Shown piece by piece: positions 1 to 64,000 of a stretch of 64,000 nucleotides of DNA. The stretch's first letter is position 1, and every line of letters begins with the position of its first letter. The DNA is taken from contig NZ_CP046452.1 of the NCBI RefSeq assembly GCF_009734385.1, forward strand, positions 1,178,001 to 1,242,000, given 5' to 3'. The notes under the pieces were generated by a model. It made no database searches, was not told the origin of the DNA, and worked only from the letters and a program-made list of their open reading frames with translations. Source of the stretch: Corynebacterium kalinowskii (lineage in GTDB: Bacteria; Actinomycetota; Actinomycetes; Mycobacteriales; Mycobacteriaceae). A program made the position numbers and the translations under genes.

Positions 1-413
1 GAGACGAAGGTGAACGTCCAGCGACGCTCATTCTTCATCAAGCCTGGCGTGATAAAGCCCCAAATTTGAGCGAGCCACACCGGGGAAGCCAGGACTGTTC
101 CGGCCAGCGCGCCGACTTTGAGGCGCAGCATGAACATCTCAAAGGGGGCGGTAGCCAACAGCTTGCAGCTGCCGTCCGGCGAGAAATCAGCGCGGATCGA
201 CGGATCCAGCTGACAGTATGGTCCACGCAGGATTTCGCCGAGGGACATCAGCCCGAAAAAGGAATGCTGGTACCAGATGAAGCCGAGGACGGTGCCCAAG
301 GCCAGGGCTGCGATTGAGATCAGCAGCCTGCGGCGCAGTTCCTGGATGTGTTCGACGAGGGTCATCGCGCCGTCGTCGTTGCGCCGTTTCTTCTGTTTGC
401 GAGCGGTTGCCAC
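1..413 (-). CDS. tatC: Sec-independent (Tat) protein translocase subunit TatC, 3' end missing
   Basis: TatC is the membrane receptor that binds twin-arginine signal peptides and works with TatA to export folded proteins. The visible N-terminal part has the family layout: a basic cytoplasmic start, the conserved stretch [12 protein letters not shown], a first membrane helix, a periplasmic loop and the conserved [15 protein letters not shown] region. The chosen start is GTG at 413 ([10 protein letters not shown]). An in-frame ATG at 365 would remove the basic leader. The gene runs off the window start, so roughly the last half is absent. It lies 12 bases downstream of tatA in the same direction, as in other actinobacteria, at the end of the pafA-pafB-pafC run. 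Confidence 0.95.
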
Positions 414-425
414 TTTCTTAACGGA

Positions 426-713
426 TTACTGCTGACCCTGTTGTGGGTTCTGGTACGGCTGCTGTGGCTGCTGGTAAGGCTGCTGTACCTGCTGTGGCTG
501 AACTGGCTGCTGCTGAATCGGCTGTGGCTGGATTGGCTGCTGCTCGATGGCTGGCTGTGGCTGGCCATCGTTTTGCATTTCCTTCACCTCAGACTTGAAG
601 ATGCGCATGGATCGGCCCAGGGAACGCGCTGCGTCTGGGAGCTTCTTCGCACCGAACAGCAGAATGAGCACAACTGCGATGATGATCAGTTCGGTAGGGC
701 CAAGATTCGGCAT
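426..713 (-). CDS. tatA: Tat translocase pore subunit TatA with Gln/Pro-rich tail
   Basis: TatA oligomerises to form the size-variable part of the Tat export channel. The protein has 95 residues. It starts with the typical [20 protein letters not shown] membrane helix, followed by the [20 protein letters not shown] amphipathic helix that defines the family. From about residue 50 the tail is almost entirely Gln, Pro and Tyr, in loose repeats such as IQPQP, VQPQQ and [10 protein letters not shown]. Corynebacterial TatA tails are often low-complexity, but this one is extreme. A good ribosome site (AAGGA, 6 bases before the ATG) fixes the start. It sits 9 bases after pafC. Confidence 0.96.
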
Positions 714-722
714 GTGTAGTCC

Positions 723-1694
723 TTACAGAGAATTGAACGAGTTCGTCGGTTCATCATACGCCTTGAGTCCGGCAGCTGCTCGCTGAGCAACAGCCTCCGC
801 AAGGTGTGTCGGAGCTGCTAGTTGAACCTGTCCCCCGCAGGCTAGCACGAAGCGGATCAACCACTCCTCGGACCCGACGGGAATGGTGCCATGGATCCAT
901 TCGTCATCCGCTTGTGCGCCTAGCGTGATCGGGACGTAGTCAGCGATCCAGGCGTAGCTCTTCGCCACCCGGATTTCGGCTTGCGTCCTGCCGAATGCGA
1001 ACGGATCCTTCAGTGAAAACTTCAGGAGGTCGGCGTGCGGGACCGCTTCTTCCTCGGCCAAAGCCACTGAACTCATCCGGTCGATCCGGAAGGTGCGGTG
1101 CTCGTCCACCCCGTGATCCCAGCCGCGGAGGTAGGTAAATCCGTCGCTGGTGAAAACATGAGCTGCTGAGACGACGCGTTCTGAGGTGCTGAATGTGGTC
1201 TGCGAAAAATAGTGAAAAGTCAGTTGCTTGCGCTCGTCCATGCTGGTTCGAATGAGATCGAGAACTGAAGTACCTTCGGGCGCCGCTTCAGCATCCGCTA
1301 CGGCGCTGACCTGCTCCCCCATGATTTCCCGCAGTTTAGCGGCCGCAGATGTCACCGCAGCATTGTTGACGAGCCCTGGCGTTGCCTCGAGGTTCTCTAG
1401 GGCCAATAGGAGGGCGGCGGCCTCTGTCGTCGATAAGCGCAGTGGCTTGTCCATGCCCTGGGCGTTAGCCACCCGCACGCTCTGGTAGGAGTGCTTCAAA
1501 TCCACGAGGTCGCCGGGCATGAGTCCGGGGAGTCCGCAGCACCAAAGCCGATTGAGGTCGTCCATGATTTCGTGGGGCTCCCGACCCAGGTCGCGGGCGG
1601 CTTCCATCACGGTGCGTTCGGGGTGTGCCTCGAAGTATGGCAGCAAGTTCAGCATCCGGACGAGGTCGGCTAGCCTTTCACTTCCGCGTGCCAT
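723..1694 (-). CDS. pafC: WYL-domain transcriptional regulator PafC
   Basis: PafC forms with PafB a heterodimeric activator. In mycobacteria the pair controls the LexA/RecA-independent DNA-damage response. The 323-residue protein begins MARGSERLADLVRMLNLL, a winged-helix N-terminus, and carries a WYL-type ligand-sensing domain around residues 145-230 ending in the HRTFRIDRMSS motif. An upstream extension is possible in frame, but the ATG at 1694 shares its first base with the pafB stop (TGATG), so translational coupling supports this start. Position, size and pairing with the adjacent paralogue make the assignment firm. Corynebacterial targets cannot be read from this sequence. Confidence 0.93.
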   Translation of the reverse strand: MARGSERLADLVRMLNLLPYFEAHPERTVMEAARDLGREPHEIMDDLNRLWCCGLPGLMPGDLVDLKHSYQSVRVANAQGMDKPLRLSTTEAAALLLALENLEATPGLVNNAAVTSAAAKLREIMGEQVSAVADAEAAPEGTSVLDLIRTSMDERKQLTFHYFSQTTFSTSERVVSAAHVFTSDGFTYLRGWDHGVDEHRTFRIDRMSSVALAEEEAVPHADLLKFSLKDPFAFGRTQAEIRVAKSYAWIADYVPITLGAQADDEWIHGTIPVGSEEWLIRFVLACGGQVQLAAPTHLAEAVAQRAAAGLKAYDEPTNSFNSL

Positions 1695-2656
1695 CAGTGT
1701 GACTCCTTCACTTGGCGCAGTCCGGCTACGATCTCCGCGCGCAGTTCCGCTGGTTCGAGCAGGACAATCTCGGGTGCGGTAGCAAGACACTCACGCACCA
1801 GCCAGTGCTTATCGACGTCCTCCACCACAATCGTCTCCCCCACGCGCTCACCTTGTGCTTCTAACTCGGGCGAGGCGCCCGGAGCCACCCGAAGCGTTGC
1901 CGTGACGAGTTCTTTTCCTCGGCGCAGTGCGGTCTCCACAATGTCTTGCAGGTTGACATTCTGGGGTTTGCGCTGTTCAGCAGCCCCGGAGACATGAATG
2001 TCCGACACGCGGGTGATGCGGAAAGCACGCACGGCTTCGCGGTCTGGATCGTATCCGACCAAGTACATGCGTCCCCGGAGCGGGACGAGACCCCAGGGAT
2101 CCATGCGCCGCTCCTGGTCAGCTGCCTGTTGGTGCGGCCGGTAAGTAAAAGTTAGTCGGTGTCCGGCAGCGCAGGCACCCACAATCTGGTCCAGAGTTTT
2201 TGCCTTGAGAGCTTGCATATCTCCAACAGCACCGATGGTGGTGGGATCGGTGAAGGTGCGAGATGCGCCGGAAGCCGCGATCTTGGTCCAGCCGGAACGG
2301 GCGAAGACGGAGAGCTCGCCGGTGAGGCCGCGTTCGCCAGCCAGGCCTAAGATGGTGGCTTCTTCGGCGGTAAAGCGCACCTCAGGAAGGGAATATTCTT
2401 CTTCCTGGAGGCGGTAACCCGTGACCCGCTCGCCGTTTTCGACGGCGGCATCTGCGATCGCTTCGATGGGCACTCCGACTTTCATCAGTACCGCGCGATC
2501 GCGCTGAAATGCCTTGTCAAAGTGTCGCTCTGGATAGCCAAAGACGTTCTTCTTGACCCAGTGCGCAGTGAGGAACTGCTTGCCTAGCTGCCTGGCGTTG
2601 AGAAAGGCAAAGGTCAGGTTAGTCAGCCGTTCCAGGCCTGGGTCTTTTTTGGTCAT
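1694..2656 (-). CDS. pafB: WYL-domain transcriptional regulator PafB
   Basis: PafB is the partner of PafC in the mycobacterial DNA-damage regulator. The 320-residue protein has an N-terminal winged helix (RLTNLTFAFLNARQ) and a WYL domain with the conserved RMDPWGLVPLRGRMYLVGYD and VRAFRITRVSD stretches. The ATG overlaps the pafA stop by four bases (ATGA), which fixes the start and shows co-expression with the Pup ligase. The link between pupylation genes and these regulators is conserved in actinobacteria, although PafBC is not needed for the pupylation chemistry itself. Confidence 0.94.
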   Translation of the reverse strand: MTKKDPGLERLTNLTFAFLNARQLGKQFLTAHWVKKNVFGYPERHFDKAFQRDRAVLMKVGVPIEAIADAAVENGERVTGYRLQEEEYSLPEVRFTAEEATILGLAGERGLTGELSVFARSGWTKIAASGASRTFTDPTTIGAVGDMQALKAKTLDQIVGACAAGHRLTFTYRPHQQAADQERRMDPWGLVPLRGRMYLVGYDPDREAVRAFRITRVSDIHVSGAAEQRKPQNVNLQDIVETALRRGKELVTATLRVAPGASPELEAQGERVGETIVVEDVDKHWLVRECLATAPEIVLLEPAELRAEIVAGLRQVKESH

Positions 2657-4044
2657 AAGTACTCGATGAGTTCTTCCACTCGGGAATCAACGGAGGCAAA
2701 GGGATCACCAAGCTCCACCATATGCGGTTCGGGCTGGTTAATCTTCAGACGCATCCAGTCTACGGTGACACTCGCCTCTCGTTCGAGTGCAGCGCTGAGG
2801 AAATCACCGCGTAGCTTCGCACGAGTAGTTTGAGGCGCCTGATCCTTGGCCACCTCGATCACCTCATCTGACACCCAGCGCTGTACCAGCCCCTTGGCCT
2901 CGAGTACCGGAAAGATTCCCCGCCCTGGCTTAATGTCGTGATACATCAAATCGATTTGGGCCAGCTTCGGGTGGTCGAGGTCCCAGCTGTTCTTCTCTAG
3001 GTAGCGATTGATGAGCTTTCTCTTGATCACCCAGTCAATTTCAGTATCGACCTGTGAGAAGTCCTGAGACTCGAGAGCCGTGAGCATCCGGCCCCACAAA
3101 TCAACGACTTTGTTAAGGTCTTCGTTCGGCTCACGCTCGTGCAGCCACGCAGCGGCCGCCTCGTGGTACGCGCGTTGCATGGCCAACGCGGTGATCGTCC
3201 CGCCATTTTTCAGCTCGATGACTGTGCTGCCCGTGCTGTCGCGCGCGATCTGGCGGATGGAGGCGATGTCGTCGGCAAGCCCAAAGTCGGGCAGCTCGAC
3301 GCCAGCTTCGATCATTTCTAGCACCAGTTCGGTTGCACCGATCTTGAGTGCGATGGTGGGCTCGGCGAGGTTCGAATCGCCGACGATCACATGCAGGCGG
3401 CGGTACAGCGAGGAATCGGCATGCGGTTCGTCCCGGGTGTTAATCATGGGGCGACTACGGGTGGTCGCCGAGGACACCCCTTCCCACACGTGGTCGGCGC
3501 GTTGGGAGACGCACCAACCGGTGCCAAAGTGCGAGCTCGCGCTGCCCAGGAAAGGGCGGTAAATCAAGCCGGCGCCTGCGATGAGCTGGCGAGTGACGAG
3601 AAACGGAATCAGTTTGCGCCCGAGTACTTTGAGCACGGCCGTCCGCGACACCAGGTAGTTTTCATGGCAGCCGTAGGAGTTGCCCTGGCTGTCAACGTTG
3701 TTTTTGAACAGGTAGATCTGCGCAGGTTTGCCCTCCGCGGCGAGCGCTTCCTCGGCTTGGATAGCCAGGTCAGAGACAATGCGATCTCCGGCCTTTTCGT
3801 AGGCGATGAGTTGGCTGATCGAGTCGCATTCGGCGGTGGCGAATTCTGGGTGCGAGCCGACATCCAAGTACAGGCGGGAGGCGTTCGGCAGGAAGATATT
3901 TGAACTTGAATAGCGTTCGACGATGGGCCGGAACATGTACCGGGCGACATCATCGGGGGTCATGGGGGCGATGTTTCCCGGCAGGGTCGCCATGATGCCG
4001 TATTCGGTTTCGATCCCCTTGATCCTGCGGGTCAGAGCCGTCAC
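2653..4044 (-). CDS. pafA: Pup-protein ligase PafA
   Basis: PafA activates the C-terminal glutamate of Pup with ATP and links it to substrate lysines. The 463-residue protein belongs to the glutamine-synthetase-like PafA/Dop family. It starts RRIKGIETEYGIMATLPG and contains LYLDVGSHPEFATAECD, YLFKNNVDSQGNSYGCHENY and INTRDEPHADSSLYRRLHVI, all conserved nucleotide/metal-site stretches. It lacks the extra loop after the N-terminal GTETEYGI that marks Dop, so the two paralogues can be told apart. The start is GTG at 4044, overlapping the pup stop codon, so translation is coupled to pup. Confidence 0.97.
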   Translation of the reverse strand: MTALTRRIKGIETEYGIMATLPGNIAPMTPDDVARYMFRPIVERYSSSNIFLPNASRLYLDVGSHPEFATAECDSISQLIAYEKAGDRIVSDLAIQAEEALAAEGKPAQIYLFKNNVDSQGNSYGCHENYLVSRTAVLKVLGRKLIPFLVTRQLIAGAGLIYRPFLGSASSHFGTGWCVSQRADHVWEGVSSATTRSRPMINTRDEPHADSSLYRRLHVIVGDSNLAEPTIALKIGATELVLEMIEAGVELPDFGLADDIASIRQIARDSTGSTVIELKNGGTITALAMQRAYHEAAAAWLHEREPNEDLNKVVDLWGRMLTALESQDFSQVDTEIDWVIKRKLINRYLEKNSWDLDHPKLAQIDLMYHDIKPGRGIFPVLEAKGLVQRWVSDEVIEVAKDQAPQTTRAKLRGDFLSAALEREASVTVDWMRLKINQPEPHMVELGDPFASVDSRVEELIEYL

Positions 4045-4217
4045 TGGCCACCCTTTTGTACGTAAGAACGAACGAATTCTTCCGCGTTGTTTTCCAACAG
4101 TCCGTCGATCTCATCGAGGAGGTCGTCAGTGCCCTGTGTGTTGAGCTGAACCTGGCCAGCCTCGCTGAGAACGTCCTCGTCTTTCTTGCCTGGTCCAGAT
4201 GCGTAGCTTTGGGTCAT
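4041..4217 (-). CDS. pup: Prokaryotic ubiquitin-like protein Pup (58 aa)
   Basis: Pup is the small, mostly disordered protein tag attached to lysines by PafA. The reading frame from ATG 4217 gives 58 residues, starting MTQSYASGPGKKDEDV and ending EEFVRSYVQKGGQ. The C-terminal Gly-Gly-Gln is diagnostic. A Gln terminus needs deamidation to Glu by Dop before ligation in the mycobacterial system. The middle part (LLDEIDGLLENNAEEFV) can form the helix that binds the ATPase coiled coil. There is a clear ribosome site (AAAGGA, 6 bases upstream). It lies 2 bases after dop and overlaps pafA. Confidence 0.97.
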   Translation of the reverse strand: MTQSYASGPGKKDEDVLSEAGQVQLNTQGTDDLLDEIDGLLENNAEEFVRSYVQKGGQ

Positions 4218-4219
4218 GA

Positions 4220-5662
4220 TTAGTCCTTTCCTTGGATCAAGTTTAGGGCGCGGGGGTCGTCGGCGGTGAAGGAATCCACTTCGGGCATGCTGATGCGCTG
4301 CTCATCGACGACCATGCTGTCCCAACTAGCGGCTAGAACGCGCTGGCTGTGGTCGCGCATCAGGGTGCCGCGGGTGTAGGCCCTGGTGTCTAGTGGCGGA
4401 TTCTTCGCAGCGTGCAGGATCTCTTCCTCGGTGACCAGAGTTTTCATGCGCCCCTTGCGTACCAGGGCGTGGTACAGCGACTTAGCTGGGTCAATGTCAC
4501 AGTATTGGAGGTCGATGAGCTGCATCTTTGGGTGGTCCCAGGTCAGTCCCCTGTCGACAAATCCCTGCATCAGGGCGAGCTTCGCGGTCCAATCCAGCAG
4601 GTGGCTCGTGCTAAGCGGGTCACTGTCCAGCATATCCAGCACCTGACCCCACAATTGGTGTTCGCGGGATCCGCCGCTGACTCGTCCGTGGTATTCCCGC
4701 AGAATTTCCACGGCGGTGAGCTGGCGGCCGTCTTTGAGCTGCAAGCGGTGCTGCAACGTCAGGTCCCGTGACACGTTTTGCACTTCTGCCACTGGGTTCG
4801 CCAGCGCCAGATCTTCGAATGAGACGCCCTCTTCGATGGCATCCAGCACCAGCGCTGTCATGCCCATTTTCAGGAAGTTCGCCGTCTGCGACATGTTCGC
4901 GTCGCCGATGATCACGTGTAGGCGCCCAAAGCGTTCCTCATCCGCGTGTGGCTCGTCGCGAGTGTTGATGATGCCGCGGTTGAGCGTCGTCTCCAGCGAA
5001 ATTTCTGTCTCGATGTAGTCGGCACGTTGCGAAATCTGGAAGCCAGGTTGCTCTCCCCTAGCCCCTAGTCCAACTCGTCCTGCACCAATGATCACCTGTC
5101 GGGTGACAAAGAACGGGATCAGCGCCGCAGACAACACATCAAAATCGGTCGCCCTGAAATAAAGGTAATTTTCGTGGCTGCCGTAGGACGCACCCTTGCC
5201 GTCCACATTGTGCTTGTAGATCTTTAGCTCCGGGCACGGCGCGTGCCCATCCAGCGCAGACAGTCCCTGGCTGGTCAGTTCCGCAACGGCCACTACGGCC
5301 TCGCGCAGGATGATGTCGCCGGCTGCGTCGAAAAGCATGGCATCCCACGCGTTGGTCGTTTCCGGTGCGGAATACTCGGGATGTGCGTGATCGACGTAGA
5401 ACCGGGCGCCGTTGCCGAGGACGACGTTGGCTACGCCCACGGCGTTCGGATCGATGACCGGTACGGTGTGGTAGCGCTTGAGGTCGAATCCGCGCAGGTC
5501 ACGAAGGGGGTGTTCGCCACCGAAGTCCCAGCGTGCCCGCCGGGCGCTTATCGACGCCGCGTAGGCCACCACAGCGTGAGTGGAGGTAATGATCGGGCTG
5601 AGCAGCGGATCGCTCGGGGTGGCGATGCCGTACTCAGTTTCGGTTCCCATGAATCTTGGCAT
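4220..5662 (-). CDS. dop: Deamidase/depupylase of Pup, Dop
   Basis: Dop converts the Pup C-terminal Gln to Glu and also removes Pup from substrates. The 480-residue protein is a PafA paralogue with MGTETEYGIATPSDP at the N-terminus, the Dop-specific segment after it (residues about 35-70, including SARRARWDFGGEHPLRDLRG), and the active-site stretches FYVDHAHPEYSAPE, IYKHNVDGKGASYGSHENY and INTRDEPHADEERFGRLHVI. The first ATG (5662, MPRFMGTE) is used; a second at 5650 would lose only four residues. It begins 3 bases after arc. A copy of the 11-base repeat lies inside the gene at 5546-5556 and forces a rare ATA codon. Confidence 0.96.
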   Translation of the reverse strand: MPRFMGTETEYGIATPSDPLLSPIITSTHAVVAYAASISARRARWDFGGEHPLRDLRGFDLKRYHTVPVIDPNAVGVANVVLGNGARFYVDHAHPEYSAPETTNAWDAMLFDAAGDIILREAVVAVAELTSQGLSALDGHAPCPELKIYKHNVDGKGASYGSHENYLYFRATDFDVLSAALIPFFVTRQVIIGAGRVGLGARGEQPGFQISQRADYIETEISLETTLNRGIINTRDEPHADEERFGRLHVIIGDANMSQTANFLKMGMTALVLDAIEEGVSFEDLALANPVAEVQNVSRDLTLQHRLQLKDGRQLTAVEILREYHGRVSGGSREHQLWGQVLDMLDSDPLSTSHLLDWTAKLALMQGFVDRGLTWDHPKMQLIDLQYCDIDPAKSLYHALVRKGRMKTLVTEEEILHAAKNPPLDTRAYTRGTLMRDHSQRVLAASWDSMVVDEQRISMPEVDSFTADDPRALNLIQGKD

Positions 5663-5665
5663 GTG

Positions 5666-7198
5666 TTATCCCACAATCTTTGCTGCGATGACTTTTCCGC
5701 CGTGGCGGCCGGTGATTCGAGCCCACTCGTCAGGGTTGGAGGTGTTCGGCAGGTCCTCGTTCTCGCGATTTTCAGTGTCGATCGCCTTGATCAGGTGATC
5801 TTGGGAGATGCCGGGCTGGCCACCTTCCAATTGGTCCTTGATTGCGAACTTCTTCGCACGACCGACGATGTTGGCGATCATGGCACCGGAAACAAAGTCA
5901 CGGTAGTGCAGGGTTTCTTTGGTGCCGTCCTGCAGGGTGAGTTCGACGAACTGTTTATCTTCGAAGAGGTAGTCGGTGGCCTCTTGGATCAGTACTTCGG
6001 GGCGAGTGGCCAACGGGATATTGCTGGTCAAGTAGCGGGTGAAGATGTCTTTGGCCTGGTCTTTTCCTGGGCGGCTGACCCGAATTTTTACGTCGAGTCG
6101 GCCGGGGCGCAGGATGGCGGGGTCGATAAGTTCTTCGCGGTTGGTGGCGCCGATGACAATGACGTTCGAGAGCGACTCCACGCCATCGAGTTCTGCCAGG
6201 AGCTGTGGGACTACCGTGGTTTCGACGTCTGAACTGACTCCGGAGCCACGGGTGCGGAAGATGGATTCCATCTCGTCGAAGAAGACGATGACCGGGCGAC
6301 CCTCGGCGGCAAGCTCACGGGCGCGCTCAAAGATGAGTCGAATCTGTCGTTCAGTTTCGCCCACGTACTTGTTCAGCAGCTCGGGGCCCTTCACATTCAA
6401 GAAGTATGACCCCTTTTGCACGCCAAGACGTTCGGCCAACGAGTGCGCAACTGCCTTAGCGATCATGGTCTTGCCACAGCCCGGCGGTCCATACAGCAAT
6501 ACACCTTTCGGCGGGCTTAGCTGGTAGTCCTTGAACAGCTCAGGGTGTGCGAACGGGAGCTCGACGGCATCCTTGATTTGCTCGATTTGTTCGTTCAACC
6601 CACCGACATCTGCATAAGTGACATTTGGGACGTCTTCCAGTGCCAAGCGGCTGACCTCAGTCTTAGGGATCACTTCGAAGGCGTAGCCGGATTTGAGATC
6701 TACGAGCAATGTGTCGCCGGGTCGGGGTTTGCGTTCTTGCTTGAGCAACGCTGCGGCCAGCCGGATGACCTGCTCTTCCCCCGCTTGGTTTGCGATGAGT
6801 GCGCGGTCCTCGTCAAAGCGTTCAGTGAGGGTAGCTAGCGTGCCTTCTTCGGTGTACCCGCAGGCTTCTACGACGACGGAGCCTTCGCCGAGTCGAACCT
6901 TCATACCCGGCTTCAGTGACTCTTTTTCCATCGCTGGATCAACCATGAGGCGCATCTGGCGGTTGCCGGTGAAGATCTCGGCGGCTCTTTGGTTCTCCGC
7001 ATATTCCAGGAACACGCCGTAGGTGGAAGGCGGGGTTTTCAGGCCCTCCATTTCTTCGTAGAGGAGCGCTAATTTGTCGCGGGAGGCTTTGAGTAGCTCG
7101 GCGAGTTTGGTGTTGCGGTCTGCGAACTCACGGAGTCGGCCTTTGAGGCGGCGCACTTCTGCTGTGTGCTGTGCTTCTTCGGGCGTCGGGATAGTCAT
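5666..7198 (-). CDS. arc: ARC/Mpa-type AAA+ ATPase of the pupylation pathway
   Basis: Hexameric ATPase that binds Pup through an N-terminal coiled coil and unfolds pupylated proteins. Of 510 residues, about 10-55 form the coiled coil, 55-180 the two OB folds, and 190 onward the AAA+ domain with Walker A GPPGCGKT (237-244), Walker B IVFFDEME and the [19 protein letters not shown] sensor/arginine-finger segment. The C-terminus is [11 protein letters not shown]. The proteasome-docking Gln-Tyr-Leu tail of mycobacterial Mpa is missing, which fits the absence of prcA/prcB nearby and the known proteasome-free pupylation of corynebacteria. It starts 4 bases after the HNH gene and has no strong ribosome site of its own. 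Confidence 0.95.
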
Positions 7199-7202
7199 GT
7201 TT

Positions 7203-8375
7203 CTACGATAGCGTGAACGCTATTCGGGTTGGATGGCCATACACTACTTGCCAGCCGCCGGCTTGTTGAGCTGCTGGGGATTCATTGCGTTTTCGGGTGC
7301 CGTCGGCTTGTACCATGACGGCTCGACCTAGTTCCATTTCGAGGTGGTCTTCGAGCCAACTGTCGTCGATAAGCCTGTGGTGTTTTGGACACAGGAGTGC
7401 GAGGTTGTCGATGGATGTCGGTCCTCCCCGCGACCACGGCACAACATGGTGGGCGTCGCATCTGCTTGCTGGAACATTGCAGCCAGGATGTTGGCAGACC
7501 CCATCTCGGCCAAAAAGTGAGAGCCGTTGATGGAAGTTGGCAGATCTGCTGGCAGTGACCAGGGCCTTTACTGCGCCGTTGTGGTCGTGGACTTGGATGT
7601 AGTCGATGACTTTGTCACCACTCAGATAGTCAACGTCCATTAGATTGAGGTCGAGCCCCACATTGGTGCCGAACTTGACTTGCCAATCGAATTCGTCCCA
7701 TTCCGTGACGCTGACGATCAAGGAGCAATGTCCGGTGTGGGAGCGACGGTCGCTGGATGCCCAACGCAGTACCTGTTCGAAAGCGTCGGCTTCGCGCTGC
7801 GTGATGGTGCGACGATCTTCGTCTTCATCTCGGGTAGCTTGGTCAGTCCGGAACGCTTGATCAATAAGGGCTTTGAACAGCGCTGCCGTAGCTGCAGGGG
7901 CGTAACCGTTGAACTTGCAACCACCGTGCTCGTCTTGGTTGCCCAGGGAAAAACGACGCTGGCGATACGCTTCAAACGGGTCCTGAGCCAGTTCCTCGTT
8001 TTCCTGGCGCACTAACTTCTTGGTGTACTCATGAGTCTGGCGCGGGGTGGATTTCAGCGCGGCCGCAGCTGCGAGCTGATAAATTTCTGTGCGACGCTCA
8101 GAAGATGGGGAAAGCTTGTCCAACGCGCCCAAGATGAGGTCCTGGTGCTCGACAGGTACGTCGGGATTCCACCAATTGTTGGCGCGTCGTTCGATGCGGT
8201 AGCCTTCGGAAGCACTGGCACCGGCCTTCTCCAGCTCCCTACGACTTTTTCCCGCGGCCATTCTGGTTTCGAGCCGGGCTACCACTTCCTTCAAACGAAG
8301 CAAATCGCCAAACGATTCGAAAGAATGATCGTCAACAAGCGCCTGTTCAAGAATTTGCGTGGCCTGTGCGATCAT
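7203..8375 (-). CDS. DUF222/HNH endonuclease-domain protein
   Basis: A 390-residue protein of the actinobacterial DUF222 (13E12-like) plus HNH family. The N-terminal 250 residues are the helical DUF222 region. The C-terminal nuclease signature is clear around residues 290-335: [20 protein letters not shown], then [14 protein letters not shown], giving the zinc Cys pairs and the His-His core. Members are multicopy in many actinobacteria and have no agreed biological role. The ATG at 8375 follows a very strong ribosome site (GGGAGGGGG) and a recognisable promoter. The gene ends 4 bases before arc, so it appears to head the pupylation operon here. It may be an insertion between trmI and arc. Confidence 0.9.
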
Positions 8376-8403
8376 GGTTTCCCCCTCCCGGTTAGCTACC
8401 TAA

Positions 8404-8431
8404 ATTCTACCACGCCAAAATTAGAACACAA
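8404..8431 (-). promoter_or_regulatory. Probable sigma-A-type promoter for the HNH/pupylation operon
   Basis: On the minus strand a -35 TTGTGT (8431-8426) and a -10 TAGAAT (8409-8404) are separated by 16 bases in an AT-rich 97-base gap between trmI and the HNH gene. The ribosome site and ATG of the HNH gene follow about 30 bases downstream. I see no comparable promoter between the HNH gene and arc, so this is the best candidate for driving the whole run to tatC. Confidence 0.5.
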
Positions 8432-8472
8432 TAGCTAATAATGCTCTTTTTGGGGTGTGTGTATTCGATGAG

Positions 8473-9312
8473 CTACTTCCGCCCGCGTCGTTGCGGACGA
8501 GGAGCCACGGTGCCGTCGGCAAGCCTGCGTGCCCAAATCAGGAACGCGGTGTGGGCGTTCATTCGGTGTTCGGGGCGGGTGGCCAGGCCCTCGACCTTCC
8601 ATTCGCGCACGAGGGATTCCCAGGCCTTCGGCTCGGTGAAGCACTTCTGCTCGCGGATACCTTCCATGACCTTCATCAGCTGTGGGACCGTGGCTACGTA
8701 CGCCATGAACACACCGCCGGGGACGAGGAGCTTGGAGCTCACCTCGAGGCACTCCCACGGTGCGAGCATGTCCAGAATGATGCGGTCGACGGGCTGACCG
8801 CCGAGATCATCCAGGGTTACTTCCTGCAGATCTCCGAGCCGTGGCGACCAGTTGGCAGGGCGACCACCGAACCAGCCGTCCACGTTGGACTCTGCGAACT
8901 CCAGGTGATCCTCGCGGATCTCGTAAGAAACCAACTCCCCTTCCGGACCGATGGCGCGCAGCAGCGCCATGGACAGGGCGCCGGAGCCAGCGCCGGCCTC
9001 AAGGACGCGGGCGCCTGGGAAGATGTCGCCCTCGACGAGGATCTGCGCAGTGTCTTTCGGGTAAATCACGGCCGCGCCACGTGGCATGGACAGGATGTGG
9101 TCTACCAGCAGGTGGCGGAAGCACAGCCACTGGCCGCCCATGACGGATTCCACGACGGTGCCTTCATCGGCGCCGATGATCTTGTCGTGCTCAACGATGC
9201 CCTTGTGGGTGTGCAGGGACCCGCCAGGCTCCAGGATGATGGTGAAGTGACGGCGCTTAGCGTCGGTGAGTTGGACGCGGTCGCCCGCCTGGAAAGGTCC
9301 CGTATTAGCCAT
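8473..9312 (-). CDS. trmI: tRNA (adenine-58-N1)-methyltransferase TrmI
   Basis: Methylates N1 of adenine 58 in the T-loop of tRNAs with S-adenosylmethionine. The 279-residue protein has the small N-terminal beta domain (FQAGDRVQLTDAKRRHF) and a Rossmann methyltransferase core. The SAM motif EAGAGSGA lies at 105-112, followed by VSYEIREDHLEFAESNV and the catalytic-type DRIILDMLAPWE. The C-terminus is basic (RPQRRGRK). It lies 10 bases downstream of the M18 aminopeptidase, so the two are likely co-transcribed. In mycobacteria this gene adjoins mpa; here the HNH gene separates them. Confidence 0.95.
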   Translation of the reverse strand: MANTGPFQAGDRVQLTDAKRRHFTIILEPGGSLHTHKGIVEHDKIIGADEGTVVESVMGGQWLCFRHLLVDHILSMPRGAAVIYPKDTAQILVEGDIFPGARVLEAGAGSGALSMALLRAIGPEGELVSYEIREDHLEFAESNVDGWFGGRPANWSPRLGDLQEVTLDDLGGQPVDRIILDMLAPWECLEVSSKLLVPGGVFMAYVATVPQLMKVMEGIREQKCFTEPKAWESLVREWKVEGLATRPEHRMNAHTAFLIWARRLADGTVAPRPQRRGRK

Positions 9313-9322
9313 GCGCTGTAGT

Positions 9323-10561
9323 TTAATCGGCCAACGTCAGGTAAGAAAACAGCGCCTGTTCGAACCATTCGAGATCAGAAACGTGCGCCAATTCGCGCGC
9401 GGAGTGCATCGACAGCAGCGGGATTCCCACGTCCACCGTTTCGATACCCAGACGCGTCGCGGTGATCGGACCAATCGTCGAGCCACATGGGCTGTTGTTA
9501 TTGCCCGCGAAGACCTGCGACAGCACGCCAGCCTCGCGACACGCGCGCTCCCACATCCCCACCGTCACCGCGTTGGAGGCGTACCGCTGGTTGGCATTGA
9601 CCTTCACCACCGGCCCCGCGCCGAGCACCGGGTAGTTCACTGGGTCGTGGCGGGATGCGTAGTTCGGGTGAATCGAGTGCGCTGCGTCCGCGGAGACGCA
9701 GGTAGAACGGGCAAACATCTGCTGAGTTTCCTCAAACCCGCAACCCAAAGCAGCCGCGGTGCGCGACAACACCGTCTCCAAAATCGGTCCCGCCGCACCT
9801 GTGGTCGTTGCCGAACCGATCTCCTCATGATCGAAGGCAGCAAAGACGAGAATATCCTCACCTGCCGAAGCCCGTAGGAAAGCCTGCAACGACGCCCACA
9901 CCGACGACAGGTTGTCTATGCGTCCCGCCGCGATCAGGCGCTTATCGACGCCAAATTCCGCTCCGCGCTGCCCGTCCACAGTAATGAGATCGTGGGCCAC
10001 GATGTCAGCGGCCGAAACTTCGGCCGCCGCAGCCACGACATCGAGCACGGAAGTATCCGCAGACCCAACCGCATAAATCGGCTGCGTGTGAGCCTGGCGG
10101 TCCAGCGTCATCGAGTCATTCACCGAACGGTCCAAGTGAATGGCGAGGTGTGGGATGCGGAAGTCGGCTTCGGTCGCAACCAGTTGGGATGTGCCGTCGG
10201 CTAGCACAATCCGACCGGCAAGACGAAGTTCGCGGTCGAACCAGGACGCAATGATCGGCCCGCCATAGACCTCCACGCCTGCCTGCTGGAATCCCGCTGC
10301 GCTGAGATCTGGGCGAGGCTTGAGCTTGAAGCCCGGGGAATCCGTGTGGGAGCCGATGATCCGGAAACCCCGTGGCGAACCTGAGGGGATTTTCCAGGCG
10401 AGCACTGCCCCGTCGCGCACCATGTAATGACCGCCAGGAGCTGCTGACCAGGCGGAAGATTCCGACTGTTCCGTAAAGCCAGCGTCTTTAAAAGCGGCAG
10501 CGACAGTGGCCGCCGCGTGGTACGAACTCGGAGAAGATTCGATAAAAGAAAGGAACGACAT
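9323..10561 (-). CDS. M18-family metallo-aminopeptidase
   Basis: Dinuclear metal aspartyl-type aminopeptidase that removes N-terminal (often acidic) residues from peptides in the cytoplasm. The 412-residue length is normal. Metal and catalytic residues are visible: GSHTDSPGFKLKP (His72 and Asp74), GRIDNLSSVWA (bridging Asp), FDHEEIGSATTTGA (catalytic Glu and metal Glu), VSADAAHSIHPNY (Asp) and the final SMHSARELAHVSD (His). The start ATG 10561 faces the plus-strand AAA gene across an 85-base divergent gap that must hold both promoters. The usual name in annotations is ApeB or PepM18. Confidence 0.93.
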   Translation of the reverse strand: MSFLSFIESSPSSYHAAATVAAAFKDAGFTEQSESSAWSAAPGGHYMVRDGAVLAWKIPSGSPRGFRIIGSHTDSPGFKLKPRPDLSAAGFQQAGVEVYGGPIIASWFDRELRLAGRIVLADGTSQLVATEADFRIPHLAIHLDRSVNDSMTLDRQAHTQPIYAVGSADTSVLDVVAAAAEVSAADIVAHDLITVDGQRGAEFGVDKRLIAAGRIDNLSSVWASLQAFLRASAGEDILVFAAFDHEEIGSATTTGAAGPILETVLSRTAAALGCGFEETQQMFARSTCVSADAAHSIHPNYASRHDPVNYPVLGAGPVVKVNANQRYASNAVTVGMWERACREAGVLSQVFAGNNNSPCGSTIGPITATRLGIETVDVGIPLLSMHSARELAHVSDLEWFEQALFSYLTLAD

Positions 10562-10646
10562 ACCTTCAAGCTTGCCACGGTCCCGCTAAACCTTGGCAAT
10601 AATGGACAACAACACAGCGCAATACCGATGAGGAGTCACTAACGCA

Positions 10647-11768
10647 ATGGCACAGGAGCTACAACGGCCACCCGCAGAGGTTCGATACGCAGCCGATTTG
10701 GAATTGCTAGCTCGTCTGGATGCAGAGTTGGGTCGGACCGCTCCCAAGGGTTGGCGGCTATCGGCACCCGCAGTGGTTGAGTTCATTGTCGGCCGAGGTG
10801 AACCTGGCGACAAGGACTACGTGACTCAAAAGTTCATCGGGCCGATCGCTCAAGTTCAGCGGTGCGTGGTTACGCTTGCCACCAACAGGGGTCTGATGTT
10901 GATCGGTGAACCTGGGACTGCCAAGTCGCTGCTATCTGAGCTGCTTGCGGCGGCAATTTCCGGCGATAGTTCCCTGACTATTCAGGGCTCTGCCGCCACA
11001 ACCGAGGATGCTATTAAATATTCCTGGAACTATGCCATGCTGCTTGCCGAAGGGCCGAGCGAAAAAGCATTGGTGCCAGCCCCGATGTATCAAGGAATGA
11101 CCTCGGGTGCCGTCGTGCGATTTGAGGAAATTACGCGCTGCGCCCCAGAAGTCCAAGATGCGCTGCTGTCGATCTTGTCCGACCGAGTACTCACCATTCC
11201 TGAATTTGAAGGGGCCCGACGCAACACTCATGCTGTTCAGGGGTTCGGGGTCATCGCCACCGCCAACACTCGCGACCGCGGCGTGAACGAGATGTCGGCA
11301 GCGCTCAAACGACGCTTCAACTTCGAAACCATCGGTGCCATTGGCGACGCTGACGTGGAAACCCAATTGGTCCAGCGGGAAACGGATTATGCGCTTGAGC
11401 GAGCCGGCATACCTTTCCGACTGCCCCACGATTTCACCGAGGTGCTCGTGAGCATTTTCCGCGAACTGCGTCGTGGAACCGCAGGCGGGACAGGCGTCGA
11501 ACGCATGAGCTCAGCAATGTCCACCGCCGAAGCGGTTGCCGCAGGAGTTTCCGCAGGGCTCGAATCCGCATGGTTCGGATCCGGCACGCCAGGTGGAAAG
11601 GAACTCGCCGCTGCTATCGTCGGGACGGCGCTGAAAGATAGTAAGGAAGACATCGCCAGGTTAAAGGCCTACAGCGAACGCTATCTCCATGGTTCAAAAA
11701 ATCCCCTTCGGGCTTCGCTCTATGAACACCTGGAACTTGATCACGTCGAAAAGCACACGCCCCGCTGA
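10647..11768 (+). CDS. MoxR-class (YehL-type) AAA+ ATPase
   Basis: Predicted ATPase motor of a five-gene module. The 373-residue protein has Walker A GEPGTAKS (87-94), Walker B VVRFEEI (156-162), a sensor-1 region VIATANTRDRGVNEMS and the arginine-finger stretch SAALKRRFNFE. Replacement of the Walker B Asp-Glu by Glu-Glu is also seen in MoxR-like proteins. MoxR ATPases usually act with VWA-domain partners to remodel or activate protein complexes, and a VWA protein is encoded two genes downstream. The ribosome site is GAGGAG, 11 bases before the ATG. Its stop and the next start share one base (TGATG). It is closest in layout to E. coli YehL, by recall. Confidence 0.85.
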   Translation: MAQELQRPPAEVRYAADLELLARLDAELGRTAPKGWRLSAPAVVEFIVGRGEPGDKDYVTQKFIGPIAQVQRCVVTLATNRGLMLIGEPGTAKSLLSELLAAAISGDSSLTIQGSAATTEDAIKYSWNYAMLLAEGPSEKALVPAPMYQGMTSGAVVRFEEITRCAPEVQDALLSILSDRVLTIPEFEGARRNTHAVQGFGVIATANTRDRGVNEMSAALKRRFNFETIGAIGDADVETQLVQRETDYALERAGIPFRLPHDFTEVLVSIFRELRRGTAGGTGVERMSSAMSTAEAVAAGVSAGLESAWFGSGTPGGKELAAAIVGTALKDSKEDIARLKAYSERYLHGSKNPLRASLYEHLELDHVEKHTPR

Positions 11769-13966
11769 TGAAGCACACCGTCGAATTTTTCGGGGTGCGA
11801 CACCACTCCCCGACCGCCGCTCTGCTGGTTGCCGAGCGGATTAAATCGCGCCCTCCCGCCGCGGTGCTCATTGAAGGACCCACGGAATTTAATCCTGCTA
11901 TCCAAGAGCTGTCGCTGGACCACACTCTGCCAATCATGATCTATTCTTGGGCGCCCCAAGACGAAGGGCGTCGCGGTGTCTACTATCCGTTGAGCAGCTA
12001 TTCACCGGAGTGGCTTGCGTTGCGGGCAGCTATGGCAGCAGGAATTCCGGTCCGGTTCATCGACGCGCCGTTTTACCTCATCAACGATGACGAAGAACCC
12101 TCTCCAGCGTCCAATAGGGTCTCGGAGCTGTGCCGGAAGTTCGGCGTTGATGATCTGGACGCCGCGATCGACGAGCTCATTGATGTGGCAGGAAACCTCA
12201 GCTATGACGAGTACTGTCACCGCATGGAAATGCTCGGTTCGATATTGCGTCGCGAAGATGCAGCGGGCCAACAGCGTGAAAGGTTCATGGCTGATCGCAT
12301 CCGAGAAATGCAGGCACTCACCGATGGCACTATCCTCGTCGTATGTGGTGCCGCGCATATCGACGGCCTGCGCGCCGAACTCTCCCATAACCAGCGGCCT
12401 GCACAATGGCAGCAGCCCGAAGACGACCGCTACGGTAGTGCGCTCACCCCCACCTCCTATGCCGCCCTTGACGCTCTCCGAGGCTATCGCGCAGGTCAAC
12501 CTAACCCGGGCTTTTACGCCGCGCTTTTCGACGACCGCTCCCGTGGCATCCGCGGCACCGCCGAGCGCCTCCTGATGGAACTCATCACTGAGCTACGCCA
12601 GGCTAAGCAACGGGTATCTGTCGCGGATGCCATTGCGGTGCTAACTACCGCGCGCGGACTCGCTGCCCTTCGTGGCCACGACGAGGTGTGGCGCACTGAC
12701 CTGCTTGACGCCATGACTGCAAGCCTTGTCAAAGACAACAGAGGAGAGGATCATCCCCTCATCGAACGAATCAGGACCCTCTTGCGTGGTACCGAGGTTG
12801 GAGCGCTGGCAGCAGGTAGCACTCGGCCCCCACTGGTGGTGGAACTGCTCACTGAATTGGAAACTTTAGGACTCAAACCAGAAGTGACGCAGCGCCTGGT
12901 CTCGATTGATGTTTCCAAAGGTCCCGCGCAATCTCAATTGCTGCACAGTCTTCTAGTACTGGGCGTTGCTGGGGTAACTCTGACAGAATCTGCCCAGCGT
13001 AATGGCGTGGAAACGTGGCAACTCGGTTGGATTCCTGAGTTTGAATCCACCTTGGTGGAGGCAGCACGTTACGGCGGGAACCGTGAAGAAGCTGTCATCA
13101 CGAGGCTATTAGAACGTCTTGGTTTAGCTTCAGACGATCCAGAGTTCATAGCCGATGTATTGCTGGCTGCACTGCAGTGTGGCGTCCATGACTTAGTCCA
13201 GACCATCACCATGCGCTGTAGCTCGTTGATAGGCCAGGCACGCCAACTGACTTCGCTAGGCGCGGCGATGAACAAACTTGTGGATGCATATCGGTTTGGC
13301 GGGCTGTCAGGCAATAGTGAACTATCCGCAATCGGTGATCTCATCGTGGCAAGTCATGCACGATTCTGCGAATTGCTACTCGCGTTGCCTCCCGCATCCG
13401 ACGAAGAAGCTACGGACATCGTGCTTAGCCTGCGGAGCCCGCTCCAAGCCATGGAGCGCGGCGCGAGTCTGGACCTATCAGCTACGATCTGGCGTACAGC
13501 GCTCGTTTCTACTGCCCGCGACCAAGAACAGGCACTGGCAGTGCGTGGAGCCGCGACCGGTGCCCTCTGGGTGATGGAGGATGTGGCCACCACACGCACC
13601 GGCGCGATTGAAGAGCAACTCAATCGGATCAACTCCCCGGTTGACCTCGGTGAATTTGTCTTTGGATTGCTCCAGCTCGCGCGAGAGGTGGTTACGAGAC
13701 GACCTGAATTCGTCGACGCTCTCGACGAGGAGCTCGGCAGATTGTCACCGGCACAGTTCTTGGCAGCATTGCCTGGTCTGCGCCGCGCCTTTGCTGCATA
13801 TCCGCCGCGGGAGCGCGCCGACATTGCGGCTAGGCTGCTAGGAGACACTGCTGTCAAAGCAGTTGCGGACTTTGACATCGACGAGTTCGCCCTAGCAGAA
13901 GTTATCTCCTTTGAGCATTACCTATTGGATCGACTTTCCGGCTACCTGGGAGTGGACAATGACTGA
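11768..13966 (+). CDS. DUF5682 family protein
   Basis: A 732-residue protein of unknown biochemical activity that travels with MoxR/VWA/SWIM genes (YehM-like position). The N-terminal VEFFGVRHHSPTAALLV, followed by AVLIEGPTEF and later ILVVCGAAHIDGL (about 190-205), gives an H...E-G-P...GxxH pattern. This resembles TraB/TIKI-like domains, where such residues form a putative metal or hydrolase site. The rest is mainly helical with several Leu-rich stretches and no membrane segment. It may be the effector or substrate-recognition subunit, but this is inference. It is translationally coupled to the AAA gene upstream and overlaps the VWA gene by 8 bases. Confidence 0.75.
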   Translation: MKHTVEFFGVRHHSPTAALLVAERIKSRPPAAVLIEGPTEFNPAIQELSLDHTLPIMIYSWAPQDEGRRGVYYPLSSYSPEWLALRAAMAAGIPVRFIDAPFYLINDDEEPSPASNRVSELCRKFGVDDLDAAIDELIDVAGNLSYDEYCHRMEMLGSILRREDAAGQQRERFMADRIREMQALTDGTILVVCGAAHIDGLRAELSHNQRPAQWQQPEDDRYGSALTPTSYAALDALRGYRAGQPNPGFYAALFDDRSRGIRGTAERLLMELITELRQAKQRVSVADAIAVLTTARGLAALRGHDEVWRTDLLDAMTASLVKDNRGEDHPLIERIRTLLRGTEVGALAAGSTRPPLVVELLTELETLGLKPEVTQRLVSIDVSKGPAQSQLLHSLLVLGVAGVTLTESAQRNGVETWQLGWIPEFESTLVEAARYGGNREEAVITRLLERLGLASDDPEFIADVLLAALQCGVHDLVQTITMRCSSLIGQARQLTSLGAAMNKLVDAYRFGGLSGNSELSAIGDLIVASHARFCELLLALPPASDEEATDIVLSLRSPLQAMERGASLDLSATIWRTALVSTARDQEQALAVRGAATGALWVMEDVATTRTGAIEEQLNRINSPVDLGEFVFGLLQLAREVVTRRPEFVDALDEELGRLSPAQFLAALPGLRRAFAAYPPRERADIAARLLGDTAVKAVADFDIDEFALAEVISFEHYLLDRLSGYLGVDND

Positions 13967-15053
13967 TGAACGGACCACACGGTGGCGGCTCATCCTCGGC
14001 GAAGGTTCCGAAGTTCTGGGAGAAGTCGATGGGATCGCAGCCCGCCAACTGGAAGCACTCGACTTTCTCTATTCCAGAGAAACCACCGGAGGAATCGGTG
14101 GAATAGCGCCGTCGGCCCTGACGATTCCGACGTGGATCAACGAGATTAAGGAACTGTTTCCGACCGAAGTCTGCGAGCGAATCCAAAGTGATGCGTTTGA
14201 GCGCTACGGCCTGGCAGAGATGGTGACTGACCCGGAAATCCTACGCACAATCCAGCCTTCAGAGGCCCTTTTGCATGCCATCTTGAACACCAAGCACTTA
14301 ATGAATGAAGAAGTCTTGGATCTCGCGCGCGACATTGTCCGTGTTGTCATAAACGAGATGATGGAAAAGCTGCGCAGTGAAATGCGGGAGTCATTAACTG
14401 GCCGAAAAGATCCACAGCGGCGCAGTCGCAGAAAAGTTGCGAATAACTTCGACCCCAAGGCGACTATCAGAGCAAACCTGAAAAACTACTCGCCAGAATT
14501 AGGCCGACTGATCATCAGTGATCCATTGTTTTCTTCGCGTTCGCGCAGGTACTGGGAGCGGTGGCGCATCGTGGTGGCAGTCGATCAGTCTGGTTCGATG
14601 ATGGGGTCCGTCATCCATGCTGCCGTTTGCGCAGCGATCTTTGCTGGTATGCCCTCTTTGGATACTAGATTGCTGGCCTTTGACACCGAGGTCGTTGATC
14701 TGAGCAGTCACATTATTGATCCAGTTGAAGCGCTGCTGCAGGTACAACTTGGAGGCGGAACTTCGATCTATCGCGCACTGGAGTATGCCGAGTCTCTCAT
14801 CGAAACACCGAACAAAACGATGATCGTGCTCATCTCTGACTTATTCGAAGGTGCGGGAGGTTGGCGAATGGAACAAGCTGTACGCAGGATGGTGGAATCG
14901 GGTGCGAAGGTGATGATCTTGGGCGCCCTTGATCAATCGGGTGCCGGCAATTACGACATTATGGCCGCACGGACCCTAGCGTCGCTTGGTGCCGAAGTTG
15001 GTGTCATGACCCCACTAGAGCTCGCCGATTGGGTCGCAGAGGTAATGGCATGA
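13959..15053 (+). CDS. VWA-domain protein with intact MIDAS (YehP-like)
   Basis: A 364-residue protein with a helical N-terminal half and a C-terminal von Willebrand factor A domain from about residue 203. The metal-ion-dependent adhesion site is complete: DQSGS (209-213), the Thr in GGGTSIYRAL, and the Asp in IVLISDLFEGA. VWA proteins paired with MoxR ATPases bind clients or partners through this Mg site. The ATG at 13959 (MTDERTTRW) overlaps the DUF5682 gene by 8 bases and is preferred over an in-frame upstream start. The stop overlaps the SWIM gene (ATGA). A highly basic segment (DPQRRSRRKVANN, about 151-163) precedes the VWA domain. Confidence 0.85.
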   Translation: MTDERTTRWRLILGEGSEVLGEVDGIAARQLEALDFLYSRETTGGIGGIAPSALTIPTWINEIKELFPTEVCERIQSDAFERYGLAEMVTDPEILRTIQPSEALLHAILNTKHLMNEEVLDLARDIVRVVINEMMEKLRSEMRESLTGRKDPQRRSRRKVANNFDPKATIRANLKNYSPELGRLIISDPLFSSRSRRYWERWRIVVAVDQSGSMMGSVIHAAVCAAIFAGMPSLDTRLLAFDTEVVDLSSHIIDPVEALLQVQLGGGTSIYRALEYAESLIETPNKTMIVLISDLFEGAGGWRMEQAVRRMVESGAKVMILGALDQSGAGNYDIMAARTLASLGAEVGVMTPLELADWVAEVMA

Positions 15054-16846
15054 TCCGGACAGACATCTTTGGGCTCAGTGAGTCCGTTTTGATTGATTTA
15101 ACTAATCGAGGAACTCTGCGCAGAGCCCACAAGCTGCTTGAAACCACCACTGTCGAAATATCAACCTCGGATAACGGGAATGTCCATGTTGTACTAGGCG
15201 ACAATCACTGTGAATTGCTAGCCAATAAGGCATTCCCGGATTGGACCTGCACATGCGTCAAAGCTACATCCTGTCACCACATTGTGGCGGCGGTGCTCGG
15301 CTACCAGCAAGCCTGCAACGAGCACGATGTTGTGGAAGTGGAAGAACAACCGACGCCGTCGGCAAGCGTGCCAATGGCTGGCCCCGCGGTGGGCACCGTC
15401 TTCCTGCGCGACGATGTCCCAATTGTTCGGATTGCCTTCCCGGAGCCCGTCACGGTCCGTTTTCTCCAAGGTAGTAACTTTGCTTATGCCCGTTGTACCT
15501 GCGCGGAGATAGATCCGTGTTCCCACGTCCCTATCGCACTTGCGCTACTGGATGCGCCCGATTCACCCGTGCGAACGATTGGAACGGACGATTGGTGCCC
15601 CTATCAGTCCGTACTCACTGCGGTCAGTACACAGATCGACACAATGTGTGCTGTCGGAATCGAGTCGAGCCACATGTCTCTTGTGAACAGTTGGCGCAGG
15701 GTTCGCGAGCGCTGTGACAGCGCAGGAATGCCGAATGCGGTCGAACTGATTGACACCATCGTTGATCTGCAAGAACGCCGTGAATCCAGAGACTGTTCCT
15801 TTGACCCAGATCGCCTGTTGAGTCTGGTCGGTGAACTCGCAGCCAGACTTGCAAGCTTGCAACTCGCAGAGCCGAATGTGCCGCACCGCTTGGTGGCAGG
15901 GGTTAACGCCGAGCCAGTGAAGCTTTCGCGCTGCCGACTCATCGGTCTCGGCACCGAGGTGCTCGCACTTCCCGGAGGTTGCGAAGTCGTCGCACACTTG
16001 GTGGATGCTCGCAGCGGATCTCCCATGACAGTGCGGAAGGTGGTCGAAGGTGAGCCTGCGAACCCAGTGAAAGCTGTTGTCAGTAACGTCCCGCTACACA
16101 ACTGGGGAGGCGGCCAAGTACTCATTAACGGTGGCCGGAGAGATACCCGGGGCCAATTGAACGTGACGAGGTACAAGTGCCAAGCGTTCCCTGCCCCAGC
16201 CCTAACTGAACTGTTTTCTCCGTGGGCAGTCGATTCCTTCGCGGCGCTGGCAACCGACGGAGTTCCCGCAGCACTTGGTCCGCGCACAGCCGGCAGTGGC
16301 ATCTGCGCGGTGAGAAACGTCCAGCTAGTCGCGTGGGGGCACGATGTTCGCACTCGAGGAATCGTCGGCACTCTGGTTGACGGCGCTGGCCATGACGCAT
16401 CGTTTCGTTTTGCGCCACACATCGGCGGACTCGATGCGAACGCACTTGCTGATTTCTGCGCGCAGCACGAACATCAACAGATCTCGATTTCTGGCCGATG
16501 GCGGACGCAGCAAGGACGAATGGTTGTTGATCCATTTCTGTTGATCGGTGAGCTCGGTAGCGTTCAACCGCATGTGGGCGAGACCGCAGAAATCACGGAA
16601 TCAGTCGGCATCGCCGCAGCACAGGTGTCTGAATCTGCGGCTACCCGCGTACATAAAATTTTGTCCGAAACACTCGGGCATGTCTTGGTTGCCGGAACCG
16701 AACGATTACAGCGTGATCCCGACTTTTTTCCATCTCGCGCGCGGCAGCTCCGCAACCTCGGATCCTCATGGTTGGCTGGGCTTGTCGACGCCCACAGTCC
16801 GGAAGCCATCAGGAGGCTGTTGTTGGCCGCGGCATTGGCTGAGTAA
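15050..16846 (+). CDS. SWIM zinc-finger protein with two CxCx5CxH motifs (YehQ-like)
   Basis: A 598-residue protein whose N-terminal 165 residues hold two zinc-binding patterns with identical spacing: Cys67-Cys69-Cys75-His77 (WTCTCVKATSCHH) and Cys149-Cys151-Cys157-His159 (ARCTCAEIDPCSH). SWIM fingers bind DNA or proteins. The remaining 430 residues have no motif I recognise. The start ATG 15050 overlaps the VWA stop by four bases, so the four genes from 10647 form one translation-coupled unit. Role unknown; the pairing with MoxR, VWA and DUF5682 is the best guide. Confidence 0.8.
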   Translation: MIRTDIFGLSESVLIDLTNRGTLRRAHKLLETTTVEISTSDNGNVHVVLGDNHCELLANKAFPDWTCTCVKATSCHHIVAAVLGYQQACNEHDVVEVEEQPTPSASVPMAGPAVGTVFLRDDVPIVRIAFPEPVTVRFLQGSNFAYARCTCAEIDPCSHVPIALALLDAPDSPVRTIGTDDWCPYQSVLTAVSTQIDTMCAVGIESSHMSLVNSWRRVRERCDSAGMPNAVELIDTIVDLQERRESRDCSFDPDRLLSLVGELAARLASLQLAEPNVPHRLVAGVNAEPVKLSRCRLIGLGTEVLALPGGCEVVAHLVDARSGSPMTVRKVVEGEPANPVKAVVSNVPLHNWGGGQVLINGGRRDTRGQLNVTRYKCQAFPAPALTELFSPWAVDSFAALATDGVPAALGPRTAGSGICAVRNVQLVAWGHDVRTRGIVGTLVDGAGHDASFRFAPHIGGLDANALADFCAQHEHQQISISGRWRTQQGRMVVDPFLLIGELGSVQPHVGETAEITESVGIAAAQVSESAATRVHKILSETLGHVLVAGTERLQRDPDFFPSRARQLRNLGSSWLAGLVDAHSPEAIRRLLLAAALAE

Positions 16847-16886
16847 TTCCCTGCCGTGACCATAAGGGTCGGTTATCATCGGCTGC

Positions 16887-19526
16887 ATGGATTCGCAGCT
16901 TTGCCTTAAAGATGAAATCTTCATAGATCTACTCTGGTATGAACAGGTCTGGAACCTGGCTGACCCAGTCACAGTTCCGGAGTCAACGGTGTTCGATGCT
17001 GACTCGGCTCGAGAGCGTGCCGATCAGATTGCAACGCACCGCTATTCGCCGTGGTGTCTGAAGGGCTGGCATTTCTCCGAGGCACCCGTCAATGGGTACC
17101 CGTCGCAAGAAGAAGCAAAGTGGTGGCTCGACTACCTTGCCGACCCTGAACATCAGGACCCAAAGGAACCCCACTGGAGTCATACCTTTTCTCCGCCGGC
17201 AGCGCTGTATTTGCTGCTGCATTGCGCAGCCGACCCAGATCAATGCATTAAGGTCTATCGGGATAGTGTGTTAAATCCGTCGCGAGTCGGCTCCTACGAC
17301 ATCCTGCGAATTCTAGGATGGCGCTTGGTATGGAAGCACCTCACCCTGGACCAGCGGGAGCAGCTCTATCGTCTCACGAGCGATGCCGACAACACCACAC
17401 AGTTTCTAAACAAACCGGTGCAACGTGCCGCGGTGCTCAGGGCTGTCTTAGTCGGCGACACTTCAGCCTGCGAACCGCACATTGAAAAGGCGCTGCGGGA
17501 CGTGGCAGCTGGTGAGCCGACTTCGTTGTTAGAAACATCCATGATCTACTTTGCCAAGAGGGTGGAAGATCGGGTGAAACTGGGCAAACTGATCAGTATT
17601 GCTTCCACTCCTGAAGACGCGCTGCTCTGGATCACCAACACCGGACGTCTCGGGTTTGCACAATTGGTCAATAGGTTCAGCGAACGCAGCAAGGATGAGG
17701 CGAAACCCGTTATCGACGTCCTCGGGCAACGTCTCAGCGGCGCGGGCGTAGTTCCACTATTCGCCCAGCTGGCTACCACTAAGCACGCGCAACCAGCAGT
17801 TGCTTGGCTCGGCAAAAACACCGATCTGATCTTGCAGGCGCAATTGACGGCTGAAGAAATCCAGGGTGTACAGGCGACTGTGCGCATGATGGACGTCGAG
17901 AAGCTGCGTGAGCATCGGGACGCGGTGTGCCCAGAGCTCGCCAAGCTTATCGGCGACATCATCGCCGAGTCCGAGCTGCCAGAGTTTGATCCCACAACTG
18001 ATTGGTGGGCCGAGGTCGCGTACCAGGGCAAAGCGAAGAAATTGCCCTCCTACGCGCAGGCCGCAGCTTTGCCACCCCTCATCATCGACGGGGCACGCTT
18101 GGCAGATTCAGAGAAGGAAACACTGCTCAAGGCGATGCAAACGGAAGACCGCACGTTGCCTATTTTCCAGGCGTTACGAGAGCGAGTACCAGCCACGGTG
18201 CTGGATTCGTTCGCAGTGCAGTTGTTGCAGTTCTGGCTCAATAACGGTGCGGTGGCCAAGGACCGCTGGCTCATGACCGGCGCTGGTTGCATCGGTGGAG
18301 ATGATTTCGTGCTCACGCTTACCCCGATGATCCGCGAGTGGCCTGGCCAGTCCCAGCACAAGCGAGCCACTTATGGCCTTGATGCGCTTCGTAATGTTGG
18401 CAGCAATCACGCGTTGCAGCAGATCGCGGGCATTGCCGCCAAAGTGAAGTTCGCAGGGATCAAGAAGCGCGCTGGCGAGGCGATGGAGGAAATCGCGGCG
18501 TCGCTGGGGCTGAGCCGAAATGAACTCGAGGATCGAATCATCCCTGACGGTGGCCTCGATGAAACCGGACGTCGGGTGTTTTCTTATGGCCCACGGCAGT
18601 TCGTTGCGACTTTGACCCCAGAGGGCAAAGTTGTCGCGCGCTTGCTGGACAGTGATGGCCGTCCGACCGGCAAGCCAAAGACTTCGTTGCCAGCACCGAA
18701 CAAATCTGATGACCCGGAACTCGCAGCCGAGTCGAAGAAGGAATACTCCCTCCTGAAAAAGAGCTTGACCGCCGGAGCGAAGATTCAGAAGATGCGTTTT
18801 GAAGAGGCTATGGTCACGGGGCGCCGTTGGAGTGGTGAGGACTTCAACAGCTACTTCGCTCCTAACCCAATGGTCCGCTCGTTGCTGTCTGGAACAGTAT
18901 GGGGTGTGTTTGACGGTGAGCAGCGCGTGGCGCTAGGTCGCTTGGATGAGACCGGCGAGCTTATCGACGCCAACGACGAACCCATCGACATCAGCGACAG
19001 CGTCCTCACCATTGCTCACCCGGCCGAGCTTAGCGACGCCGAAAAGTCTCAATGGGGCGAAGTATTCGCAGATTTTGAACTCCAGGAAGCATTCCCGCAG
19101 CTCGGTCGCGTAGTGCATGAGCTCCCGGCAGATCAAGGTGACGAGTTGGAGCTAAAAGGTGTCGCAACTGCTCCGATCGATTCGCGTCGCTTTGTCGGGG
19201 CTCTCAAGCGTGCGGGATGGACTCGGGGTGCGGTACTCGACAACGGTGCTTATGGCGTGTTCTACCGCTATCTTGACGGAGCGGATATCACTGCGGTGGT
19301 GCAGTTCGATCCACTTTCTGTGGAATACGAATTCATGGAAGACGAAACGGAAGTAAACGGCGTCTATTTGCTGGCTGGCAAGTTTGATGCCGATGATCTG
19401 AATTATGGGCAGGCGCCGTCTTCTTCTTTGAAACAACTTGCATCATGGAACTACCAGCCGTGGCACGTGCTGTCCAAGCCACTCGCTAGTGAAGCTATCG
19501 CTGCCGTACGTGCTGCTGGGGCCTAG
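16887..19526 (+). CDS. DUF4132 domain protein (YehI/MolR-like)
   Basis: An 879-residue protein. The N-terminal two thirds look like helical repeats (many Leu/Ala-rich 30-40 residue units). The C-terminal part, from about residue 540, carries the DUF4132 features: an RVFSYGPRQFVATLTPEGKV stretch, RRWSGEDFNSYF and SLLSGTVWGVFD, then a final mixed region ending YQPWHVLSKPLASEA. It is shorter than the E. coli homologue I recall, and no WGR domain is evident. It starts 40 bases after the SWIM gene. A TATCAT box at 16874-16879 lies only 7 bases before the ATG and there is no close ribosome site, so a separate leaderless promoter is possible. Confidence 0.7.
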   Translation: MDSQLCLKDEIFIDLLWYEQVWNLADPVTVPESTVFDADSARERADQIATHRYSPWCLKGWHFSEAPVNGYPSQEEAKWWLDYLADPEHQDPKEPHWSHTFSPPAALYLLLHCAADPDQCIKVYRDSVLNPSRVGSYDILRILGWRLVWKHLTLDQREQLYRLTSDADNTTQFLNKPVQRAAVLRAVLVGDTSACEPHIEKALRDVAAGEPTSLLETSMIYFAKRVEDRVKLGKLISIASTPEDALLWITNTGRLGFAQLVNRFSERSKDEAKPVIDVLGQRLSGAGVVPLFAQLATTKHAQPAVAWLGKNTDLILQAQLTAEEIQGVQATVRMMDVEKLREHRDAVCPELAKLIGDIIAESELPEFDPTTDWWAEVAYQGKAKKLPSYAQAAALPPLIIDGARLADSEKETLLKAMQTEDRTLPIFQALRERVPATVLDSFAVQLLQFWLNNGAVAKDRWLMTGAGCIGGDDFVLTLTPMIREWPGQSQHKRATYGLDALRNVGSNHALQQIAGIAAKVKFAGIKKRAGEAMEEIAASLGLSRNELEDRIIPDGGLDETGRRVFSYGPRQFVATLTPEGKVVARLLDSDGRPTGKPKTSLPAPNKSDDPELAAESKKEYSLLKKSLTAGAKIQKMRFEEAMVTGRRWSGEDFNSYFAPNPMVRSLLSGTVWGVFDGEQRVALGRLDETGELIDANDEPIDISDSVLTIAHPAELSDAEKSQWGEVFADFELQEAFPQLGRVVHELPADQGDELELKGVATAPIDSRRFVGALKRAGWTRGAVLDNGAYGVFYRYLDGADITAVVQFDPLSVEYEFMEDETEVNGVYLLAGKFDADDLNYGQAPSSSLKQLASWNYQPWHVLSKPLASEAIAAVRAAGA

Positions 19527-19560
19527 TCGAAGCGAGCGAGCAGTTACACTGAAAGGCATT

Positions 19561-20397
19561 ATGCCTCCCAAGAAACTGCTCGCCCTCTCCCCTTCCCGTG
19601 CTTCCGATTACAAGCAGTGCCCGCTGCTCTATCGCTTCCGAGCGATCGATAAGCTCCCAGAGCCGAGCACGGTGGCGCAGGTCAAGGGCACCTTGGTGCA
19701 CGCTGTGCTGGAGGAAATGCACAAGTTGCCTCGGGAGCAGCGCACCTACCCGGCGGCGGTGAAGCGCTTGAAGCCGCATTGGGCGAAGATGACCGCCGCC
19801 GATGCTGAGTTGGATGAGCTGGTCCCCAACGAGGAGCTGTACGACTTCCTCGTTGAATGCCGCAGCCTGCTTCGCGGCTACTTCGAGATGGAAAACCCAC
19901 AAGGCTTCGACGCCCACGAGTGCGAAATGTACGTCGACGAAGTGCTGCCGAACGGCGTCCCCGTCCGCGGATTCATCGACCGCGTGGATATCGCCCCAAC
20001 CGGCGAGGTCCGAGTTGTCGACTACAAGACCGGCAAGAAGCCACTTCCCCAGTATTCGCAGGACGCCCAATTCCAGATGCGTTTCTACGCGTTGGTCTAC
20101 TGGCGGCTCTTCGACCAAATCCCTGCCCAGTTGCGCCTGATGTACCTGAAGGTCATGGATTCACTGATCCTCACCCCTTCGAAGGAAGAGCTGGAATACT
20201 TCGAGCGCGACTTGGGCGAGCTGTGGGCGAAGATCGAGGGCGACGGCAAGGAGGGCAGTTTCCGCCCGAAGACGTCGAAGCTATGCGGCTGGTGTTCCTT
20301 CCAGGAGCTGTGCCCAGCTTTCGGCGGCACCCCGCCGGAGTACCCAGGCTGGCCGGGCAGCACCGCGGACAATTCAGCGCAGGGCGAGATTGCTTAA
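19561..20397 (+). CDS. RecB-like PD-(D/E)XK nuclease with Fe-S cluster cysteines
   Basis: A 278-residue single-domain nuclease of the RecB/AddB/Cas4 type. Catalytic residues are visible: KGTLVHAVLEE (His47), GFIDRVD (Asp140) and VVDYKTGKK (Asp154, Lys156). One early cysteine (YKQCPLLYRF, Cys20) and three late ones (Cys243, Cys246, Cys252 in CGWCSFQELC) match the four-cysteine iron-sulfur staple of AddB and Cas4 nucleases. The ATG at 19561 (MPPKKLLALSPSR) is chosen; the longer frame would run back into the DUF4132 gene. In mycobacteria the orthologue sits next to trmI, so the block 10.6-19.5 kb separates normally neighbouring genes. No cas genes are present. Confidence 0.9.
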   Translation: MPPKKLLALSPSRASDYKQCPLLYRFRAIDKLPEPSTVAQVKGTLVHAVLEEMHKLPREQRTYPAAVKRLKPHWAKMTAADAELDELVPNEELYDFLVECRSLLRGYFEMENPQGFDAHECEMYVDEVLPNGVPVRGFIDRVDIAPTGEVRVVDYKTGKKPLPQYSQDAQFQMRFYALVYWRLFDQIPAQLRLMYLKVMDSLILTPSKEELEYFERDLGELWAKIEGDGKEGSFRPKTSKLCGWCSFQELCPAFGGTPPEYPGWPGSTADNSAQGEIA

Positions 20398-20952
20398 GTA
20401 CGCTGACAGCGCGAACCCGATGATGAGCTGAAACGCCAGAACCGCTCCCCACTGACCAGGCAAGAACAGCAGCACAAGGACCCACCAGGTATGCGCCAAC
20501 ACTGCAAGCAATGTGCGTGGCAGCTGGCGGATGGCGTTTCCGAGAGCTTCCGGTACGGAGAGCACGCGGAGGTACCACAGGGCCACCGCGGTGATCAGGA
20601 CGATCCCAGAGAGCACCGCTGCGGAAAGCGCGACTGTCTCCCCTGTTGCCAGGCCAGCTCGGGCGATAACGACGAACTCGTAGGTCGCAAGCAAGACGAA
20701 GCCCACCATTACACACGACCAAGCGACCATGCGAGCCGGGTACTTACCCATAGCAGCAAAAAAGTCCCTGATAGGGCGCACCGCATTATCCTGAGCCATC
20801 TCCCGGGTCACCTGATGCAACGAACGATGCACCGCTCCGAGCGAGACGATGGGCAGCGAGCACACCACTGCGAGGACATTCAAGATAACCAAGTCGGCGG
20901 CCATCATCATGGCCGCCGAGAACTTGCTGTCTGGACTGAGGAACCGATCCAT
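20374..20952 (-). CDS. DUF624 (YesL-type) membrane protein of the sugar ABC locus
   Basis: A 192-residue membrane protein with about five hydrophobic segments. The N-terminus MDRFLSPDSKFSAAMMMAAD, leading into LVILNVLAVVCSLPIVSLGA, is typical of DUF624. Such proteins are found beside carbohydrate ABC importers and their function is not settled. C. glutamicum has an accessory membrane protein needed for maltose uptake (MusI), and this could be its counterpart, but I cannot confirm homology. It begins 11 bases after the permease gene. Its 3' end overlaps the converging RecB-like gene by 24 bases. Confidence 0.8.
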   Translation of the reverse strand: MDRFLSPDSKFSAAMMMAADLVILNVLAVVCSLPIVSLGAVHRSLHQVTREMAQDNAVRPIRDFFAAMGKYPARMVAWSCVMVGFVLLATYEFVVIARAGLATGETVALSAAVLSGIVLITAVALWYLRVLSVPEALGNAIRQLPRTLLAVLAHTWWVLVLLFLPGQWGAVLAFQLIIGFALSAYLSNLALR

Positions 20953-20963
20953 GGAGAATAAGG

Positions 20964-21818
20964 CTAGCCCTTCACGGCGCCAGCTGCGACTCCTTCAATG
21001 ATGTGCTTCTGCGTTGCCAGGTAGAAGATGATGATCGGGATGATTGCGAGCACCAGCATTGCCATCATGGCGCCCATGTCGCGGTTGCCGTTGGAGCCGA
21101 CGAAACTCTGCACCACCACCGGGATCGTCTTGTACTCGGTGGACAGGCCAATGATCAGGTATGGCAGCAGGTAGTCATTCCACACCCACATGGCGTTCAG
21201 AATTGCCACGGTTACTGCCGTTGGCTTGAGCATTGGGAAGACGACCTTGAAGTAGTTTTGCAGCGGACCGCAGCCGTCGATAAGCGCTGCTTCTTCGATC
21301 TCAAGCGGGATGGACTTGACGAAGCCCGCGAACATAAACACCGACAGACCCGCGCCGAAACCCAGGTACAGCACGATGATGCCGAGCGGGTTAGACAGGC
21401 CGAGGGTGTCGGCGATCTTAACGGTTGGGAACATCACCATCTGGAACGGGATGACCATGGAGAACACGAACAGGAAGTAGAGGGCGTTCGTCCACCAGGT
21501 CTTCACGCGGGTGATGTAGTACGCGGTCATGGAGGAGAAGAACACGATCGCGATGACGGAGAGGATCGTGATGAAGAAGGACCAGAAAATTGCGGAGAGG
21601 AAGCCTTCCTTCATCAGGCCGACGGCGTAGTTTTCGAATCCGGCCCACATCTCGCCCAGCGGCAGTGCGAAAGGATTGTCTGAGATGGCGAACTTTTGTT
21701 TGAAAGAGTTCTGGAAGATGAAGACGATCGGGCCGAGGAAAACCACGGTGAGGAACACGAGGATCGCGTAGATCAGTGCTCGGCTCGCGCCCTTGGGTTG
21801 TGCTGTTTGGGCAGGCAT
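20964..21818 (-). CDS. Carbohydrate ABC importer permease (MalG type)
   Basis: The inner-membrane permease of the sugar importer. It has 284 residues and six membrane helices, with the EAA loop EEAALIDGCGPLQNYFKVVF that docks on the ATPase. The C-terminus (EGVAAGAVKG) matches MalG-type subunits, which end in a short segment contacting the substrate channel. It directly follows the partner permease with no gap. The substrate is probably an oligosaccharide such as maltose or trehalose, inferred only from subunit family. Confidence 0.92.
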   Translation of the reverse strand: MPAQTAQPKGASRALIYAILVFLTVVFLGPIVFIFQNSFKQKFAISDNPFALPLGEMWAGFENYAVGLMKEGFLSAIFWSFFITILSVIAIVFFSSMTAYYITRVKTWWTNALYFLFVFSMVIPFQMVMFPTVKIADTLGLSNPLGIIVLYLGFGAGLSVFMFAGFVKSIPLEIEEAALIDGCGPLQNYFKVVFPMLKPTAVTVAILNAMWVWNDYLLPYLIIGLSTEYKTIPVVVQSFVGSNGNRDMGAMMAMLVLAIIPIIIFYLATQKHIIEGVAAGAVKG

Positions 21819-22664
21819 TTAGGCCTCCACCTCCCTGCTTCGGGTGGCGCGCAGCTGGAACATCGCGAAGACGACCACTACGACCACGAAGATAACTGCC
21901 TTTGCTTGGCCGACGCCCTCGACGCCGATCCGGTTGAACATGGTGTTGACGATGTTCAGAGCGACCATCTCGGTCTCGCTACTTGGTGCGCCGTTGGTCA
22001 GCGCTAGGTTCTGGTCGAACAGCTTGAACGTGTTCGACAGGGTCAGGAACAAACAGATGGTGATCGATGGCATGACCATCGGGATCGTGACGTGTCGCAG
22101 GAGCTCCCAGCGGCCGGCACCGTCGAGTTCCGCGGCCTCGATCAGCTCTGGTGGCACGTTCTGAAGGCCGGCGATGTAGATGATCATCATGTAGCCGATG
22201 AGCTGCCAGTTAATGAGCACCACCAGGCCGATATAGCCGTGCTTCCAGTCCGACACGATCGTGGTGCCGTAGTTCGCCAGCACAGCGTTGATCATCGACT
22301 GCCAGGTGTAACCAAGCACGATACCGCCGATGAGGTTCGGCATGAAGAACACCGTGCGGAAGAAGTTGGTGCCCTTGAGCTTTCGGGTGAGAATCCACGC
22401 GATGGCAAACGCGAAGATATTCACCGAAATCACCGAAGCAATCACCACCAACGCGGTGAATCCGAAGGAGTGGACAAAGCCTTCTCGTTCGCTGAACGCT
22501 TCGAAGTAGTTGTCAACGCCGACCCACTCTGCGTCGGAAATCGTAGTGAATTCCGTAAACGAGAGGAAGAAACCGATGATGAACGGGACGAGGAACGCGA
22601 TCGCGAACGCAATGAGAGTCGGCAACACGAAGATGGGGAAATACTTCTTCAAGGTACCTTGCAT
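21819..22664 (-). CDS. Carbohydrate ABC importer permease (MalF type)
   Basis: The second permease of the importer. It has 281 residues and six helices, with the EAA motif IEAAELDGAGRWELLRHVTI. The start is ATG 22664 (MQGTLKKYF), 8 bases after AAAAAGG. A TTG at 22688 would extend it by eight residues but is poorly supported. A long hairpin (22689-22742) separates it from the binding-protein gene, which usually serves to give more binding protein than permease. Confidence 0.92.
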   Translation of the reverse strand: MQGTLKKYFPIFVLPTLIAFAIAFLVPFIIGFFLSFTEFTTISDAEWVGVDNYFEAFSEREGFVHSFGFTALVVIASVISVNIFAFAIAWILTRKLKGTNFFRTVFFMPNLIGGIVLGYTWQSMINAVLANYGTTIVSDWKHGYIGLVVLINWQLIGYMMIIYIAGLQNVPPELIEAAELDGAGRWELLRHVTIPMVMPSITICLFLTLSNTFKLFDQNLALTNGAPSSETEMVALNIVNTMFNRIGVEGVGQAKAVIFVVVVVVFAMFQLRATRSREVEA

Positions 22665-22688
22665 GGTTTTACCTTTTTCTTCAGTCAA

Positions 22689-22742
22689 ATGCGGGCGCTT
22701 ATCGACGGGCCGAAGGTTGGCCTACTCGATAAACGCCCGCAT
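22689..22742 (-). promoter_or_regulatory. Long intercistronic hairpin between binding-protein and permease genes
   Basis: Arms 22689-22705 and 22726-22742 are complementary over 17 positions with one G-U pair. The 20-base loop contains GGCC twice and can close further. There is no T-run after it, so it is more likely an mRNA-stabilising or partial-termination element than a full terminator. The left arm contains an exact copy of GCTTATCGACG (22697-22707) and the right arm a near copy, CTCGATAAACG. Confidence 0.7.
22697..22707 (+). repeat. GCTTATCGACG repeat, intergenic copy in hairpin arm
   Basis: One of 16 exact copies of the 11-base motif seen in the window; the full list is in the findings. 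This copy is outside any gene and pairs with a degenerate inverted copy, so it cannot be explained by protein coding. Confidence 0.8.
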
Positions 22743-22777
22743 CGCTAGTTGTGACCTACGTGGAGGAACCGAGTCCG

Positions 22778-24100
22778 CTACTTGCTTTCAGCCGCCCAGC
22801 CCTCGGTGAAGATCTTCACGACCTCTTCCCAGGACTTGTTGCCGGAAGCGTACTGGGCAAGCGCCTGGCCGAAGTCGTTCTTGAACTTCTGGGATGGGAA
22901 GTACTGGAAGTCCCACGGAATGGTGGTCAGCTCCTTGTTGTCGATTGCGGCTGCAACTTCCTTTGCCAATGGGTCATTTGGCGTGTCCGTCTTGGAGAAG
23001 TTGTTGAACGGTGCGTTGAAGCCGAGATCGTTGATGACGTACTTCTTGCCTTCGTCGGTGGTGAAGAGCCAGTTGACGAAGTCGATGGATGCCTTCTGGT
23101 CGGCCTCGGAGGCCTTCTTGTTCACACCCAGGTAGTTCTCGGTGCCCACAGCGATGCCGGTCTTGCCCTCGTCAGGCAGACCCATGTACATAGGCAGGAA
23201 CTTGATGTCGTCCTGCTTCACCACGTTGCCGTCAACCTTTTCGATCTGGCTCCAGGCCCAGTTACCGTTCTGAACCATGGCGGCCTTGCCCATTGCGAAT
23301 TCGGCCATGGAGTCGGTCACTGCCTTGGATGGGGCGAGCTTTGGATCAATGGTGGAGTTCTTCAGGTACAGGTCGAACAGGTTCTTGAAGTTCTCGTTGT
23401 ACTTGAACTTCACATCCTTGGTTTCCTTGGTGCCCAGGTCCTTGAATTCCTGGTGGACCGGGAGGTTTGCCAGGTGGGTCTGCCAGCGCCAATCCTCACC
23501 AGAAGCCAGCGAGGTGGAGGCGAAGGCACCTTCGATGCCCAGCTCGGCCTTCTTGGCCTGCATGTCCTCAGACACGGCCTTCAGGGTGGCGTAGTCCTTG
23601 ATGTCTGCTGCGCTCTTTGCCTTAGCATCTGGCAGGGCAAAGTACTTGTCAAAGATGGCAGCGTTGTAAATCAGACCGTAGCCTTCCACTGCAAATGGCA
23701 CGCCGTAGACCTTGCCGTCGGAGCCCTTGAGGGCCGGGACGTCTGGGTTCAGGTTCTTGGTGATCGTGGCATCGGAGAGGTCAGCCATGTATGGCTCCCA
23801 GGTCTTCAGGCCAGTTGGGCCGTTCACCTGGAAGAGGGTTGGGGCATCCTTCTTGCCGATTTCGGCCTTCAGGGTCTGCTCGTAGCTGTTGGAGGCTGCG
23901 GTTACGACTTTGACCTCAACGCCGGTCTTGGCGGTGTAGTCCTTGGCAATCTTCTGGTAGGCAGCATCCTGCTCTGGCTTGAAGTTGAGGAAGTAGACGG
24001 ATCCCTTGTCGTCATCGCCGCCACCGGAGCAGGCCACTAGGCCACCGGTTGCGATAACGAGGGCTGCAACAGCCGCGGAGATTCGCTTCATTTGCTTCAT
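22778..24100 (-). CDS. Carbohydrate ABC importer substrate-binding lipoprotein
   Basis: Extracellular solute-binding protein of family 1 (MalE-like), 440 residues. The lipoprotein signal is MKQMKRISAAVAALVIATGG followed by the lipobox LVAC, with the lipidated Cys at 24. Mature-part features include WGR-free alpha/beta repeats, FAMGKAAMVQNGNWAWSQIE and VPFAVEGYGLIYN, typical of oligosaccharide binders. ATG 24100 is chosen because of a strong ribosome site (AAGGGAG, 8 bases upstream); the longer frame has no signal peptide at its start. It is the first gene of the permease operon and is separated from the ATPase gene by a terminator. Confidence 0.93.
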   Translation of the reverse strand: MKQMKRISAAVAALVIATGGLVACSGGGDDDKGSVYFLNFKPEQDAAYQKIAKDYTAKTGVEVKVVTAASNSYEQTLKAEIGKKDAPTLFQVNGPTGLKTWEPYMADLSDATITKNLNPDVPALKGSDGKVYGVPFAVEGYGLIYNAAIFDKYFALPDAKAKSAADIKDYATLKAVSEDMQAKKAELGIEGAFASTSLASGEDWRWQTHLANLPVHQEFKDLGTKETKDVKFKYNENFKNLFDLYLKNSTIDPKLAPSKAVTDSMAEFAMGKAAMVQNGNWAWSQIEKVDGNVVKQDDIKFLPMYMGLPDEGKTGIAVGTENYLGVNKKASEADQKASIDFVNWLFTTDEGKKYVINDLGFNAPFNNFSKTDTPNDPLAKEVAAAIDNKELTTIPWDFQYFPSQKFKNDFGQALAQYASGNKSWEEVVKIFTEGWAAESK

Positions 24101-24310
24101 GTGTTTAGCTCCCTTACGAGTCGGTGAAGCGGAATGCATTTTCATCAGGTGGTTATAACTTCCGGTGCGGCAACCCTGAAATGGTTCAGTATTACCTACA
24201 CCACATCCTAATGAATAGCGTGATGTATTCAATGCTAGTGAAAGTTGGCGAACTTACATAACAAGTTTTATATTAGTTTGATCACTACCAGTTCTATTGG
24301 TTTGAACGAG
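24101..24310 (-). promoter_or_regulatory. AT-rich leader/promoter region of the sugar importer operon
   Basis: About 210 non-coding bases between the upstream terminator and the binding-protein start, noticeably AT-richer than the surroundings (for example TTTTATATTAGTTTGATC around 24264-24285). It contains the inverted repeat AACTT-N7-AAGTT at about 24252-24268, which could be a regulator site. I cannot assign a -35/-10 pair with certainty. Catabolite (GlxR-like) and sugar-specific control would be expected here by analogy. Confidence 0.4.
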
Positions 24311-24341
24311 AAAAGCCCAACACTTGCACAAGTGTTGGGCT
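24311..24341 (-). terminator. Rho-independent terminator after the sugar ABC ATPase gene
   Basis: A perfect 13-base inverted repeat (24314-24326 and 24329-24341, AGCCCAACACTTG and its complement) is followed on the minus strand by TTTTCTC. It lies 26 bases after the ATPase stop codon. Confidence 0.85.
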
Positions 24342-24366
24342 AACAGGCGAAACGAATGGTTATAAC

Positions 24367-25503
24367 CTACGGGTTAAGGCGCTCCCCTGTCTTCGAAGAG
24401 AACATATGGCGCTGTCCCTCCTTGATGCGGGCGTGAATCGTTGTACCCTTCTCCGGCGCCGTCAGTGGCGCGGTGCGGATGACCACGAGATCGTGCTCTT
24501 CATCATCCGGGTTGGAATCCGAGCCAGAACTGAGCTGGCCACCGCCAACTAGGTGGCCGTAGATGTAGGCGTCGGAGCCTAGCTCCTCCACCATGGTGAT
24601 GGTAATGGCAAAGGAATCCTCGGCAGGGCCGTCGATAAGCTCGAGCGCTTCTGGGCGGAAGCCGATGATGATCTTGTCCTCGCCTCGTTCGGCAAGCTGG
24701 TTCAGGATGGACTGCGAAAGTGGCAGCTTGGTTTCGCCGGTAACCGCAAAGTTGCCACGGACATCGAAGGTGCCGAGGTTCATGGCTGGCGAGCCGATGA
24801 AGCCAGCGACGAATTCGTTAGCTGGAGTTTCGTAGAGCTCGCGCGGGGTACCCACCTGCTGCAGCACACCGTGGTTGAGAACTGCAATGCGGTCGCCCAT
24901 GGTGAGCGCTTCGGTCTGGTCGTGGGTGACGTACAGGGTGGTCACGCCGAGTTCGCGCTGTAGTGAGGCGATCTGGGTACGGGTTTGGACGCGCAGCTTG
25001 GCGTCGAGGTTGGACAGCGGCTCGTCCATCAGGAATACCTTTGGCTTGCGCACGATGGCGCGTCCCATGGCCACACGCTGGCGCTGACCGCCGGAAAGGG
25101 CCTTTGGTTTGCGGTCGAGGTATTCGGTGAGGCCGAGAGAAACCGCGACGGCTTCGACGCGCTTGTTGATTTCTTCCTTGGACATGCCCGAAAGCTTGAG
25201 GGCGAAGCCCATGTTGTCGCGCACGCTCATGTGCGGGTACAGGGCGTAGTTCTGGAAGACCATTGCGATGTCGCGATCCTTGGGAGCGACGTTGGTGACA
25301 TCGCGGTCGCCGATCAAGACGCGACCCTCGTTGACGTCTTCGAGCCCCGCGAGCATACGCAGCGTGGTGGACTTTCCACAGCCGGAAGGGCCGACCAGAA
25401 CCAGGAACTCGCCATCGCCAACTTCCAGGTCAAACTTGTCGACGGACGGCTTCGTGGCGCCCGGGTAGATGCGGGTTGCTTTGTCGAAAGTGACATTAGC
25501 CAT
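24367..25503 (-). CDS. Carbohydrate ABC importer ATPase (MsmX/UgpC type)
   Basis: Energises the sugar importer. It has 378 residues: Walker A GPSGCGKST, Q-loop VFQNYALYPHMSV, signature LSGGQRQRV, Walker B VFLMDEPLSNLD, H-loop LYVTHDQTE, then the C-terminal regulatory OB-like domain with FIGSPAMN and IGFRPE. The ATG at 25503 (MANVTFDKATRIYPG) with GAGAGG upstream is the family start. It is transcribed separately from the binding protein and permeases, with its own terminator, so it may serve more than one importer, as MsmX-type ATPases can. Confidence 0.94.
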   Translation of the reverse strand: MANVTFDKATRIYPGATKPSVDKFDLEVGDGEFLVLVGPSGCGKSTTLRMLAGLEDVNEGRVLIGDRDVTNVAPKDRDIAMVFQNYALYPHMSVRDNMGFALKLSGMSKEEINKRVEAVAVSLGLTEYLDRKPKALSGGQRQRVAMGRAIVRKPKVFLMDEPLSNLDAKLRVQTRTQIASLQRELGVTTLYVTHDQTEALTMGDRIAVLNHGVLQQVGTPRELYETPANEFVAGFIGSPAMNLGTFDVRGNFAVTGETKLPLSQSILNQLAERGEDKIIIGFRPEALELIDGPAEDSFAITITMVEELGSDAYIYGHLVGGGQLSSGSDSNPDDEEHDLVVIRTAPLTAPEKGTTIHARIKEGQRHMFSSKTGERLNP

Positions 25504-25620
25504 GTGAACTTTTCCTCTCATCGGCAGGTACGTGCCGAACGATCCGAGTGATGAGGTGGACAGCGCTACCGGTTGGTTAACGTTTTCCTTCCACTGTAAC
25601 CGCTCCAGACGCCATGGGAC

Positions 25621-27282
25621 CTAAAACAATCCGGTGATATTTCCCTCAGCGTCCACATCGATACCCTGCGCTGCCGGCCGCTTAGACAGCCCCGGAAGCG
25701 TCATCACATCGCCGGTCATCGCCACGACGAAACCAGCTCCAGTGCGAGGAACCAGCGACCGGACTTTAACCGTGTGCCCGCTCGGCGCTCCGAGCTTGCG
25801 TGGGTCATCTGAGAAGGAGTACTGCGTCTTGGAGATGCACACCGGCAACGTGTCCCAGCCGTTGTCCTGAATAATCTTCAGATCCTTCTGCGCCTGCGGG
25901 CTGAGCTCGACATCCGAAGCGCCGTAGATCTCGCGTGCGATCGTCTGCAGGGACGCCAGGGTGCCTGCCGCTGGGTCGTACAGCGGGGCGCTGCGCTTAT
26001 CGACGACACTAGCCAGCACCACGTCTGCCAGCTCCGCCGCTCCTGCCCCACCTTCTGCCCAGACCTTAGTCAACACGGCTCTCAGGCCACGGTCCTCGGC
26101 CCAGCGCTGGACCAGTTCGACCTCGGCGTCGGTGTCATGAATGAAGTGATTGAGCGCGATCGTCGGGGTGGGCCCGAACTTCTGGATGTTATCGCAGTGG
26201 CGTGCGAGGTTGACCAGGCCAGCCTGAAGCGCCGCAAGGTTTTCCTGCTGGAGCTCGTCCTTTGCCGCTCCGCCATTGAACTTCAGCGAACGAATCGTGG
26301 CTACCATGACGACAGCCGAGACATCGAGGTCGCCAGCGCGAGACTTGATGTCGAAGAACTTCTCTGCGCCGAGGTCAGAGCCGAAGCCAGCCTCGGTCAG
26401 GACGACGTCCGCATGCCGCAGCGCGGTATCGGTGGCAATCAATGAGTTGCAGCCGTGAGCGATGTTTCCGAACGGACCGCCGTGGACAATGGCTGGCGTG
26501 CCTCCGAGTGTCTGAACAAGGTTGGGGCTGAGCGCATCGCGAAGCAGGGCCGTCAATGCGCCCTGAGCCTTTAAGTCGGACACGGTCACCGGCGTGCCCG
26601 CATAGGTTTGTCCAATGACGATGCGCGCGAGACGTTCCTTCAAATCGGTGAGGTCGCTCGCCAGGCACAGCACAGCCATGATCTCAGAAGCCGCAGTGAT
26701 GTCGAAGCCAGACTCGGCGGGAACGCCGTGGGCGACGCCTCCAAGACCGGTAACAATGTGGCGCAGGTTGCGATCATTGACATCCAGGCAGCGGCGCCAA
26801 GTGACCTTGCGTGGATCAATGCTCAGCTCGTTGCCGTGGTGGATGTGGGCGTCGATGAGCGCGGCGAGCGAGTTGTTGGCGGCCGCGATGGCGTGCAGAT
26901 CGCCCGTGAAGTGGAGATTGATGTCCTCCATTGGAACGATCTGTGCGTAGCCGCCGCCGGCAGCGCCGCCTTTGATTCCGAAGACGGGGCCGAGCGACGG
27001 TTCGCGGATGGCGACGATCGTGCGGGCGCCCGTGGCGCGTACGGCGTCGGCAAGGCCGATGAGCACCGTTGACTTGCCCTCCCCCGCTGGGGTCGGAGAC
27101 ATCGCGGTTACGAGGACAAGCTTGCCCTTACGTGGTTGTTCAGGAAGAGCTGCGACATCAATCTTGGCCTTGTCACGGCCATAGCCGACGACGAACTGGG
27201 GATCGATCCCAGCGCGTTCGGCGATGACCTCCATGGGCTCGAGTTGGTGCGCTCGAGCGATGTCCGCATCGGTGAGGTTCAT
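25621..27282 (-). CDS. fhs: Formate-tetrahydrofolate ligase
   Basis: Makes 10-formyltetrahydrofolate from formate, tetrahydrofolate and ATP. The 553-residue length is normal. It has the ATP-binding loop PTPAGEGKST (64-73), the conserved EPSLGPVFGIKGGAAGGGYA, NLHFTGDLHAI and EAGFGSDLGAEKF, and a C-terminal RTGAGFVVAMTGDVMTLPGL. I start at ATG 27282, just after GGAGGG. Alternatives are ATG 27294 and GTG 27312, but the GTG lies inside the stem of the terminator of the upstream dicarboxylate transporter. This enzyme is not universal in corynebacteria. A copy of the 11-base repeat occurs at 25995-26005. Confidence 0.94.
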   Translation of the reverse strand: MNLTDADIARAHQLEPMEVIAERAGIDPQFVVGYGRDKAKIDVAALPEQPRKGKLVLVTAMSPTPAGEGKSTVLIGLADAVRATGARTIVAIREPSLGPVFGIKGGAAGGGYAQIVPMEDINLHFTGDLHAIAAANNSLAALIDAHIHHGNELSIDPRKVTWRRCLDVNDRNLRHIVTGLGGVAHGVPAESGFDITAASEIMAVLCLASDLTDLKERLARIVIGQTYAGTPVTVSDLKAQGALTALLRDALSPNLVQTLGGTPAIVHGGPFGNIAHGCNSLIATDTALRHADVVLTEAGFGSDLGAEKFFDIKSRAGDLDVSAVVMVATIRSLKFNGGAAKDELQQENLAALQAGLVNLARHCDNIQKFGPTPTIALNHFIHDTDAEVELVQRWAEDRGLRAVLTKVWAEGGAGAAELADVVLASVVDKRSAPLYDPAAGTLASLQTIAREIYGASDVELSPQAQKDLKIIQDNGWDTLPVCISKTQYSFSDDPRKLGAPSGHTVKVRSLVPRTGAGFVVAMTGDVMTLPGLSKRPAAQGIDVDAEGNITGLF

Positions 27283-27298
27283 ACCCTCCAACATAGTG

Positions 27299-27328
27299 AA
27301 AACCGAGCTCACACTAGTGCGAACTCGG
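27299..27328 (-). terminator. Terminator after the Dcu transporter gene
   Basis: The minus strand reads CCGAGTTCGCAC and, after a minimal loop, GTGAGCTCGG, then TTTTCAC. The stem is 11 base pairs with two G-U pairs (27303-27313 with 27318-27328). It lies 19 bases past the transporter stop and immediately before the fhs start, so fhs is probably expressed by read-through or a promoter not obvious to me. Confidence 0.6.
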
Positions 27329-27346
27329 CTTTCGTCAGGAGGAGAT

Positions 27347-28657
27347 TTAGATCATGAAACTACCGAAGAGGAAGCCGAAGGCGACCGCCAGGGCGATAGC
27401 CAACGTGCCCGGAATGATGAAGGAGTGGTTGAAGACAAACTTGCCAATCTTGGTCGAACCGGTGTCGTCCATTTCCACAGCTGCGAGCAGCGTTGGGTAG
27501 GTAGGCAGGATGAACAGAGCGGAGACAGCTGCGAAGGAAGCAACAGCAACCAGAGGACTGACACCGACTGCCAGGGCTGCAGGTAGCAGTGCCTTTGCGG
27601 TAGCGGCCTGGGAGTACAGCAGAGCGGCTGCGAAAAACAGAACCACCGCGAGCATCCATGGGTAATCATTGAGCACGTTGCCGGATAGTTCCTTAATGTC
27701 GTCGATGTAGTGGTTAATCAGCGTGGTTCCGAGCCAAGCAACACCGAGGACACAGACACAGGCGGACATACCGGAACGAAAGACCGAGGACTGCAAGATC
27801 GTGTCAGCCTTGATCTTGCATACCAGGGTGATAACCGTGGCAGCTCCGAGCATGATGGCCATGATGGCCTCGTTACGAGGGATCGTAGGCTCCTTGATCA
27901 AGCCGACCTGATCCGAGATGGCGGTAGCGTAGAACATGACCAACAGAATGGCAACCAGGAAGATCATCACGGAAGCCTTAGCACCCTTGACTGGTGTGTA
28001 GTCGTGAACACCGCTTGGTGGCTTCACGGTTCCGTTGGCAAGACGCTCTTGGTAGACCGGATCGTCAGCCAAGTCCTTGCCCAAGAAGTTGGTGACAAAG
28101 GCTGTGATGATGATTGCCAGGAACGTAGACAGGATGAACACGGCCAGCATGGACACGTAGCCAACGCCGAGTGGCTCCATGATCGAGGCCATGAAGACAA
28201 CTGCTGCTGAGATTGGCGATGCCGTGATGGCCATCTGAGACGCAACGACCGCGATGGACAGTGGACGTGATGGGCGGACGCCACCTTCCTTAGCGACCTC
28301 GGCGATAACTGGCAGCGTCGAGAATGCCGTGTGGCCGGTACCGCAGAACACCGTCATCAACCAGGTGACAATAGGCGCCCAAATGGTGATTTGCTTTGGA
28401 TTCTTGCGGAGGGCCTTTTCCGCCAGGTAGACGAGGTAATCCAGGCCACCGGCTTTCTGCATCGCAGCGATAGCTGCGATAACACACATGATGATGCCGA
28501 TGACATCGAAGGGGATGTCTTTAATAGTGACGGGTATGCCGGTGAGTCCCAGCAGCAGGACGCCGGCGCCACCGGCCATACCGATGGCAATGGAACCGAG
28601 CCGGGCGCCGAGGAAGATGGCACCGAGCACGATGATGATTTGGAGTGTGAGTAACAC
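27347..28657 (-). CDS. Anaerobic-type C4-dicarboxylate transporter (DcuA/DcuB family)
   Basis: Membrane antiporter for aspartate, fumarate, malate and succinate. From GTG 28657 the protein has 436 residues, matching the DcuA/B length, with about ten hydrophobic segments. Family stretches include IIIVLGAIFLGARLGSIAIG at the N-terminus, KNPKQITIWAPIVTWLMTVF, GTGHTAFSTLPVIAEVA and RPSRPLSIAVVASQMAITAS. The GTG is preceded by AAGGGAAAAGAACA, a good ribosome site; the longer frame has a non-hydrophobic, unlikely N-terminus. It lies downstream of aspartase, so the pair can import aspartate, deaminate it to fumarate and exchange it for succinate. Confidence 0.92.
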   Translation of the reverse strand: MLLTLQIIIVLGAIFLGARLGSIAIGMAGGAGVLLLGLTGIPVTIKDIPFDVIGIIMCVIAAIAAMQKAGGLDYLVYLAEKALRKNPKQITIWAPIVTWLMTVFCGTGHTAFSTLPVIAEVAKEGGVRPSRPLSIAVVASQMAITASPISAAVVFMASIMEPLGVGYVSMLAVFILSTFLAIIITAFVTNFLGKDLADDPVYQERLANGTVKPPSGVHDYTPVKGAKASVMIFLVAILLVMFYATAISDQVGLIKEPTIPRNEAIMAIMLGAATVITLVCKIKADTILQSSVFRSGMSACVCVLGVAWLGTTLINHYIDDIKELSGNVLNDYPWMLAVVLFFAAALLYSQAATAKALLPAALAVGVSPLVAVASFAAVSALFILPTYPTLLAAVEMDDTGSTKIGKFVFNHSFIIPGTLAIALAVAFGFLFGSFMI

Positions 28658-28732
28658 TGTTCTTTTCCCTTGGGTGAAAAGAGCTTCGCACGTCAAGTGG
28701 TGTCGCCGAAACAAACAAGGTGGCATCACACG

Positions 28733-28761
28733 TGTGAAGCTCAACTTGAAATGGCTTCACA
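28733..28761. repeat. Inverted repeat upstream of the Dcu transporter gene
   Basis: Perfect 8-base arms TGTGAAGC (28733-28740) and GCTTCACA (28754-28761) with a 13-base spacer, about 75 bases before the transporter start. The TGTGA...TCACA ends resemble a CRP/GlxR-type operator, but the spacing is too wide for that consensus, so an RNA hairpin is equally possible. Confidence 0.4.
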
Positions 28762-28836
28762 AAGTATTTAGTTCTAAAGATTATGTGGGTCCCCTTCCGA
28801 CCACGATGGCGCAGCCGGAAGGAGTTACCCAAGGAT

Positions 28837-28869
28837 GGTGTCACTAAGCGGGCCATGCCCAATGACACC
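28837..28869. repeat. Nested hairpin after the aspartase gene
   Basis: The outer arms GGTGTCA (28837-28843) and TGACACC (28863-28869) enclose GGGC/GCCC inner arms, 14 bases past the aspartase stop. There is no T-run on the minus strand, so it is probably a processing or attenuation element within the aspA-dcu transcript rather than a full terminator. Confidence 0.45.
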
Positions 28870-28882
28870 CAAGCACGAAGAA

Positions 28883-30322
28883 CTAGTCTTCGTACAGCTT
28901 TCCGCGGTAGACAGGCTTCATCAGGTTTTCGGTGGAGAGAACCTCATTCAGCTGAGCCTCGTCCATCAATCCCTTCTCCAGCACCAGTTCGCGGACGGAA
29001 CGGCCGGTTGCTGCAGCTTCCTTACCGATCTTGTCGCCGGCAAGGTGGCCGATGAATGGGTTGAGGTAGGTGATGATGCCGATGGAGTTGTCCACGAAAG
29101 CGCGGCAGATGTCTTCATTGGCGGTGATGCCCACGACGCACTTCTCACGCAGCGTAACGACGGCATTGGTCAGCAATTCGAGGGACTCAAAGATTGCCTG
29201 TGCCAGAGCTGGCTCCATGACGTTGAGCTGAAGCTGCCCGGCTTCAGCAGCCATGAGGACGCATTGGTCATTGCCGAAGACCTTGAAGCAGACCTGGTTG
29301 ACTACCTCTGGGATCACTGGGTTGACCTTGGCAGGCATGATCGAGGAGCCGGCCTGCATCTCTGGCAGGTTGATTTCCTTCAAGCCAGCGCGTGGACCGG
29401 AGGACAGCAGGCGCAAGTCGTTACAGATCTTGGAAAGGTTCATCGCCGACTGCTTCACAGCTGCATGTGCGTGCATGTAGCAGGAGTTGTCGTAGGTGGC
29501 GACGAGGAGGTCTGGGGCTCCCTTGATTGGAAGGCCGGTGACCTCTGCCAGCGCAGCGACGATGGCATCTTGGAAGCCCTCTGGGGTGTTGAGGCCAGTG
29601 CCGATAGCGGTAGCACCAAGGTTGGTGGTGAGCAGGATCTTGATGGCTTGCTCGAGGAAATCCGCTTCCTCATGGAGGCCATAGCCAAAGGCTTTGAATT
29701 CCCCACCTAGAGTCATTGGAACGGCGTCCTGCAATTGGGTGCGACCCATCTTGAGAACGTCCTTGAATTCCTCGCCCTTAGCGTTAAAAGCATCTGCGAG
29801 GTTGCGCAGCTCCTTGATGTAGCCGACCGCTGCGTGGTAGATGCCCAGCTTCAAGCCGGTTGGGTATGCATCGTTAGTGGACTGCGCCATATTGACATCA
29901 TCGTTCGGATTCAGGTCATGGTAGGAGCCTTTTGGCTTGCCCATGTGCTCGAGAGCGAGGTTAGCTACTACCTCGTTGGAGTTCATGTTCATGGACGTGC
30001 CGGCACCGCCTTGGAAGGAATCGGTTGGGAACTGATCCATGCAACGGCCCTCTTCAAGGATTTGGTCGCAGGCCCAGACAATGGCCTCGTACTTGTCCTT
30101 GGGCAACGTCTTGCACTTGCGGTTCGCCATCGCCGTGGCCTTCTTCACCTGCACCATGCCCCGGATGAAGTCAGGAACCTGATTGTGGGTCCTTCCGGAA
30201 ATGACGAAGTTCTCCACAGCACGGAGGGTGTGAATGCCGTAATAGCAATCGTTTGGCACCTCCTTTGTGCCCAGCAGGTCTTCTTCAATGCGGGTTCCTT
30301 CTGCGAAGGTTGCGTCGGTCAC
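28883..30322 (-). CDS. aspA: Aspartate ammonia-lyase (aspartase)
   Basis: Reversibly converts L-aspartate to fumarate and ammonia. It has 479 residues of the fumarase/aspartase superfamily. The signature [20 protein letters not shown] holds the catalytic Ser loop; [20 protein letters not shown] and [15 protein letters not shown] ([14 protein letters not shown]) substrate regions are present, as is [14 protein letters not shown]. The TNDAYP and RTQLQDA forms favour aspartase over fumarase. The start is GTG 30322, with AAAGGAGAG 7 bases upstream. It is followed by the Dcu transporter on the same strand. Confidence 0.95.
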
Positions 30323-30820
30323 GGTAATGCTCTCCTTTGATATTGAAAGGGCGAATCACGAGGTGGATCGTGTCCAGGATGTGGTTGAGTGTTATGAACA
30401 ACCCGAATTGGGGCTGTTGTTTGTGGCGCACCTAACAATAGTTATTGAAAGATGGCGTCTATTACCTATGGTAGCCAGCTAATGTGAGAAAACCAAGGGA
30501 AAAACCACCGTTTCAGGCCTTTTAGATGTGGTATTCCACACCAGCATCAAAAGGAACTTTCACCCCCATCAAAGTGGCCGACAAGGTTGACAAAACATTG
30601 TTCAACAATGCAGGTAGGGGCGGTTTGAAGTGTTGCTTTGCAGGCAAGAAAGTTTCTAATGATTGCGACTGCAATTAAAGCTCGGTCAAACCTAGGCGCA
30701 AATGGGGGTAGCTGAAATTCAGTCAACAATGAATCCGTGTCCGAATTATGTGTTAATCCAACCCCCACGAAACAGAAAAGCAAACTATTTTCTGGATCTC
30801 TCACAGTCACATTTGTCAAC
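30323..30820. promoter_or_regulatory. Large non-coding upstream region of aspA
   Basis: About 500 AT-richer bases between aspA and the hisG terminator, with no credible gene. It must hold the aspA promoter. A 14-base palindrome-like box, TGTGGTATTCCACA (30527-30540), lies about 205 bases before the aspA start and could bind a CRP/FNR-family regulator, although the half-site spacing is 2 bases shorter than the usual GlxR site. The minus-strand frame at 30547-30867 has no homology I recognise and atypical composition, so it is not called. Confidence 0.45.
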
Positions 30821-30858
30821 AAAACAAAAATCCGCCGCGTACTAAAAGTACGGGCGGA
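30821..30858 (-). terminator. Rho-independent terminator after hisG
   Basis: On the minus strand TCCGCCCGTAC and GTACGCGGCGGA pair (30831-30842 with 30848-30858) and are followed by TTTTTGTTTTG. It lies 20 bases past the hisG stop codon and ends the hisE-hisG transcript. Confidence 0.9.
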
Positions 30859-30878
30859 CACTGACATGAGGTCTGCTA

Positions 30879-31724
30879 CTACATGCGTGCGATCCGGATC
30901 TCGGAAGCCAGGATGGCCTTGGCCCCCAGCAAGGAGAGCTGATCCATGATGTGGTTGGCTTCCTTTTTGGGAACCATAGCGCGCACTGCTACCCAGTTTT
31001 CGTGAGCAAGTGGTGACACCGTTGGTCCGGATAGTCCCGGAGTGATTTTGGTGGCCTCAGTCAGCAGGTCTTCGTGGATGTTGTAGTCGAGCATGAGGAA
31101 GTTTTGTGCATGCAAAATGCCTTGCATGCGGCGTAGGAATACCTGGTGGGCGTCGAGAAGCTCAATGCCCTCGCGCGCTACGACCACAGCCTCAGAGTCG
31201 CAAATGACCGGGCCGAAGGGAACCAAGCCCTGCTTGCGTAGGGTCCGTCCGGTGGAGACCACGTCGGCGATAGCGTCCGCTACGCCGAGCTTGATAGAGA
31301 TCTCTACTGCCCCATCCAGTCGGATAACGTCAGCTTCGATCCCCTGAGCCTTCAGATCCTCCCGAACCAAATTCGGGTATGAGGTTGCGATGCGCAGCCC
31401 GGCGAGGGACGCGACGTCCAGCTGAGCATCCTTAGGGCCGGCGTAGCGGAAAGTGGAAGCGCCGAAGCCGAGAGGCATGACTTCCTGAACCTTCGCCATG
31501 GAGTCGGCTGCAAGATCGCGACCGGTAATGCCGAGGTCGAGGTGGCCCTTGGCGACATAAATGGCAATGTCCTTCGGGCGCAGGAAGAAGAATTCCACCT
31601 TGTTTGCCTGATCGAGAACTGTCAAGGCCTTCGGGTCTTGACGGCCTTCATAGCCAGCTTCCTCGAGGATTTCGACGGCACGCTCGGACAGCGAGCCCTT
31701 GTTGGGAACGGCAACTTTGAGCAT
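30879..31724 (-). CDS. hisG: ATP phosphoribosyltransferase HisG, long form
   Basis: First enzyme of histidine synthesis, joining ATP and PRPP. The 281-residue length shows the long form with a C-terminal regulatory domain for histidine feedback, as in mycobacteria and C. glutamicum. N-terminal [33 protein letters not shown] and the PRPP-loop region [17 protein letters not shown] are conserved. ATG 31724 is chosen; an in-frame extension would overlap hisE. It lies 10 bases after hisE. Confidence 0.96.
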
Positions 31725-31734
31725 GGTGGATCCT

Positions 31735-31998
31735 TTACAGGTACTTGTAGATGTCTTCGGGCTTGAGCCCACGGGCCACCATCATGACCTGGGTCCAGTA
31801 GATCAATTGGGACATTTCCTCAGCCAATTCCGCATCGGACTGGTACTCAGCGGCGATCCACACTTCGCCCGCTTCCTCGATGATCTTCTTGCCCACATGA
31901 TGCACACCCTTATCCAAGGCAGCGACAGTGCCGGAGCCCTCAGGACGGGTCTGGGAGCGGGTCAAAAGTTCTTCGTAGAGCGAGTCAAAATTCTTCAC
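31735..31998 (-). CDS. hisE: Phosphoribosyl-ATP pyrophosphatase HisE
   Basis: Second step of histidine synthesis: removes pyrophosphate from phosphoribosyl-ATP. It has 87 residues. The helical MazG-like fold has [15 protein letters not shown] (the E-E-x-x-E metal site) and the following [20 protein letters not shown]. The start is GTG 31998. HisE immediately precedes hisG, as in other actinobacteria. Confidence 0.95.
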
Positions 31999-32026
31999 CC
32001 GACCATTGTTTCACAGCCATGGGCTG

Positions 32027-32704
32027 CTAGTTGTCAAAGGCTGCGTACCACGCAGCAAGATCAGCCGCAGTTACCCCTAAAAAGGAGGTGCTGCCGTGGA
32101 GATCACGCATGTCCAGTGCTTCCGCTGGTACCTCGCCGCGCTCAGGCAGCCCCACTACCCTGCAGCCAGCCGCCGTGGCAGAGGCCATGCCAGTTGGTGA
32201 GTCCTCAAATGCCAAACACTGATCCGGTTGGAAACCGAGGCGCAGAGCGGCGGTGCGATAAATCTCCGGATTCGGCTTGCCGTTGGCAACTTCATCACCG
32301 CAGATGGTCGAAGTGAAGAAGTCGCGGCCGATGGCTTCGATGGCTGGGTCGGCGAGCTCGCGAGCGGTGTTGGTCACCAGCATCATCGGCGTGCCGGAAT
32401 TCGCGAGTTCGCTCAGCAGCTTTTCGATGCCCGGTCGCAACTCCAACCGGGTGGAAAGCAATTCGTGCATGCGGGTAAACATCTGGCGTTGCAGTTGCTC
32501 TGCTTGTTCGGCGCTGACTGACACTCCCGCGAAGTCCGCACATAACTGCAGCGTGTTCTGGAAGGTGCCGCCGATGGTGCGGGCACGGAACTCCGGAGTG
32601 ATTCGTCGACCTAGCGACTCACTCAGCTCATACGTGGCAATTTCCCACAACGGCTCGGAATCCACCAGGGTACCGTCCATGTCCCACAAAACAGCGTTAT
32701 ACAT
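32027..32704 (-). CDS. HAD-family hydrolase (phosphatase/phosphoglucomutase-like)
   Basis: A 225-residue HAD subfamily IA hydrolase. Motif I is WDMDGTLVDSE (nucleophile Asp8 and acid Asp10), motif II MLVTNTARE, motif III KPNPEIY, and motif IV CLAFEDSPTGMASATAAG. A helical cap (about 15-85) suggests a small sugar-phosphate or nucleotide substrate. It sits between metH and hisE on the same strand (11 bases after metH and 28 before hisE), so it probably shares their transcript. The true substrate cannot be deduced. Confidence 0.9.
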   Translation of the reverse strand: MYNAVLWDMDGTLVDSEPLWEIATYELSESLGRRITPEFRARTIGGTFQNTLQLCADFAGVSVSAEQAEQLQRQMFTRMHELLSTRLELRPGIEKLLSELANSGTPMMLVTNTARELADPAIEAIGRDFFTSTICGDEVANGKPNPEIYRTAALRLGFQPDQCLAFEDSPTGMASATAAGCRVVGLPERGEVPAEALDMRDLHGSTSFLGVTAADLAAWYAAFDN

Positions 32705-32715
32705 AACTCGTTAGC

Positions 32716-35700
32716 TTAGACGTTGAAGTACTTTGCTTCCGGGTGGTAGAGCACGAAGGCATCTGTTGACTGCTCAGGATGCAGCTGGAGCTCTTCAGAA
32801 AGACTGACGCCAATGCGCTCAGGCTGTAGTAACTCCACCAAGGTGCGGCGTGATTCGAGGTCTGGGCAGGAGCCGTAGCCAAAGGAATAGCGTGCGCCGG
32901 AGTAGTCGAGGTCGAAGAAGCGACGCGGGTCGGTGGCATCGCTATCTCCTACAAAGGCACCGTCTGGCAGAGTCAGCTCGGCGCGAATCCGGCTGTGCAG
33001 CCACTCGGCCATAGCTTCAGTCAGCTGCACACCCAGTCCGTGCACCTCAAGGTAGTCGCGGTAATTGTTAGCCGCGAACAGTTCATTGGCGAAGTCTGCG
33101 ATGGGCTGCCCCATGGTCACGAGCTGGAACGGGAGAACATCGATTTCGGTCGGCGAGACGAAGTCTGGGATGGACAGGAATCGACCGCGCTTTTGTCGCG
33201 GAAACGCAAAGCGCTGGATAATCGGGGATTCAAGCGAAGGTTCGGCGTGTACCAGGATCTCTTCTCCGGACGCGTGTACCGGAAAATACCCGTAGACAGC
33301 TGCGGCGTGGTCCAGGATGCCTTCCGACTTGAGCCGATCCAGCCACATCCGCAGGCGTGGCCTGCCCTCACGTTCGACGAGTTCCTCATAGGTTTCCTCA
33401 GATCCTTTGGCTGGTTTGAGGCCCCATTGCCCCAGGAAGAGAGCGCGTTCGTCCAAGAGTGGCAGGTAGTCGGACAGTGTCATGCCCTTGACTATTCTGG
33501 TTCCCCAGAACGGTGGCGTCGCACGAGGTACGTCTACTGCCACATCGGATCGCTCCGGCAGGTCGACCTCCGGCGCGTTCGCCTTGCGCTCAGCGGCGAT
33601 CCGCAACGAACGCTCTCGACGCGCCTTGCGTTCCGCCTTCTTCTCCTCTGCTACTCGCGCGGCCTCCAACTGCTCCGGGTCTACTTCTCCCCTCTTGCCG
33701 GCCATGACATTGTCCATGAGGGTGAGTCCCTCGAAGGCATCACGGGCGTAGTGGACGTCGCCGTCGTAGACCTCATCCAGGTCGTTTTCCACGTAGGTGC
33801 GGGTTAAGGCTGCCCCGCCCAGCAGCACCGGATAGTCAGAAAGCCCGAGAGTGTTGAGCTCCTGGAGATTCTCTTTCATCACCACGGTGGACTTCACCAG
33901 CAATCCGGACATGCCGATGACATCGGCTCCGTGTTCCTGTGCGGCGGCAGCGATGTCGCGAATCGGCTGCTTGATGCCCAAGTTCACCACTTCATAGCCG
34001 TTGTTAGACAAGATGATGTCCACCAGGTTCTTACCAATGTCGTGCACGTCACCCTTCACCGTGGCGATGACGAGCTTGCCTTTCGAGCCCGAAGAATCTG
34101 CAGCCTCCATAAACTGCTCGAGGTAGGCCACCGCTGTCTTCATGGTTTCGGCGGACTGCAATACAAACGGCAACTGCATCTGACCTGAGCCAAACAACTC
34201 GCCCACCGTCTTCATGCCAGCTAAAAGATCCTGGTTGATGATCTCGATCGGGCTTTTCTCGGTCATCGCTTGATCGAGGTCGGCCTCTAGCCCCTGCTTC
34301 TCACCATCGATGATGCGCTGCGCCAGGCGTTCGAACAATGGCATCGCAGCTAGCGCTTCAGCGCGGGCGTCCTTGGCGCTGGTGGCGTCTACGCCGTCGA
34401 AAAGCTCCATGAACACCTGGAGCGGATCATAACTTTCGGTGCGGCGGTCGTAGACCATGTCCAGGGCCACCTCGCGCTGGCGCTCATCGATGCGGTTCAT
34501 CGGCAAGATCTTGGAGCTGTGCGCGATCGCGGTGTCTAGTCCGGCATTGATGCACTCGTTGAGGAAGACGGAGTTGAGCACCTGTCGGGCAGCTGGGTTG
34601 AGTCCGAAGGAGATGTTGGAAAGGCCAAGAGTGGTGTGCACGTTAGGGTGCTCGGCCTTCAGACGCTTGATGGCTTCGATGGTTTCAATGCCGTCGCGGC
34701 GAGTTTCTTCCTGGCCGGTCGAGATTGGGAAGGTGAGGCAATCGACGATGATGTCTTGCTCCGCCAACCCCCAGGTCTCGGTGATGTCCTTGATCAGTCG
34801 CTGCGCAACTTCAACCTTGCGGTCGGCGGTGCGCGCCTGGCCCTCTTCATCGATCGTCAGCGCTACCACCGCCGCGCCATGGTCTTTGGCCAACCTCATG
34901 ATTCTTTGATATCGCGAATCAGGCCCGTCGCCATCCTCGAAGTTCACGGAGTTCAGCGCGCAGCGGCCGCCGAGTACCTTCAGTCCTGCCTCCAAAACCG
35001 CAGGCTCGGTGGAGTCCAACATGATCGGCAGGGTCGTGGACGTAGAGAGCCGAGCGGCAAACTCATGCATGTCCTGGCGGCCATCGCGGCCTACGTAATC
35101 GACACAGACATCGAGTAAGTGGGCGCCATCCCGGGTCTGGCCCTTAGCGATGTCAATGCACTTCTCCCAATCCCCCGCCAGCATCGCCTCGCGAAACGCC
35201 TTGGACCCGTTTGCATTCGTCCGTTCGCCGATAATCGTGATGCCCGTCTCCTGCGTCAGCGGGACCGATTGGTACAAGGAGGACACATTGTCCTCCGGGG
35301 CTGCCTGCCGCGGCGTGGCAGGGGCACGCTTGCCGACGGCCTCGGCCAACGCAGCGATGTGCTCCGGCGTAGTACCACAGCAACCCCCTACGATGCCGAG
35401 CCCGAACTCATCGATGAACCCGGTGAGCGCTTCCGCCAACTCTGGAGCCGTCAACGGGTAGACAGCTCCGTCTTTTCCGAGGATGGGCAGGCCCGCGTTA
35501 GGCATGACTGACACGGGAATCGAAGCGTGCTGAGACAAGTAGCGCAGGTGTTCGCTCATCTCTGCTGGTCCGGTGGCACAGTTCAGACCAATGGCGGACA
35601 CCCCTAGGCGCTCCAGCGCGGTGAGAGCAGCGCCAATCTCTGATCCGAGGAGCATCGTGCCGGTGGTTTCCACGGTGACGTGGACCAAGATCGGAAGTTG

Positions 35701-36243
35701 GGTGCCGCTTTCTTCGAAGGCCTGGTGGCAAGCCTGGACTGCGCTTTTTACCTGCAGCAAGTCCTGCGCAGTTTCGATGAGGATCGCGTCGGCGCCGCCG
35801 GATACGAGGCCGCGGGCGGCCAGGAAGTAGTGGTGGCTGAGGTCGTCGAAAAGCGCATGCCGCAGGGAGGGCAGTTTGGTTCCGGGGCCGAGTGAGCCAA
35901 CGACGAACTTGCCGTCAAACTCGTCGGCAATGTTTCGGGCGATGCGGGCGCCTGCCTGAGCGAGCTCTTCACAGCGGTCGGCAATGCCATAGTCCGCGAG
36001 GTTCGGGAGGTTACACCCGAAAGTGTTCGTTTCGACGAAGTCGGCGCCAGCTTCGAAGTAGCTGCGGTGAATGCTGCCGACAACGTCGGGGCGAGTGGCG
36101 TTGAGGATTTCGTTACAGCCTTCCAGACCAAGAAAGTCTTGGTCAATGGACATATCGAAGCCCTGCAGCTGGGTGCCCATGGCACCGTCGCCGATGAGAA
36201 TTCGGGTGGACAGAGCGTCGAGGAAAGTCGTACTAGTCTTCAT
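32716..36243 (-). CDS. metH: Cobalamin-dependent methionine synthase MetH
   Basis: Transfers a methyl group from methyltetrahydrofolate via cobalamin to homocysteine. The 1175-residue protein has all four modules: a homocysteine domain (GDGAMGTQLQ at the start, zinc Cys in GLNCATGP and GGCCGTTPEH), a pterin domain (TIIGERTNANGSKAFREAM onward), a B12 domain with the DVHDIGKN cobalamin-His motif near residue 735, and a C-terminal activation domain from about 900. The linker between the B12 and activation domains (about 845-900) is highly charged. No cobalamin riboswitch is evident in the 17-base gap upstream. It is compatible with the B12-dependent mutase also encoded here. Confidence 0.97.
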   Translation of the reverse strand: MKTSTTFLDALSTRILIGDGAMGTQLQGFDMSIDQDFLGLEGCNEILNATRPDVVGSIHRSYFEAGADFVETNTFGCNLPNLADYGIADRCEELAQAGARIARNIADEFDGKFVVGSLGPGTKLPSLRHALFDDLSHHYFLAARGLVSGGADAILIETAQDLLQVKSAVQACHQAFEESGTQLPILVHVTVETTGTMLLGSEIGAALTALERLGVSAIGLNCATGPAEMSEHLRYLSQHASIPVSVMPNAGLPILGKDGAVYPLTAPELAEALTGFIDEFGLGIVGGCCGTTPEHIAALAEAVGKRAPATPRQAAPEDNVSSLYQSVPLTQETGITIIGERTNANGSKAFREAMLAGDWEKCIDIAKGQTRDGAHLLDVCVDYVGRDGRQDMHEFAARLSTSTTLPIMLDSTEPAVLEAGLKVLGGRCALNSVNFEDGDGPDSRYQRIMRLAKDHGAAVVALTIDEEGQARTADRKVEVAQRLIKDITETWGLAEQDIIVDCLTFPISTGQEETRRDGIETIEAIKRLKAEHPNVHTTLGLSNISFGLNPAARQVLNSVFLNECINAGLDTAIAHSSKILPMNRIDERQREVALDMVYDRRTESYDPLQVFMELFDGVDATSAKDARAEALAAMPLFERLAQRIIDGEKQGLEADLDQAMTEKSPIEIINQDLLAGMKTVGELFGSGQMQLPFVLQSAETMKTAVAYLEQFMEAADSSGSKGKLVIATVKGDVHDIGKNLVDIILSNNGYEVVNLGIKQPIRDIAAAAQEHGADVIGMSGLLVKSTVVMKENLQELNTLGLSDYPVLLGGAALTRTYVENDLDEVYDGDVHYARDAFEGLTLMDNVMAGKRGEVDPEQLEAARVAEEKKAERKARRERSLRIAAERKANAPEVDLPERSDVAVDVPRATPPFWGTRIVKGMTLSDYLPLLDERALFLGQWGLKPAKGSEETYEELVEREGRPRLRMWLDRLKSEGILDHAAAVYGYFPVHASGEEILVHAEPSLESPIIQRFAFPRQKRGRFLSIPDFVSPTEIDVLPFQLVTMGQPIADFANELFAANNYRDYLEVHGLGVQLTEAMAEWLHSRIRAELTLPDGAFVGDSDATDPRRFFDLDYSGARYSFGYGSCPDLESRRTLVELLQPERIGVSLSEELQLHPEQSTDAFVLYHPEAKYFNV

Positions 36244-36260
36244 AAACTAGACAGCTTAGA

Positions 36261-36641
36261 CTATTCCAGTTCTGGAAGGGAAGAAATTACCTCAGCATTT
36301 GCTGGAGACGATGCCACAGCCTTGCGGAACATAGCGTTGAGCTCCTCGCGCTCCTCCGGTTCCACCACGGCATCGGCGTTCTTGGCGTTGAAAGCGTCAA
36401 TGGCGCTGACGGTGGTTCCAACCAGACTGGTCACTGCATCCGGGTCTGGCTCCACTGGCAGGGCATCCAGCTCATCGAGGAAAGCTTCCAAGATCGTGCG
36501 AAGCTCAGGCAAAACGGCAGGATCAAAAGGCTGATCCCAAAATTCGCGCTCGTCCTCACGAAGGTAAGAACCGGTGGCGAACTCTTCCAGGTTGGCAATA
36601 AACTCGTCGACTTCTGCTTGAAACTCTGCGCGAATGGTCAT
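36261..36641 (-). CDS. Small acidic protein of unknown function
   Basis: A 126-residue protein, very rich in Glu, Asp, Ala and Leu, probably all-helical, with no membrane segment or signal. The start MTIRAEFQAEVDEFIANLEE is followed by REDEREFWDQPFDPAVLPEL. I do not recognise a domain. It lies between mshC and metH on the same strand (50 bases after mshC, 17 before metH). An uncharacterised gene of similar size occupies this place in C. glutamicum as far as I recall. Confidence 0.75.
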   Translation of the reverse strand: MTIRAEFQAEVDEFIANLEEFATGSYLREDEREFWDQPFDPAVLPELRTILEAFLDELDALPVEPDPDAVTSLVGTTVSAIDAFNAKNADAVVEPEEREELNAMFRKAVASSPANAEVISSLPELE

Positions 36642-36691
36642 GCTCTCAATTCTCCCTTAAATCTGCTTCGTGTGCTGGGTTACAACACGAG

Positions 36692-37948
36692 TTACAATCG
36701 CACGCCCAGCAAGGCATGCACGGCCTGCTGGACGATTCGTCCGGCCGCCTTGGCTTCAGTGTTGTCGTTTTCTGGGACGCTCAACGCCCAGGAATCAATT
36801 GCGGCCAGGGCGCGTGGGGTGTCCAGGTCGTCGGCAAGCGCGGATCGCATTTCGGCCACCAGTGCCTTTGCCGCAGGTTCATTGCCCGCACGAACGATGG
36901 CCTGACGCCAATGGTCGAGGCGCATTTCGGCAGTGGTGAGAACGGCATCCGACCAGTCGCGGTCGCTGCGATAATGAGTCGCAAACACTCCCAGGCGAAT
37001 CGCACTTGGATCGTGCCCAGCTGCGGTCAGCTTGGAAACGAACACTAGATTGCCCAAAGACTTGGACATCTTCACGCCATCCAAGGCAATCATGCCGGTG
37101 TGCACGTAGACGTCCGCCATTCGCTCTTCGCCGTGCAGTGCTTCCGCGTGGGCAGCAGAGAATTCATGGTGTGGGAAGATCAGGTCACTGCCACCGCCCT
37201 GGATGGCGAAGTGGGAACCGAGGCGATTGGTGGCAATGGCCGAGCACTCGATGTGCCAGCCCGGACGCCCCTTGCCGAATGGTGCGTCCCAGGAAGGCTC
37301 TCCTTCGCGGGCAGCGCGCCAAATGAGGGCATCAAGTGGATCGCGCTTGCCAGCGCGGTCTAGGTCTCCCCCGCGCTCGGCAAAGAACTTCTCCATCGTT
37401 TCGCGGTCGTAATTTGACTCATAGCCAAAATGCTTTGTCGCATCGATGGAGGCGTAGATGTCCGGGTACTCGTCACCCTCGATTTGGTAAGCGGATCCGT
37501 TATCCAGCAGCCCCTGCACCATTTCGATCACTTCGTCTACCGCGTCCATGACACCCACGTAGTGCTGCGGTGGCAGCACCTCAAGGGCAGTCATGTCGGA
37601 ACGGAACAGGTCAATCTGGCTGTTGCCCAGTTCCTTCCAGTCCACGCCATCGCGCTCGGCGCGCTCAAAAAGCGGGTCATCTACGTCGGTGATGTTTTGG
37701 ACGTAGTGCACCTCGTGCCCGTTGTCCAAGAGCTGGCGATAAGCCAGGTCGAAGGCGAGGTATGTCGCCGCATGCCCTAGGTGGGTGGCGTCATAGGGGG
37801 TGATGCCACAGACATACATCCCCACCTTCCCTTCTTGAGCAGAGATGGGAGTCAGATCTTGATCTGCGGTGTCAAAGAGCACCAGCGGCACTGGGGTGCC
37901 GAGCGCAGGGTCTAGACGGGGAACTTCTGGACGTGGCCACGATTGCAT
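36692..37948 (-). CDS. mshC: L-cysteine:GlcN-Ins ligase MshC (mycothiol synthesis)
   Basis: ATP-dependent ligase that adds cysteine to glucosaminyl-inositol in mycothiol synthesis. It is a 418-residue relative of cysteinyl-tRNA synthetase. It has the HIGH-like THLGHA (55-60) and KMSKS (in GVKMSKSLG), with zinc ligands Cys47, the Cys in HIECSAIA and the His in [14 protein letters not shown]. It is shorter than CysS and has the MshC-type N-terminal [12 protein letters not shown] and a [16 protein letters not shown] variant. ATG 37948 has AAGG 8 bases upstream; the frame could start 8 codons earlier. It lies downstream of uppP. Confidence 0.96.
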
Positions 37949-37988
37949 AACTGAAACCTTAGCGTGGACCACCTAGGGGATGCGTCAC

Positions 37989-38828
37989 TTAAGGCTGTAG
38001 TACCCCTGCCGCCAACAGGCCCATAACAGCTAGACCTGCAGGAATGCGGTAAGCAGCGAACCAAGAGAAAGAGTGATGTGAGACGAACTTCAGCAACCAT
38101 GCAATCGAGGCGTAACCCAGACCGAAGGCGATCACCGTACCGACGACCAGCTGTGCCGGCGATGCCACCTGGCCGGCTTCGGGGTTCAAGGCGTCGGGAA
38201 GCGAGAAAAGCCCGGAGGCGAGCACAGCTGGGATCGCGAGCAGGAAGGAAAACCTGGTAGCGACCTCACGGTTCAAACCGGTGAACAGACCCGCGGAGAC
38301 GGTGCCTCCGGAACGGGACACGCCCGGGATGAGGGCAAGGCACTGGGCGAAACCCATGATGATGGCATCCTTCATGGTGAGTTCATCAAAAGAGCGCTTC
38401 TTGCTACCGAATTTCTCGGCGACGATGAACACGAAGGAGAACAGCACGAGCACCGTGGCGGTGATCCACATGTTGCGCAGGTTGTCGCGAATCAGGTCCT
38501 TACCCAGGTAGCCTAGGATGCCAACCGGCAGCGTACCGACGATTACCATCCAGCCCATGCGGTAGTCGAAACCGCGCTTGCTCTTGTTAAACAGGCCTTG
38601 CAGCCAGCCCTTAGCGATGCTGAAGATGTCGCGCGCAAAGTACACCAGCACCGCGGCCTCCGTGCCCAGCTGCACCACGGCCGTAAACGATGCTCCGGCG
38701 TCCTGGCCCCAGAACAGCTCGGAAATGATGCGCAGATGTCCCGATGAGCTCACCGGAAGAAACTCGGTAAGTCCCTGGACGACGGACAACACGATGGTCT
38801 GTGACCATGACATAGCTTCGGTATTCAC
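37989..38828 (-). CDS. uppP: Undecaprenyl-diphosphatase UppP (BacA)
   Basis: Integral membrane phosphatase that recycles undecaprenyl pyrophosphate for cell-wall synthesis. It has 279 residues and about eight helices. Signature 1 is [19 protein letters not shown] and signature 2 is [18 protein letters not shown] use GTG 38828 ([10 protein letters not shown]), preceded by AAGG at 8 bases; ATG 38813 is also plausible. The much longer upstream frame overlaps the divergent gene and lacks family similarity. Confidence 0.95.
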
Positions 38829-38898
38829 TCGCACAACCTTAGTCCCCACGGCCTTGCCTGTCCCCATTCGACACGGCAGCGACGTATCCTTGGGCGCT

Positions 38899-39798
38899 GT
38901 GAAGCAACGGCAACTTGGGCGCAGCGGACTGCGGGTCTCCAGCATCGGCCTCGGTACTCGGGCGTGGGGTGCGGACATGACCGAAGAGGGTGCTGGCCAG
39001 GTGCTCAGCGCGTTCCGCTCGGCAGGTGGCACGCTTATCGACGCCTCATGGTCCGCACACGATGGCCGTGCAGTGTCCCTGCTCGGCGCCGCACTGCAGG
39101 GCAATGACCGCGAAGAACTCGTGCTCTCTTCCGCCGCGGGGGTGCGGCCCACTGCCCCGGTAGGACAACGAGTGGACTGCTCGCGAAAGTCCGTGCTCGC
39201 TACTTTGGATGCGACTTTAAGGGCTTTGCGGACAGACTATCTTGACCTATTCAGCGTGGAGTACTGGGACGAGCTCACCCCGCCACATGAGGTTCAGGAA
39301 ACGCTGGAATACATTGTTCGCACCGGTCGTGCTCGGTATGCAGGAGTTCGGGGCTACTCCAGCTGGCAGTTGGCAGTAACCCATTCTCCGCACATCGTGG
39401 CTACGCAATCGGAGTACAACTTGCTCGATCGCAGCGCCGAACAGGAACTGCTTCCTGCTTGTGAGTTCCTCGGGGTCGGCTTCATTTCGAGTTCGTCGCT
39501 GGCACACGGCATTTTGACGGGCAAATACCGGGACGGCGCGGCTCCCACGGACGCCGAAGTCCACAGCAGGCTGGATAGTCGCAGTGATCGGATCGTCGAG
39601 GCGCTGGGAACGGCAGCTGCCGGTTTGGGTATTTCCCCAGCGACCGCAGCGCTGGCTTGGGCGCAGTCTCGACCTGGTGTGAGCTCCACGTTGGTCAGTG
39701 TGAGCGATCCGACGCAGTGCGAGGACATCGTCTTGGCGCTGTCTCGAACGCTGCCCGCGGCCATCGTGTCTGCGCTGGATGACATCTCGGCGCTGTAA
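38899..39798 (+). CDS. Aldo-keto reductase-fold protein lacking the usual catalytic residues
   Basis: A 299-residue TIM-barrel protein of the aldo-keto reductase family, with an N-terminus of the form [20 protein letters not shown] and a C-terminal [20 protein letters not shown] cofactor region. The expected catalytic tetrad is largely missing. The DxxxxY element reads DASWSAH (no Tyr), the Lys strand reads VLSSAAG, and the His strand reads [10 protein letters not shown]. It may bind NADPH without the normal reduction chemistry, or use a different reaction. The start is GTG 38899, facing uppP. It is followed by the lipoprotein and pyrD genes, as in mycobacteria and corynebacteria. The 11-base repeat is present at 39033-39043. 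Confidence 0.8.
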
Positions 39799-39820
39799 CC
39801 CTCTGGTAACCTAAAGAGCC

Positions 39821-40948
39821 GTGAAGAAATCCCTGCGTAACTCACTCGTCGCGGTTGCCGCGAGCAGCTCTATTCTCCTTGCTTCCTGCACTCCTCCGGG
39901 TGTGGAAGATCCACAAAAGCAAGCGCAGGACCAGGCGGGATCAGGTCAGACCGTTTCCGGCGCGTTGGGCAAAGCTACCCCGGCGGTTTCTCCTGCATCA
40001 GCTAACCCAGCCGGCGAGGTAGTAAAGCTCGAGGGGCGCCTTGCAAAGGCCAGCGATATCGAAATGGCTGGGGATGTCCTGGCGGTTCGTGCCGGTGACC
40101 AGCTGGCTCTAGGAACCGTAGACAAGTTCCGCACCAACTCTGCAACCACCCTCGAGATCAATGCTAACTGTGGCGACATCACTGCTACGGGCGATACTTT
40201 CGTGCTGCCTTGCCCCGTGCCTATTGAGGGTGGCGCAGGTGGCGGAGTCATCTACCTCATCGACGCGAAGAACCCAGGGCTCAAAGACACCCGTCGCGCG
40301 GACATGAAGTTCACTTCCGCTGTGCTCACCACCAGCGGCGAAGTCGTCGGAGGCAGCTCAGAAGAGCCGGATGTCATTGTCTTCCGTGGCACGGATTCCT
40401 CCGATTCGAAGAAGATCACCACGTCCCGCAAAGCAGATGAAATGGTTGCCAGCCCGGTGAGTGGCAGCCGAGATGGCGTCGTGTTCATTGAGCGCGACAA
40501 GACCGTCATCCAGGGCGTCGACTACACCAACAATCGTGCCGGTGGCGCCCTACGCATGGGTGTGGGTGTCGGCTCCATCGCAGCCGGTGACGACGGGTTG
40601 TTCCTCGCCTCGGACGCACTCGGACACCAGCTTGGCATCTACACTGACGATGACATCCTGATGCTCCACCAGACCATCCCTACCGACAAGTCCCCGTGGG
40701 CGCTCGCCTGGGACACCCAGCGGAAACTCGCCTGGATTTCCTCCAACGAGACCAACAAGATCCAGGCCTTTAAGATTAGCTCGGGAGTTCCCGAACTCCA
40801 GGGCACCGTGGACACCGTCGCGAACGTTCGCAGCATGACCATCGACAGCGATGGCACCATCTATGCCATCTCGGATTCCGGGGATGGCCTGCAGATTATT
40901 CCAGCGAAAGACGCAGCAGCGGCCGTCGAAAAGCCAGCACAACCTTAA
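39821..40948 (+). CDS. LppL-like secreted lipoprotein
   Basis: A 375-residue lipoprotein. The signal is KKSLRNSLVAVAASSSIL followed by LASC (Cys23). A short Gln/Ser linker is followed by a repeat-rich beta domain (for example DVLAVRAGDQLALGTVD, LPWALAWDTQRKLAWISSN-type blades such as PWALAWDTQRKLAWIS), consistent with a beta-propeller. M. tuberculosis has LppL in the same place before pyrD, so it is the likely orthologue. Function unknown. The start is GTG 39821. It is 12 bases ahead of pyrD. Confidence 0.85.
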   Translation: MKKSLRNSLVAVAASSSILLASCTPPGVEDPQKQAQDQAGSGQTVSGALGKATPAVSPASANPAGEVVKLEGRLAKASDIEMAGDVLAVRAGDQLALGTVDKFRTNSATTLEINANCGDITATGDTFVLPCPVPIEGGAGGGVIYLIDAKNPGLKDTRRADMKFTSAVLTTSGEVVGGSSEEPDVIVFRGTDSSDSKKITTSRKADEMVASPVSGSRDGVVFIERDKTVIQGVDYTNNRAGGALRMGVGVGSIAAGDDGLFLASDALGHQLGIYTDDDILMLHQTIPTDKSPWALAWDTQRKLAWISSNETNKIQAFKISSGVPELQGTVDTVANVRSMTIDSDGTIYAISDSGDGLQIIPAKDAAAAVEKPAQP

Positions 40949-40960
40949 AGGACAGCTACC

Positions 40961-42055
40961 GTGACACATCATCCTCTGCGCACCAAGGCCTACGAGCTGG
41001 CTCTTTCCGGCATGTTCACGCTGCGCCCGGAGCGCATTCACATCCTGATGGTTAAGGCCCTGAGGATGCTGCACCAGGCAACGCCTATCAACCGCGCGAT
41101 GAACCGGGTGCTTCCGGTGCGCGATCCGATCCTCGCTCAGGACGTGTTCGGCGTGCACTTCCCTCGCCCCCTTGGACTCGCCGCAGGTTTTGACAAGAAC
41201 GCCACCTGCGCTGACGCGTGGGCACCGCTCGGTTTCGGGTACGCCGAACTAGGCACTGTGACCGCACAGGCGCAGCCCGGCAACCCGACTCCTCGCCTGT
41301 TCCGCCTGCCTGCGGACAAGGCGATCCTCAATCGCATGGGCTTCAACAACCGTGGCGCAGCCTTTGCTGCTGAGCAGCTGCGACTTCGTCGCTCCGATGA
41401 TGTGGTCGGCATCAACATTGGCAAGACGAAGGTCGTTCCTGCAGCCGAAGCCGTGGCCGATTACCGCGCCTCCGCTTCCCTGCTCGGTGACCTCGCCGAC
41501 TTCTTGGTGGTCAATGTTTCCTCCCCGAACACGCCGGGTCTGCGCGACCTCCAGGCTGTCGAATCGTTGCGCCCAATCCTGGCAGCCGTCCAAGAGTCGA
41601 CCACTTCCCCAGTGCTGGTGAAGATTGCTCCGGATCTTTCCGACGAAGACATTGACGCCGTCGCCGACCTGGCAGTCGAGCTGGGGTTGGCCGGCATCGT
41701 CGCCACCAACACGACAATCTCACGCGAAGGCTTGTCGACGCCATCCGCTGACGTAGCAGCCATGGGTGCCGGCGGCATCTCTGGCGCCCCGCTCGCTACT
41801 CGATCGTTGGAAGTCTTGCGCCGTTTGCATGCGCGCGTGGGATCCCAGCTGGTCCTAATCTCCGTCGGCGGCATCACCACGCCTGAAGAAGCGTGGCAGC
41901 GCATTGCCGCAGGAGCGACCCTTTTGCAGGGATACACTCCGTTCATTTACGGTGGTCCGGACTGGATTCGCGACATTCATCTGGGCATCGCTGAGAAGCT
42001 GCGTCAGCATGGCTTTAGCAACATCTCTGAAGCTGTGGGCTGCGGGCTGGATTAG
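40961..42055 (+). CDS. pyrD: Dihydroorotate dehydrogenase (quinone), class 2
   Basis: Membrane-associated flavoenzyme of pyrimidine synthesis that passes electrons to quinone. The 364-residue protein has the class 2 N-terminal helical extension ([20 protein letters not shown]). Conserved segments are [44 protein letters not shown] (catalytic Ser), [21 protein letters not shown] and [15 protein letters not shown]. The start is GTG 40961. A relaxed repeat variant, GCTTGTCGACG, lies at 41730-41740. Confidence 0.97.
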
Positions 42056-42098
42056 CTTCTCTGGGTTTCCCGGGGTTTAGGGACTTAAGGGCGTAACT

Positions 42099-42200
42099 CA
42101 GCTATGTGAAACCAGCTATTGGGAGTAGCAAGTGTGCTATTATGGCCAAATCGGCGAAATAGCACTAGTTCTACCCCGAATAGCTGGTTTCACATAGCTG
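42099..42200. repeat. Long near-symmetric inverted repeat after pyrD
   Basis: A perfect 22-base pair of arms, 42099-42120 and 42179-42200 (outer sequence CAGCTATGTGAAACCAGC). Inside it a second imperfect pair (about 42121-42141 and 42158-42177) leads to a 16-base loop, so about 100 bases can fold into one hairpin. It lies between the convergent genes pyrD and the membrane protein gene, AT-richer than its surroundings. It could be a two-way terminator, a MITE-like repeat or a structured RNA. No target duplication is visible to me. Confidence 0.8.
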
Positions 42201-42241
42201 GAATTGCGCGCTTTTGAAGAGAGCCAAAGTAAATGAACTGC

Positions 42242-42619
42242 TTATCGGACTGCTGCCCGGCGCAAAACCAAGCCACACAGGATAGCGAGCATGGCGTAGG
42301 CCGGAAGCCACCACTGTTCCATCGTGTACAGCGGGTCATTCGGAATGAACCGGCCACCCACGACTAAGAGCAGCGCCACTGCGAGTGCGAAAACGCTCCA
42401 CGCACTGCGCGGCTGTCCGGGGGCGGTCATGCCGAAGCCACCGAGGATCGCTGCTGCGACCACAATCAATAGGAAACGCGGGGTCACATCGAAGGGAACC
42501 AGGAAGCCCTGGGTGACCACGGCGACGAAAGTAAAGATCACCAGGACGATTGCAACGGCAACAAATGCGCCACCGACGCGAATCGGCAGCGGCAACTCGG
42601 TGTTAGCTACATCACTCAT
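42242..42619 (-). CDS. Small four-helix membrane protein, unknown
   Basis: A 125-residue protein with about four membrane segments (GGAFVAVAIVLVIFTFVAVV, FLLIVVAAAILGGFG, AWSVFALAVALLLVVGG, LPAYAMLAILCGLVL) and a short polar N-terminus MSDVANTELPLPIRV. No domain recognised. It is 11 bases after the PEBP gene on the same strand, so probably co-transcribed. Confidence 0.75.
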   Translation of the reverse strand: MSDVANTELPLPIRVGGAFVAVAIVLVIFTFVAVVTQGFLVPFDVTPRFLLIVVAAAILGGFGMTAPGQPRSAWSVFALAVALLLVVGGRFIPNDPLYTMEQWWLPAYAMLAILCGLVLRRAAVR

Positions 42620-42630
42620 AGCTGGTCAGC

Positions 42631-43167
42631 TTAGTGGTTCTCGTGCCAGCCCCAAGTAATTGCACGCCCAAGGGTGTGGAAGTACAGGTTGAAACCCAGC
42701 ACCGTGGGGGTAGCATCTTCAGGGATATCAAGCTTGTCCACATCAAGCGCGTGGACAGCAAATAGGTATCGGTGTGGCGCGTGCCCGGCTGGAGGGTTAG
42801 GACCGTAGTAGCCCCGCTTACCGGAGTCGCCCTTTAGCGTGACAACGCCCTCGATGCCACCTAAAGTTTCGTCACCAGCGCCCGATGGCAGCTCATTCAC
42901 CGAAGCTGGAATATTGAACACAGCCCAGTGCCAAAACCCGGAAGCGGTTGGTGCATCCGGGTCGAAGCACGTGATGGCCAAAGACTTGGTGCCCTCAGGC
43001 AAGTCGGACCATTCGAGCTGTGGCGAGACATCAGAGCCACCGAGTTGCTCGGGCTTGAAAGTGCCACCGTCAACGAAGTCAGACGAGCTCAGTGGAAAGG
43101 ACGGCTTATCGCCGAGAGGCGCGTATGGATCTGGGCCAGGGAATCGAGAATCAGTGTAGGAAGTCAT
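42631..43167 (-). CDS. YbhB/YbcL family (PEBP, Raf-kinase-inhibitor-like) protein
   Basis: A 178-residue cytoplasmic protein of the phosphatidylethanolamine-binding family. Ligand-pocket motifs are SPQLEWSDLPEGTKSLAIT, CFDPDAPTASGFWHWAVFNI (DPDAP and HW) and YYGPNPPAGHAPHRYLFAVH (GPxPPxGxxHRY). The mycobacterial counterpart (TB18.6) also lies next to pyrD. Its ligand is not known in actinobacteria. Confidence 0.93.
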   Translation of the reverse strand: MTSYTDSRFPGPDPYAPLGDKPSFPLSSSDFVDGGTFKPEQLGGSDVSPQLEWSDLPEGTKSLAITCFDPDAPTASGFWHWAVFNIPASVNELPSGAGDETLGGIEGVVTLKGDSGKRGYYGPNPPAGHAPHRYLFAVHALDVDKLDIPEDATPTVLGFNLYFHTLGRAITWGWHENH

Positions 43168-43200
43168 ACTTCCCTTATACCTGCGTTCTGACTCGCATTT

Positions 43201-44937
43201 CTAGCTTTCCCACTTTTCATAGAGGCGTGCGTATTTCCCGCCGTGTTTGAGCAGCTCATCGTGGGTACCGTCTTCAATGATTCGTCCCTCTGACATCACA
43301 ATGATCCGGTCAGCAGTCCGAGCTTGGTCTAATCGATGCGCGACAATCAAGGAGGTACGACTGCTGGCAACTGCGGTGGCGGCGCGCTCCAGGTCACGGG
43401 CACTTTCCGAACCCGCTTCGGCTGTAGCCTCATCCATCAAGAGAGCCGGCGGGTCCAATAGGATGATGCGGGCCAGGGAAATTTGTTGCTGGACCTCGGG
43501 AGAGAGCTCGTTAGCACCGGCACCCACCTTGGTCTGCAGTCCTTGCGGTAGCCAACGACGCCAGGCGGGTGTGTCGACCCCCAGCCCCACTTGAGTAAGG
43601 ACGGCGACGAGTTCGTCATCGCTGGCCGTTGGGTGAGCCAGGCGAAGGTCGTCGGCAAGCGTGCCGGCGAAAATGTGCACCTCCTGGCTGATGAGCACAA
43701 CCTGCTGGGACACCCACGAGTCGGAGACGGTTGCCGAATCAACTCCTCCAATGAGAATCCGGCCTGCGGTTGGGCGCTGGAGCCCTGCGATCAGCCCGGC
43801 CAGGGTGGATTTGCCAGCGCCGGAGGAGCCCACGAGCGCCGTGGTTGTTCCCGCCGCAAGGGTCAGATTCAGTCCCTCCAGGATGGGGGCGCCACCGGGA
43901 TAAGCAAAGGTTAGATCCTCTATAACGATTTCTGGAGAGGACACCAACGGTGCTGGATCGTCCATCGCGGGTGGCTGCAATTTGGCCAGGGCCACTGCGC
44001 GTCCGAGGCAGGTCATTGCATTGTGGATTTCGCCCGCGAAGTACATCACGTTGAAAACATGGATCTCCAAGCGGGAGATCAGCAGCATCGCGGTGGAAGC
44101 GCCTCCGAGAGTGAGCTGATCTGCATGGACGAGGTACGCCGACAGCGAAAACCCGAGGATGACTAAACTGCCGTAGCCGAGCACCCCATGGAAAGTCAGC
44201 CGATTGAACAGTGGCTCGCGATCGCCCATGGCGCGAACTCCATTCCATGAGGTGCGCTCCAGACGGTTGGTGGCCCACTCCTCTAGACCGAACGCTCGCA
44301 AAGTCGGCAAACCACGGATCGTGTCCAGTAGCTGATTGTTGCGCTTCGCATCGGCGTCCGCCACAGCGGTCGTAAGCGGAGGCACTAGTAGCGTGTTTGC
44401 CTTGGCCAGCGGAAATATCGCGAGCACCACGAACACGAACACAAAGAAATAGCTCCAGTGCACCAGAGTGAGCGACACCAGGGTGAACGGGAACATGAGC
44501 GCCGTGATCACCACGCGCACGCCCATGGCGTTCACCATGCGCACGGCGGCATCAATGTCCTTCGTCAGACGCGAGATCACGTTGCCGGTACCCAGCTCCA
44601 GCATGTCCGGCACCGGAGCCCGCAGCGCTGCGGACAATGCTGCCTCGCGGACGTTCACCGAGAGTCGTCTGGCCCGCGATTGCAGCAAATACTGCGCACA
44701 CGCGCGTCCGGCGGCCTCCAGCGTCATAGCCAGGGCAATCAATGCGACAAGCCACACATAGGAGGTAGGCGCGCCGCCGATGACGTCGATAAGCCGGCCA
44801 ATCAGCGCCGTGGCACCCATCATGGACAGCAGCGTGGTCACGAACACCGCACTGGCCATCAACCACCAGCGGCGGTTTGGGCGGTCTGGAAGGGTGCCCA
44901 GGTAGCGGGCAATTTCGCTTATCGACGCCGTCCTCAT
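43201..44937 (-). CDS. ABC exporter half-transporter with degenerate signature motif
   Basis: A 578-residue membrane plus nucleotide-binding fusion: six helices in residues 1-300, then a nucleotide domain with intact Walker A GSSGAGKST, Q-loop LISQEVHIFAGTLADDL, Walker B ALLMDEATAEAGS and H-loop LIVAHRLD. The signature, normally LSGGQ, is ELSPEVQQQIS. Its partner gene overlaps by four bases and has the reverse defect. Together they would make one normal and one dead ATP site. The substrate is unknown. Two copies of the 11-base repeat occur here (44784-44794 and 44917-44927). Confidence 0.9.
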   Translation of the reverse strand: MRTASISEIARYLGTLPDRPNRRWWLMASAVFVTTLLSMMGATALIGRLIDVIGGAPTSYVWLVALIALAMTLEAAGRACAQYLLQSRARRLSVNVREAALSAALRAPVPDMLELGTGNVISRLTKDIDAAVRMVNAMGVRVVITALMFPFTLVSLTLVHWSYFFVFVFVVLAIFPLAKANTLLVPPLTTAVADADAKRNNQLLDTIRGLPTLRAFGLEEWATNRLERTSWNGVRAMGDREPLFNRLTFHGVLGYGSLVILGFSLSAYLVHADQLTLGGASTAMLLISRLEIHVFNVMYFAGEIHNAMTCLGRAVALAKLQPPAMDDPAPLVSSPEIVIEDLTFAYPGGAPILEGLNLTLAAGTTTALVGSSGAGKSTLAGLIAGLQRPTAGRILIGGVDSATVSDSWVSQQVVLISQEVHIFAGTLADDLRLAHPTASDDELVAVLTQVGLGVDTPAWRRWLPQGLQTKVGAGANELSPEVQQQISLARIILLDPPALLMDEATAEAGSESARDLERAATAVASSRTSLIVAHRLDQARTADRIIVMSEGRIIEDGTHDELLKHGGKYARLYEKWES

Positions 44938-46514
44938 CGCGCCACCTCCGCATCGAAATCCATCACACGATCCGCGATTGCGCGCCAGCTGCGGGAGGTG
45001 GTGAGGACGATGGTGAGACGATGTTTGCGCAGTTGCGCGACATTCCGAGCAACTTCGTCCAAGGTGACGGCGTCGAGACCGGTCGTTGGGTCATCCAAGA
45101 CGAGTACTTGCGGATTGAGCGCGAGTGCCCGGGCGAGTGCGACGCGTTGGCGTTGTCCGCCGGAAAGGTTCAGACCAGCCTCACCAATAGCAGCCTGTGG
45201 CAGTTCACCATGGGCACCGTAGCCGCCTAGTCGAGTGACGATGTCGGTGCATGCGGCAGCCCGCAGGGCTTCGTGGACGAGTGGGGCTGAGCCGGTTGGA
45301 TCGATGTTGTCTACCAGCGTGCCTTCGAAAATGTTTGCAGCGTGTGGCGCGCGAATCGCCCCGAGTTTATTCAGCTCCTGCTCTGCTCGCTCTTGGGCAG
45401 CAGAATCCTGCGCGATCCACACCTCCAAGCCCACTCGATGGGAAGCGCTCCCCAATTCATGGGTTTCGATTGGAGACGCGCCTTCGAGCAGGTCGATAGC
45501 ACGCGTAGCTGAAGCTGAGGCTCGGGCCCAAAATTCCGTAAAGAAGCCGAGAGCGTGACCTGTCACCGTGAGCGCAGGAGGAGCGAGCAACGTGACGGTG
45601 AAGAACTCACCAGCAGTGATCTTGCCGGAAACTGCGAACCAGCCGGCAATTGCCAGTACCGCGATGTTAGCTACCAACGGAACGATCTGACGCAAGAATG
45701 TGGTTACCGCAGCCACACTCGCATCCTTGATCATGGCATCAAGAGCGCTGCGGGCGGCGACAGAAAAAGCGCGCTCGCTCTCTTCCACCGCGCCGAGACC
45801 CTTCAGTACCCGGGAACCCTGGGCGTAATCAGTGGCCAGCGAAATCGACGCAGCCTCAGCTGTACGACGGTTACTGGATGCGCGGGAAATTGCCTTTCCT
45901 GTGAAATATGAAGCGATCGCAGTACCAATCCCGCCACAAAGCACAATCAAAGACAACGGAAGAGAGAATTGGCCCACGACGACAGCTGTTGAGGCTAAAT
46001 AGGCCACCATCCCCAGGGGGAAGTTCAACACCTGTTTGACGTCGCTGAGCTGTTGGATATCCTCGTCGGTCGTGTTGAGCAACTCCCCGGGCGTCTTATC
46101 CACCTTGGTCCGAATGAGCTTGGCGATCAGTTCCAATCGCAGGTCGTGCGCGATGCGTGCTGCGGACAAGGAGGTAAGGGAGTCCCCCGTCGCGTCGAGG
46201 AAGAACATGAGTACCAGAGTGCACGCCACCGCTCCTACTGCGGTTAACACCTGGGCAACGTCCGCGTGTGGAATCACGTTATCGACGCCGTAGCCGATGA
46301 TGCGAGACATGAGCGCTGCGTTTGCCGAGGACAGCGTCCAGCACGCGAATAGCATCCAGAAAGCAGTGCGATGGCTCATGAGGGTTTTTCGAACTAATGA
46401 CCGTGCGGTGGTGGCGCTCGACATCAGCGGGCGTGGTGGCACGGGAGGTTGTTCCGGCACGAACCAGGCCCAGGTCCGCATGCGTGGCGGAACTTTCGAC
46501 GGTGGGGTGAACAT
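44934..46514 (-). CDS. ABC exporter half-transporter lacking Walker A
   Basis: A 526-residue half-transporter. It has six helices up to about residue 330, then a shortened nucleotide domain. After the membrane part the sequence goes straight to a Q-loop-like region (PHAANIFEGTLVDNID), with no glycine-rich Walker A or preceding A-loop. The signature LSGGQRQRVALARAL and Walker B VLVLDDPTTGLD are intact apart from Asp in place of the usual catalytic Glu. The H-loop position reads VLTTSRSW, without His. It can therefore supply only the signature half of an ATP site. About 60-80 residues are missing relative to the family, in frame, and it is not a recent frameshift as far as I can see. Confidence 0.88.
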   Translation of the reverse strand: MFTPPSKVPPRMRTWAWFVPEQPPVPPRPLMSSATTARSLVRKTLMSHRTAFWMLFACWTLSSANAALMSRIIGYGVDNVIPHADVAQVLTAVGAVACTLVLMFFLDATGDSLTSLSAARIAHDLRLELIAKLIRTKVDKTPGELLNTTDEDIQQLSDVKQVLNFPLGMVAYLASTAVVVGQFSLPLSLIVLCGGIGTAIASYFTGKAISRASSNRRTAEAASISLATDYAQGSRVLKGLGAVEESERAFSVAARSALDAMIKDASVAAVTTFLRQIVPLVANIAVLAIAGWFAVSGKITAGEFFTVTLLAPPALTVTGHALGFFTEFWARASASATRAIDLLEGASPIETHELGSASHRVGLEVWIAQDSAAQERAEQELNKLGAIRAPHAANIFEGTLVDNIDPTGSAPLVHEALRAAACTDIVTRLGGYGAHGELPQAAIGEAGLNLSGGQRQRVALARALALNPQVLVLDDPTTGLDAVTLDEVARNVAQLRKHRLTIVLTTSRSWRAIADRVMDFDAEVAR

Positions 46515-46636
46515 GAGAACTGAGGATACCCTAATTACGTCCGTGGAACTTAACTTGACCTGCAGATTTGTTTTTGTTTGCCACTTCGGGCTATTGTTTA
46601 CGAGTGCCCAGCCGAGAGGCTGAAAACAATCACCCT

Positions 46637-46722
46637 GCCCGGGTGGCGGAATGGCAGACGCGCTAGCTTGAGGTGCTAGTGTCCTACTAATGGACGTGGG
46701 GGTTCAAGTCCCCCCTCGGGCA
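46637..46722 (+). tRNA. tRNA-Leu, anticodon GAG
   Basis: An 86-base class II tRNA. The acceptor stem GCCCGGG pairs with CTCGGGC (one G-U). The D arm is GGCGGAATGGCAGACGC, the anticodon stem CTAGC/GCTAG holds loop TTGAGGT, the variable arm TGTCCTACTAATGGACG is long, and the T arm is GGGGGTTCAAGTCCCCC. Discriminator A is at 46722. The CCA end is not encoded. It reads CUC/CUU leucine codons. It stands alone between the ABC exporter and DUF5129 genes. Confidence 0.97.
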
Positions 46723-46729
46723 CAAAATG

Positions 46730-46762
46730 AAAACCCTGGTCAGCAATGGCCAGGGTTTTTTC
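46730..46762. terminator. Bidirectional terminator after tRNA-Leu and the DUF5129 gene
   Basis: The inverted repeat AAAACCCTGG (46730-46739) and CCAGGGTTTT (46750-46759) is followed by a run of six T on plus and flanked by A residues that give T on minus. It sits between the tRNA 3' end and the converging gene at 46767. Confidence 0.85.
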
Positions 46763-46766
46763 GTTG

Positions 46767-48212
46767 CTAGAAGCTCGACGAACCACCCGCGCCACTGAAT
46801 CCCGAGCTGAATGAGGAATTGGTCGAACTCGATACTTCGGCTTGCGCAGCCACTGCATCGCTATGCCAGGTACTGAGAGCCCAGTACGGGACAAAGTCGG
46901 CATAGCCATAGCCAGGGCGGTAGTTCTGATCGTAGATAGCTGGCGCTTCCGGCTGGGTCTTAGGTTTCTTCACGTCGGAGAATTCCTGGGCCTTCAGCGT
47001 GGTGAGCGCGGCTTGATAGTCGGAAAGCAGTCGGGCGTAGCGCTCGACGAAATTGGGCTCAGCAACGTCCCGGAGTAGCGCGTCCGCTTCTGCCCTAGCT
47101 TGCGTCAAGGCAACAAACAGCCCCGAATCCGTATTGGTCACGGCGCCCTGCGCGGCAACGATGTCAGCTCGAAGTTCGGTGGTTTCTTGCTTGCGCACCA
47201 CCTCATCTCCGTTTTCAAGCTTGAATAGCGCGTCGATATTGCCTTCGGCGTACCCGACCTTGCGGGCAACCTCGGCCGCCGAGCCAATCTCTTCAGCTTG
47301 TGCCAGGATCTGCTTCGGTTCCGCCGAGGTTGTTAGCCCGCCAAACCGGTCCACTTGGTCGTGCAAGTCCAGGAAGTGGTCCCGTACTTCTGCCCACTGC
47401 GAGCGGAGCGTGGCGTGCGCCAGCGGTGAGGTCAGTGAGTTAGCACGGATATCGATACCGTCGAGACGCTGCGCCAACTCGCCATACTCCTTTGAGACAA
47501 ACGCCAAGTCCTCCCGCGCCTGAGCCAGCTTCTTCTCCCGCTTTTGGCGGGCGGCGGCCCAGATTCCACTACCCAAAACCAAGCCGCCTCCCGTGACAAG
47601 GCCACTGACCACGCTGGCTGCCGTACGATCAGATTCTGCGGACTCGATCCGAGATTCCGCAAGCTTTTCGACGTCCGTCGCCTCCCGCACACCTGCAAAC
47701 AGGCCTGCTGGGATGTTGTTATCCTTCACACCCGGCTTGATCGCATCCAAGGATTTGTCAAGATGACTTCCTTCACGCAGGTCAAGGTCATCAGCCACGT
47801 CTTCGCCCGCAAAGACGAAAGCTTGCCGGGGATCTAAGCCAACACCCACGATGAGCACGCCATCGGCGAACTTATCCTTCCCAATCAGTTCTGGGCGGTT
47901 GTCCCTCAGGTACTCCTCCACCGAGTCGTTGACATTGTCACGGTTCTTGTCAAAAACGATGTAGTGGAGTTGCTGGACGCTGGAGACGGTGTCGATGGAG
48001 CCGGCGTCGCGAAGCATGCGTGCTTCATCGCTTTCATTAAGGATGTTCCCTGGGTCGTGGACTTCGACCTTGCTGATGCCGTGCTGGATCGGCGCAGTGA
48101 CTGCCACTTCGGAAGGTTCTGGCACATCGACTAAGGAGTATGCGGTCGCGGCCGCACCCCCGCCTAAGAGGGTGGCTAAGGCAGCCGTTGCGATGAGGGA
48201 TTTTGCTTTCAT
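46767..48212 (-). CDS. TPM-like (DUF5129) membrane-anchored protein
   Basis: A 481-residue protein. It has an N-terminal signal or anchor (KSLIATAALATLLGGGAAAT), then an extracytoplasmic TPM-like domain (about 45-190: VEVHDPGNILNESDEARML, YIVFDKNRDN, ADGVLIVGVGLDPRQAFVFA). A membrane helix follows near 203-225 (VVSGLVTGGGLVLGSGIWAA), then a long charged coiled-coil region. The C-terminus is low-complexity Ser/Gly/Phe (SSFSSGFSGAGGSSSF), as in other TPM proteins. TPM domains are linked to photosystem repair in plants, but in actinobacteria the role is unknown. Confidence 0.8.
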   Translation of the reverse strand: MKAKSLIATAALATLLGGGAAATAYSLVDVPEPSEVAVTAPIQHGISKVEVHDPGNILNESDEARMLRDAGSIDTVSSVQQLHYIVFDKNRDNVNDSVEEYLRDNRPELIGKDKFADGVLIVGVGLDPRQAFVFAGEDVADDLDLREGSHLDKSLDAIKPGVKDNNIPAGLFAGVREATDVEKLAESRIESAESDRTAASVVSGLVTGGGLVLGSGIWAAARQKREKKLAQAREDLAFVSKEYGELAQRLDGIDIRANSLTSPLAHATLRSQWAEVRDHFLDLHDQVDRFGGLTTSAEPKQILAQAEEIGSAAEVARKVGYAEGNIDALFKLENGDEVVRKQETTELRADIVAAQGAVTNTDSGLFVALTQARAEADALLRDVAEPNFVERYARLLSDYQAALTTLKAQEFSDVKKPKTQPEAPAIYDQNYRPGYGYADFVPYWALSTWHSDAVAAQAEVSSSTNSSFSSGFSGAGGSSSF

Positions 48213-48273
48213 AGCTCCACTTTAGGTGGTATCTGGTCGCGGAGCCGCGGGTTCTGTGTGGTTGACTAGCACT

Positions 48274-49731
48274 ATGTCGATTGATCCAAAAGAGCTGGCT
48301 GTTTGCCTCAACGTGCTGGAGCAAGCCGGTTCCCTCGACCCCACCTCTGAGGACTCTGTGACGCTGCAACGCGCTGTGGGCAAGCTGTTCAAGGAGGTCA
48401 AGCGGCAGCGCCGCGCGAAGGCAAAGTCGGAGCGTCGAGAAGCCGACGAGGCGGTATTCGCCAGGACCGCGACGGCGAACCCGCAGCGTATCGACGACGA
48501 GACCGCCGGTATTCTCGTCCGTCCCGCCGGCGCAGAACCGGTCGCACTCGAGCGCGGAGCGGTGGCAACACCGCACGGCTGGGCTGGCGAGCTGTACCGG
48601 GCGCAGAACTGCTACGTGTGTAAAAAGCCCTACACGCTGGTGGATTCCTTTCACCACCAACTGTGCCCGGATTGCGCTGCGGACAACCGCGCACGTCGCG
48701 ACGCCCGAGTAGACCTCACTGGGAGGCGTGCGTTGCTCACCGGTGGGCGCGCCAAGATCGGTATGTACATTGCGTTGAAGCTGCTTCGCGACGGCGCCGA
48801 CGTCACGATTACCACGCGGTTCCCCAAAGACGCGGTGCGCCGATTCACAGCTATTGGAGATAGCTCTGAGTGGCTGGAACGCCTGCATGTAGTGGGCATT
48901 GACCTGCGTAATCCAGCACAGGTAGCCGACTTGGCAGATCATGTAGCTGCCCAAGGCCCGTTGGACATTCTTATCAACAACGCAGCGCAAACGGTGCGCC
49001 GCTCCCCTGGCGCATATTCCGGGTTAGTCGATGCCGAGATGGTGGCGCTTGAAGGAAAACAACAGGGCGTGGACATGCTCGCGCTTGGTCGCTCGTCGGA
49101 TCTGCACCCGGCTGCTTTGGTCTCTGGTGGTGGAGCAACCCACGCGGAATTGTTGGCCCACGAGGCCCTGCTCGGCGGATCGGCCTCCTTGGACCGAATT
49201 GAAGCAGGTACCGCGATTGATGCCGGTGGCCTCATCCCGGACCTGGTGTCGCACAACTCCTGGGTCGCGACCATTGGAGAGGTCGATCCGCTCGAGCTAC
49301 TCGAAGTGCAGCTGTGTAACCAGACGGCGCCGTTCATCCTGGTCAACAGATTGCGACCGGCACTTGAGGCCTCTAAGTTCCGTCGCAAGTACGTGGTGAA
49401 CGTCTCCGCGATGGAAGGAGTCTTCGGGCGCGGATACAAGGGACCGGGACACCCGCACACCAACATGTCCAAGGCAGCACTGAACATGCTCACACGTACC
49501 GCTGCGGGAGAGCTGTTCAAACACGGCATCCTCATGACCGCAGTGGACACTGGCTGGATCACCGACGAACGTCCCCACACCACCAAGGAACGCCTAGCGA
49601 CTGAAGGATTCAAAGCTCCGCTGGATCTTGTCGATGGTGCCGCCCGGGTCTACGACCCCATCGTCCAAGGCGAAAACGGCGTCGACCTGTATGGCTGCTT
49701 CCTGAAAGACTACCGACCTCACCCGTGGTAG
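48274..49731 (+). CDS. Short-chain dehydrogenase-like protein with N-terminal Cys4 zinc ribbon
   Basis: A 485-residue fusion. Residues 1-100 are helical and charged. A CxxC-x14-CxxC zinc ribbon follows (Cys113, 116, 131, 134). From about 145 there is a Rossmann dehydrogenase domain with TGGRAKIG (156-163) and the LDILINNAAQT motif. An unusual insertion of about 100 residues follows NNAAQT. The catalytic YxxxK is replaced by HTNMSK, with no Tyr at the expected place, although an upstream Ser (VSAMEGVFG) and the Lys are kept. Substrate unknown. ATG 48274 gives MSIDPKELA; the longer frame is less convincing. Confidence 0.8.
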   Translation: MSIDPKELAVCLNVLEQAGSLDPTSEDSVTLQRAVGKLFKEVKRQRRAKAKSERREADEAVFARTATANPQRIDDETAGILVRPAGAEPVALERGAVATPHGWAGELYRAQNCYVCKKPYTLVDSFHHQLCPDCAADNRARRDARVDLTGRRALLTGGRAKIGMYIALKLLRDGADVTITTRFPKDAVRRFTAIGDSSEWLERLHVVGIDLRNPAQVADLADHVAAQGPLDILINNAAQTVRRSPGAYSGLVDAEMVALEGKQQGVDMLALGRSSDLHPAALVSGGGATHAELLAHEALLGGSASLDRIEAGTAIDAGGLIPDLVSHNSWVATIGEVDPLELLEVQLCNQTAPFILVNRLRPALEASKFRRKYVVNVSAMEGVFGRGYKGPGHPHTNMSKAALNMLTRTAAGELFKHGILMTAVDTGWITDERPHTTKERLATEGFKAPLDLVDGAARVYDPIVQGENGVDLYGCFLKDYRPHPW

Positions 49732-49742
49732 CCTGACGCTTT

Positions 49743-50348
49743 GTGATTAGGTCTGCTGAATTCTCCGATATTCCAGTCATCGCTGAGCTGATGGCTACCG
49801 CCTTCTGGGATGACGATGCGTTTCGCAGGTACTTCAAGGGCTTTGCAGGTGTGGATCGCGCGGTGGGCGCCGAGGAGCGTCGAAAAGCGCTTGCCCCCAT
49901 TTTCGCCCGCCAGCTGGAAGTCGAGTACGTCCCCGAGGGCGTAGTTGACGTCTTCGAAGACGACGGCGAGATTCTGGGTGCTGCCAGCTGGAACTCACCA
50001 TTCGAACGCGGAGGGTTCAATTTCGGCTCGTACGTGCGTATGTATGGCGCTCACTCGTTCCGCATGGCGATTCGTGACGCCTATTCCAAGCGCTACCACC
50101 CTGCTGAGCCGCACTGGTATCTCTATACCATCGTGGTCTCCCCTGATGCGCAGGGGCGCGGGATTGGTTCTCAGCTGTTGGGGCATGGCTTGCAGCGCGC
50201 AGATGACTCCGGCCATGGAGTCTATCTTGAGGCCACCACACCAGGCTCCCGGCGGCTGTATGAGCGACATGGGTTCGAAGTGAAAGCGGAAATCCCCACC
50301 CCGGACGCGTGGGCGAACGAGGTGGGGATGTTTCGGCCGACTCTCTAG
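49743..50348 (+). CDS. GNAT-family N-acetyltransferase
   Basis: A 201-residue acetyltransferase. The acetyl-CoA-binding motif A is clear (YTIVVSPDAQGRGIGSQLLG, with the Q-G-R-G-I-G loop), followed by YLEATTPGSRRLYERHGFEV (motif B). It resembles the puromycin-acetyltransferase-like branch, with an aromatic-rich mid-region EPHWYLYTI. The start is GTG 49743, 11 bases after the dehydrogenase. It converges on the cupin gene with a 4-base overlap at the stops. Substrate unknown. Confidence 0.88.
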   Translation: MIRSAEFSDIPVIAELMATAFWDDDAFRRYFKGFAGVDRAVGAEERRKALAPIFARQLEVEYVPEGVVDVFEDDGEILGAASWNSPFERGGFNFGSYVRMYGAHSFRMAIRDAYSKRYHPAEPHWYLYTIVVSPDAQGRGIGSQLLGHGLQRADDSGHGVYLEATTPGSRRLYERHGFEVKAEIPTPDAWANEVGMFRPTL

Positions 50349-50770
50349 TGCTGCTCGTTAGGGTCGTTGTCAGCGTCTTCCTTGGTCTTGTGCACGGTAC
50401 CTGGCTTGTGGTCGGGGGCTGCGTAAATGGAATAAACCTTGAGTGGTTCGTCGCCTTCATTGACCACGTTGTGCCACTTGCCTGCGGGCACAAAGATAGC
50501 CCAATCGTCTTCGACGACCTGGTCAACGTCCAGGTTGTTCTCGTCATCACCGATCATGACGTGGCCCTTGCCCGCTTCTACGCGCAAGAACTGGTCATGA
50601 TCCTCATGAACCTCAGCGCCGATCTCGCCGCCAGCTGGAATCGACATCACGGTCATCTGGAGGAACTTGCCAGTCCAGAGGGTATCGCGAAAATTCTCGT
50701 TATCTAGGGTTGCCTTTTCAATGTCCAAGACGTACGGGTTTGGTCCGTGGTCCTTCAGCAAATCAGTCAT
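50345..50770 (-). CDS. Single-domain cupin protein
   Basis: A 141-residue cupin. Motif 1 reads GAEVHEDHDQFLRVEAGKGH (metal ligands His, His, then Gln/Glu) and motif 2 VPAGKWHNVVN (metal His). The C-terminal 25 residues are highly charged (HKTKEDADNDPNEQH). It could be a small dioxygenase or isomerase, or a metabolite-binding protein; nothing nearby decides which. The intergenic region upstream (50771-50861) shows no clear structure. Confidence 0.88.
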   Translation of the reverse strand: MTDLLKDHGPNPYVLDIEKATLDNENFRDTLWTGKFLQMTVMSIPAGGEIGAEVHEDHDQFLRVEAGKGHVMIGDDENNLDVDQVVEDDWAIFVPAGKWHNVVNEGDEPLKVYSIYAAPDHKPGTVHKTKEDADNDPNEQH

Positions 50771-50861
50771 GCTGGGCTCCTTTGCTCTTCAATGACAGGT
50801 TATGACACCCCAGTGTACTGGACTTAATCGATCCTAGCTAGAACAGGTGTTTGCATACAGT

Positions 50862-51959
50862 CTATGGCTCGGAAACCGCATCAAAGGCTGCGAGCACCTC
50901 TTGCGCCGCTAACGTAGCGGTGATTTCGCCTTGCCTGAGCTGGTGTTCCACGCGCTTCTGCGTCTCCACGACATTCAGATTCGTGTTGAGCCGCTGCAGT
51001 AGCGTCTCGTGGACCATCGACCACATCCACCCCACCTGCTGCTCACGGCGGCGCTCCTCAAACTGGCCTGAATCCTGCATCACCTTGTGGTGCTCCATGA
51101 CGTGGCCCCAGAATTCATCGATGCCCTCATGTTCCACCGCGGACATGGTGATCGTCGGCGGGTGCCAGAGCTCATTCTCGGATCGCACCATGCGCATTGC
51201 GGCTGCCAGTTCGCGGGCAGCACGCTTCGCAGGCTTTAGATTAGGTCCGTCGGCCTTGTTGATGGCCACTATCTCAGCCATCTCCAGCACGCCCTTCTTA
51301 ATGCCCTGCAGCTGGTCACCGGCGCCAGCGAGTGCTAGGAAACAGAACACGTCGACCATCTGAGATACCGCAACTTCGGATTGGCCGACACCGACAGTCT
51401 CGACGATGATGACGTCGTACCCAGCTGCCTCAAAGACGACCATGGACTCACGCGTCGCCTTTGCCACGCCACCGAGGGTGCCCGCCGACGGCGAAGGACG
51501 GATGAAGGCGTTGTCCTCGGCAGACAGCTTGGCCATGCGAGTCTTATCGCCAAGAATTGAGCCGCGGGTCTTGGTCGAGGAAGGATCGATGGCCAGCACG
51601 GCAACCCGATGCCCTTCTCGAATCAGCTTCATACCCAAGGTTTCAATGGTCGTGGACTTTCCCACACCCGGCACACCAGTCAAACCCACGCGCAGCGCTT
51701 TGCCAGAATGCGGCAGCAGCCTGACCAGCAACTCCTGGGCGAGCACGCGGTGTGCCGGAGCAGATGATTCGAGCAGGGTCACCGCGCGGGCGATCTGGGT
51801 CCGGTCGCCGGCGAGGACGGCCTCGTAAAGCTTATCGACGTCGATACGCTGGCGAGCCCGCTTGACCACCTCCGGTGCAACTGCTGTTTGCGCACCCAAG
51901 TCGGTGCCGGCGGTGGTGGTCAGGGAGCCGAGCGAATGCTCAAGGAAGTCATTGCCCAT
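50862..51959 (-). CDS. meaB: Methylmalonyl-CoA mutase GTPase chaperone MeaB (ArgK family)
   Basis: G3E GTPase that guards loading and repair of adenosylcobalamin in methylmalonyl-CoA mutase. It has 365 residues: Walker A GVPGVGKS (95-102), switch regions VLAIDPSSTKTRGSILGDKT and IVETVGVGQSEVAV, base-recognition motif NKADG, and the C-terminal dimerisation arm. It follows mutB after a 96-base gap that holds a terminator hairpin. The 11-base repeat occurs in this gene at 51830-51840. Confidence 0.96.
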   Translation of the reverse strand: MGNDFLEHSLGSLTTTAGTDLGAQTAVAPEVVKRARQRIDVDKLYEAVLAGDRTQIARAVTLLESSAPAHRVLAQELLVRLLPHSGKALRVGLTGVPGVGKSTTIETLGMKLIREGHRVAVLAIDPSSTKTRGSILGDKTRMAKLSAEDNAFIRPSPSAGTLGGVAKATRESMVVFEAAGYDVIIVETVGVGQSEVAVSQMVDVFCFLALAGAGDQLQGIKKGVLEMAEIVAINKADGPNLKPAKRAARELAAAMRMVRSENELWHPPTITMSAVEHEGIDEFWGHVMEHHKVMQDSGQFEERRREQQVGWMWSMVHETLLQRLNTNLNVVETQKRVEHQLRQGEITATLAAQEVLAAFDAVSEP

Positions 51960-51980
51960 GATGGAAAGTACTCCTATGGT

Positions 51981-51991
51981 CGTCGATAAGC
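51981..51991 (-). repeat. GCTTATCGACG repeat, intergenic copy upstream of meaB
   Basis: An exact copy on the minus strand, 22 bases before the meaB start codon and just after the mutB terminator. It lies only 140 bases from a second copy in opposite orientation inside meaB (51830-51840). Confidence 0.8.
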
Positions 51992-51995
51992 GGAT

Positions 51996-52045
51996 AAAAC
52001 ACAGCGGCGCACAAGCCCTGCAAGACAGGAGCTCATACGCCGCTG
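51996..52045 (-). terminator. Terminator or attenuator between mutB and meaB
   Basis: Perfect 8-base arms CAGCGGCG (minus strand, from 52045) and CGCCGCTG (ending at 52002) enclose a second small hairpin (CCTG/CAGG) and are followed by TGTTTTAT. It would lower meaB expression relative to the mutase subunits. Confidence 0.6.
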
Positions 52046-52055
52046 GTGGTCGAAA

Positions 52056-54263
52056 CTAGACTTCGATGTCGAAGCCCAGGTTTGCCGACAGCTTCGTCAG
52101 CATGTCGATTGCGGAGTCCGCAATGACCGTTCCTGGAGGGTAGATCGCTGCAGCGCCCATGTCGTAGAGCTCCTGGAAATCTCCTGGAGGAATAACGCCA
52201 CCGACGATGATCATGATGTCCTCGCGGCCAAGCTTGGCCAGCTCCTCCTTCAGCGCAGGCACCAGGGTGAGGTGGCCGGCAGCCAGGGAGGATACGCCCA
52301 CGACGTGGACGTCAGCGTCGACAGCGGAACGCGCTGCCTCCGCAGGGGTCTGGAACAGTGGTCCAACATCGACGTCCATGCCAAGGTCGGCGTATGCGGA
52401 TGCGATGACCTTCTGGCCACGGTCGTGACCGTCCTGGCCCATCTTGGCGATGAAGATACGCGGACGGCGACCTTCTTCCTTCTCGAAAGCATCGGCCATA
52501 GCGATAGCCTTGGTGACGTTGGACACCTCGCCTTCCTTTCCGACCTCGTCCTTATATACGCCGGACAGGGTCTTAATTTCAGCCTCGTGGCGACCAAAGA
52601 CCTTCTCGAGTGCGAGGGAAATCTCGCCCACGGTGGCCTTCGCACGCGCTGCGTCGACAGCCAGCTTCAGCAGGTTGGACTCCAGATCGCCAGCCTCGCG
52701 CTCCTCAGTCTGTGCCGCAGCGGTCAGGGCATCCAGGGTGCGCTGAACTTCAGTCTCGTCGCGCTCGGCGCGCAGGCGTACGAGCTTTTCCAACTGCTCG
52801 GTGCGAACCTTGGAGTTCTCGACCTTGAGCACCTCGATGGACTCGTCTTCGTCCACGATGTACTTGTTCACGCCGATGAGGGCCTGTCGACCGGAGTCAA
52901 TGCGAGCCTGGGTACGTGCAGCGGACTCTTCGATGCGCAGCTTTGGAATGCCCTCGATCGTAGCCTGCGCCATACCACCAGCAGCTTCAACTTCTTCGAT
53001 GTGCTTGCGAGCGCGGTTAGCGAGCTCGTTGGTCAGCCACTCGATGTAGTAAGAACCAGCCCATGGGTCAACCGGACGAACCGTGCCGGACTCCTGCTGC
53101 AGCAGCAGCTGGGTGTTACGAGCAATACGTGCGGAAAAGTCAGTAGGCAGAGCCAGTGCTTCATCCAGCGCGTTGGTGTGCAGGGACTGGGTGTGGCCCT
53201 GGGTTGCAGCCATAGCCTCGATGGCGGTACGGGAGACGTTGTTGAACACGTCCTGCGCGGTCAGGGACCAACCGGAGGTCTGCGAGTGGGTACGCAGGGA
53301 CTGGGACTTAGGGTTCTTCGGCTCGAACTTGGCCACCAGCTCGCTCCACAGCAGACGGCCAGCGCGCAGCTTGGCGATCTCCATGAAGGTGTACATCGAA
53401 ATGCCCCAGAAGAAGGACAGACGAGGCGCGAACTTGTCCACGTCCAGGCCGACGTCCTTACCAGCGCGGATGTACTCAATGCCGTCAGCAAGCGTGTACG
53501 CGAGCTCGAGGTCGGCGGTCGCGCCGGCTTCCTGGATGTGGTAGCCGGAGATGGAGATGGAGTTGAAGCGTGGCATCTTCAGCGACGTGTACTCGAAAAT
53601 GTTCGAGATGATACGCATCGAAGGCTTCGGTGGGTATATGTAGGTGTTACGAACCATGAACTCCTTCAGAATGTCGTTCTGAATGGTTCCGGCGAGCTGC
53701 TCAGGGGAAACACCCTGCTCCTCTGCTGCCACAATGTACAGCGCGAGGATCGGCAGCACAGCGCCGTTCATGGTCATGGACACGGACACGTTGCCGAGGT
53801 CGATGCCCTCGAACAGCTGGCGCATGTCCAGGATGGAGTCGATGGCCACGCCGGCCATGCCGACGTCACCGACAACGCGCTCGTTGTCGGAGTCGTAACC
53901 ACGGTGGGTTGCCAGGTCGAAAGCGACCGACAGACCCTTCTGACCAGCGGCCAAGTTGCGGCGGTAGAACGCGTTGGACTCGGCGGCCGTGGAGAAGCCA
54001 GCGTACTGGCGAATCGTCCAAGGCTGGTTGGTGTACATGGTTGGGTACGGGCCGCGCATGAATGGCGCGATGCCTGGGAAGGAATCGACTGGGTGGCCAG
54101 CCTCTGCGGCTGCGTCGCGGTCGGCGCGGGTGTACACACGCTTAACGTCGATGCCTTCAGGGGTTGCCCACACCTTGTCTGCGGTCGACGCAGCTGGGGC
54201 TTCCGTCTGGGCACCAGCGTCAGCCGTGTGCGGTACTTCGGCGAAATTCGGGATGGTAGTCAT
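52056..54263 (-). CDS. mutB: Methylmalonyl-CoA mutase large (alpha, catalytic) subunit
   Basis: Adenosylcobalamin enzyme interconverting succinyl-CoA and (R)-methylmalonyl-CoA, linking propionate metabolism and mycolate precursors to the TCA cycle. It has 735 residues. The TIM barrel has [20 protein letters not shown], the substrate loop [14 protein letters not shown], and [21 protein letters not shown] [18 protein letters not shown]. The C-terminal B12 domain carries [11 protein letters not shown] (cobalamin His), SSLAAGH and [10 protein letters not shown]. It starts 6 bases after mutA. Confidence 0.97.
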
Positions 54264-54269
54264 ATTTCC

Positions 54270-56141
54270 TTACGCTCCCAGCTTGGTGAGCAGGTCGGAC
54301 AGGGTCGACGCAGCGTCGATCTTCATGTTGACATAGCCGTCTGGCTTCACGTCAGCGTTCTCGAAGGACTTCTCAGCGCCGGCGATCAGGATCGTGCTGA
54401 CACCGGCTTCGCGCAGTGCCTTCACCACGTCAGCGCCGGTTGCTTCGTATTCCTGGTCGGTGCCGCAGACAACGACGATGTCGGAAGCCTTGGCAGCCGT
54501 CACGAACTCGTCAGTGCCAGGGGTGACCTGGCCAGGGTTGGCCGTCTCAATACCACCAGAAGCCAGCAGGTTGGCGGTGAATCCGGTGCGGATGTTGTGC
54601 TTGGCCAGTGGCCCGACCGGGATCATGCCAATGAGTGGACGCTTGCCGTTGGCATCGAGGAAGGCATCCGAGCGGTCGCGCAGCGCCTCAAAATCAGCAG
54701 CCCAACGGCGAATGCCGGTAGGTTCCGTGCGAAGCTCTGCTGGCAGTGGCTTTTCGCCCAAGTTCGGGAACTCGTTGATGCCAGTGACCTTCTTCACGCG
54801 GCGAGCGATGTCGCTGCGCATCTTCTCGTAGGAAGCGTCCAGGTCTGCCTGAATGTCCGCCTCGCGGAGGCCACCCTTTGCTTCAACACCAGCGAACTCA
54901 GCCCAAGCCTTCTCCGCCAACTGCTTAGTCAGAGACTCGACGAAGTACGAGCCACCAGCAGGGTCAACGACATAACCCAAGTGCGACTCTTCGAGCAGCA
55001 GCAGGTTGGTATTGCGTGCAATGCGGGCAGCGAACACACGCGAGGTGCCAGGTAGGCCACCCTGGATAGCGGAGTCAAATGGCAGAACCTCGACGTCCGA
55101 TGCGCCGCCAACACCAGCAGCAAACGCAGCCACGGTCACGCGGAGCATGTTTACCCACGGATCACGCTGGGAGAACATTGCTGGTGCGGTCACGGCGTGC
55201 TGTGGAGCAAAGCCGGCTTCAGGAGCCTCCAGCACCTCGGCGACGCGAGCCCACAGGGTACGAGCGACGCGGAACTTAGCAATCTGAGCAAACTGATCGT
55301 CAGTAGCAGCGAAGCGGAAGGCGATCTGAGACAGCGCCTGCTCCACGGAAAGTCCAGCCTCGGTCAGCGCGCGGACATACTCGACGCCGGCAGCAAGTGC
55401 GAAACCGATTTCCTGAGCGTCGGTGGCGCCCTGGTTGGCGAAGACAGTGGCGTCGACAAGCAGGGTGCGGATGGTGCCAGACCAGGCGGCATTCTCGACG
55501 GCGATGGCAACGGCGTCGGCAAGCGAAATGCCCTCAGCGCCAACGATGCTGTCGGTGAGTGGAGCGGCAGCCAGCTCGAAGCGAGCCTTATCCGCGACAC
55601 CGGCATCTTCGGCCAGCTTCTTCAGCGCCTCGCCAGCAGCCTTGACCTCAGTGCCTGCGACTACGCGAACCTCGACGAGGTCGAGCAGTACGTCCTTCAG
55701 GACGACCGACAGATCAGCGGCGGTGAGACCAGCAGTGAGGTCTACGACTACCACGGTGGTGCCGTTATTCAAGGCATGCAAGATGGCCTTGTTGGTGGCT
55801 GCTGGGTCGCCGGACGTGCCGGACAGGGTGCCACCGAACGTCTCAGTGACATCCCAACCAATGCGCTCCGCAGAGGTTGCAACGCCACCGCGGGTGAATG
55901 GGAACACGCCTGGTGCAGAGACTTCAGCGAGTTCATCTGCGCGAGTGTAAAGCGGATTAACGTCGATACCCTCATAGGTGGTGTGGATCAGCTTCGTCCA
56001 CACGTCAAGTGGGACATCAGCGATGTCCTTCTTTTGTACACGTGCAAACACCTTTGCAACCTGCTTGTACCAATCCTGCTGGTTGTCAGCGAAATCGGCA
56101 GGCAGTGAGGTATTTACCGCGTCAGACTGTACATCAGTCAC
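54270..56141 (-). CDS. mutA: Methylmalonyl-CoA mutase small (beta) subunit
   Basis: Structural partner of MutB. It is a 623-residue degenerate paralogue with the DWYKQVAKVFARVQKKD N-terminus, a barrel region (YVRALTEAGLSVEQALSQIA, LPFDSAIQGG-like VLPFDSAIQGGLPG) and a C-terminal B12-like domain in which the cobalamin-binding Asp-x-His-x-x-Gly motif is absent (reads GPLAKHNIRTGFTANLLASG), as is normal for this subunit. GTG 56141 (VTDVQSDAV) has AAGG 6 bases upstream and matches the family start; the frame extends 42 codons further without support. Confidence 0.95.
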   Translation of the reverse strand: MTDVQSDAVNTSLPADFADNQQDWYKQVAKVFARVQKKDIADVPLDVWTKLIHTTYEGIDVNPLYTRADELAEVSAPGVFPFTRGGVATSAERIGWDVTETFGGTLSGTSGDPAATNKAILHALNNGTTVVVVDLTAGLTAADLSVVLKDVLLDLVEVRVVAGTEVKAAGEALKKLAEDAGVADKARFELAAAPLTDSIVGAEGISLADAVAIAVENAAWSGTIRTLLVDATVFANQGATDAQEIGFALAAGVEYVRALTEAGLSVEQALSQIAFRFAATDDQFAQIAKFRVARTLWARVAEVLEAPEAGFAPQHAVTAPAMFSQRDPWVNMLRVTVAAFAAGVGGASDVEVLPFDSAIQGGLPGTSRVFAARIARNTNLLLLEESHLGYVVDPAGGSYFVESLTKQLAEKAWAEFAGVEAKGGLREADIQADLDASYEKMRSDIARRVKKVTGINEFPNLGEKPLPAELRTEPTGIRRWAADFEALRDRSDAFLDANGKRPLIGMIPVGPLAKHNIRTGFTANLLASGGIETANPGQVTPGTDEFVTAAKASDIVVVCGTDQEYEATGADVVKALREAGVSTILIAGAEKSFENADVKPDGYVNMKIDAASTLSDLLTKLGA

Positions 56142-56456
56142 TACGGACCTTCTCCCCTTGTGCTTGAACTCGAACGAAGGCATAACGCCACGCTCGAATC
56201 GTTTGAGTTCACTACTTGAGTCACCATGAGCACACCGCGACCACCATGTGGATACAATGCAGCTCACAATTACACCTCAAGTGTAGCGACGAGCGCACGA
56301 ACTAGCGGAACATTGGGGCCGACACTCTCCAAATCAGTGGTAGGCAGTGCCTAAACATGCAGATAAACGGGGGAACCTTTGGCTCAAAGGGGCAATCACA
56401 CTACACCCGAATGTCAATGACGAATAGCGCTGCAGGCACGAGTAGCGTGTGAAGAC
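56142..56456. promoter_or_regulatory. Divergent promoter region between mutA and the TVP38-like gene
   Basis: A 315-base non-coding gap. On the minus strand a TTGAGG box at 56281-56276 lies 17 bases from TTGTAT, a weak but plausible promoter for mutAB. The box overlaps the inverted repeat TACAC-N5-GTGTA (56271-56285), a candidate operator. I see no riboswitch structure. The plus-strand promoter for the membrane protein is not obvious. Confidence 0.4.
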
Positions 56457-57152
56457 GTGCGCAACCAACTCATCGAACGCTGGCGAGTCATCGCTTTCGG
56501 CCTCTTTCTCGTGTGTGGCCTGTTGTTGGCGTTCCTAGTTGATCTCCCCTCGCTGGAACAGCTGCGCCACTGGACGGAGGTGTACGGTGCTTGGTCAATC
56601 CTTCTCTTCGCACTGCTCTACGTCACTGTGACTCAGTTCCCCATCCCGCGCACCGCGCTCACGGTATCCTCGGGAATTCTCTTTGGCCCAGCGCTCGGCA
56701 TCACGATTGCGCTGCTGAGCACAACTGTCGCCGCCGTGGTGTCCCTCACCCTGCTGCGGGCGCTTCTCGACGTCCCTTCCGACCCCACCAAGGCCGCTGA
56801 CTCTGTCCTCGGCCGATGGGCGCGCAAACAGGGAGGACACCCAGCCTTGTCCAAAGTGAACGAGCGGTTGGAACACCGCGGCTGGTTCTCGGTCATGTGC
56901 CTGCGACTCATTCCGGGATTGCCGTTCTCCATCCTGAACTATGCCTGCGTGTTCACTCCAGTCAAGCGTCTCGATTTCGCCTTCGCTACCTTTGTGGGTT
57001 CGGCGCCTTCCACGATCATTGGCGTGCTCCTCGGCGATTCGCTGACTACCGGGCAGCATCAAAGCACGGCACTGCTCTTGGGTGCACTCGGCCTGGTCGG
57101 CATGGTGGGATTGGTTGTCGATCTGTTGCTACCGGTCAAGTCTAAAGCGTAG
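56457..57152 (+). CDS. TVP38/TMEM64 (DedA-superfamily) membrane protein
   Basis: A 231-residue membrane protein of the SNARE-associated/VTT family, with about six hydrophobic segments. The core motif has FPIPRTALTVSSGILFGPAL (first re-entrant loop) and CLRLIPGLPFSILNYACVFT, with the conserved R-x-x-P-x-x-P/F pattern that suggests lipid or undecaprenyl-phosphate transport in related DedA proteins. The start is GTG 56457 (RNQLIERW). A short gap (9 bases) leads to the next gene on the same strand. Confidence 0.88.
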   Translation: MRNQLIERWRVIAFGLFLVCGLLLAFLVDLPSLEQLRHWTEVYGAWSILLFALLYVTVTQFPIPRTALTVSSGILFGPALGITIALLSTTVAAVVSLTLLRALLDVPSDPTKAADSVLGRWARKQGGHPALSKVNERLEHRGWFSVMCLRLIPGLPFSILNYACVFTPVKRLDFAFATFVGSAPSTIIGVLLGDSLTTGQHQSTALLLGALGLVGMVGLVVDLLLPVKSKA

Positions 57153-57161
57153 ACTTGGCCC

Positions 57162-57788
57162 ATGTTTGCCATTCATGCCCGTTACCGTGGCCGGGCGGTA
57201 CGACGCGCCGAGCTCGTAGCTCGTTCCGCTGAGGCCTTGTCCACGCTGGAAGGCGTCGGGACGTTCGAGGTGCTGGGGGTCGAGGACATCTGCGCTCTAG
57301 TGGATACTCCCGAGGCCATCGCAGACACCACGATGGCTCTGCTGTCCGCCGGAGAATGGGCTGTGGGTATCGGTATTGTCCCGACGTCTGTAGCTGCGCC
57401 TAAGTTGGCAAGTGCCCAGGCAAAGAAGCTCGCGGGTGCTGCGCTGGGCACTCGCGCCCGCATTGGCACTGTAAAGGTGAAGGTCAAGGCATCGCGTGCG
57501 GGCAAAGAGGACGCTGATCGGTGGGCTTCCGACATCGCTGCCAGCTTCCTACTCTTGGCGACGCTCCTTGCTAAGCGGAGCCCTGAAGGCCGAGAAGCAA
57601 CCTCGATGATGCGACGCGGTTACAACCAAAACGAAGCTGCCGCAGAGCTGGGCATCACCAAGCAAGCGATGTCACAGCGGCTGCAGGCAGCTGGCTGGCA
57701 GGCGGAAACTGCTGGCTGGCAGCTCGCCGTTAATTTGATTCGTAGGGCCGAGGATTCTGCGGTGGCACAGGCTGAGCTTCAAAGCTAG
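57162..57788 (+). CDS. Unknown protein with C-terminal helix-turn-helix
   Basis: A 208-residue protein, not recognised as a whole. The first 140 residues look like an alpha/beta domain (IHARYRGRAVRRAEL, FEVLGVEDICALVDTP) with a basic KVKVKASRAGKED stretch. Residues about 150-178 read like a helix-turn-helix: GYNQNEAAAELGITKQAMSQ followed by RLQAAGW. This suggests a DNA-binding regulator with an N-terminal effector domain. It is probably co-transcribed with the membrane protein upstream. Its last 59 bases overlap the converging SPFH gene in another frame. Confidence 0.75.
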   Translation: MFAIHARYRGRAVRRAELVARSAEALSTLEGVGTFEVLGVEDICALVDTPEAIADTTMALLSAGEWAVGIGIVPTSVAAPKLASAQAKKLAGAALGTRARIGTVKVKVKASRAGKEDADRWASDIAASFLLLATLLAKRSPEGREATSMMRRGYNQNEAAAELGITKQAMSQRLQAAGWQAETAGWQLAVNLIRRAEDSAVAQAELQS

Positions 57789-58956
57789 GAACCGGCTCGT
57801 CAAACTGAGTCAACTCCCGCTGTCCCTGGGGTTCACGGGAAGTAGACAGCTCTTCCAGCGGAGATTCAACTGGTTTGTTTGCCACCGCGTTCGCGGCAGC
57901 TACAGCAGCAGCGATAGCCGGATCGGATTCAGTATTGAACCACTCCGCCGTGTCTTCCTCGGAGGCCATCTCCTTAGTTTCTTCGTTGACCGCAGCAGGC
58001 TCGTAGCGGAAGATTCCCTCGTCATCCTTCTTGGCCATGGCCTTGGCGAACTGCTCTAGAGAATCGCCAAATTGGCTTGGAATGATCCACGTCTTATTGG
58101 CTGAGCCCTGTGCCATCTTCGGCAACTTGTCCAGGTACTGGTACGCCAATACCTCCGGAGTCAACTGAGCAGACTTGATCGCGGCATTAACCTTCTGGAT
58201 AGAGCGTGCCTCACCCTGAGCCTTCAGGTACTTGGCCGCGCGCTCACCCTCAGCACGAAGGATCATTGCCTGGCGTTCGGCTTCTGCAGCGAGAATCATC
58301 GCGTGCTTCTCACCCTCCGCCGCGAGGATCTTCGCTTGCTTCTCACCCTCTGCAGTCTTGATGTCAGCCTCACGCTGACCCTCTGCTGTCAAAATCGTGG
58401 CGCGCTTCTCGCGGTCCGCTTTCATCTGCTTCTCCATCGACTGCTGAATCGATGGAGGTGGATCAATAGCCTTCAGCTCCACGCGGGAAATGCGTAGACC
58501 CCACTTAGTCGTTGCGGCGTCAAGTTCACCGCGCAGTCGACGGTTGATCACTTCACGGGAAGTGAGGGTCTCTTCCAAGGTCATGCCGCCGACGACGTCG
58601 CGAAGCGTTGCAGTGGAGATTTGTTCCACGCCAACGATGTAGTTGTCCACGCCGTAAATCGCGCGGGCTGCGTCATTGATCTGGAACGTGACCACAGTGT
58701 CAATGGCCACCGTCAGGTTGTCCTGGGTAATGACCGCCTGCGGTGGGAATGAGACGACGCGCTCACGGGTGTCCACCTTGGCGCGGACGCGGTCGATGAA
58801 AGGCACCAACAAAGTGATGCCACCGGACACCGTCCGGGTATAGCGACCCAGACGTTCAATCACGGCGGCTTCGCCTTGCGGGATCAAGGCGATCGATTTG
58901 ACGAGCACGATGATCACGAAGATCATCAGTACAAAGAGGACAATGATCCCCTCCAT
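57730..58956 (-). CDS. SPFH/stomatin-type membrane scaffold protein (QmcA-like)
   Basis: A 408-residue protein. It has an N-terminal membrane anchor (GIIVLFVLMIFVIIVLVKSI), an SPFH domain (IPQGEAAVIERLGRYTRTVS, GITLLVPFIDRVRAKVDTRE, VSFPPQAVITQDNLTVAIDT) to about 190, then a coiled coil of AEGE repeats (AEGQREADIKTAEGEKQAKI, AEGEKHAMILAAEAERQAM) and an acidic disordered tail. Such proteins organise membrane microdomains, usually with an NfeD partner, which is encoded just upstream. The C-terminal tail overlaps the convergent gene by 59 bases. Confidence 0.92.
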   Translation of the reverse strand: MEGIIVLFVLMIFVIIVLVKSIALIPQGEAAVIERLGRYTRTVSGGITLLVPFIDRVRAKVDTRERVVSFPPQAVITQDNLTVAIDTVVTFQINDAARAIYGVDNYIVGVEQISTATLRDVVGGMTLEETLTSREVINRRLRGELDAATTKWGLRISRVELKAIDPPPSIQQSMEKQMKADREKRATILTAEGQREADIKTAEGEKQAKILAAEGEKHAMILAAEAERQAMILRAEGERAAKYLKAQGEARSIQKVNAAIKSAQLTPEVLAYQYLDKLPKMAQGSANKTWIIPSQFGDSLEQFAKAMAKKDDEGIFRYEPAAVNEETKEMASEEDTAEWFNTESDPAIAAAVAAANAVANKPVESPLEELSTSREPQGQRELTQFDEPVPSFEAQPVPPQNPRPYESN

Positions 58957-59394
58957 TTACAGCTCCTTCCACACGATGGCTGTCGTGCCATCGATTCGAA
59001 CTACTGATACGCGCTCGCCGACGGCGAACGAAGAAGTGGGATCAATGCTGCGTGCCGACCAGATGGAACCGTCCAAACGAATCTGCCCACCGGTGCTGGA
59101 AACAGATTCAAGCACTTCGGCTGGAGCACCCTCAAGAGCCTTTGTCGAGGTATCCAGAACCGGCTGGCTCTTCAGATGACGGTGGAGATAAGGCTTGAGA
59201 AACAGCAATAAGACCAGGGCGGAGGCAGCAAAACAGACGATTTCCGCCCACAGCGGCACATCAGCGATAGCGATACCAGCGGTAGCTAACGCCGCCCCTG
59301 CCAGCATGAGCATGGTGAACTCGCCGGCGAGCATTTCCGCCGAGGCAAGAACGAGAGCTGCGATGAGCCAAATGAGGGGTCCCACACCAATCAA
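58957..59394 (-). CDS. NfeD-like membrane protein
   Basis: A 145-residue protein with two or three membrane segments (GPLIWLIAALVLASAEMLAG, LMLAGAALATAGIAIADVP, VCFAASALVLLLFLKPYL) and a C-terminal OB fold (GQIRLDGSIWSARSIDPTSS, GERVSVVRIDGTTAIVW). This short NfeD form without the protease domain accompanies SPFH proteins. Its stop adjoins the SPFH start with no gap, so the two are one operon. Confidence 0.92.
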   Translation of the reverse strand: MIGVGPLIWLIAALVLASAEMLAGEFTMLMLAGAALATAGIAIADVPLWAEIVCFAASALVLLLFLKPYLHRHLKSQPVLDTSTKALEGAPAEVLESVSSTGGQIRLDGSIWSARSIDPTSSFAVGERVSVVRIDGTTAIVWKEL

Positions 59395-59424
59395 CCTACC
59401 TAATAATCTGCATAGTTGTCCTGC

Positions 59425-60261
59425 TTAACGAAAATCAGCCTTAGTTAGATCCGGGACGGTTACCCAGTCAACCAACTTCTCCACGGCGCCAATGAGCGCG
59501 GGATCCAAATCCCGGAAACTCTCGACTGCGTTGTACACCCGGTGCCAACCCTCGCGTGGGTCAGACCAACCAAGACGCTCGCAGATTCCCGTCTTCCAGT
59601 CCTCGCCATATGGCACTTCTGGCCAAGCGCGTATCCCGAGCTTTTGTGGCTTCACTGCCGCCCAAATGTCGATGAATGGGTGGCCAGTGACCAGCACATG
59701 CGGGCCGACATTGGCCACCAGTCGGGACTCCTTAGAGCCTTCCACCAAGTGGTCTGCGAGCACACCAACGCGACGCCCCGGACCCGGCTGAAAGTCTGCC
59801 AACTGGTCGGGCAGGTTATCCAGACCCTCCAAGTATTCGACCACGACACCCTCCACACGAAGATCGTGGCCCCATACCTTTTCCACGATGGCGGCGTCGT
59901 GAATGCCCTCCACCCAGATGCGTGAGGGCGCTGCCACCTTTGCCTCCACGTGGCTGACCTTGATCGAGCCGGAGTTCGATCGTGCGGGGGCTTGCTTTGG
60001 CACATAGCGCGAGAGCGAAACTCGTTGGCCATCGACCAAGAATCCCCCGGTCATTAGTTTGAACAAGCGGGTGATGCCTCGGTGATCCTCCAAGCGGACA
60101 AAGTCGCCGTCATAGGTGCGTTCGAAGCCGACAACGGCTCCTACGTAGTCGTCACCAAGTACTTCCACCACCAAACCCGGTTTGGCAGGCACCGTGGGGT
60201 AGCTTGGCCGTCGAGTGCGGGCATGTCCGGAAAAGATGTCTCCTGCATAGGGGTCGTTCAT
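59425..60261 (-). CDS. DUF3097 family protein
   Basis: A 278-residue actinobacterial protein of unknown function. Conserved elements include PGLVVEVLGDDYVGAVVGFE, an HRGITRLFKL segment, IWVEGIHDAAIVEKVWGHDL and VLVTGHPFIDIWAAVKPQKL. The EGIHDAAIVEKVW and GHPFIDIW pieces recall Toprim-type (DNA primase/RNase M5) metal sites with Glu and DxD-like residues, but this is tentative. It is divergent from the following gene with only a 34-base gap. Confidence 0.88.
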   Translation of the reverse strand: MNDPYAGDIFSGHARTRRPSYPTVPAKPGLVVEVLGDDYVGAVVGFERTYDGDFVRLEDHRGITRLFKLMTGGFLVDGQRVSLSRYVPKQAPARSNSGSIKVSHVEAKVAAPSRIWVEGIHDAAIVEKVWGHDLRVEGVVVEYLEGLDNLPDQLADFQPGPGRRVGVLADHLVEGSKESRLVANVGPHVLVTGHPFIDIWAAVKPQKLGIRAWPEVPYGEDWKTGICERLGWSDPREGWHRVYNAVESFRDLDPALIGAVEKLVDWVTVPDLTKADFR

Positions 60262-60295
60262 GGGTGTTAAGCCTATCGGGTACCCTTTACGAACT

Positions 60296-61078
60296 ATGGA
60301 TCACCGCGCGCATGTCTATTCACCACTGCAAAACGTTGCCGTGTGGCTGGCCGCTTGGTTGCATGGACAAGTCTCCTCGGACGAGTGTCTGGATGCGCTC
60401 ATGGCGCTTGGTGGCCGGGTTCATCTGGCGGGAACTCACCCTGAAGCGCCCGATGCGGGCATCGACGTGCTCAAAGCCGTACGGCGGATCGGCGAGGATG
60501 CCTTGGCTTCCGACGAACCCAGCATCCAGCTGGTGCTGACCGGGCCTGGCGAAGCATTGGGGCTGCGCGCAGGCAGTGAAAGTGCGCGGGCAGCTATCGA
60601 ATCTGGAGTGGGAGCTTTGGTCTTTCCGGGAACGGATCGTTTTCAACACCACATTCTCGTGCCCCGAAATACTGGCGCTGGCAGCTGGGAGTTCACGGTA
60701 TTCGCCGAGAATCAGCTGCTACCCGCTCCGGCCTACCTATCCCCTGGTGAAGCCGATCTTTTGCTCACGGAGGCAACGCGGGAAGCCGCGAGACTCATCG
60801 AGCTTAACGGCGCAGCGCCTGCCGACCTACCAAATCCTCGGTTGACCGTCGGCATGCTTTCCGACTTCTATGACACCCCTGGCTTGCCCTTTTGTACTCC
60901 GCCACGTGCCGCGAAACTGTTCGCCCGCGCCGACCGCGTCGCGGCGATCATCGAGACCGTTTCCACCCATGTCGGCGACCGAGCCCTAGATCCGCTGTTG
61001 CTGCCGCTCATGCGACACGTGCGTGCCGCCCGCGTGGCCGGAGTCAGCCACGCTGTGCTCGAGCTCAGCCGCGCCTAG
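60296..61078 (+). CDS. Conserved actinobacterial protein of unknown function
   Basis: A 260-residue soluble protein, not recognised as a domain. It has an Ala/Leu-rich helical N-terminus (MDHRAHVYSPLQNVAVWLAA), a central strand-rich part (LVFPGTDRFQHHILVPRN, WEFTVFAENQLLPAPAY) and a helical C-terminus ending HAVLELSRA. A gene of this type sits between DUF3097 and ferrochelatase in C. glutamicum as I recall it. ATG 60296 is taken as the start; an upstream in-frame ATG at 60260 would overlap the DUF3097 gene. It ends 6 bases before the converging hemH stop. Confidence 0.75.
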   Translation: MDHRAHVYSPLQNVAVWLAAWLHGQVSSDECLDALMALGGRVHLAGTHPEAPDAGIDVLKAVRRIGEDALASDEPSIQLVLTGPGEALGLRAGSESARAAIESGVGALVFPGTDRFQHHILVPRNTGAGSWEFTVFAENQLLPAPAYLSPGEADLLLTEATREAARLIELNGAAPADLPNPRLTVGMLSDFYDTPGLPFCTPPRAAKLFARADRVAAIIETVSTHVGDRALDPLLLPLMRHVRAARVAGVSHAVLELSRA

Positions 61079-61082
61079 CCAC

Positions 61083-61093
61083 GCTTATCGACG
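61083..61093 (+). repeat. GCTTATCGACG repeat spanning the hemH stop codon
   Basis: An exact copy lies across the end of hemH: the TAA stop (61087-61085 on minus) is formed by the TTA within the motif. The motif therefore dictates the C-terminal end of the protein (Arg-Arg-Arg-stop) in this location. Confidence 0.8.
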
Positions 61094-62125
61094 CCGCGCA
61101 GGCACGCAGCAGTTTTCCGCGCACGGCGCCCCATTGACCGTGCAACCCTTTACCGGGACGTTGCCCAGCGAACGTGGCTCCGCACCAGCGTGCTCCGTCA
61201 AGAGCTCGACGACCAACTTAGTGAATTCAGGGGTCGGTCCCACCGTCTTTGCCCGCACCACACGAATACCTAGCTCGTCGGCTGCCTGCTTCAGTTCCGT
61301 ATCCAAGTCCCACACCACCTCGATGTGGTCCGAAATGAAGCCGACGGGATACACGACGATGTCGGTCACTCCCTGTTCAGACAGTGCAGTTGCGTGGTCA
61401 ACGATGTCCGGTTCGAGCCACGGGATGTGGGGTGCACCGGAGCGGGACTGCCAGACCAAGTCATAGTCTGCGATGCCGAGATGGTCGGCGATGAGACGAG
61501 ACGCTTCGGCTACCTGGGTTGAATACAACGGGCCGTCGTCAGGCGTGCCCGAAGCTTCGTCGGCAGCGATGGGGATGGAATGCGCGGTGAACACCAAGCG
61601 GGCCTTGTCGGTGCCGATTTCTTGGTAGGCCTCTTCGATCAGGGCAGCGCTGGTCTCAACAAACAGCGGGTGGTCGAAGAATTGGCGCAGCTTGGTGAAG
61701 GTCACCTCGGGCAGATTTTGTTCGGCCAAATGCTGGCGCAGCGCTGCGAGGTCTTCGTCGTACTGCCTACACCCTGAGTAGCCACCCCAAGCCGAGGTGG
61801 CGAACACGGCGACGTTGCGGTGGCCAGCGCGTGCGATTGCCTCGGCTGCTTCAGTACCAAAGGGGTGCCAATTTCGATTTCCGAAGAAAATCGGGAGTTC
61901 AGGCAATGCCACCTGCAACTGATCAATGATCTCGCGGTTCAACCTATTAAGAGGGCTGATGCCGTCGAAGAAGTAGTAGTGCTGGGAAACTTCATCGAGG
62001 CGCTCCGGCGGAATGCCGCGCCCTCGAGTGACGTTCTCCATGAAAGGGCGAACATCCTCCGGACCCTCCGGCCCGCCGAAGGAGAGCACGAGGAGGGCGT
62101 CGAACGGAAGCTTTGTGCTAGTCAT
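61085..62125 (-). CDS. hemH: Coproporphyrin/protoporphyrin ferrochelatase
   Basis: Inserts iron into the porphyrin in the actinobacterial (coproporphyrin-dependent) heme pathway. It has 346 residues. [20 protein letters not shown] is at the N-terminus, the catalytic His is in FTAHSIP, and [14 protein letters not shown] and [16 protein letters not shown] (Glu) follow. Cys-rich elements near the C-terminus ([14 protein letters not shown]) and the central Cys of SGCRQY fit the [2Fe-2S] cluster of actinobacterial enzymes. It lies downstream of the NlpC/P60 gene on the same strand. Confidence 0.95.
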
Positions 62126-62150
62126 GTAGACCAGATTAGCGCACCCTAAA

Positions 62151-63923
62151 TTAGATCAAGCGAACGGCATATGGGCTCATGCCGCTCCAGCGAACTGGGT
62201 TGATAGAGACGGTGGAGCCGGACTGAGGTGCCTCGATCATCATGCCGTCGCCAAGGTAAATGGCGACGTGGTGTTCGGCATTTGGACCGTAGAAGATCAG
62301 GTCGCCTCGCTGCATCTCACTCGGGCTTACCTTGGTGCCGTGCTGATACTGGTACCCGGTGTAGTGCGGCAGATCGATGCCAACGCCAGCAAAAGCGTAG
62401 AGCACTAGGCCTGAGCAGTCGAAACCGATCTTGTTGTAATCGCCGAAGGAGTCAGCGACGCCACCATCACGGATGCCACGGCTAGGGCCATTGGCGGTGC
62501 CGCCACCCCATGCGTATGGCAAGCCAACCTGCGACTTTGCGCGGGCGATGACTGATTCAACCTTCTCAGATCGGCTACCCGAGGTCACTGCTGGCGCAGC
62601 CGTATCGACACCACTAGTGCCAGCAGCGCCTACCGATGGACCCAAATCAAGGTAATCGTCCGCACCAAAAACGCCAGTCCCCGGCTGAGCTACCGATTCT
62701 GAAGGGGCTTCGACTGGGCTGGCTTGCGCGTTGTCGGCAGCCTGCGCAGCGGCAAGTGCGGCTGCAGCGGTGGCCGCCGCAGCTACGGCTGCTTGCTGTG
62801 CCTGCTGGGAATTCGCAGCTTCCTGTTGCTTCAGCTCTGCGTCAGCCTGAGCTGCGGCCGCAGCTTGCGCTGCTTCGCGGGCGGCGCGATCGGCTTCAGC
62901 CCGTTTAGCGGCCGCAGCTGCTTGTTCAGCCTCTTGGGCCGCACGTGCGGCTTCAGCACGCTCCGCTGCGGCGGCAGCTTCCGCCCTGGCGCGAGCTTCC
63001 TCTTCGGCCTTGGCACGGGCCCGAGCTTCTTCTTCCGCTTTAGCTTTGGCTGCGGCAGCTTCAGCCGCAGCCTTTTCAGCTGCCTTTCGCTCTTCCTCAG
63101 CCTTCAGGAAGTCTTGGTACTCTTTGCGCTGCTGATTAAGGGTGCCACTGTTGGCTTTGGCTGCCTCGAGTCGTGCCTTGGCCAGGTTGCGTTCTTCCAC
63201 GAGTCGCTGGCGTTCTGCAGCGCGCGCATTGAGCAGCGACGTGTTGGTGGTGAGTGCCGCCTGAGCTGTCTGTTCGGCTGCGGTTGCCTCCTGCTCGCGC
63301 TGTTCAGCTACAGCGCGCTTTTCACGCAGCACAGATTCCTTGTTGGCGGATTCTGCACGTAGCCGGTCAAGTTCTTCAATCGCGGCGCGCTGTTTGGCAG
63401 CATTCTGACGCAAGTAAGTTTGCCGGGCCAAAGCGTCTTCGGTGTTTGCCGTACCGGCTGCGCCGGCCACAGCTCCATTGGTCGTGCCACGCCGATAAGC
63501 CGAACGAGAGACTTCGTCCAGGGTCTTCTGAGCTTCATCAATAGCCTTCTGGCTACTGTCAAGGTCCGCCTTGGCAGCGTCGGCTTCTTCACGAGCCAGT
63601 TTTGCTTCCGTACGGGCAGTCTCGAGATCCACGAGGGCCTTGTTGACTGCCTCGCGTAGTCCGCCCATCTCGTTCTCGAGCTTGGAGATCTCCGCCTCCT
63701 TCTGGGAGACGGTAGTTGCTAGTCGAGCAACATCCCCGCTACCAGATGCAACAGCGTCGTCTGCTGCCTTGAGCTCAGCATCGGACGGGTTCGGTGGAGC
63801 CACAGGCTGAGCGATGGCAACCCCAGAACCGAGGGATGCGCAGCAAGCCGCAGCAGCAATCCACGACTTAGTCGTGCTCGTGTGCTTAGGCGAAGGCTTT
63901 TGTATTGCCACTGAAAACTCCAT
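62151..63923 (-). CDS. Secreted NlpC/P60 peptidoglycan hydrolase with Ala/Glu-rich coiled coil (RipA-like)
   Basis: Cell-wall endopeptidase, probably cleaving stem peptides during cell separation. It has 590 residues. The N-terminus looks like a signal ([20 protein letters not shown]), then about 50-250 is a coiled coil. From about 265 to 400 there is an Ala/Glu/Arg-rich repeat region ([20 protein letters not shown]), a Gln/Ala linker, and the catalytic domain from about 460 with Cys503 ([10 protein letters not shown]) and His552 ([11 protein letters not shown]). ATG 63923 is used; GTG 63911 has a better ribosome site (GGAG at 6 bases) and may be the true start. It is placed beside hemH, as in C. 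glutamicum. Confidence 0.92.
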
Positions 63924-64000
63924 TCCACCACCGTCATTCAGGCGGATACTTTGGCGGTGCTGACCGAACTAGTGCTACTTCAGCTCAGTGCGAGAGTTTT

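Follow-up and report, generated by a model that had tools for sequence, protein, structure and literature searches.

The window analysed here, a 64-kb stretch of the Corynebacterium kalinowskii chromosome, contains 16 exact copies of an 11-base word, GCTTATCGACG, where dinucleotide shuffles lead one to expect 0.02 (at most 1 in 100 shuffles), and this raises the question of what such a word is for. All 16 copies listed in the initial annotation are present, with one start corrected from 21276 to 21275, and the excess over chance that it claimed holds far beyond the window. The chromosome (2.51 Mb, the whole genome) carries 342 exact copies, 167 forward and 175 reverse, and the reversed word used as a control has none in the whole genome. 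In a sample of 864 kb out of 2,510 kb (the window together with 40 pieces, each 20 kb long) 102 exact copies were seen, whereas Markov models of orders 0 to 5 expect 0.4 to 3.5, an excess of 29- to 274-fold.

Behind the word stands a degenerate motif, GCTTNNCGACGNC (GCTT-NN-CGACG-N-C), of which it is the most frequent version. Copies of GCTTNNCGACG number 1,388 genome-wide, i.e. one per 1.8 kb, and 43 lie within the window:

1428..1438, minus: exact copy of GCTTATCGACG, inside an ORF
1807..1817, plus: exact copy, antisense in a WYL-domain gene (Val-Asp-Lys)
3270..3280, minus: degenerate copy GCTTGCCGACG
5326..5336, minus: degenerate copy GCTTTTCGACG
5546..5556, plus: exact copy
7364..7374, minus: exact copy, inside an ORF
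8514..8524, minus: degenerate copy GCTTGCCGACG
9940..9950, plus: exact copy, antisense in an M18 aminopeptidase gene
11744..11754, minus: degenerate copy GCTTTTCGACG
12523..12533, plus: degenerate copy GCTTTTCGACG
15357..15367, minus: degenerate copy GCTTGCCGACG
16780..16790, plus: degenerate copy GCTTGTCGACG
17894..17904, minus: degenerate copy GCTTCTCGACG
18959..18969, plus: exact copy, sense (Leu-Ile-Asp) in a DUF4132 gene
19028..19038, plus: degenerate copy GCTTAGCGACG
21275..21285, minus: exact copy, sense in an ABC permease gene
22697..22707, plus: exact copy outside a called gene, the sole one of the 16 without C at position 13
24630..24640, minus: exact copy, sense in an ABC ATPase gene
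25995..26005, plus: exact copy, antisense in a formate-tetrahydrofolate ligase gene
31151..31161, minus: degenerate copy GCTTCTCGACG
34395..34405, minus: degenerate copy GCTTTTCGACG
35328..35338, plus: degenerate copy GCTTGCCGACG
35844..35854, minus: degenerate copy GCTTTTCGACG
36829..36839, minus: degenerate copy GCTTGCCGACG
38192..38202, minus: degenerate copy GCTTCCCGACG
39033..39043, plus: exact copy
40924..40934, minus: degenerate copy GCTTTTCGACG
41730..41740, plus: degenerate copy GCTTGTCGACG
43650..43660, minus: degenerate copy GCTTGCCGACG
44784..44794, minus: exact copy, sense in an ABC transporter gene
44917..44927, plus: exact copy, antisense in the same ABC transporter gene
47663..47673, plus: degenerate copy GCTTTTCGACG
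48005..48015, minus: degenerate copy GCTTCGCGACG
48433..48443, minus: degenerate copy GCTTCTCGACG
48783..48793, plus: degenerate copy GCTTCGCGACG
49878..49888, minus: degenerate copy GCTTTTCGACG
51830..51840, plus: exact copy, antisense in the MeaB gene
51981..51991, minus: exact copy outside a called gene, adjoining the MeaB gene
55451..55461, minus: degenerate copy GCTTGTCGACG
55514..55524, minus: degenerate copy GCTTGCCGACG
56762..56772, plus: degenerate copy GCTTCTCGACG
58596..58606, minus: degenerate copy GCTTCGCGACG
61083..61093, plus: exact copy, spanning the end of gene 61085-62125 (minus), the putative hemH of the initial annotation

Position 13 is C in 387 of 460 copies and, in the 864 kb, in 72 of the 87 copies outside called genes; C is the commonest base there and in every frame class, the weakest class having it in 7 of 14. 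The degenerate positions 5-6 and this C had been missed before, and the dialects and the species range of the motif are invisible in 64 kb alone.

When synonymous codons were shuffled within each called gene, the 75 exact genic copies fell to a mean of 2.9 (largest 8, 60 shuffles) and the 372 genic motif copies to a mean of 30. As synonymous shuffling abolishes the excess, selection acts on the DNA, and the enrichment is not explained by codon or dipeptide use. The earlier proposal of a selected DNA word is thus borne out, with further backing from the Markov counts, from the C at position 13 both outside and inside genes, and from coordinated dialect shifts. Genic copies are mostly read as Leu-x-Asp, and sense orientation exceeds antisense (231 vs 141); the Ser-Ile-Ser reading, previously given for two copies, occurs three times by our own gene calls (5546, 39033, 44917). 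These calls mark 76% of bases as coding, and therefore some copies outside called genes fall in missed genes (e.g. those at 1428 and 7364). A dispersed mobile repeat, or an artefact of a protein motif or of codon use, could appeal to the prevalence of Leu-x-Asp, but the flanks of the copies are unrelated beyond codon periodicity, so that a repeat would have no conserved sequence outside the word; the prevalence of C at position 13 in all frame classes and outside called genes, and the shuffling result, contradict an artefact of either kind. These controls refute the explanation, to which we give practically no credence.

The layout of the motif on the chromosome is not polar. Among the 40 sampled pieces, GCTTNTCGACG has no replication-strand bias (131 leading vs 116 lagging, p = 0.37); a replication-polar signal with the polarity of KOPS or Chi is rejected on this count, and the initial annotation was right to doubt a KOPS-like role. 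Copies are present across the whole chromosome, pieces at origin and terminus included, and are spaced slightly more evenly than chance. Inverted close pairs are common in Neisseria and Haemophilus terminators, and among uptake sequences they are common, not universal. Here they are not enriched, gaps under 60 bases making up 2.6% against 3.1% expected (10 of 380 gaps), and terminator hairpins were rejected for this reason.

Newly acquired DNA, sampled as plasmids and one defence island, is poor in the motif. Plasmids of motif-rich species (264 kb) hold 10 copies versus 87 expected at chromosomal density, still more than the 2.7 expected from composition, and five of the ten lie in a chromosome-like block of pTP10. 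The 20-kb defence-island piece (L032), with ApeA and YobI-type defence genes, has no copy. A single integrase query against a phage collection gave no match.

The motif is widespread in the genus: in 114 of 151 Corynebacterium genomes one or both of two dialects, GACG and GATG, reach 150 copies or more, our own threshold for calling a genome rich; the 37 poor genomes include six with 101-134 GACG copies. At least 150 GATG copies occur in 14 of the 151 genomes, among them G011, G036 and G098, which are GACG-rich as well, and nine genomes have 625-1,337. One genome, G166, holds both dialects in bulk (1,337 + 352 copies), as if caught in transit. A scan for new dialects, which ranks the known motif first in the motif-rich control G005, gave no clear candidate in motif-poor G014 and G063 (100 kb each) and weak GCTCNNCGACG-like hints in motif-poor G156.

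In the C. accolens/macginleyi group, orthologous sites are spelled GCTTNNCGATG. The motif had seemed lost there because its dialect had changed; loss of the motif through gene loss was rejected, as the tad loci read in this group are uninterrupted. Site-by-site switching could be observed directly between G005 (GACG; 12 pieces plus L160) and G006 (GATG; 23 pieces plus L117), where alignment gave no counterpart for 41 of 90 GACG sites, which were therefore excluded. Of 26 orthologous sites that are intact, 23 have switched dialect, and base 10 has changed from C to T in 32 of 49 aligned sites, compared to 15% in control words and to an overall CpG-to-TpG divergence of 7%, well below the switch rate. 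Sites in neither dialect are frequent in both directions (23 of the 49 aligned GACG sites when viewed in G006; 21 of 53 GATG sites of G006 when viewed in G005), and turnover is therefore high. In 4 of 10 C. macginleyi sites base 7 has gone from C to T as well, and a third dialect, GCTTNNTGATG, is perhaps beginning. On a single-gene TadA tree at least three dialect changes are needed, counted over 14 rows of one clade plus the outgroup state, with G097 and C. phocae left out. Such site-by-site re-spelling is the hallmark of DNA uptake sequences (DUS), which spread through biased transformation.

The C. kalinowskii genome contains comEA, comEC and dprA together with a Tad/Flp pilus locus (ssd-tadA-tadB-tadC-flp-tadE and a tadE-like gene), all uninterrupted; Flp pilin has one match in the genome, and there is a second T2SSE match. 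Across the genus ComEC is found in 151 of 151 genomes, TadE-like pilin in 150 and Flp pilin in 148, and since this machinery is near-universal although 37 genomes are motif-poor, it does not discriminate. TadA scores reach at least 159 bits in 105 of 109 rich versus 9 of 36 poor genomes, with a threshold chosen after the scores were seen and six of the 151 genomes lacking a T2SSE row over the cut-off (5 rich, 1 poor) omitted; phylogeny alone may be the source of this link. Among 41 TadE, 36 TadF-like and 53 Flp proteins from 56 loci, compared over firm single-dialect rows, no residue column separates the dialects, so that none of the three stands out as a receptor. ComEC open frames are longer in motif-poor genomes (median 706 vs 554), but these lengths run from stop to stop and Pfam finds no extra domain in the six examined, and we draw no conclusion from the ComEC length class.

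Taken together, the motif is probably a DUS of Corynebacterium with dialects, a reading drawn from sequence comparison, and among the roles proposed earlier (uptake, nucleoid or segregation, recombination, modification) uptake fits best. Free DNA would be taken up by the Tad/Flp pilus and pass inward through ComEA and ComEC, with a putative DNA-binding component of the surface machine favouring motif-bearing fragments. Recombination of the imported strand would copy motifs into the recipient, and sequences drifting towards the preferred word would for that reason spread (molecular drive) wherever the protein tolerates them, mostly as Leu-x-Asp or, antisense, Val-x-Lys. A one-base change in receptor preference (CGACG to CGATG) could then let drive re-spell the sites one by one, and the resulting species dialects would limit gene flow between species. 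Competence, uptake bias, receptor and gene-flow barrier are in this sense what we infer from the genomes.

Other readings of the same layout and dialects have to be weighed against uptake. A chromosome-organisation site, bound by a nucleoid, condensin-loading or segregation protein at ~1,000 sites per chromosome with species-specific specificity, would suit a motif that spans origin and terminus alike, and its scarcity on plasmids would befit a chromosome mark. We nevertheless regard it as unlikely: there is no polarity with replication, motif poverty in both dialects in about a quarter of the genomes (37/151) is odd for a core function, and ~1,000 one-base switches need a drive, since selection per site would, we infer, be very weak, yet 23 of 26 sites switched. 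More doubtful still seems a Chi-like recombination signal, recognised by a nuclease that resembles AdnAB or RecBCD. Such a signal would share with our motif a short asymmetric word, frequent on the chromosome and scarce on plasmids, but words of the Chi type should be commoner in one orientation relative to replication, for which the leading and lagging counts give no sign, and coordinated dialect switching is not a known feature of Chi.

Least probable of these is methylation of the motif followed by C-to-T mutation of the marked cytosine, the GATG dialect being mere decay of methylated GACG. The switch is indeed a C to T within CpG, and the further change at base 7 in C. macginleyi is of the same kind, but the overall CpG-to-TpG divergence falls far short of the change at base 10, decay leaves the hundreds of otherwise intact GATG sites in nine genomes unexplained, and modification targets are not usually so over-represented. 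Moreover, because 22 of 56 GATG sites in G006 face neither dialect in G005, new GATG sites arose or GACG was lost outright.

To return to the uptake sequence, a Corynebacterium DUS is unreported in the literature searched, among the matches listed, and natural transformation in the genus is likewise absent from the titles and abstract openings of the matches listed. Pasteurellaceae and Neisseriaceae are the two families for which a strong sequence preference in uptake has been described (PMC7811141, in excerpt). Both are Gram-negative. We lean, with moderate confidence, towards a DUS that evolved independently in a Gram-positive genus whose envelope contains mycolic acids and that is recognised by a Tad/Flp pilus, with at least three changes of specificity in one clade and dialects acting as reproductive barriers. 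If so, the dialects would separate commensals of human skin and nose, such as C. tuberculostearicum and the C. accolens group, and offer a DNA-readable map of gene exchange partners among human commensals; many Corynebacterium species would be predicted to be naturally transformable, hard-to-transform species would gain a genetic tool, and the theory that molecular drive builds up uptake sequences could be put to the test on a case of separate origin, in Actinomycetota. A receptor search is practical because the C. tuberculostearicum and C. accolens groups form a close pair of dialects.

Chi, KOPS and HIP1 are short over-represented chromosomal words, Chi and KOPS polar and HIP1 palindromic; the Corynebacterium motif, in contrast, is asymmetric and unpolarised. 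Closer on the side of the machinery is the actinobacterium Micrococcus luteus, whose transformation requires Flp-pilus genes and whose genome, like that of C. kalinowskii, has tad genes, comEA and comEC; it needs two tad clusters, whereas C. kalinowskii has one Flp pilin match, and the text of the paper lacks the terms 'uptake sequence' and 'DUS' (PMC4322843). The uptake signal sequences (USS) of Pasteurellaceae, a different word in a different phylum, resemble the motif in abundance, in the lack of genomic orientation bias and in scarcity in newly acquired DNA; their accumulation is explained by molecular drive, and a bias towards gene ends is reported (PMC7811141 and PMC2346458, in excerpt). 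The sense-favoured genic orientation likewise matches known uptake sequences (PMC2346458, in excerpt). Compared to Neisseria, in which the minor pilin ComP of the type IV pilus is involved, Corynebacterium has a Tad/Flp pilus locus, an unrelated word in a high-GC Gram-positive host genus, and no excess of close inverted pairs. The likeness to the Neisseriaceae DUS is otherwise considerable: a short word occurs in hundreds or thousands of copies, genic as well as intergenic, its core is conserved while some positions vary, the dialect differs among species, and there is a genome with two dialects, G166 in Corynebacterium and Simonsiella muelleri in Neisseriaceae (PMC3630211, in excerpt).

The 16 exact copies of GCTTATCGACG that the initial annotation had claimed for the window were all recovered, one of them with its start displaced by a single base, against 0.02 expected from dinucleotide shuffles. 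The window, bases 1,178,001-1,242,000 of the genome, lies near the terminus, as judged from GC skew, and copies are found throughout the entire chromosome: the genome (2,510,218 bases, a single contig) holds 167 copies in forward and 175 in reverse orientation, and the reversed control word does not occur anywhere in it. The exact word is 29- to 274-fold more frequent than Markov models of orders 0 to 5 predict in a sample of 864 kb, made up of the window and 40 pieces of 20 kb each; the annotation had proposed such a comparison for the whole genome. The word is the commonest spelling in this sample of a degenerate motif, GCTT-NN-CGACG-N-C, which, counted as GCTTNNCGACG, has 462 copies in the sample and 1,388 in the whole genome. 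Positions 5-6 of the 462 copies include AT (102), TT (64), GT (62), GC (53) and CT (50), and altering a single base anywhere from position 7 to 11 of the exact word gives variants with only 0 to 2 copies each in the 864 kb. Position 13 is C in 387 of the 460 copies with sufficient flank; because C prevails there in all frame classes (7 of 14 in the weakest) and outside called genes (72 of 87), it belongs to the motif and does not reflect wobble alone.

The proposal that a DNA word is under selection is borne out: when synonymous codons were shuffled inside each of 598 called genes, the 372 genic copies fell to a mean of 30 (largest 46, 60 shuffles), and this loss of the excess indicates that selection acts on the DNA. 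The majority frame of genic copies is G-CTT-NNC-GAC-G (Leu-x-Asp) or, antisense, C-GTC-GNN-AAG-C (Val-x-Lys), with 231 copies in sense and 141 in antisense orientation. The window also contains a regulatory RNA:

25507-25564, minus strand: msiK regulatory RNA (Rfam RF01747), located where the ABC transporter ATPase gene 24367-25521 starts

Set against replication, as the annotation had suggested, GCTTNTCGACG is oriented with the leading strand 131 times and with the lagging strand 116 times (p = 0.37, 40 pieces). Their spacing is slightly more regular than random: the number of copies per piece has a variance of 8.7 about a mean of 10.5, and gaps shorter than 500 bases are rarer than a Poisson process predicts (17.1% of 380 gaps vs 23.0%). 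GC-richer pieces hold more copies (rank correlation 0.43, p = 0.005). Bases 60,001-80,000 of the genome hold no copy at all; this piece, probably a mobile defence island, contains genes for the defence proteins ApeA and a YobI-type ATPase, a long frame that matches nothing in Pfam, and an integrase match that is weak and falls under the Pfam cut-off. Three motif-rich species contributed eight plasmid stretches (264 kb in all), which contain 10 copies, compared with 87 expected from the chromosomal density of C. tuberculostearicum (G005) and 2.7 from base composition. Five of these ten lie at 9.8-13.1 kb of the C. striatum plasmid pTP10, where a block at 8.6-13.6 kb bears chromosome-type genes, e.g. 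dihydroorotate dehydrogenase and MshC; we read it as a chromosome fragment with its watermark retained. Motif density could serve to track chromosomal DNA captured by plasmids.

Counts of GCTTNNCGACG are very uneven over 151 Corynebacterium genomes: 104 have at least 150 copies (maximum 1,891), and many of the remainder are at background level. Elsewhere in the order, across 120 genomes, GCTTNNCGAYGNC is about as frequent as the reversed control, reaching roughly three times its count at most. A second dialect, GATG instead of GACG (T for C at base 10), explains part of the GACG-poor class, so that 114 of the 151 genomes are rich in some dialect (at least 150 copies: GACG in 104, GATG in 14, both in 4). 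Nine genomes hold 625-1,337 copies of GCTTNNCGATG; a further five hold 150-213, and GACG predominates in three of these five. The counts in G166 are 1,337 GATG and 352 GACG. Eight GACG-rich genomes (G011, G036, G098 and the C. tuberculostearicum group G004, G005, G076, G116 and G132) have 118-159 GATG copies, which exceeds most GACG-rich genomes; the other dialect may be tolerated there or have left remnants. In the motif-poor genome G156 (pieces L241, L242, L261-L263), words resembling GCTCNNCGACG are in mild surplus, which may point to another dialect or to the codon usage of a GC-rich genome.

Near the tad locus, most C. tuberculostearicum-type GCTTNNCGACG sites at which C. macginleyi and two relatives keep a motif read GCTTNNCGATG in these three; one site in C. 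macginleyi is still GACG. Along 127.8 kb of alignment (82.5% identity) between G005 and G006, a GATG-dialect genome of the C. accolens/macginleyi group, 49 GACG sites of G005 correspond to 23 GATG, 3 GACG and 23 with neither, and 53 GATG sites of G006 to 23 GACG, 9 GATG and 21 with neither. Base 10 changed from C to T in 32 of the 49 sites, as opposed to 63 of the 413 CGACG words that served as controls (p = 4e-13), against a background of 7% of all CpG changed. A TadA tree of 39 rows calls for at least three dialect changes within one clade; with good support for just 17 of its 36 inner branches, this is a single-gene estimate. In the tad region of C. macginleyi L137, 4 of 10 sites that are CGATG in the relative KPL1814 read TGATG, vs 9% CpG to TpG overall (p = 0.009), possibly a third dialect GCTTNNTGATG. 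Over the 151 genomes searched, GCTTNNTGAYGNC never exceeds 71 copies per genome.

The genome possesses dprA as well as adjacent comEA (with SLBB and helix-hairpin-helix domains) and comEC, followed by a gene read as holA. Its tad locus runs ssd, tadA, tadB, tadC, flp (DUF4244), then a TadE-family pilin, whose match falls under the curated cut-off, and lastly an Rv3654c-like TadE pilin. Among named TadA loci the best matches come from Corynebacterium, the genus in which we place the genome. In M. luteus, whose genome carries comEA and comEC, transformation needs Flp-pilus genes (PMC4322843). Nearly all of the 151 genomes, whether motif-rich or motif-poor, carry these competence and tad genes, so their presence fits an uptake function without discriminating. 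Rich and poor genomes differ in TadA score, which may reflect descent only, and no residue of the three pilins compared (TadE, TadF-like, Flp) follows dialect. Three rich genomes with 280-301 copies (G013, G101, G146) each have two Rv3654c-like TadE matches below the cut-off, the listed ones of half length, and the longest ComEC open frames among motif-rich genomes (883-888 residues).

We consider the motif to be, probably, a DNA uptake sequence, because its features match those of published uptake sequences; the strongest single item is that sites have been re-spelled one by one between close relatives. Selection site by site on ~1,000 sites would be very weak, and biased uptake with recombination could re-spell sites with no benefit to the site needed; DNA would pass the Tad/Flp pilus and then ComEA/ComEC. 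A chromosome-organisation site would also predict the wide spread and the scarcity on plasmids, and as both readings predict these, it keeps a slim chance.

Among the matches listed in the open-licence literature on competence, uptake sequences and over-represented words in Corynebacterium or Actinobacteria, the motif is unreported, though it may be in print elsewhere; no paper on uptake signals in Actinobacteria was found there, and matches to the word itself concern, by title, other subjects. In excerpts of a genome-wide survey of spaced motif pairs (PMC5217627), Corynebacterium is mentioned solely in connection with CRISPR-derived pairs, found in three genomes. The uptake function is favoured by likeness to known systems, as excerpts of the respective papers describe them. 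Uptake sequences have dialects and copies inside and between genes (PMC3630211), as does the Corynebacterium motif with its genic and intergenic copies; they build up by molecular drive and are few in newly acquired DNA (PMC7811141), where our motif is likewise scarce; and their genomic orientation is unbiased with one orientation preferred in frames (PMC2346458), the same combination that we find in this Corynebacterium genome.
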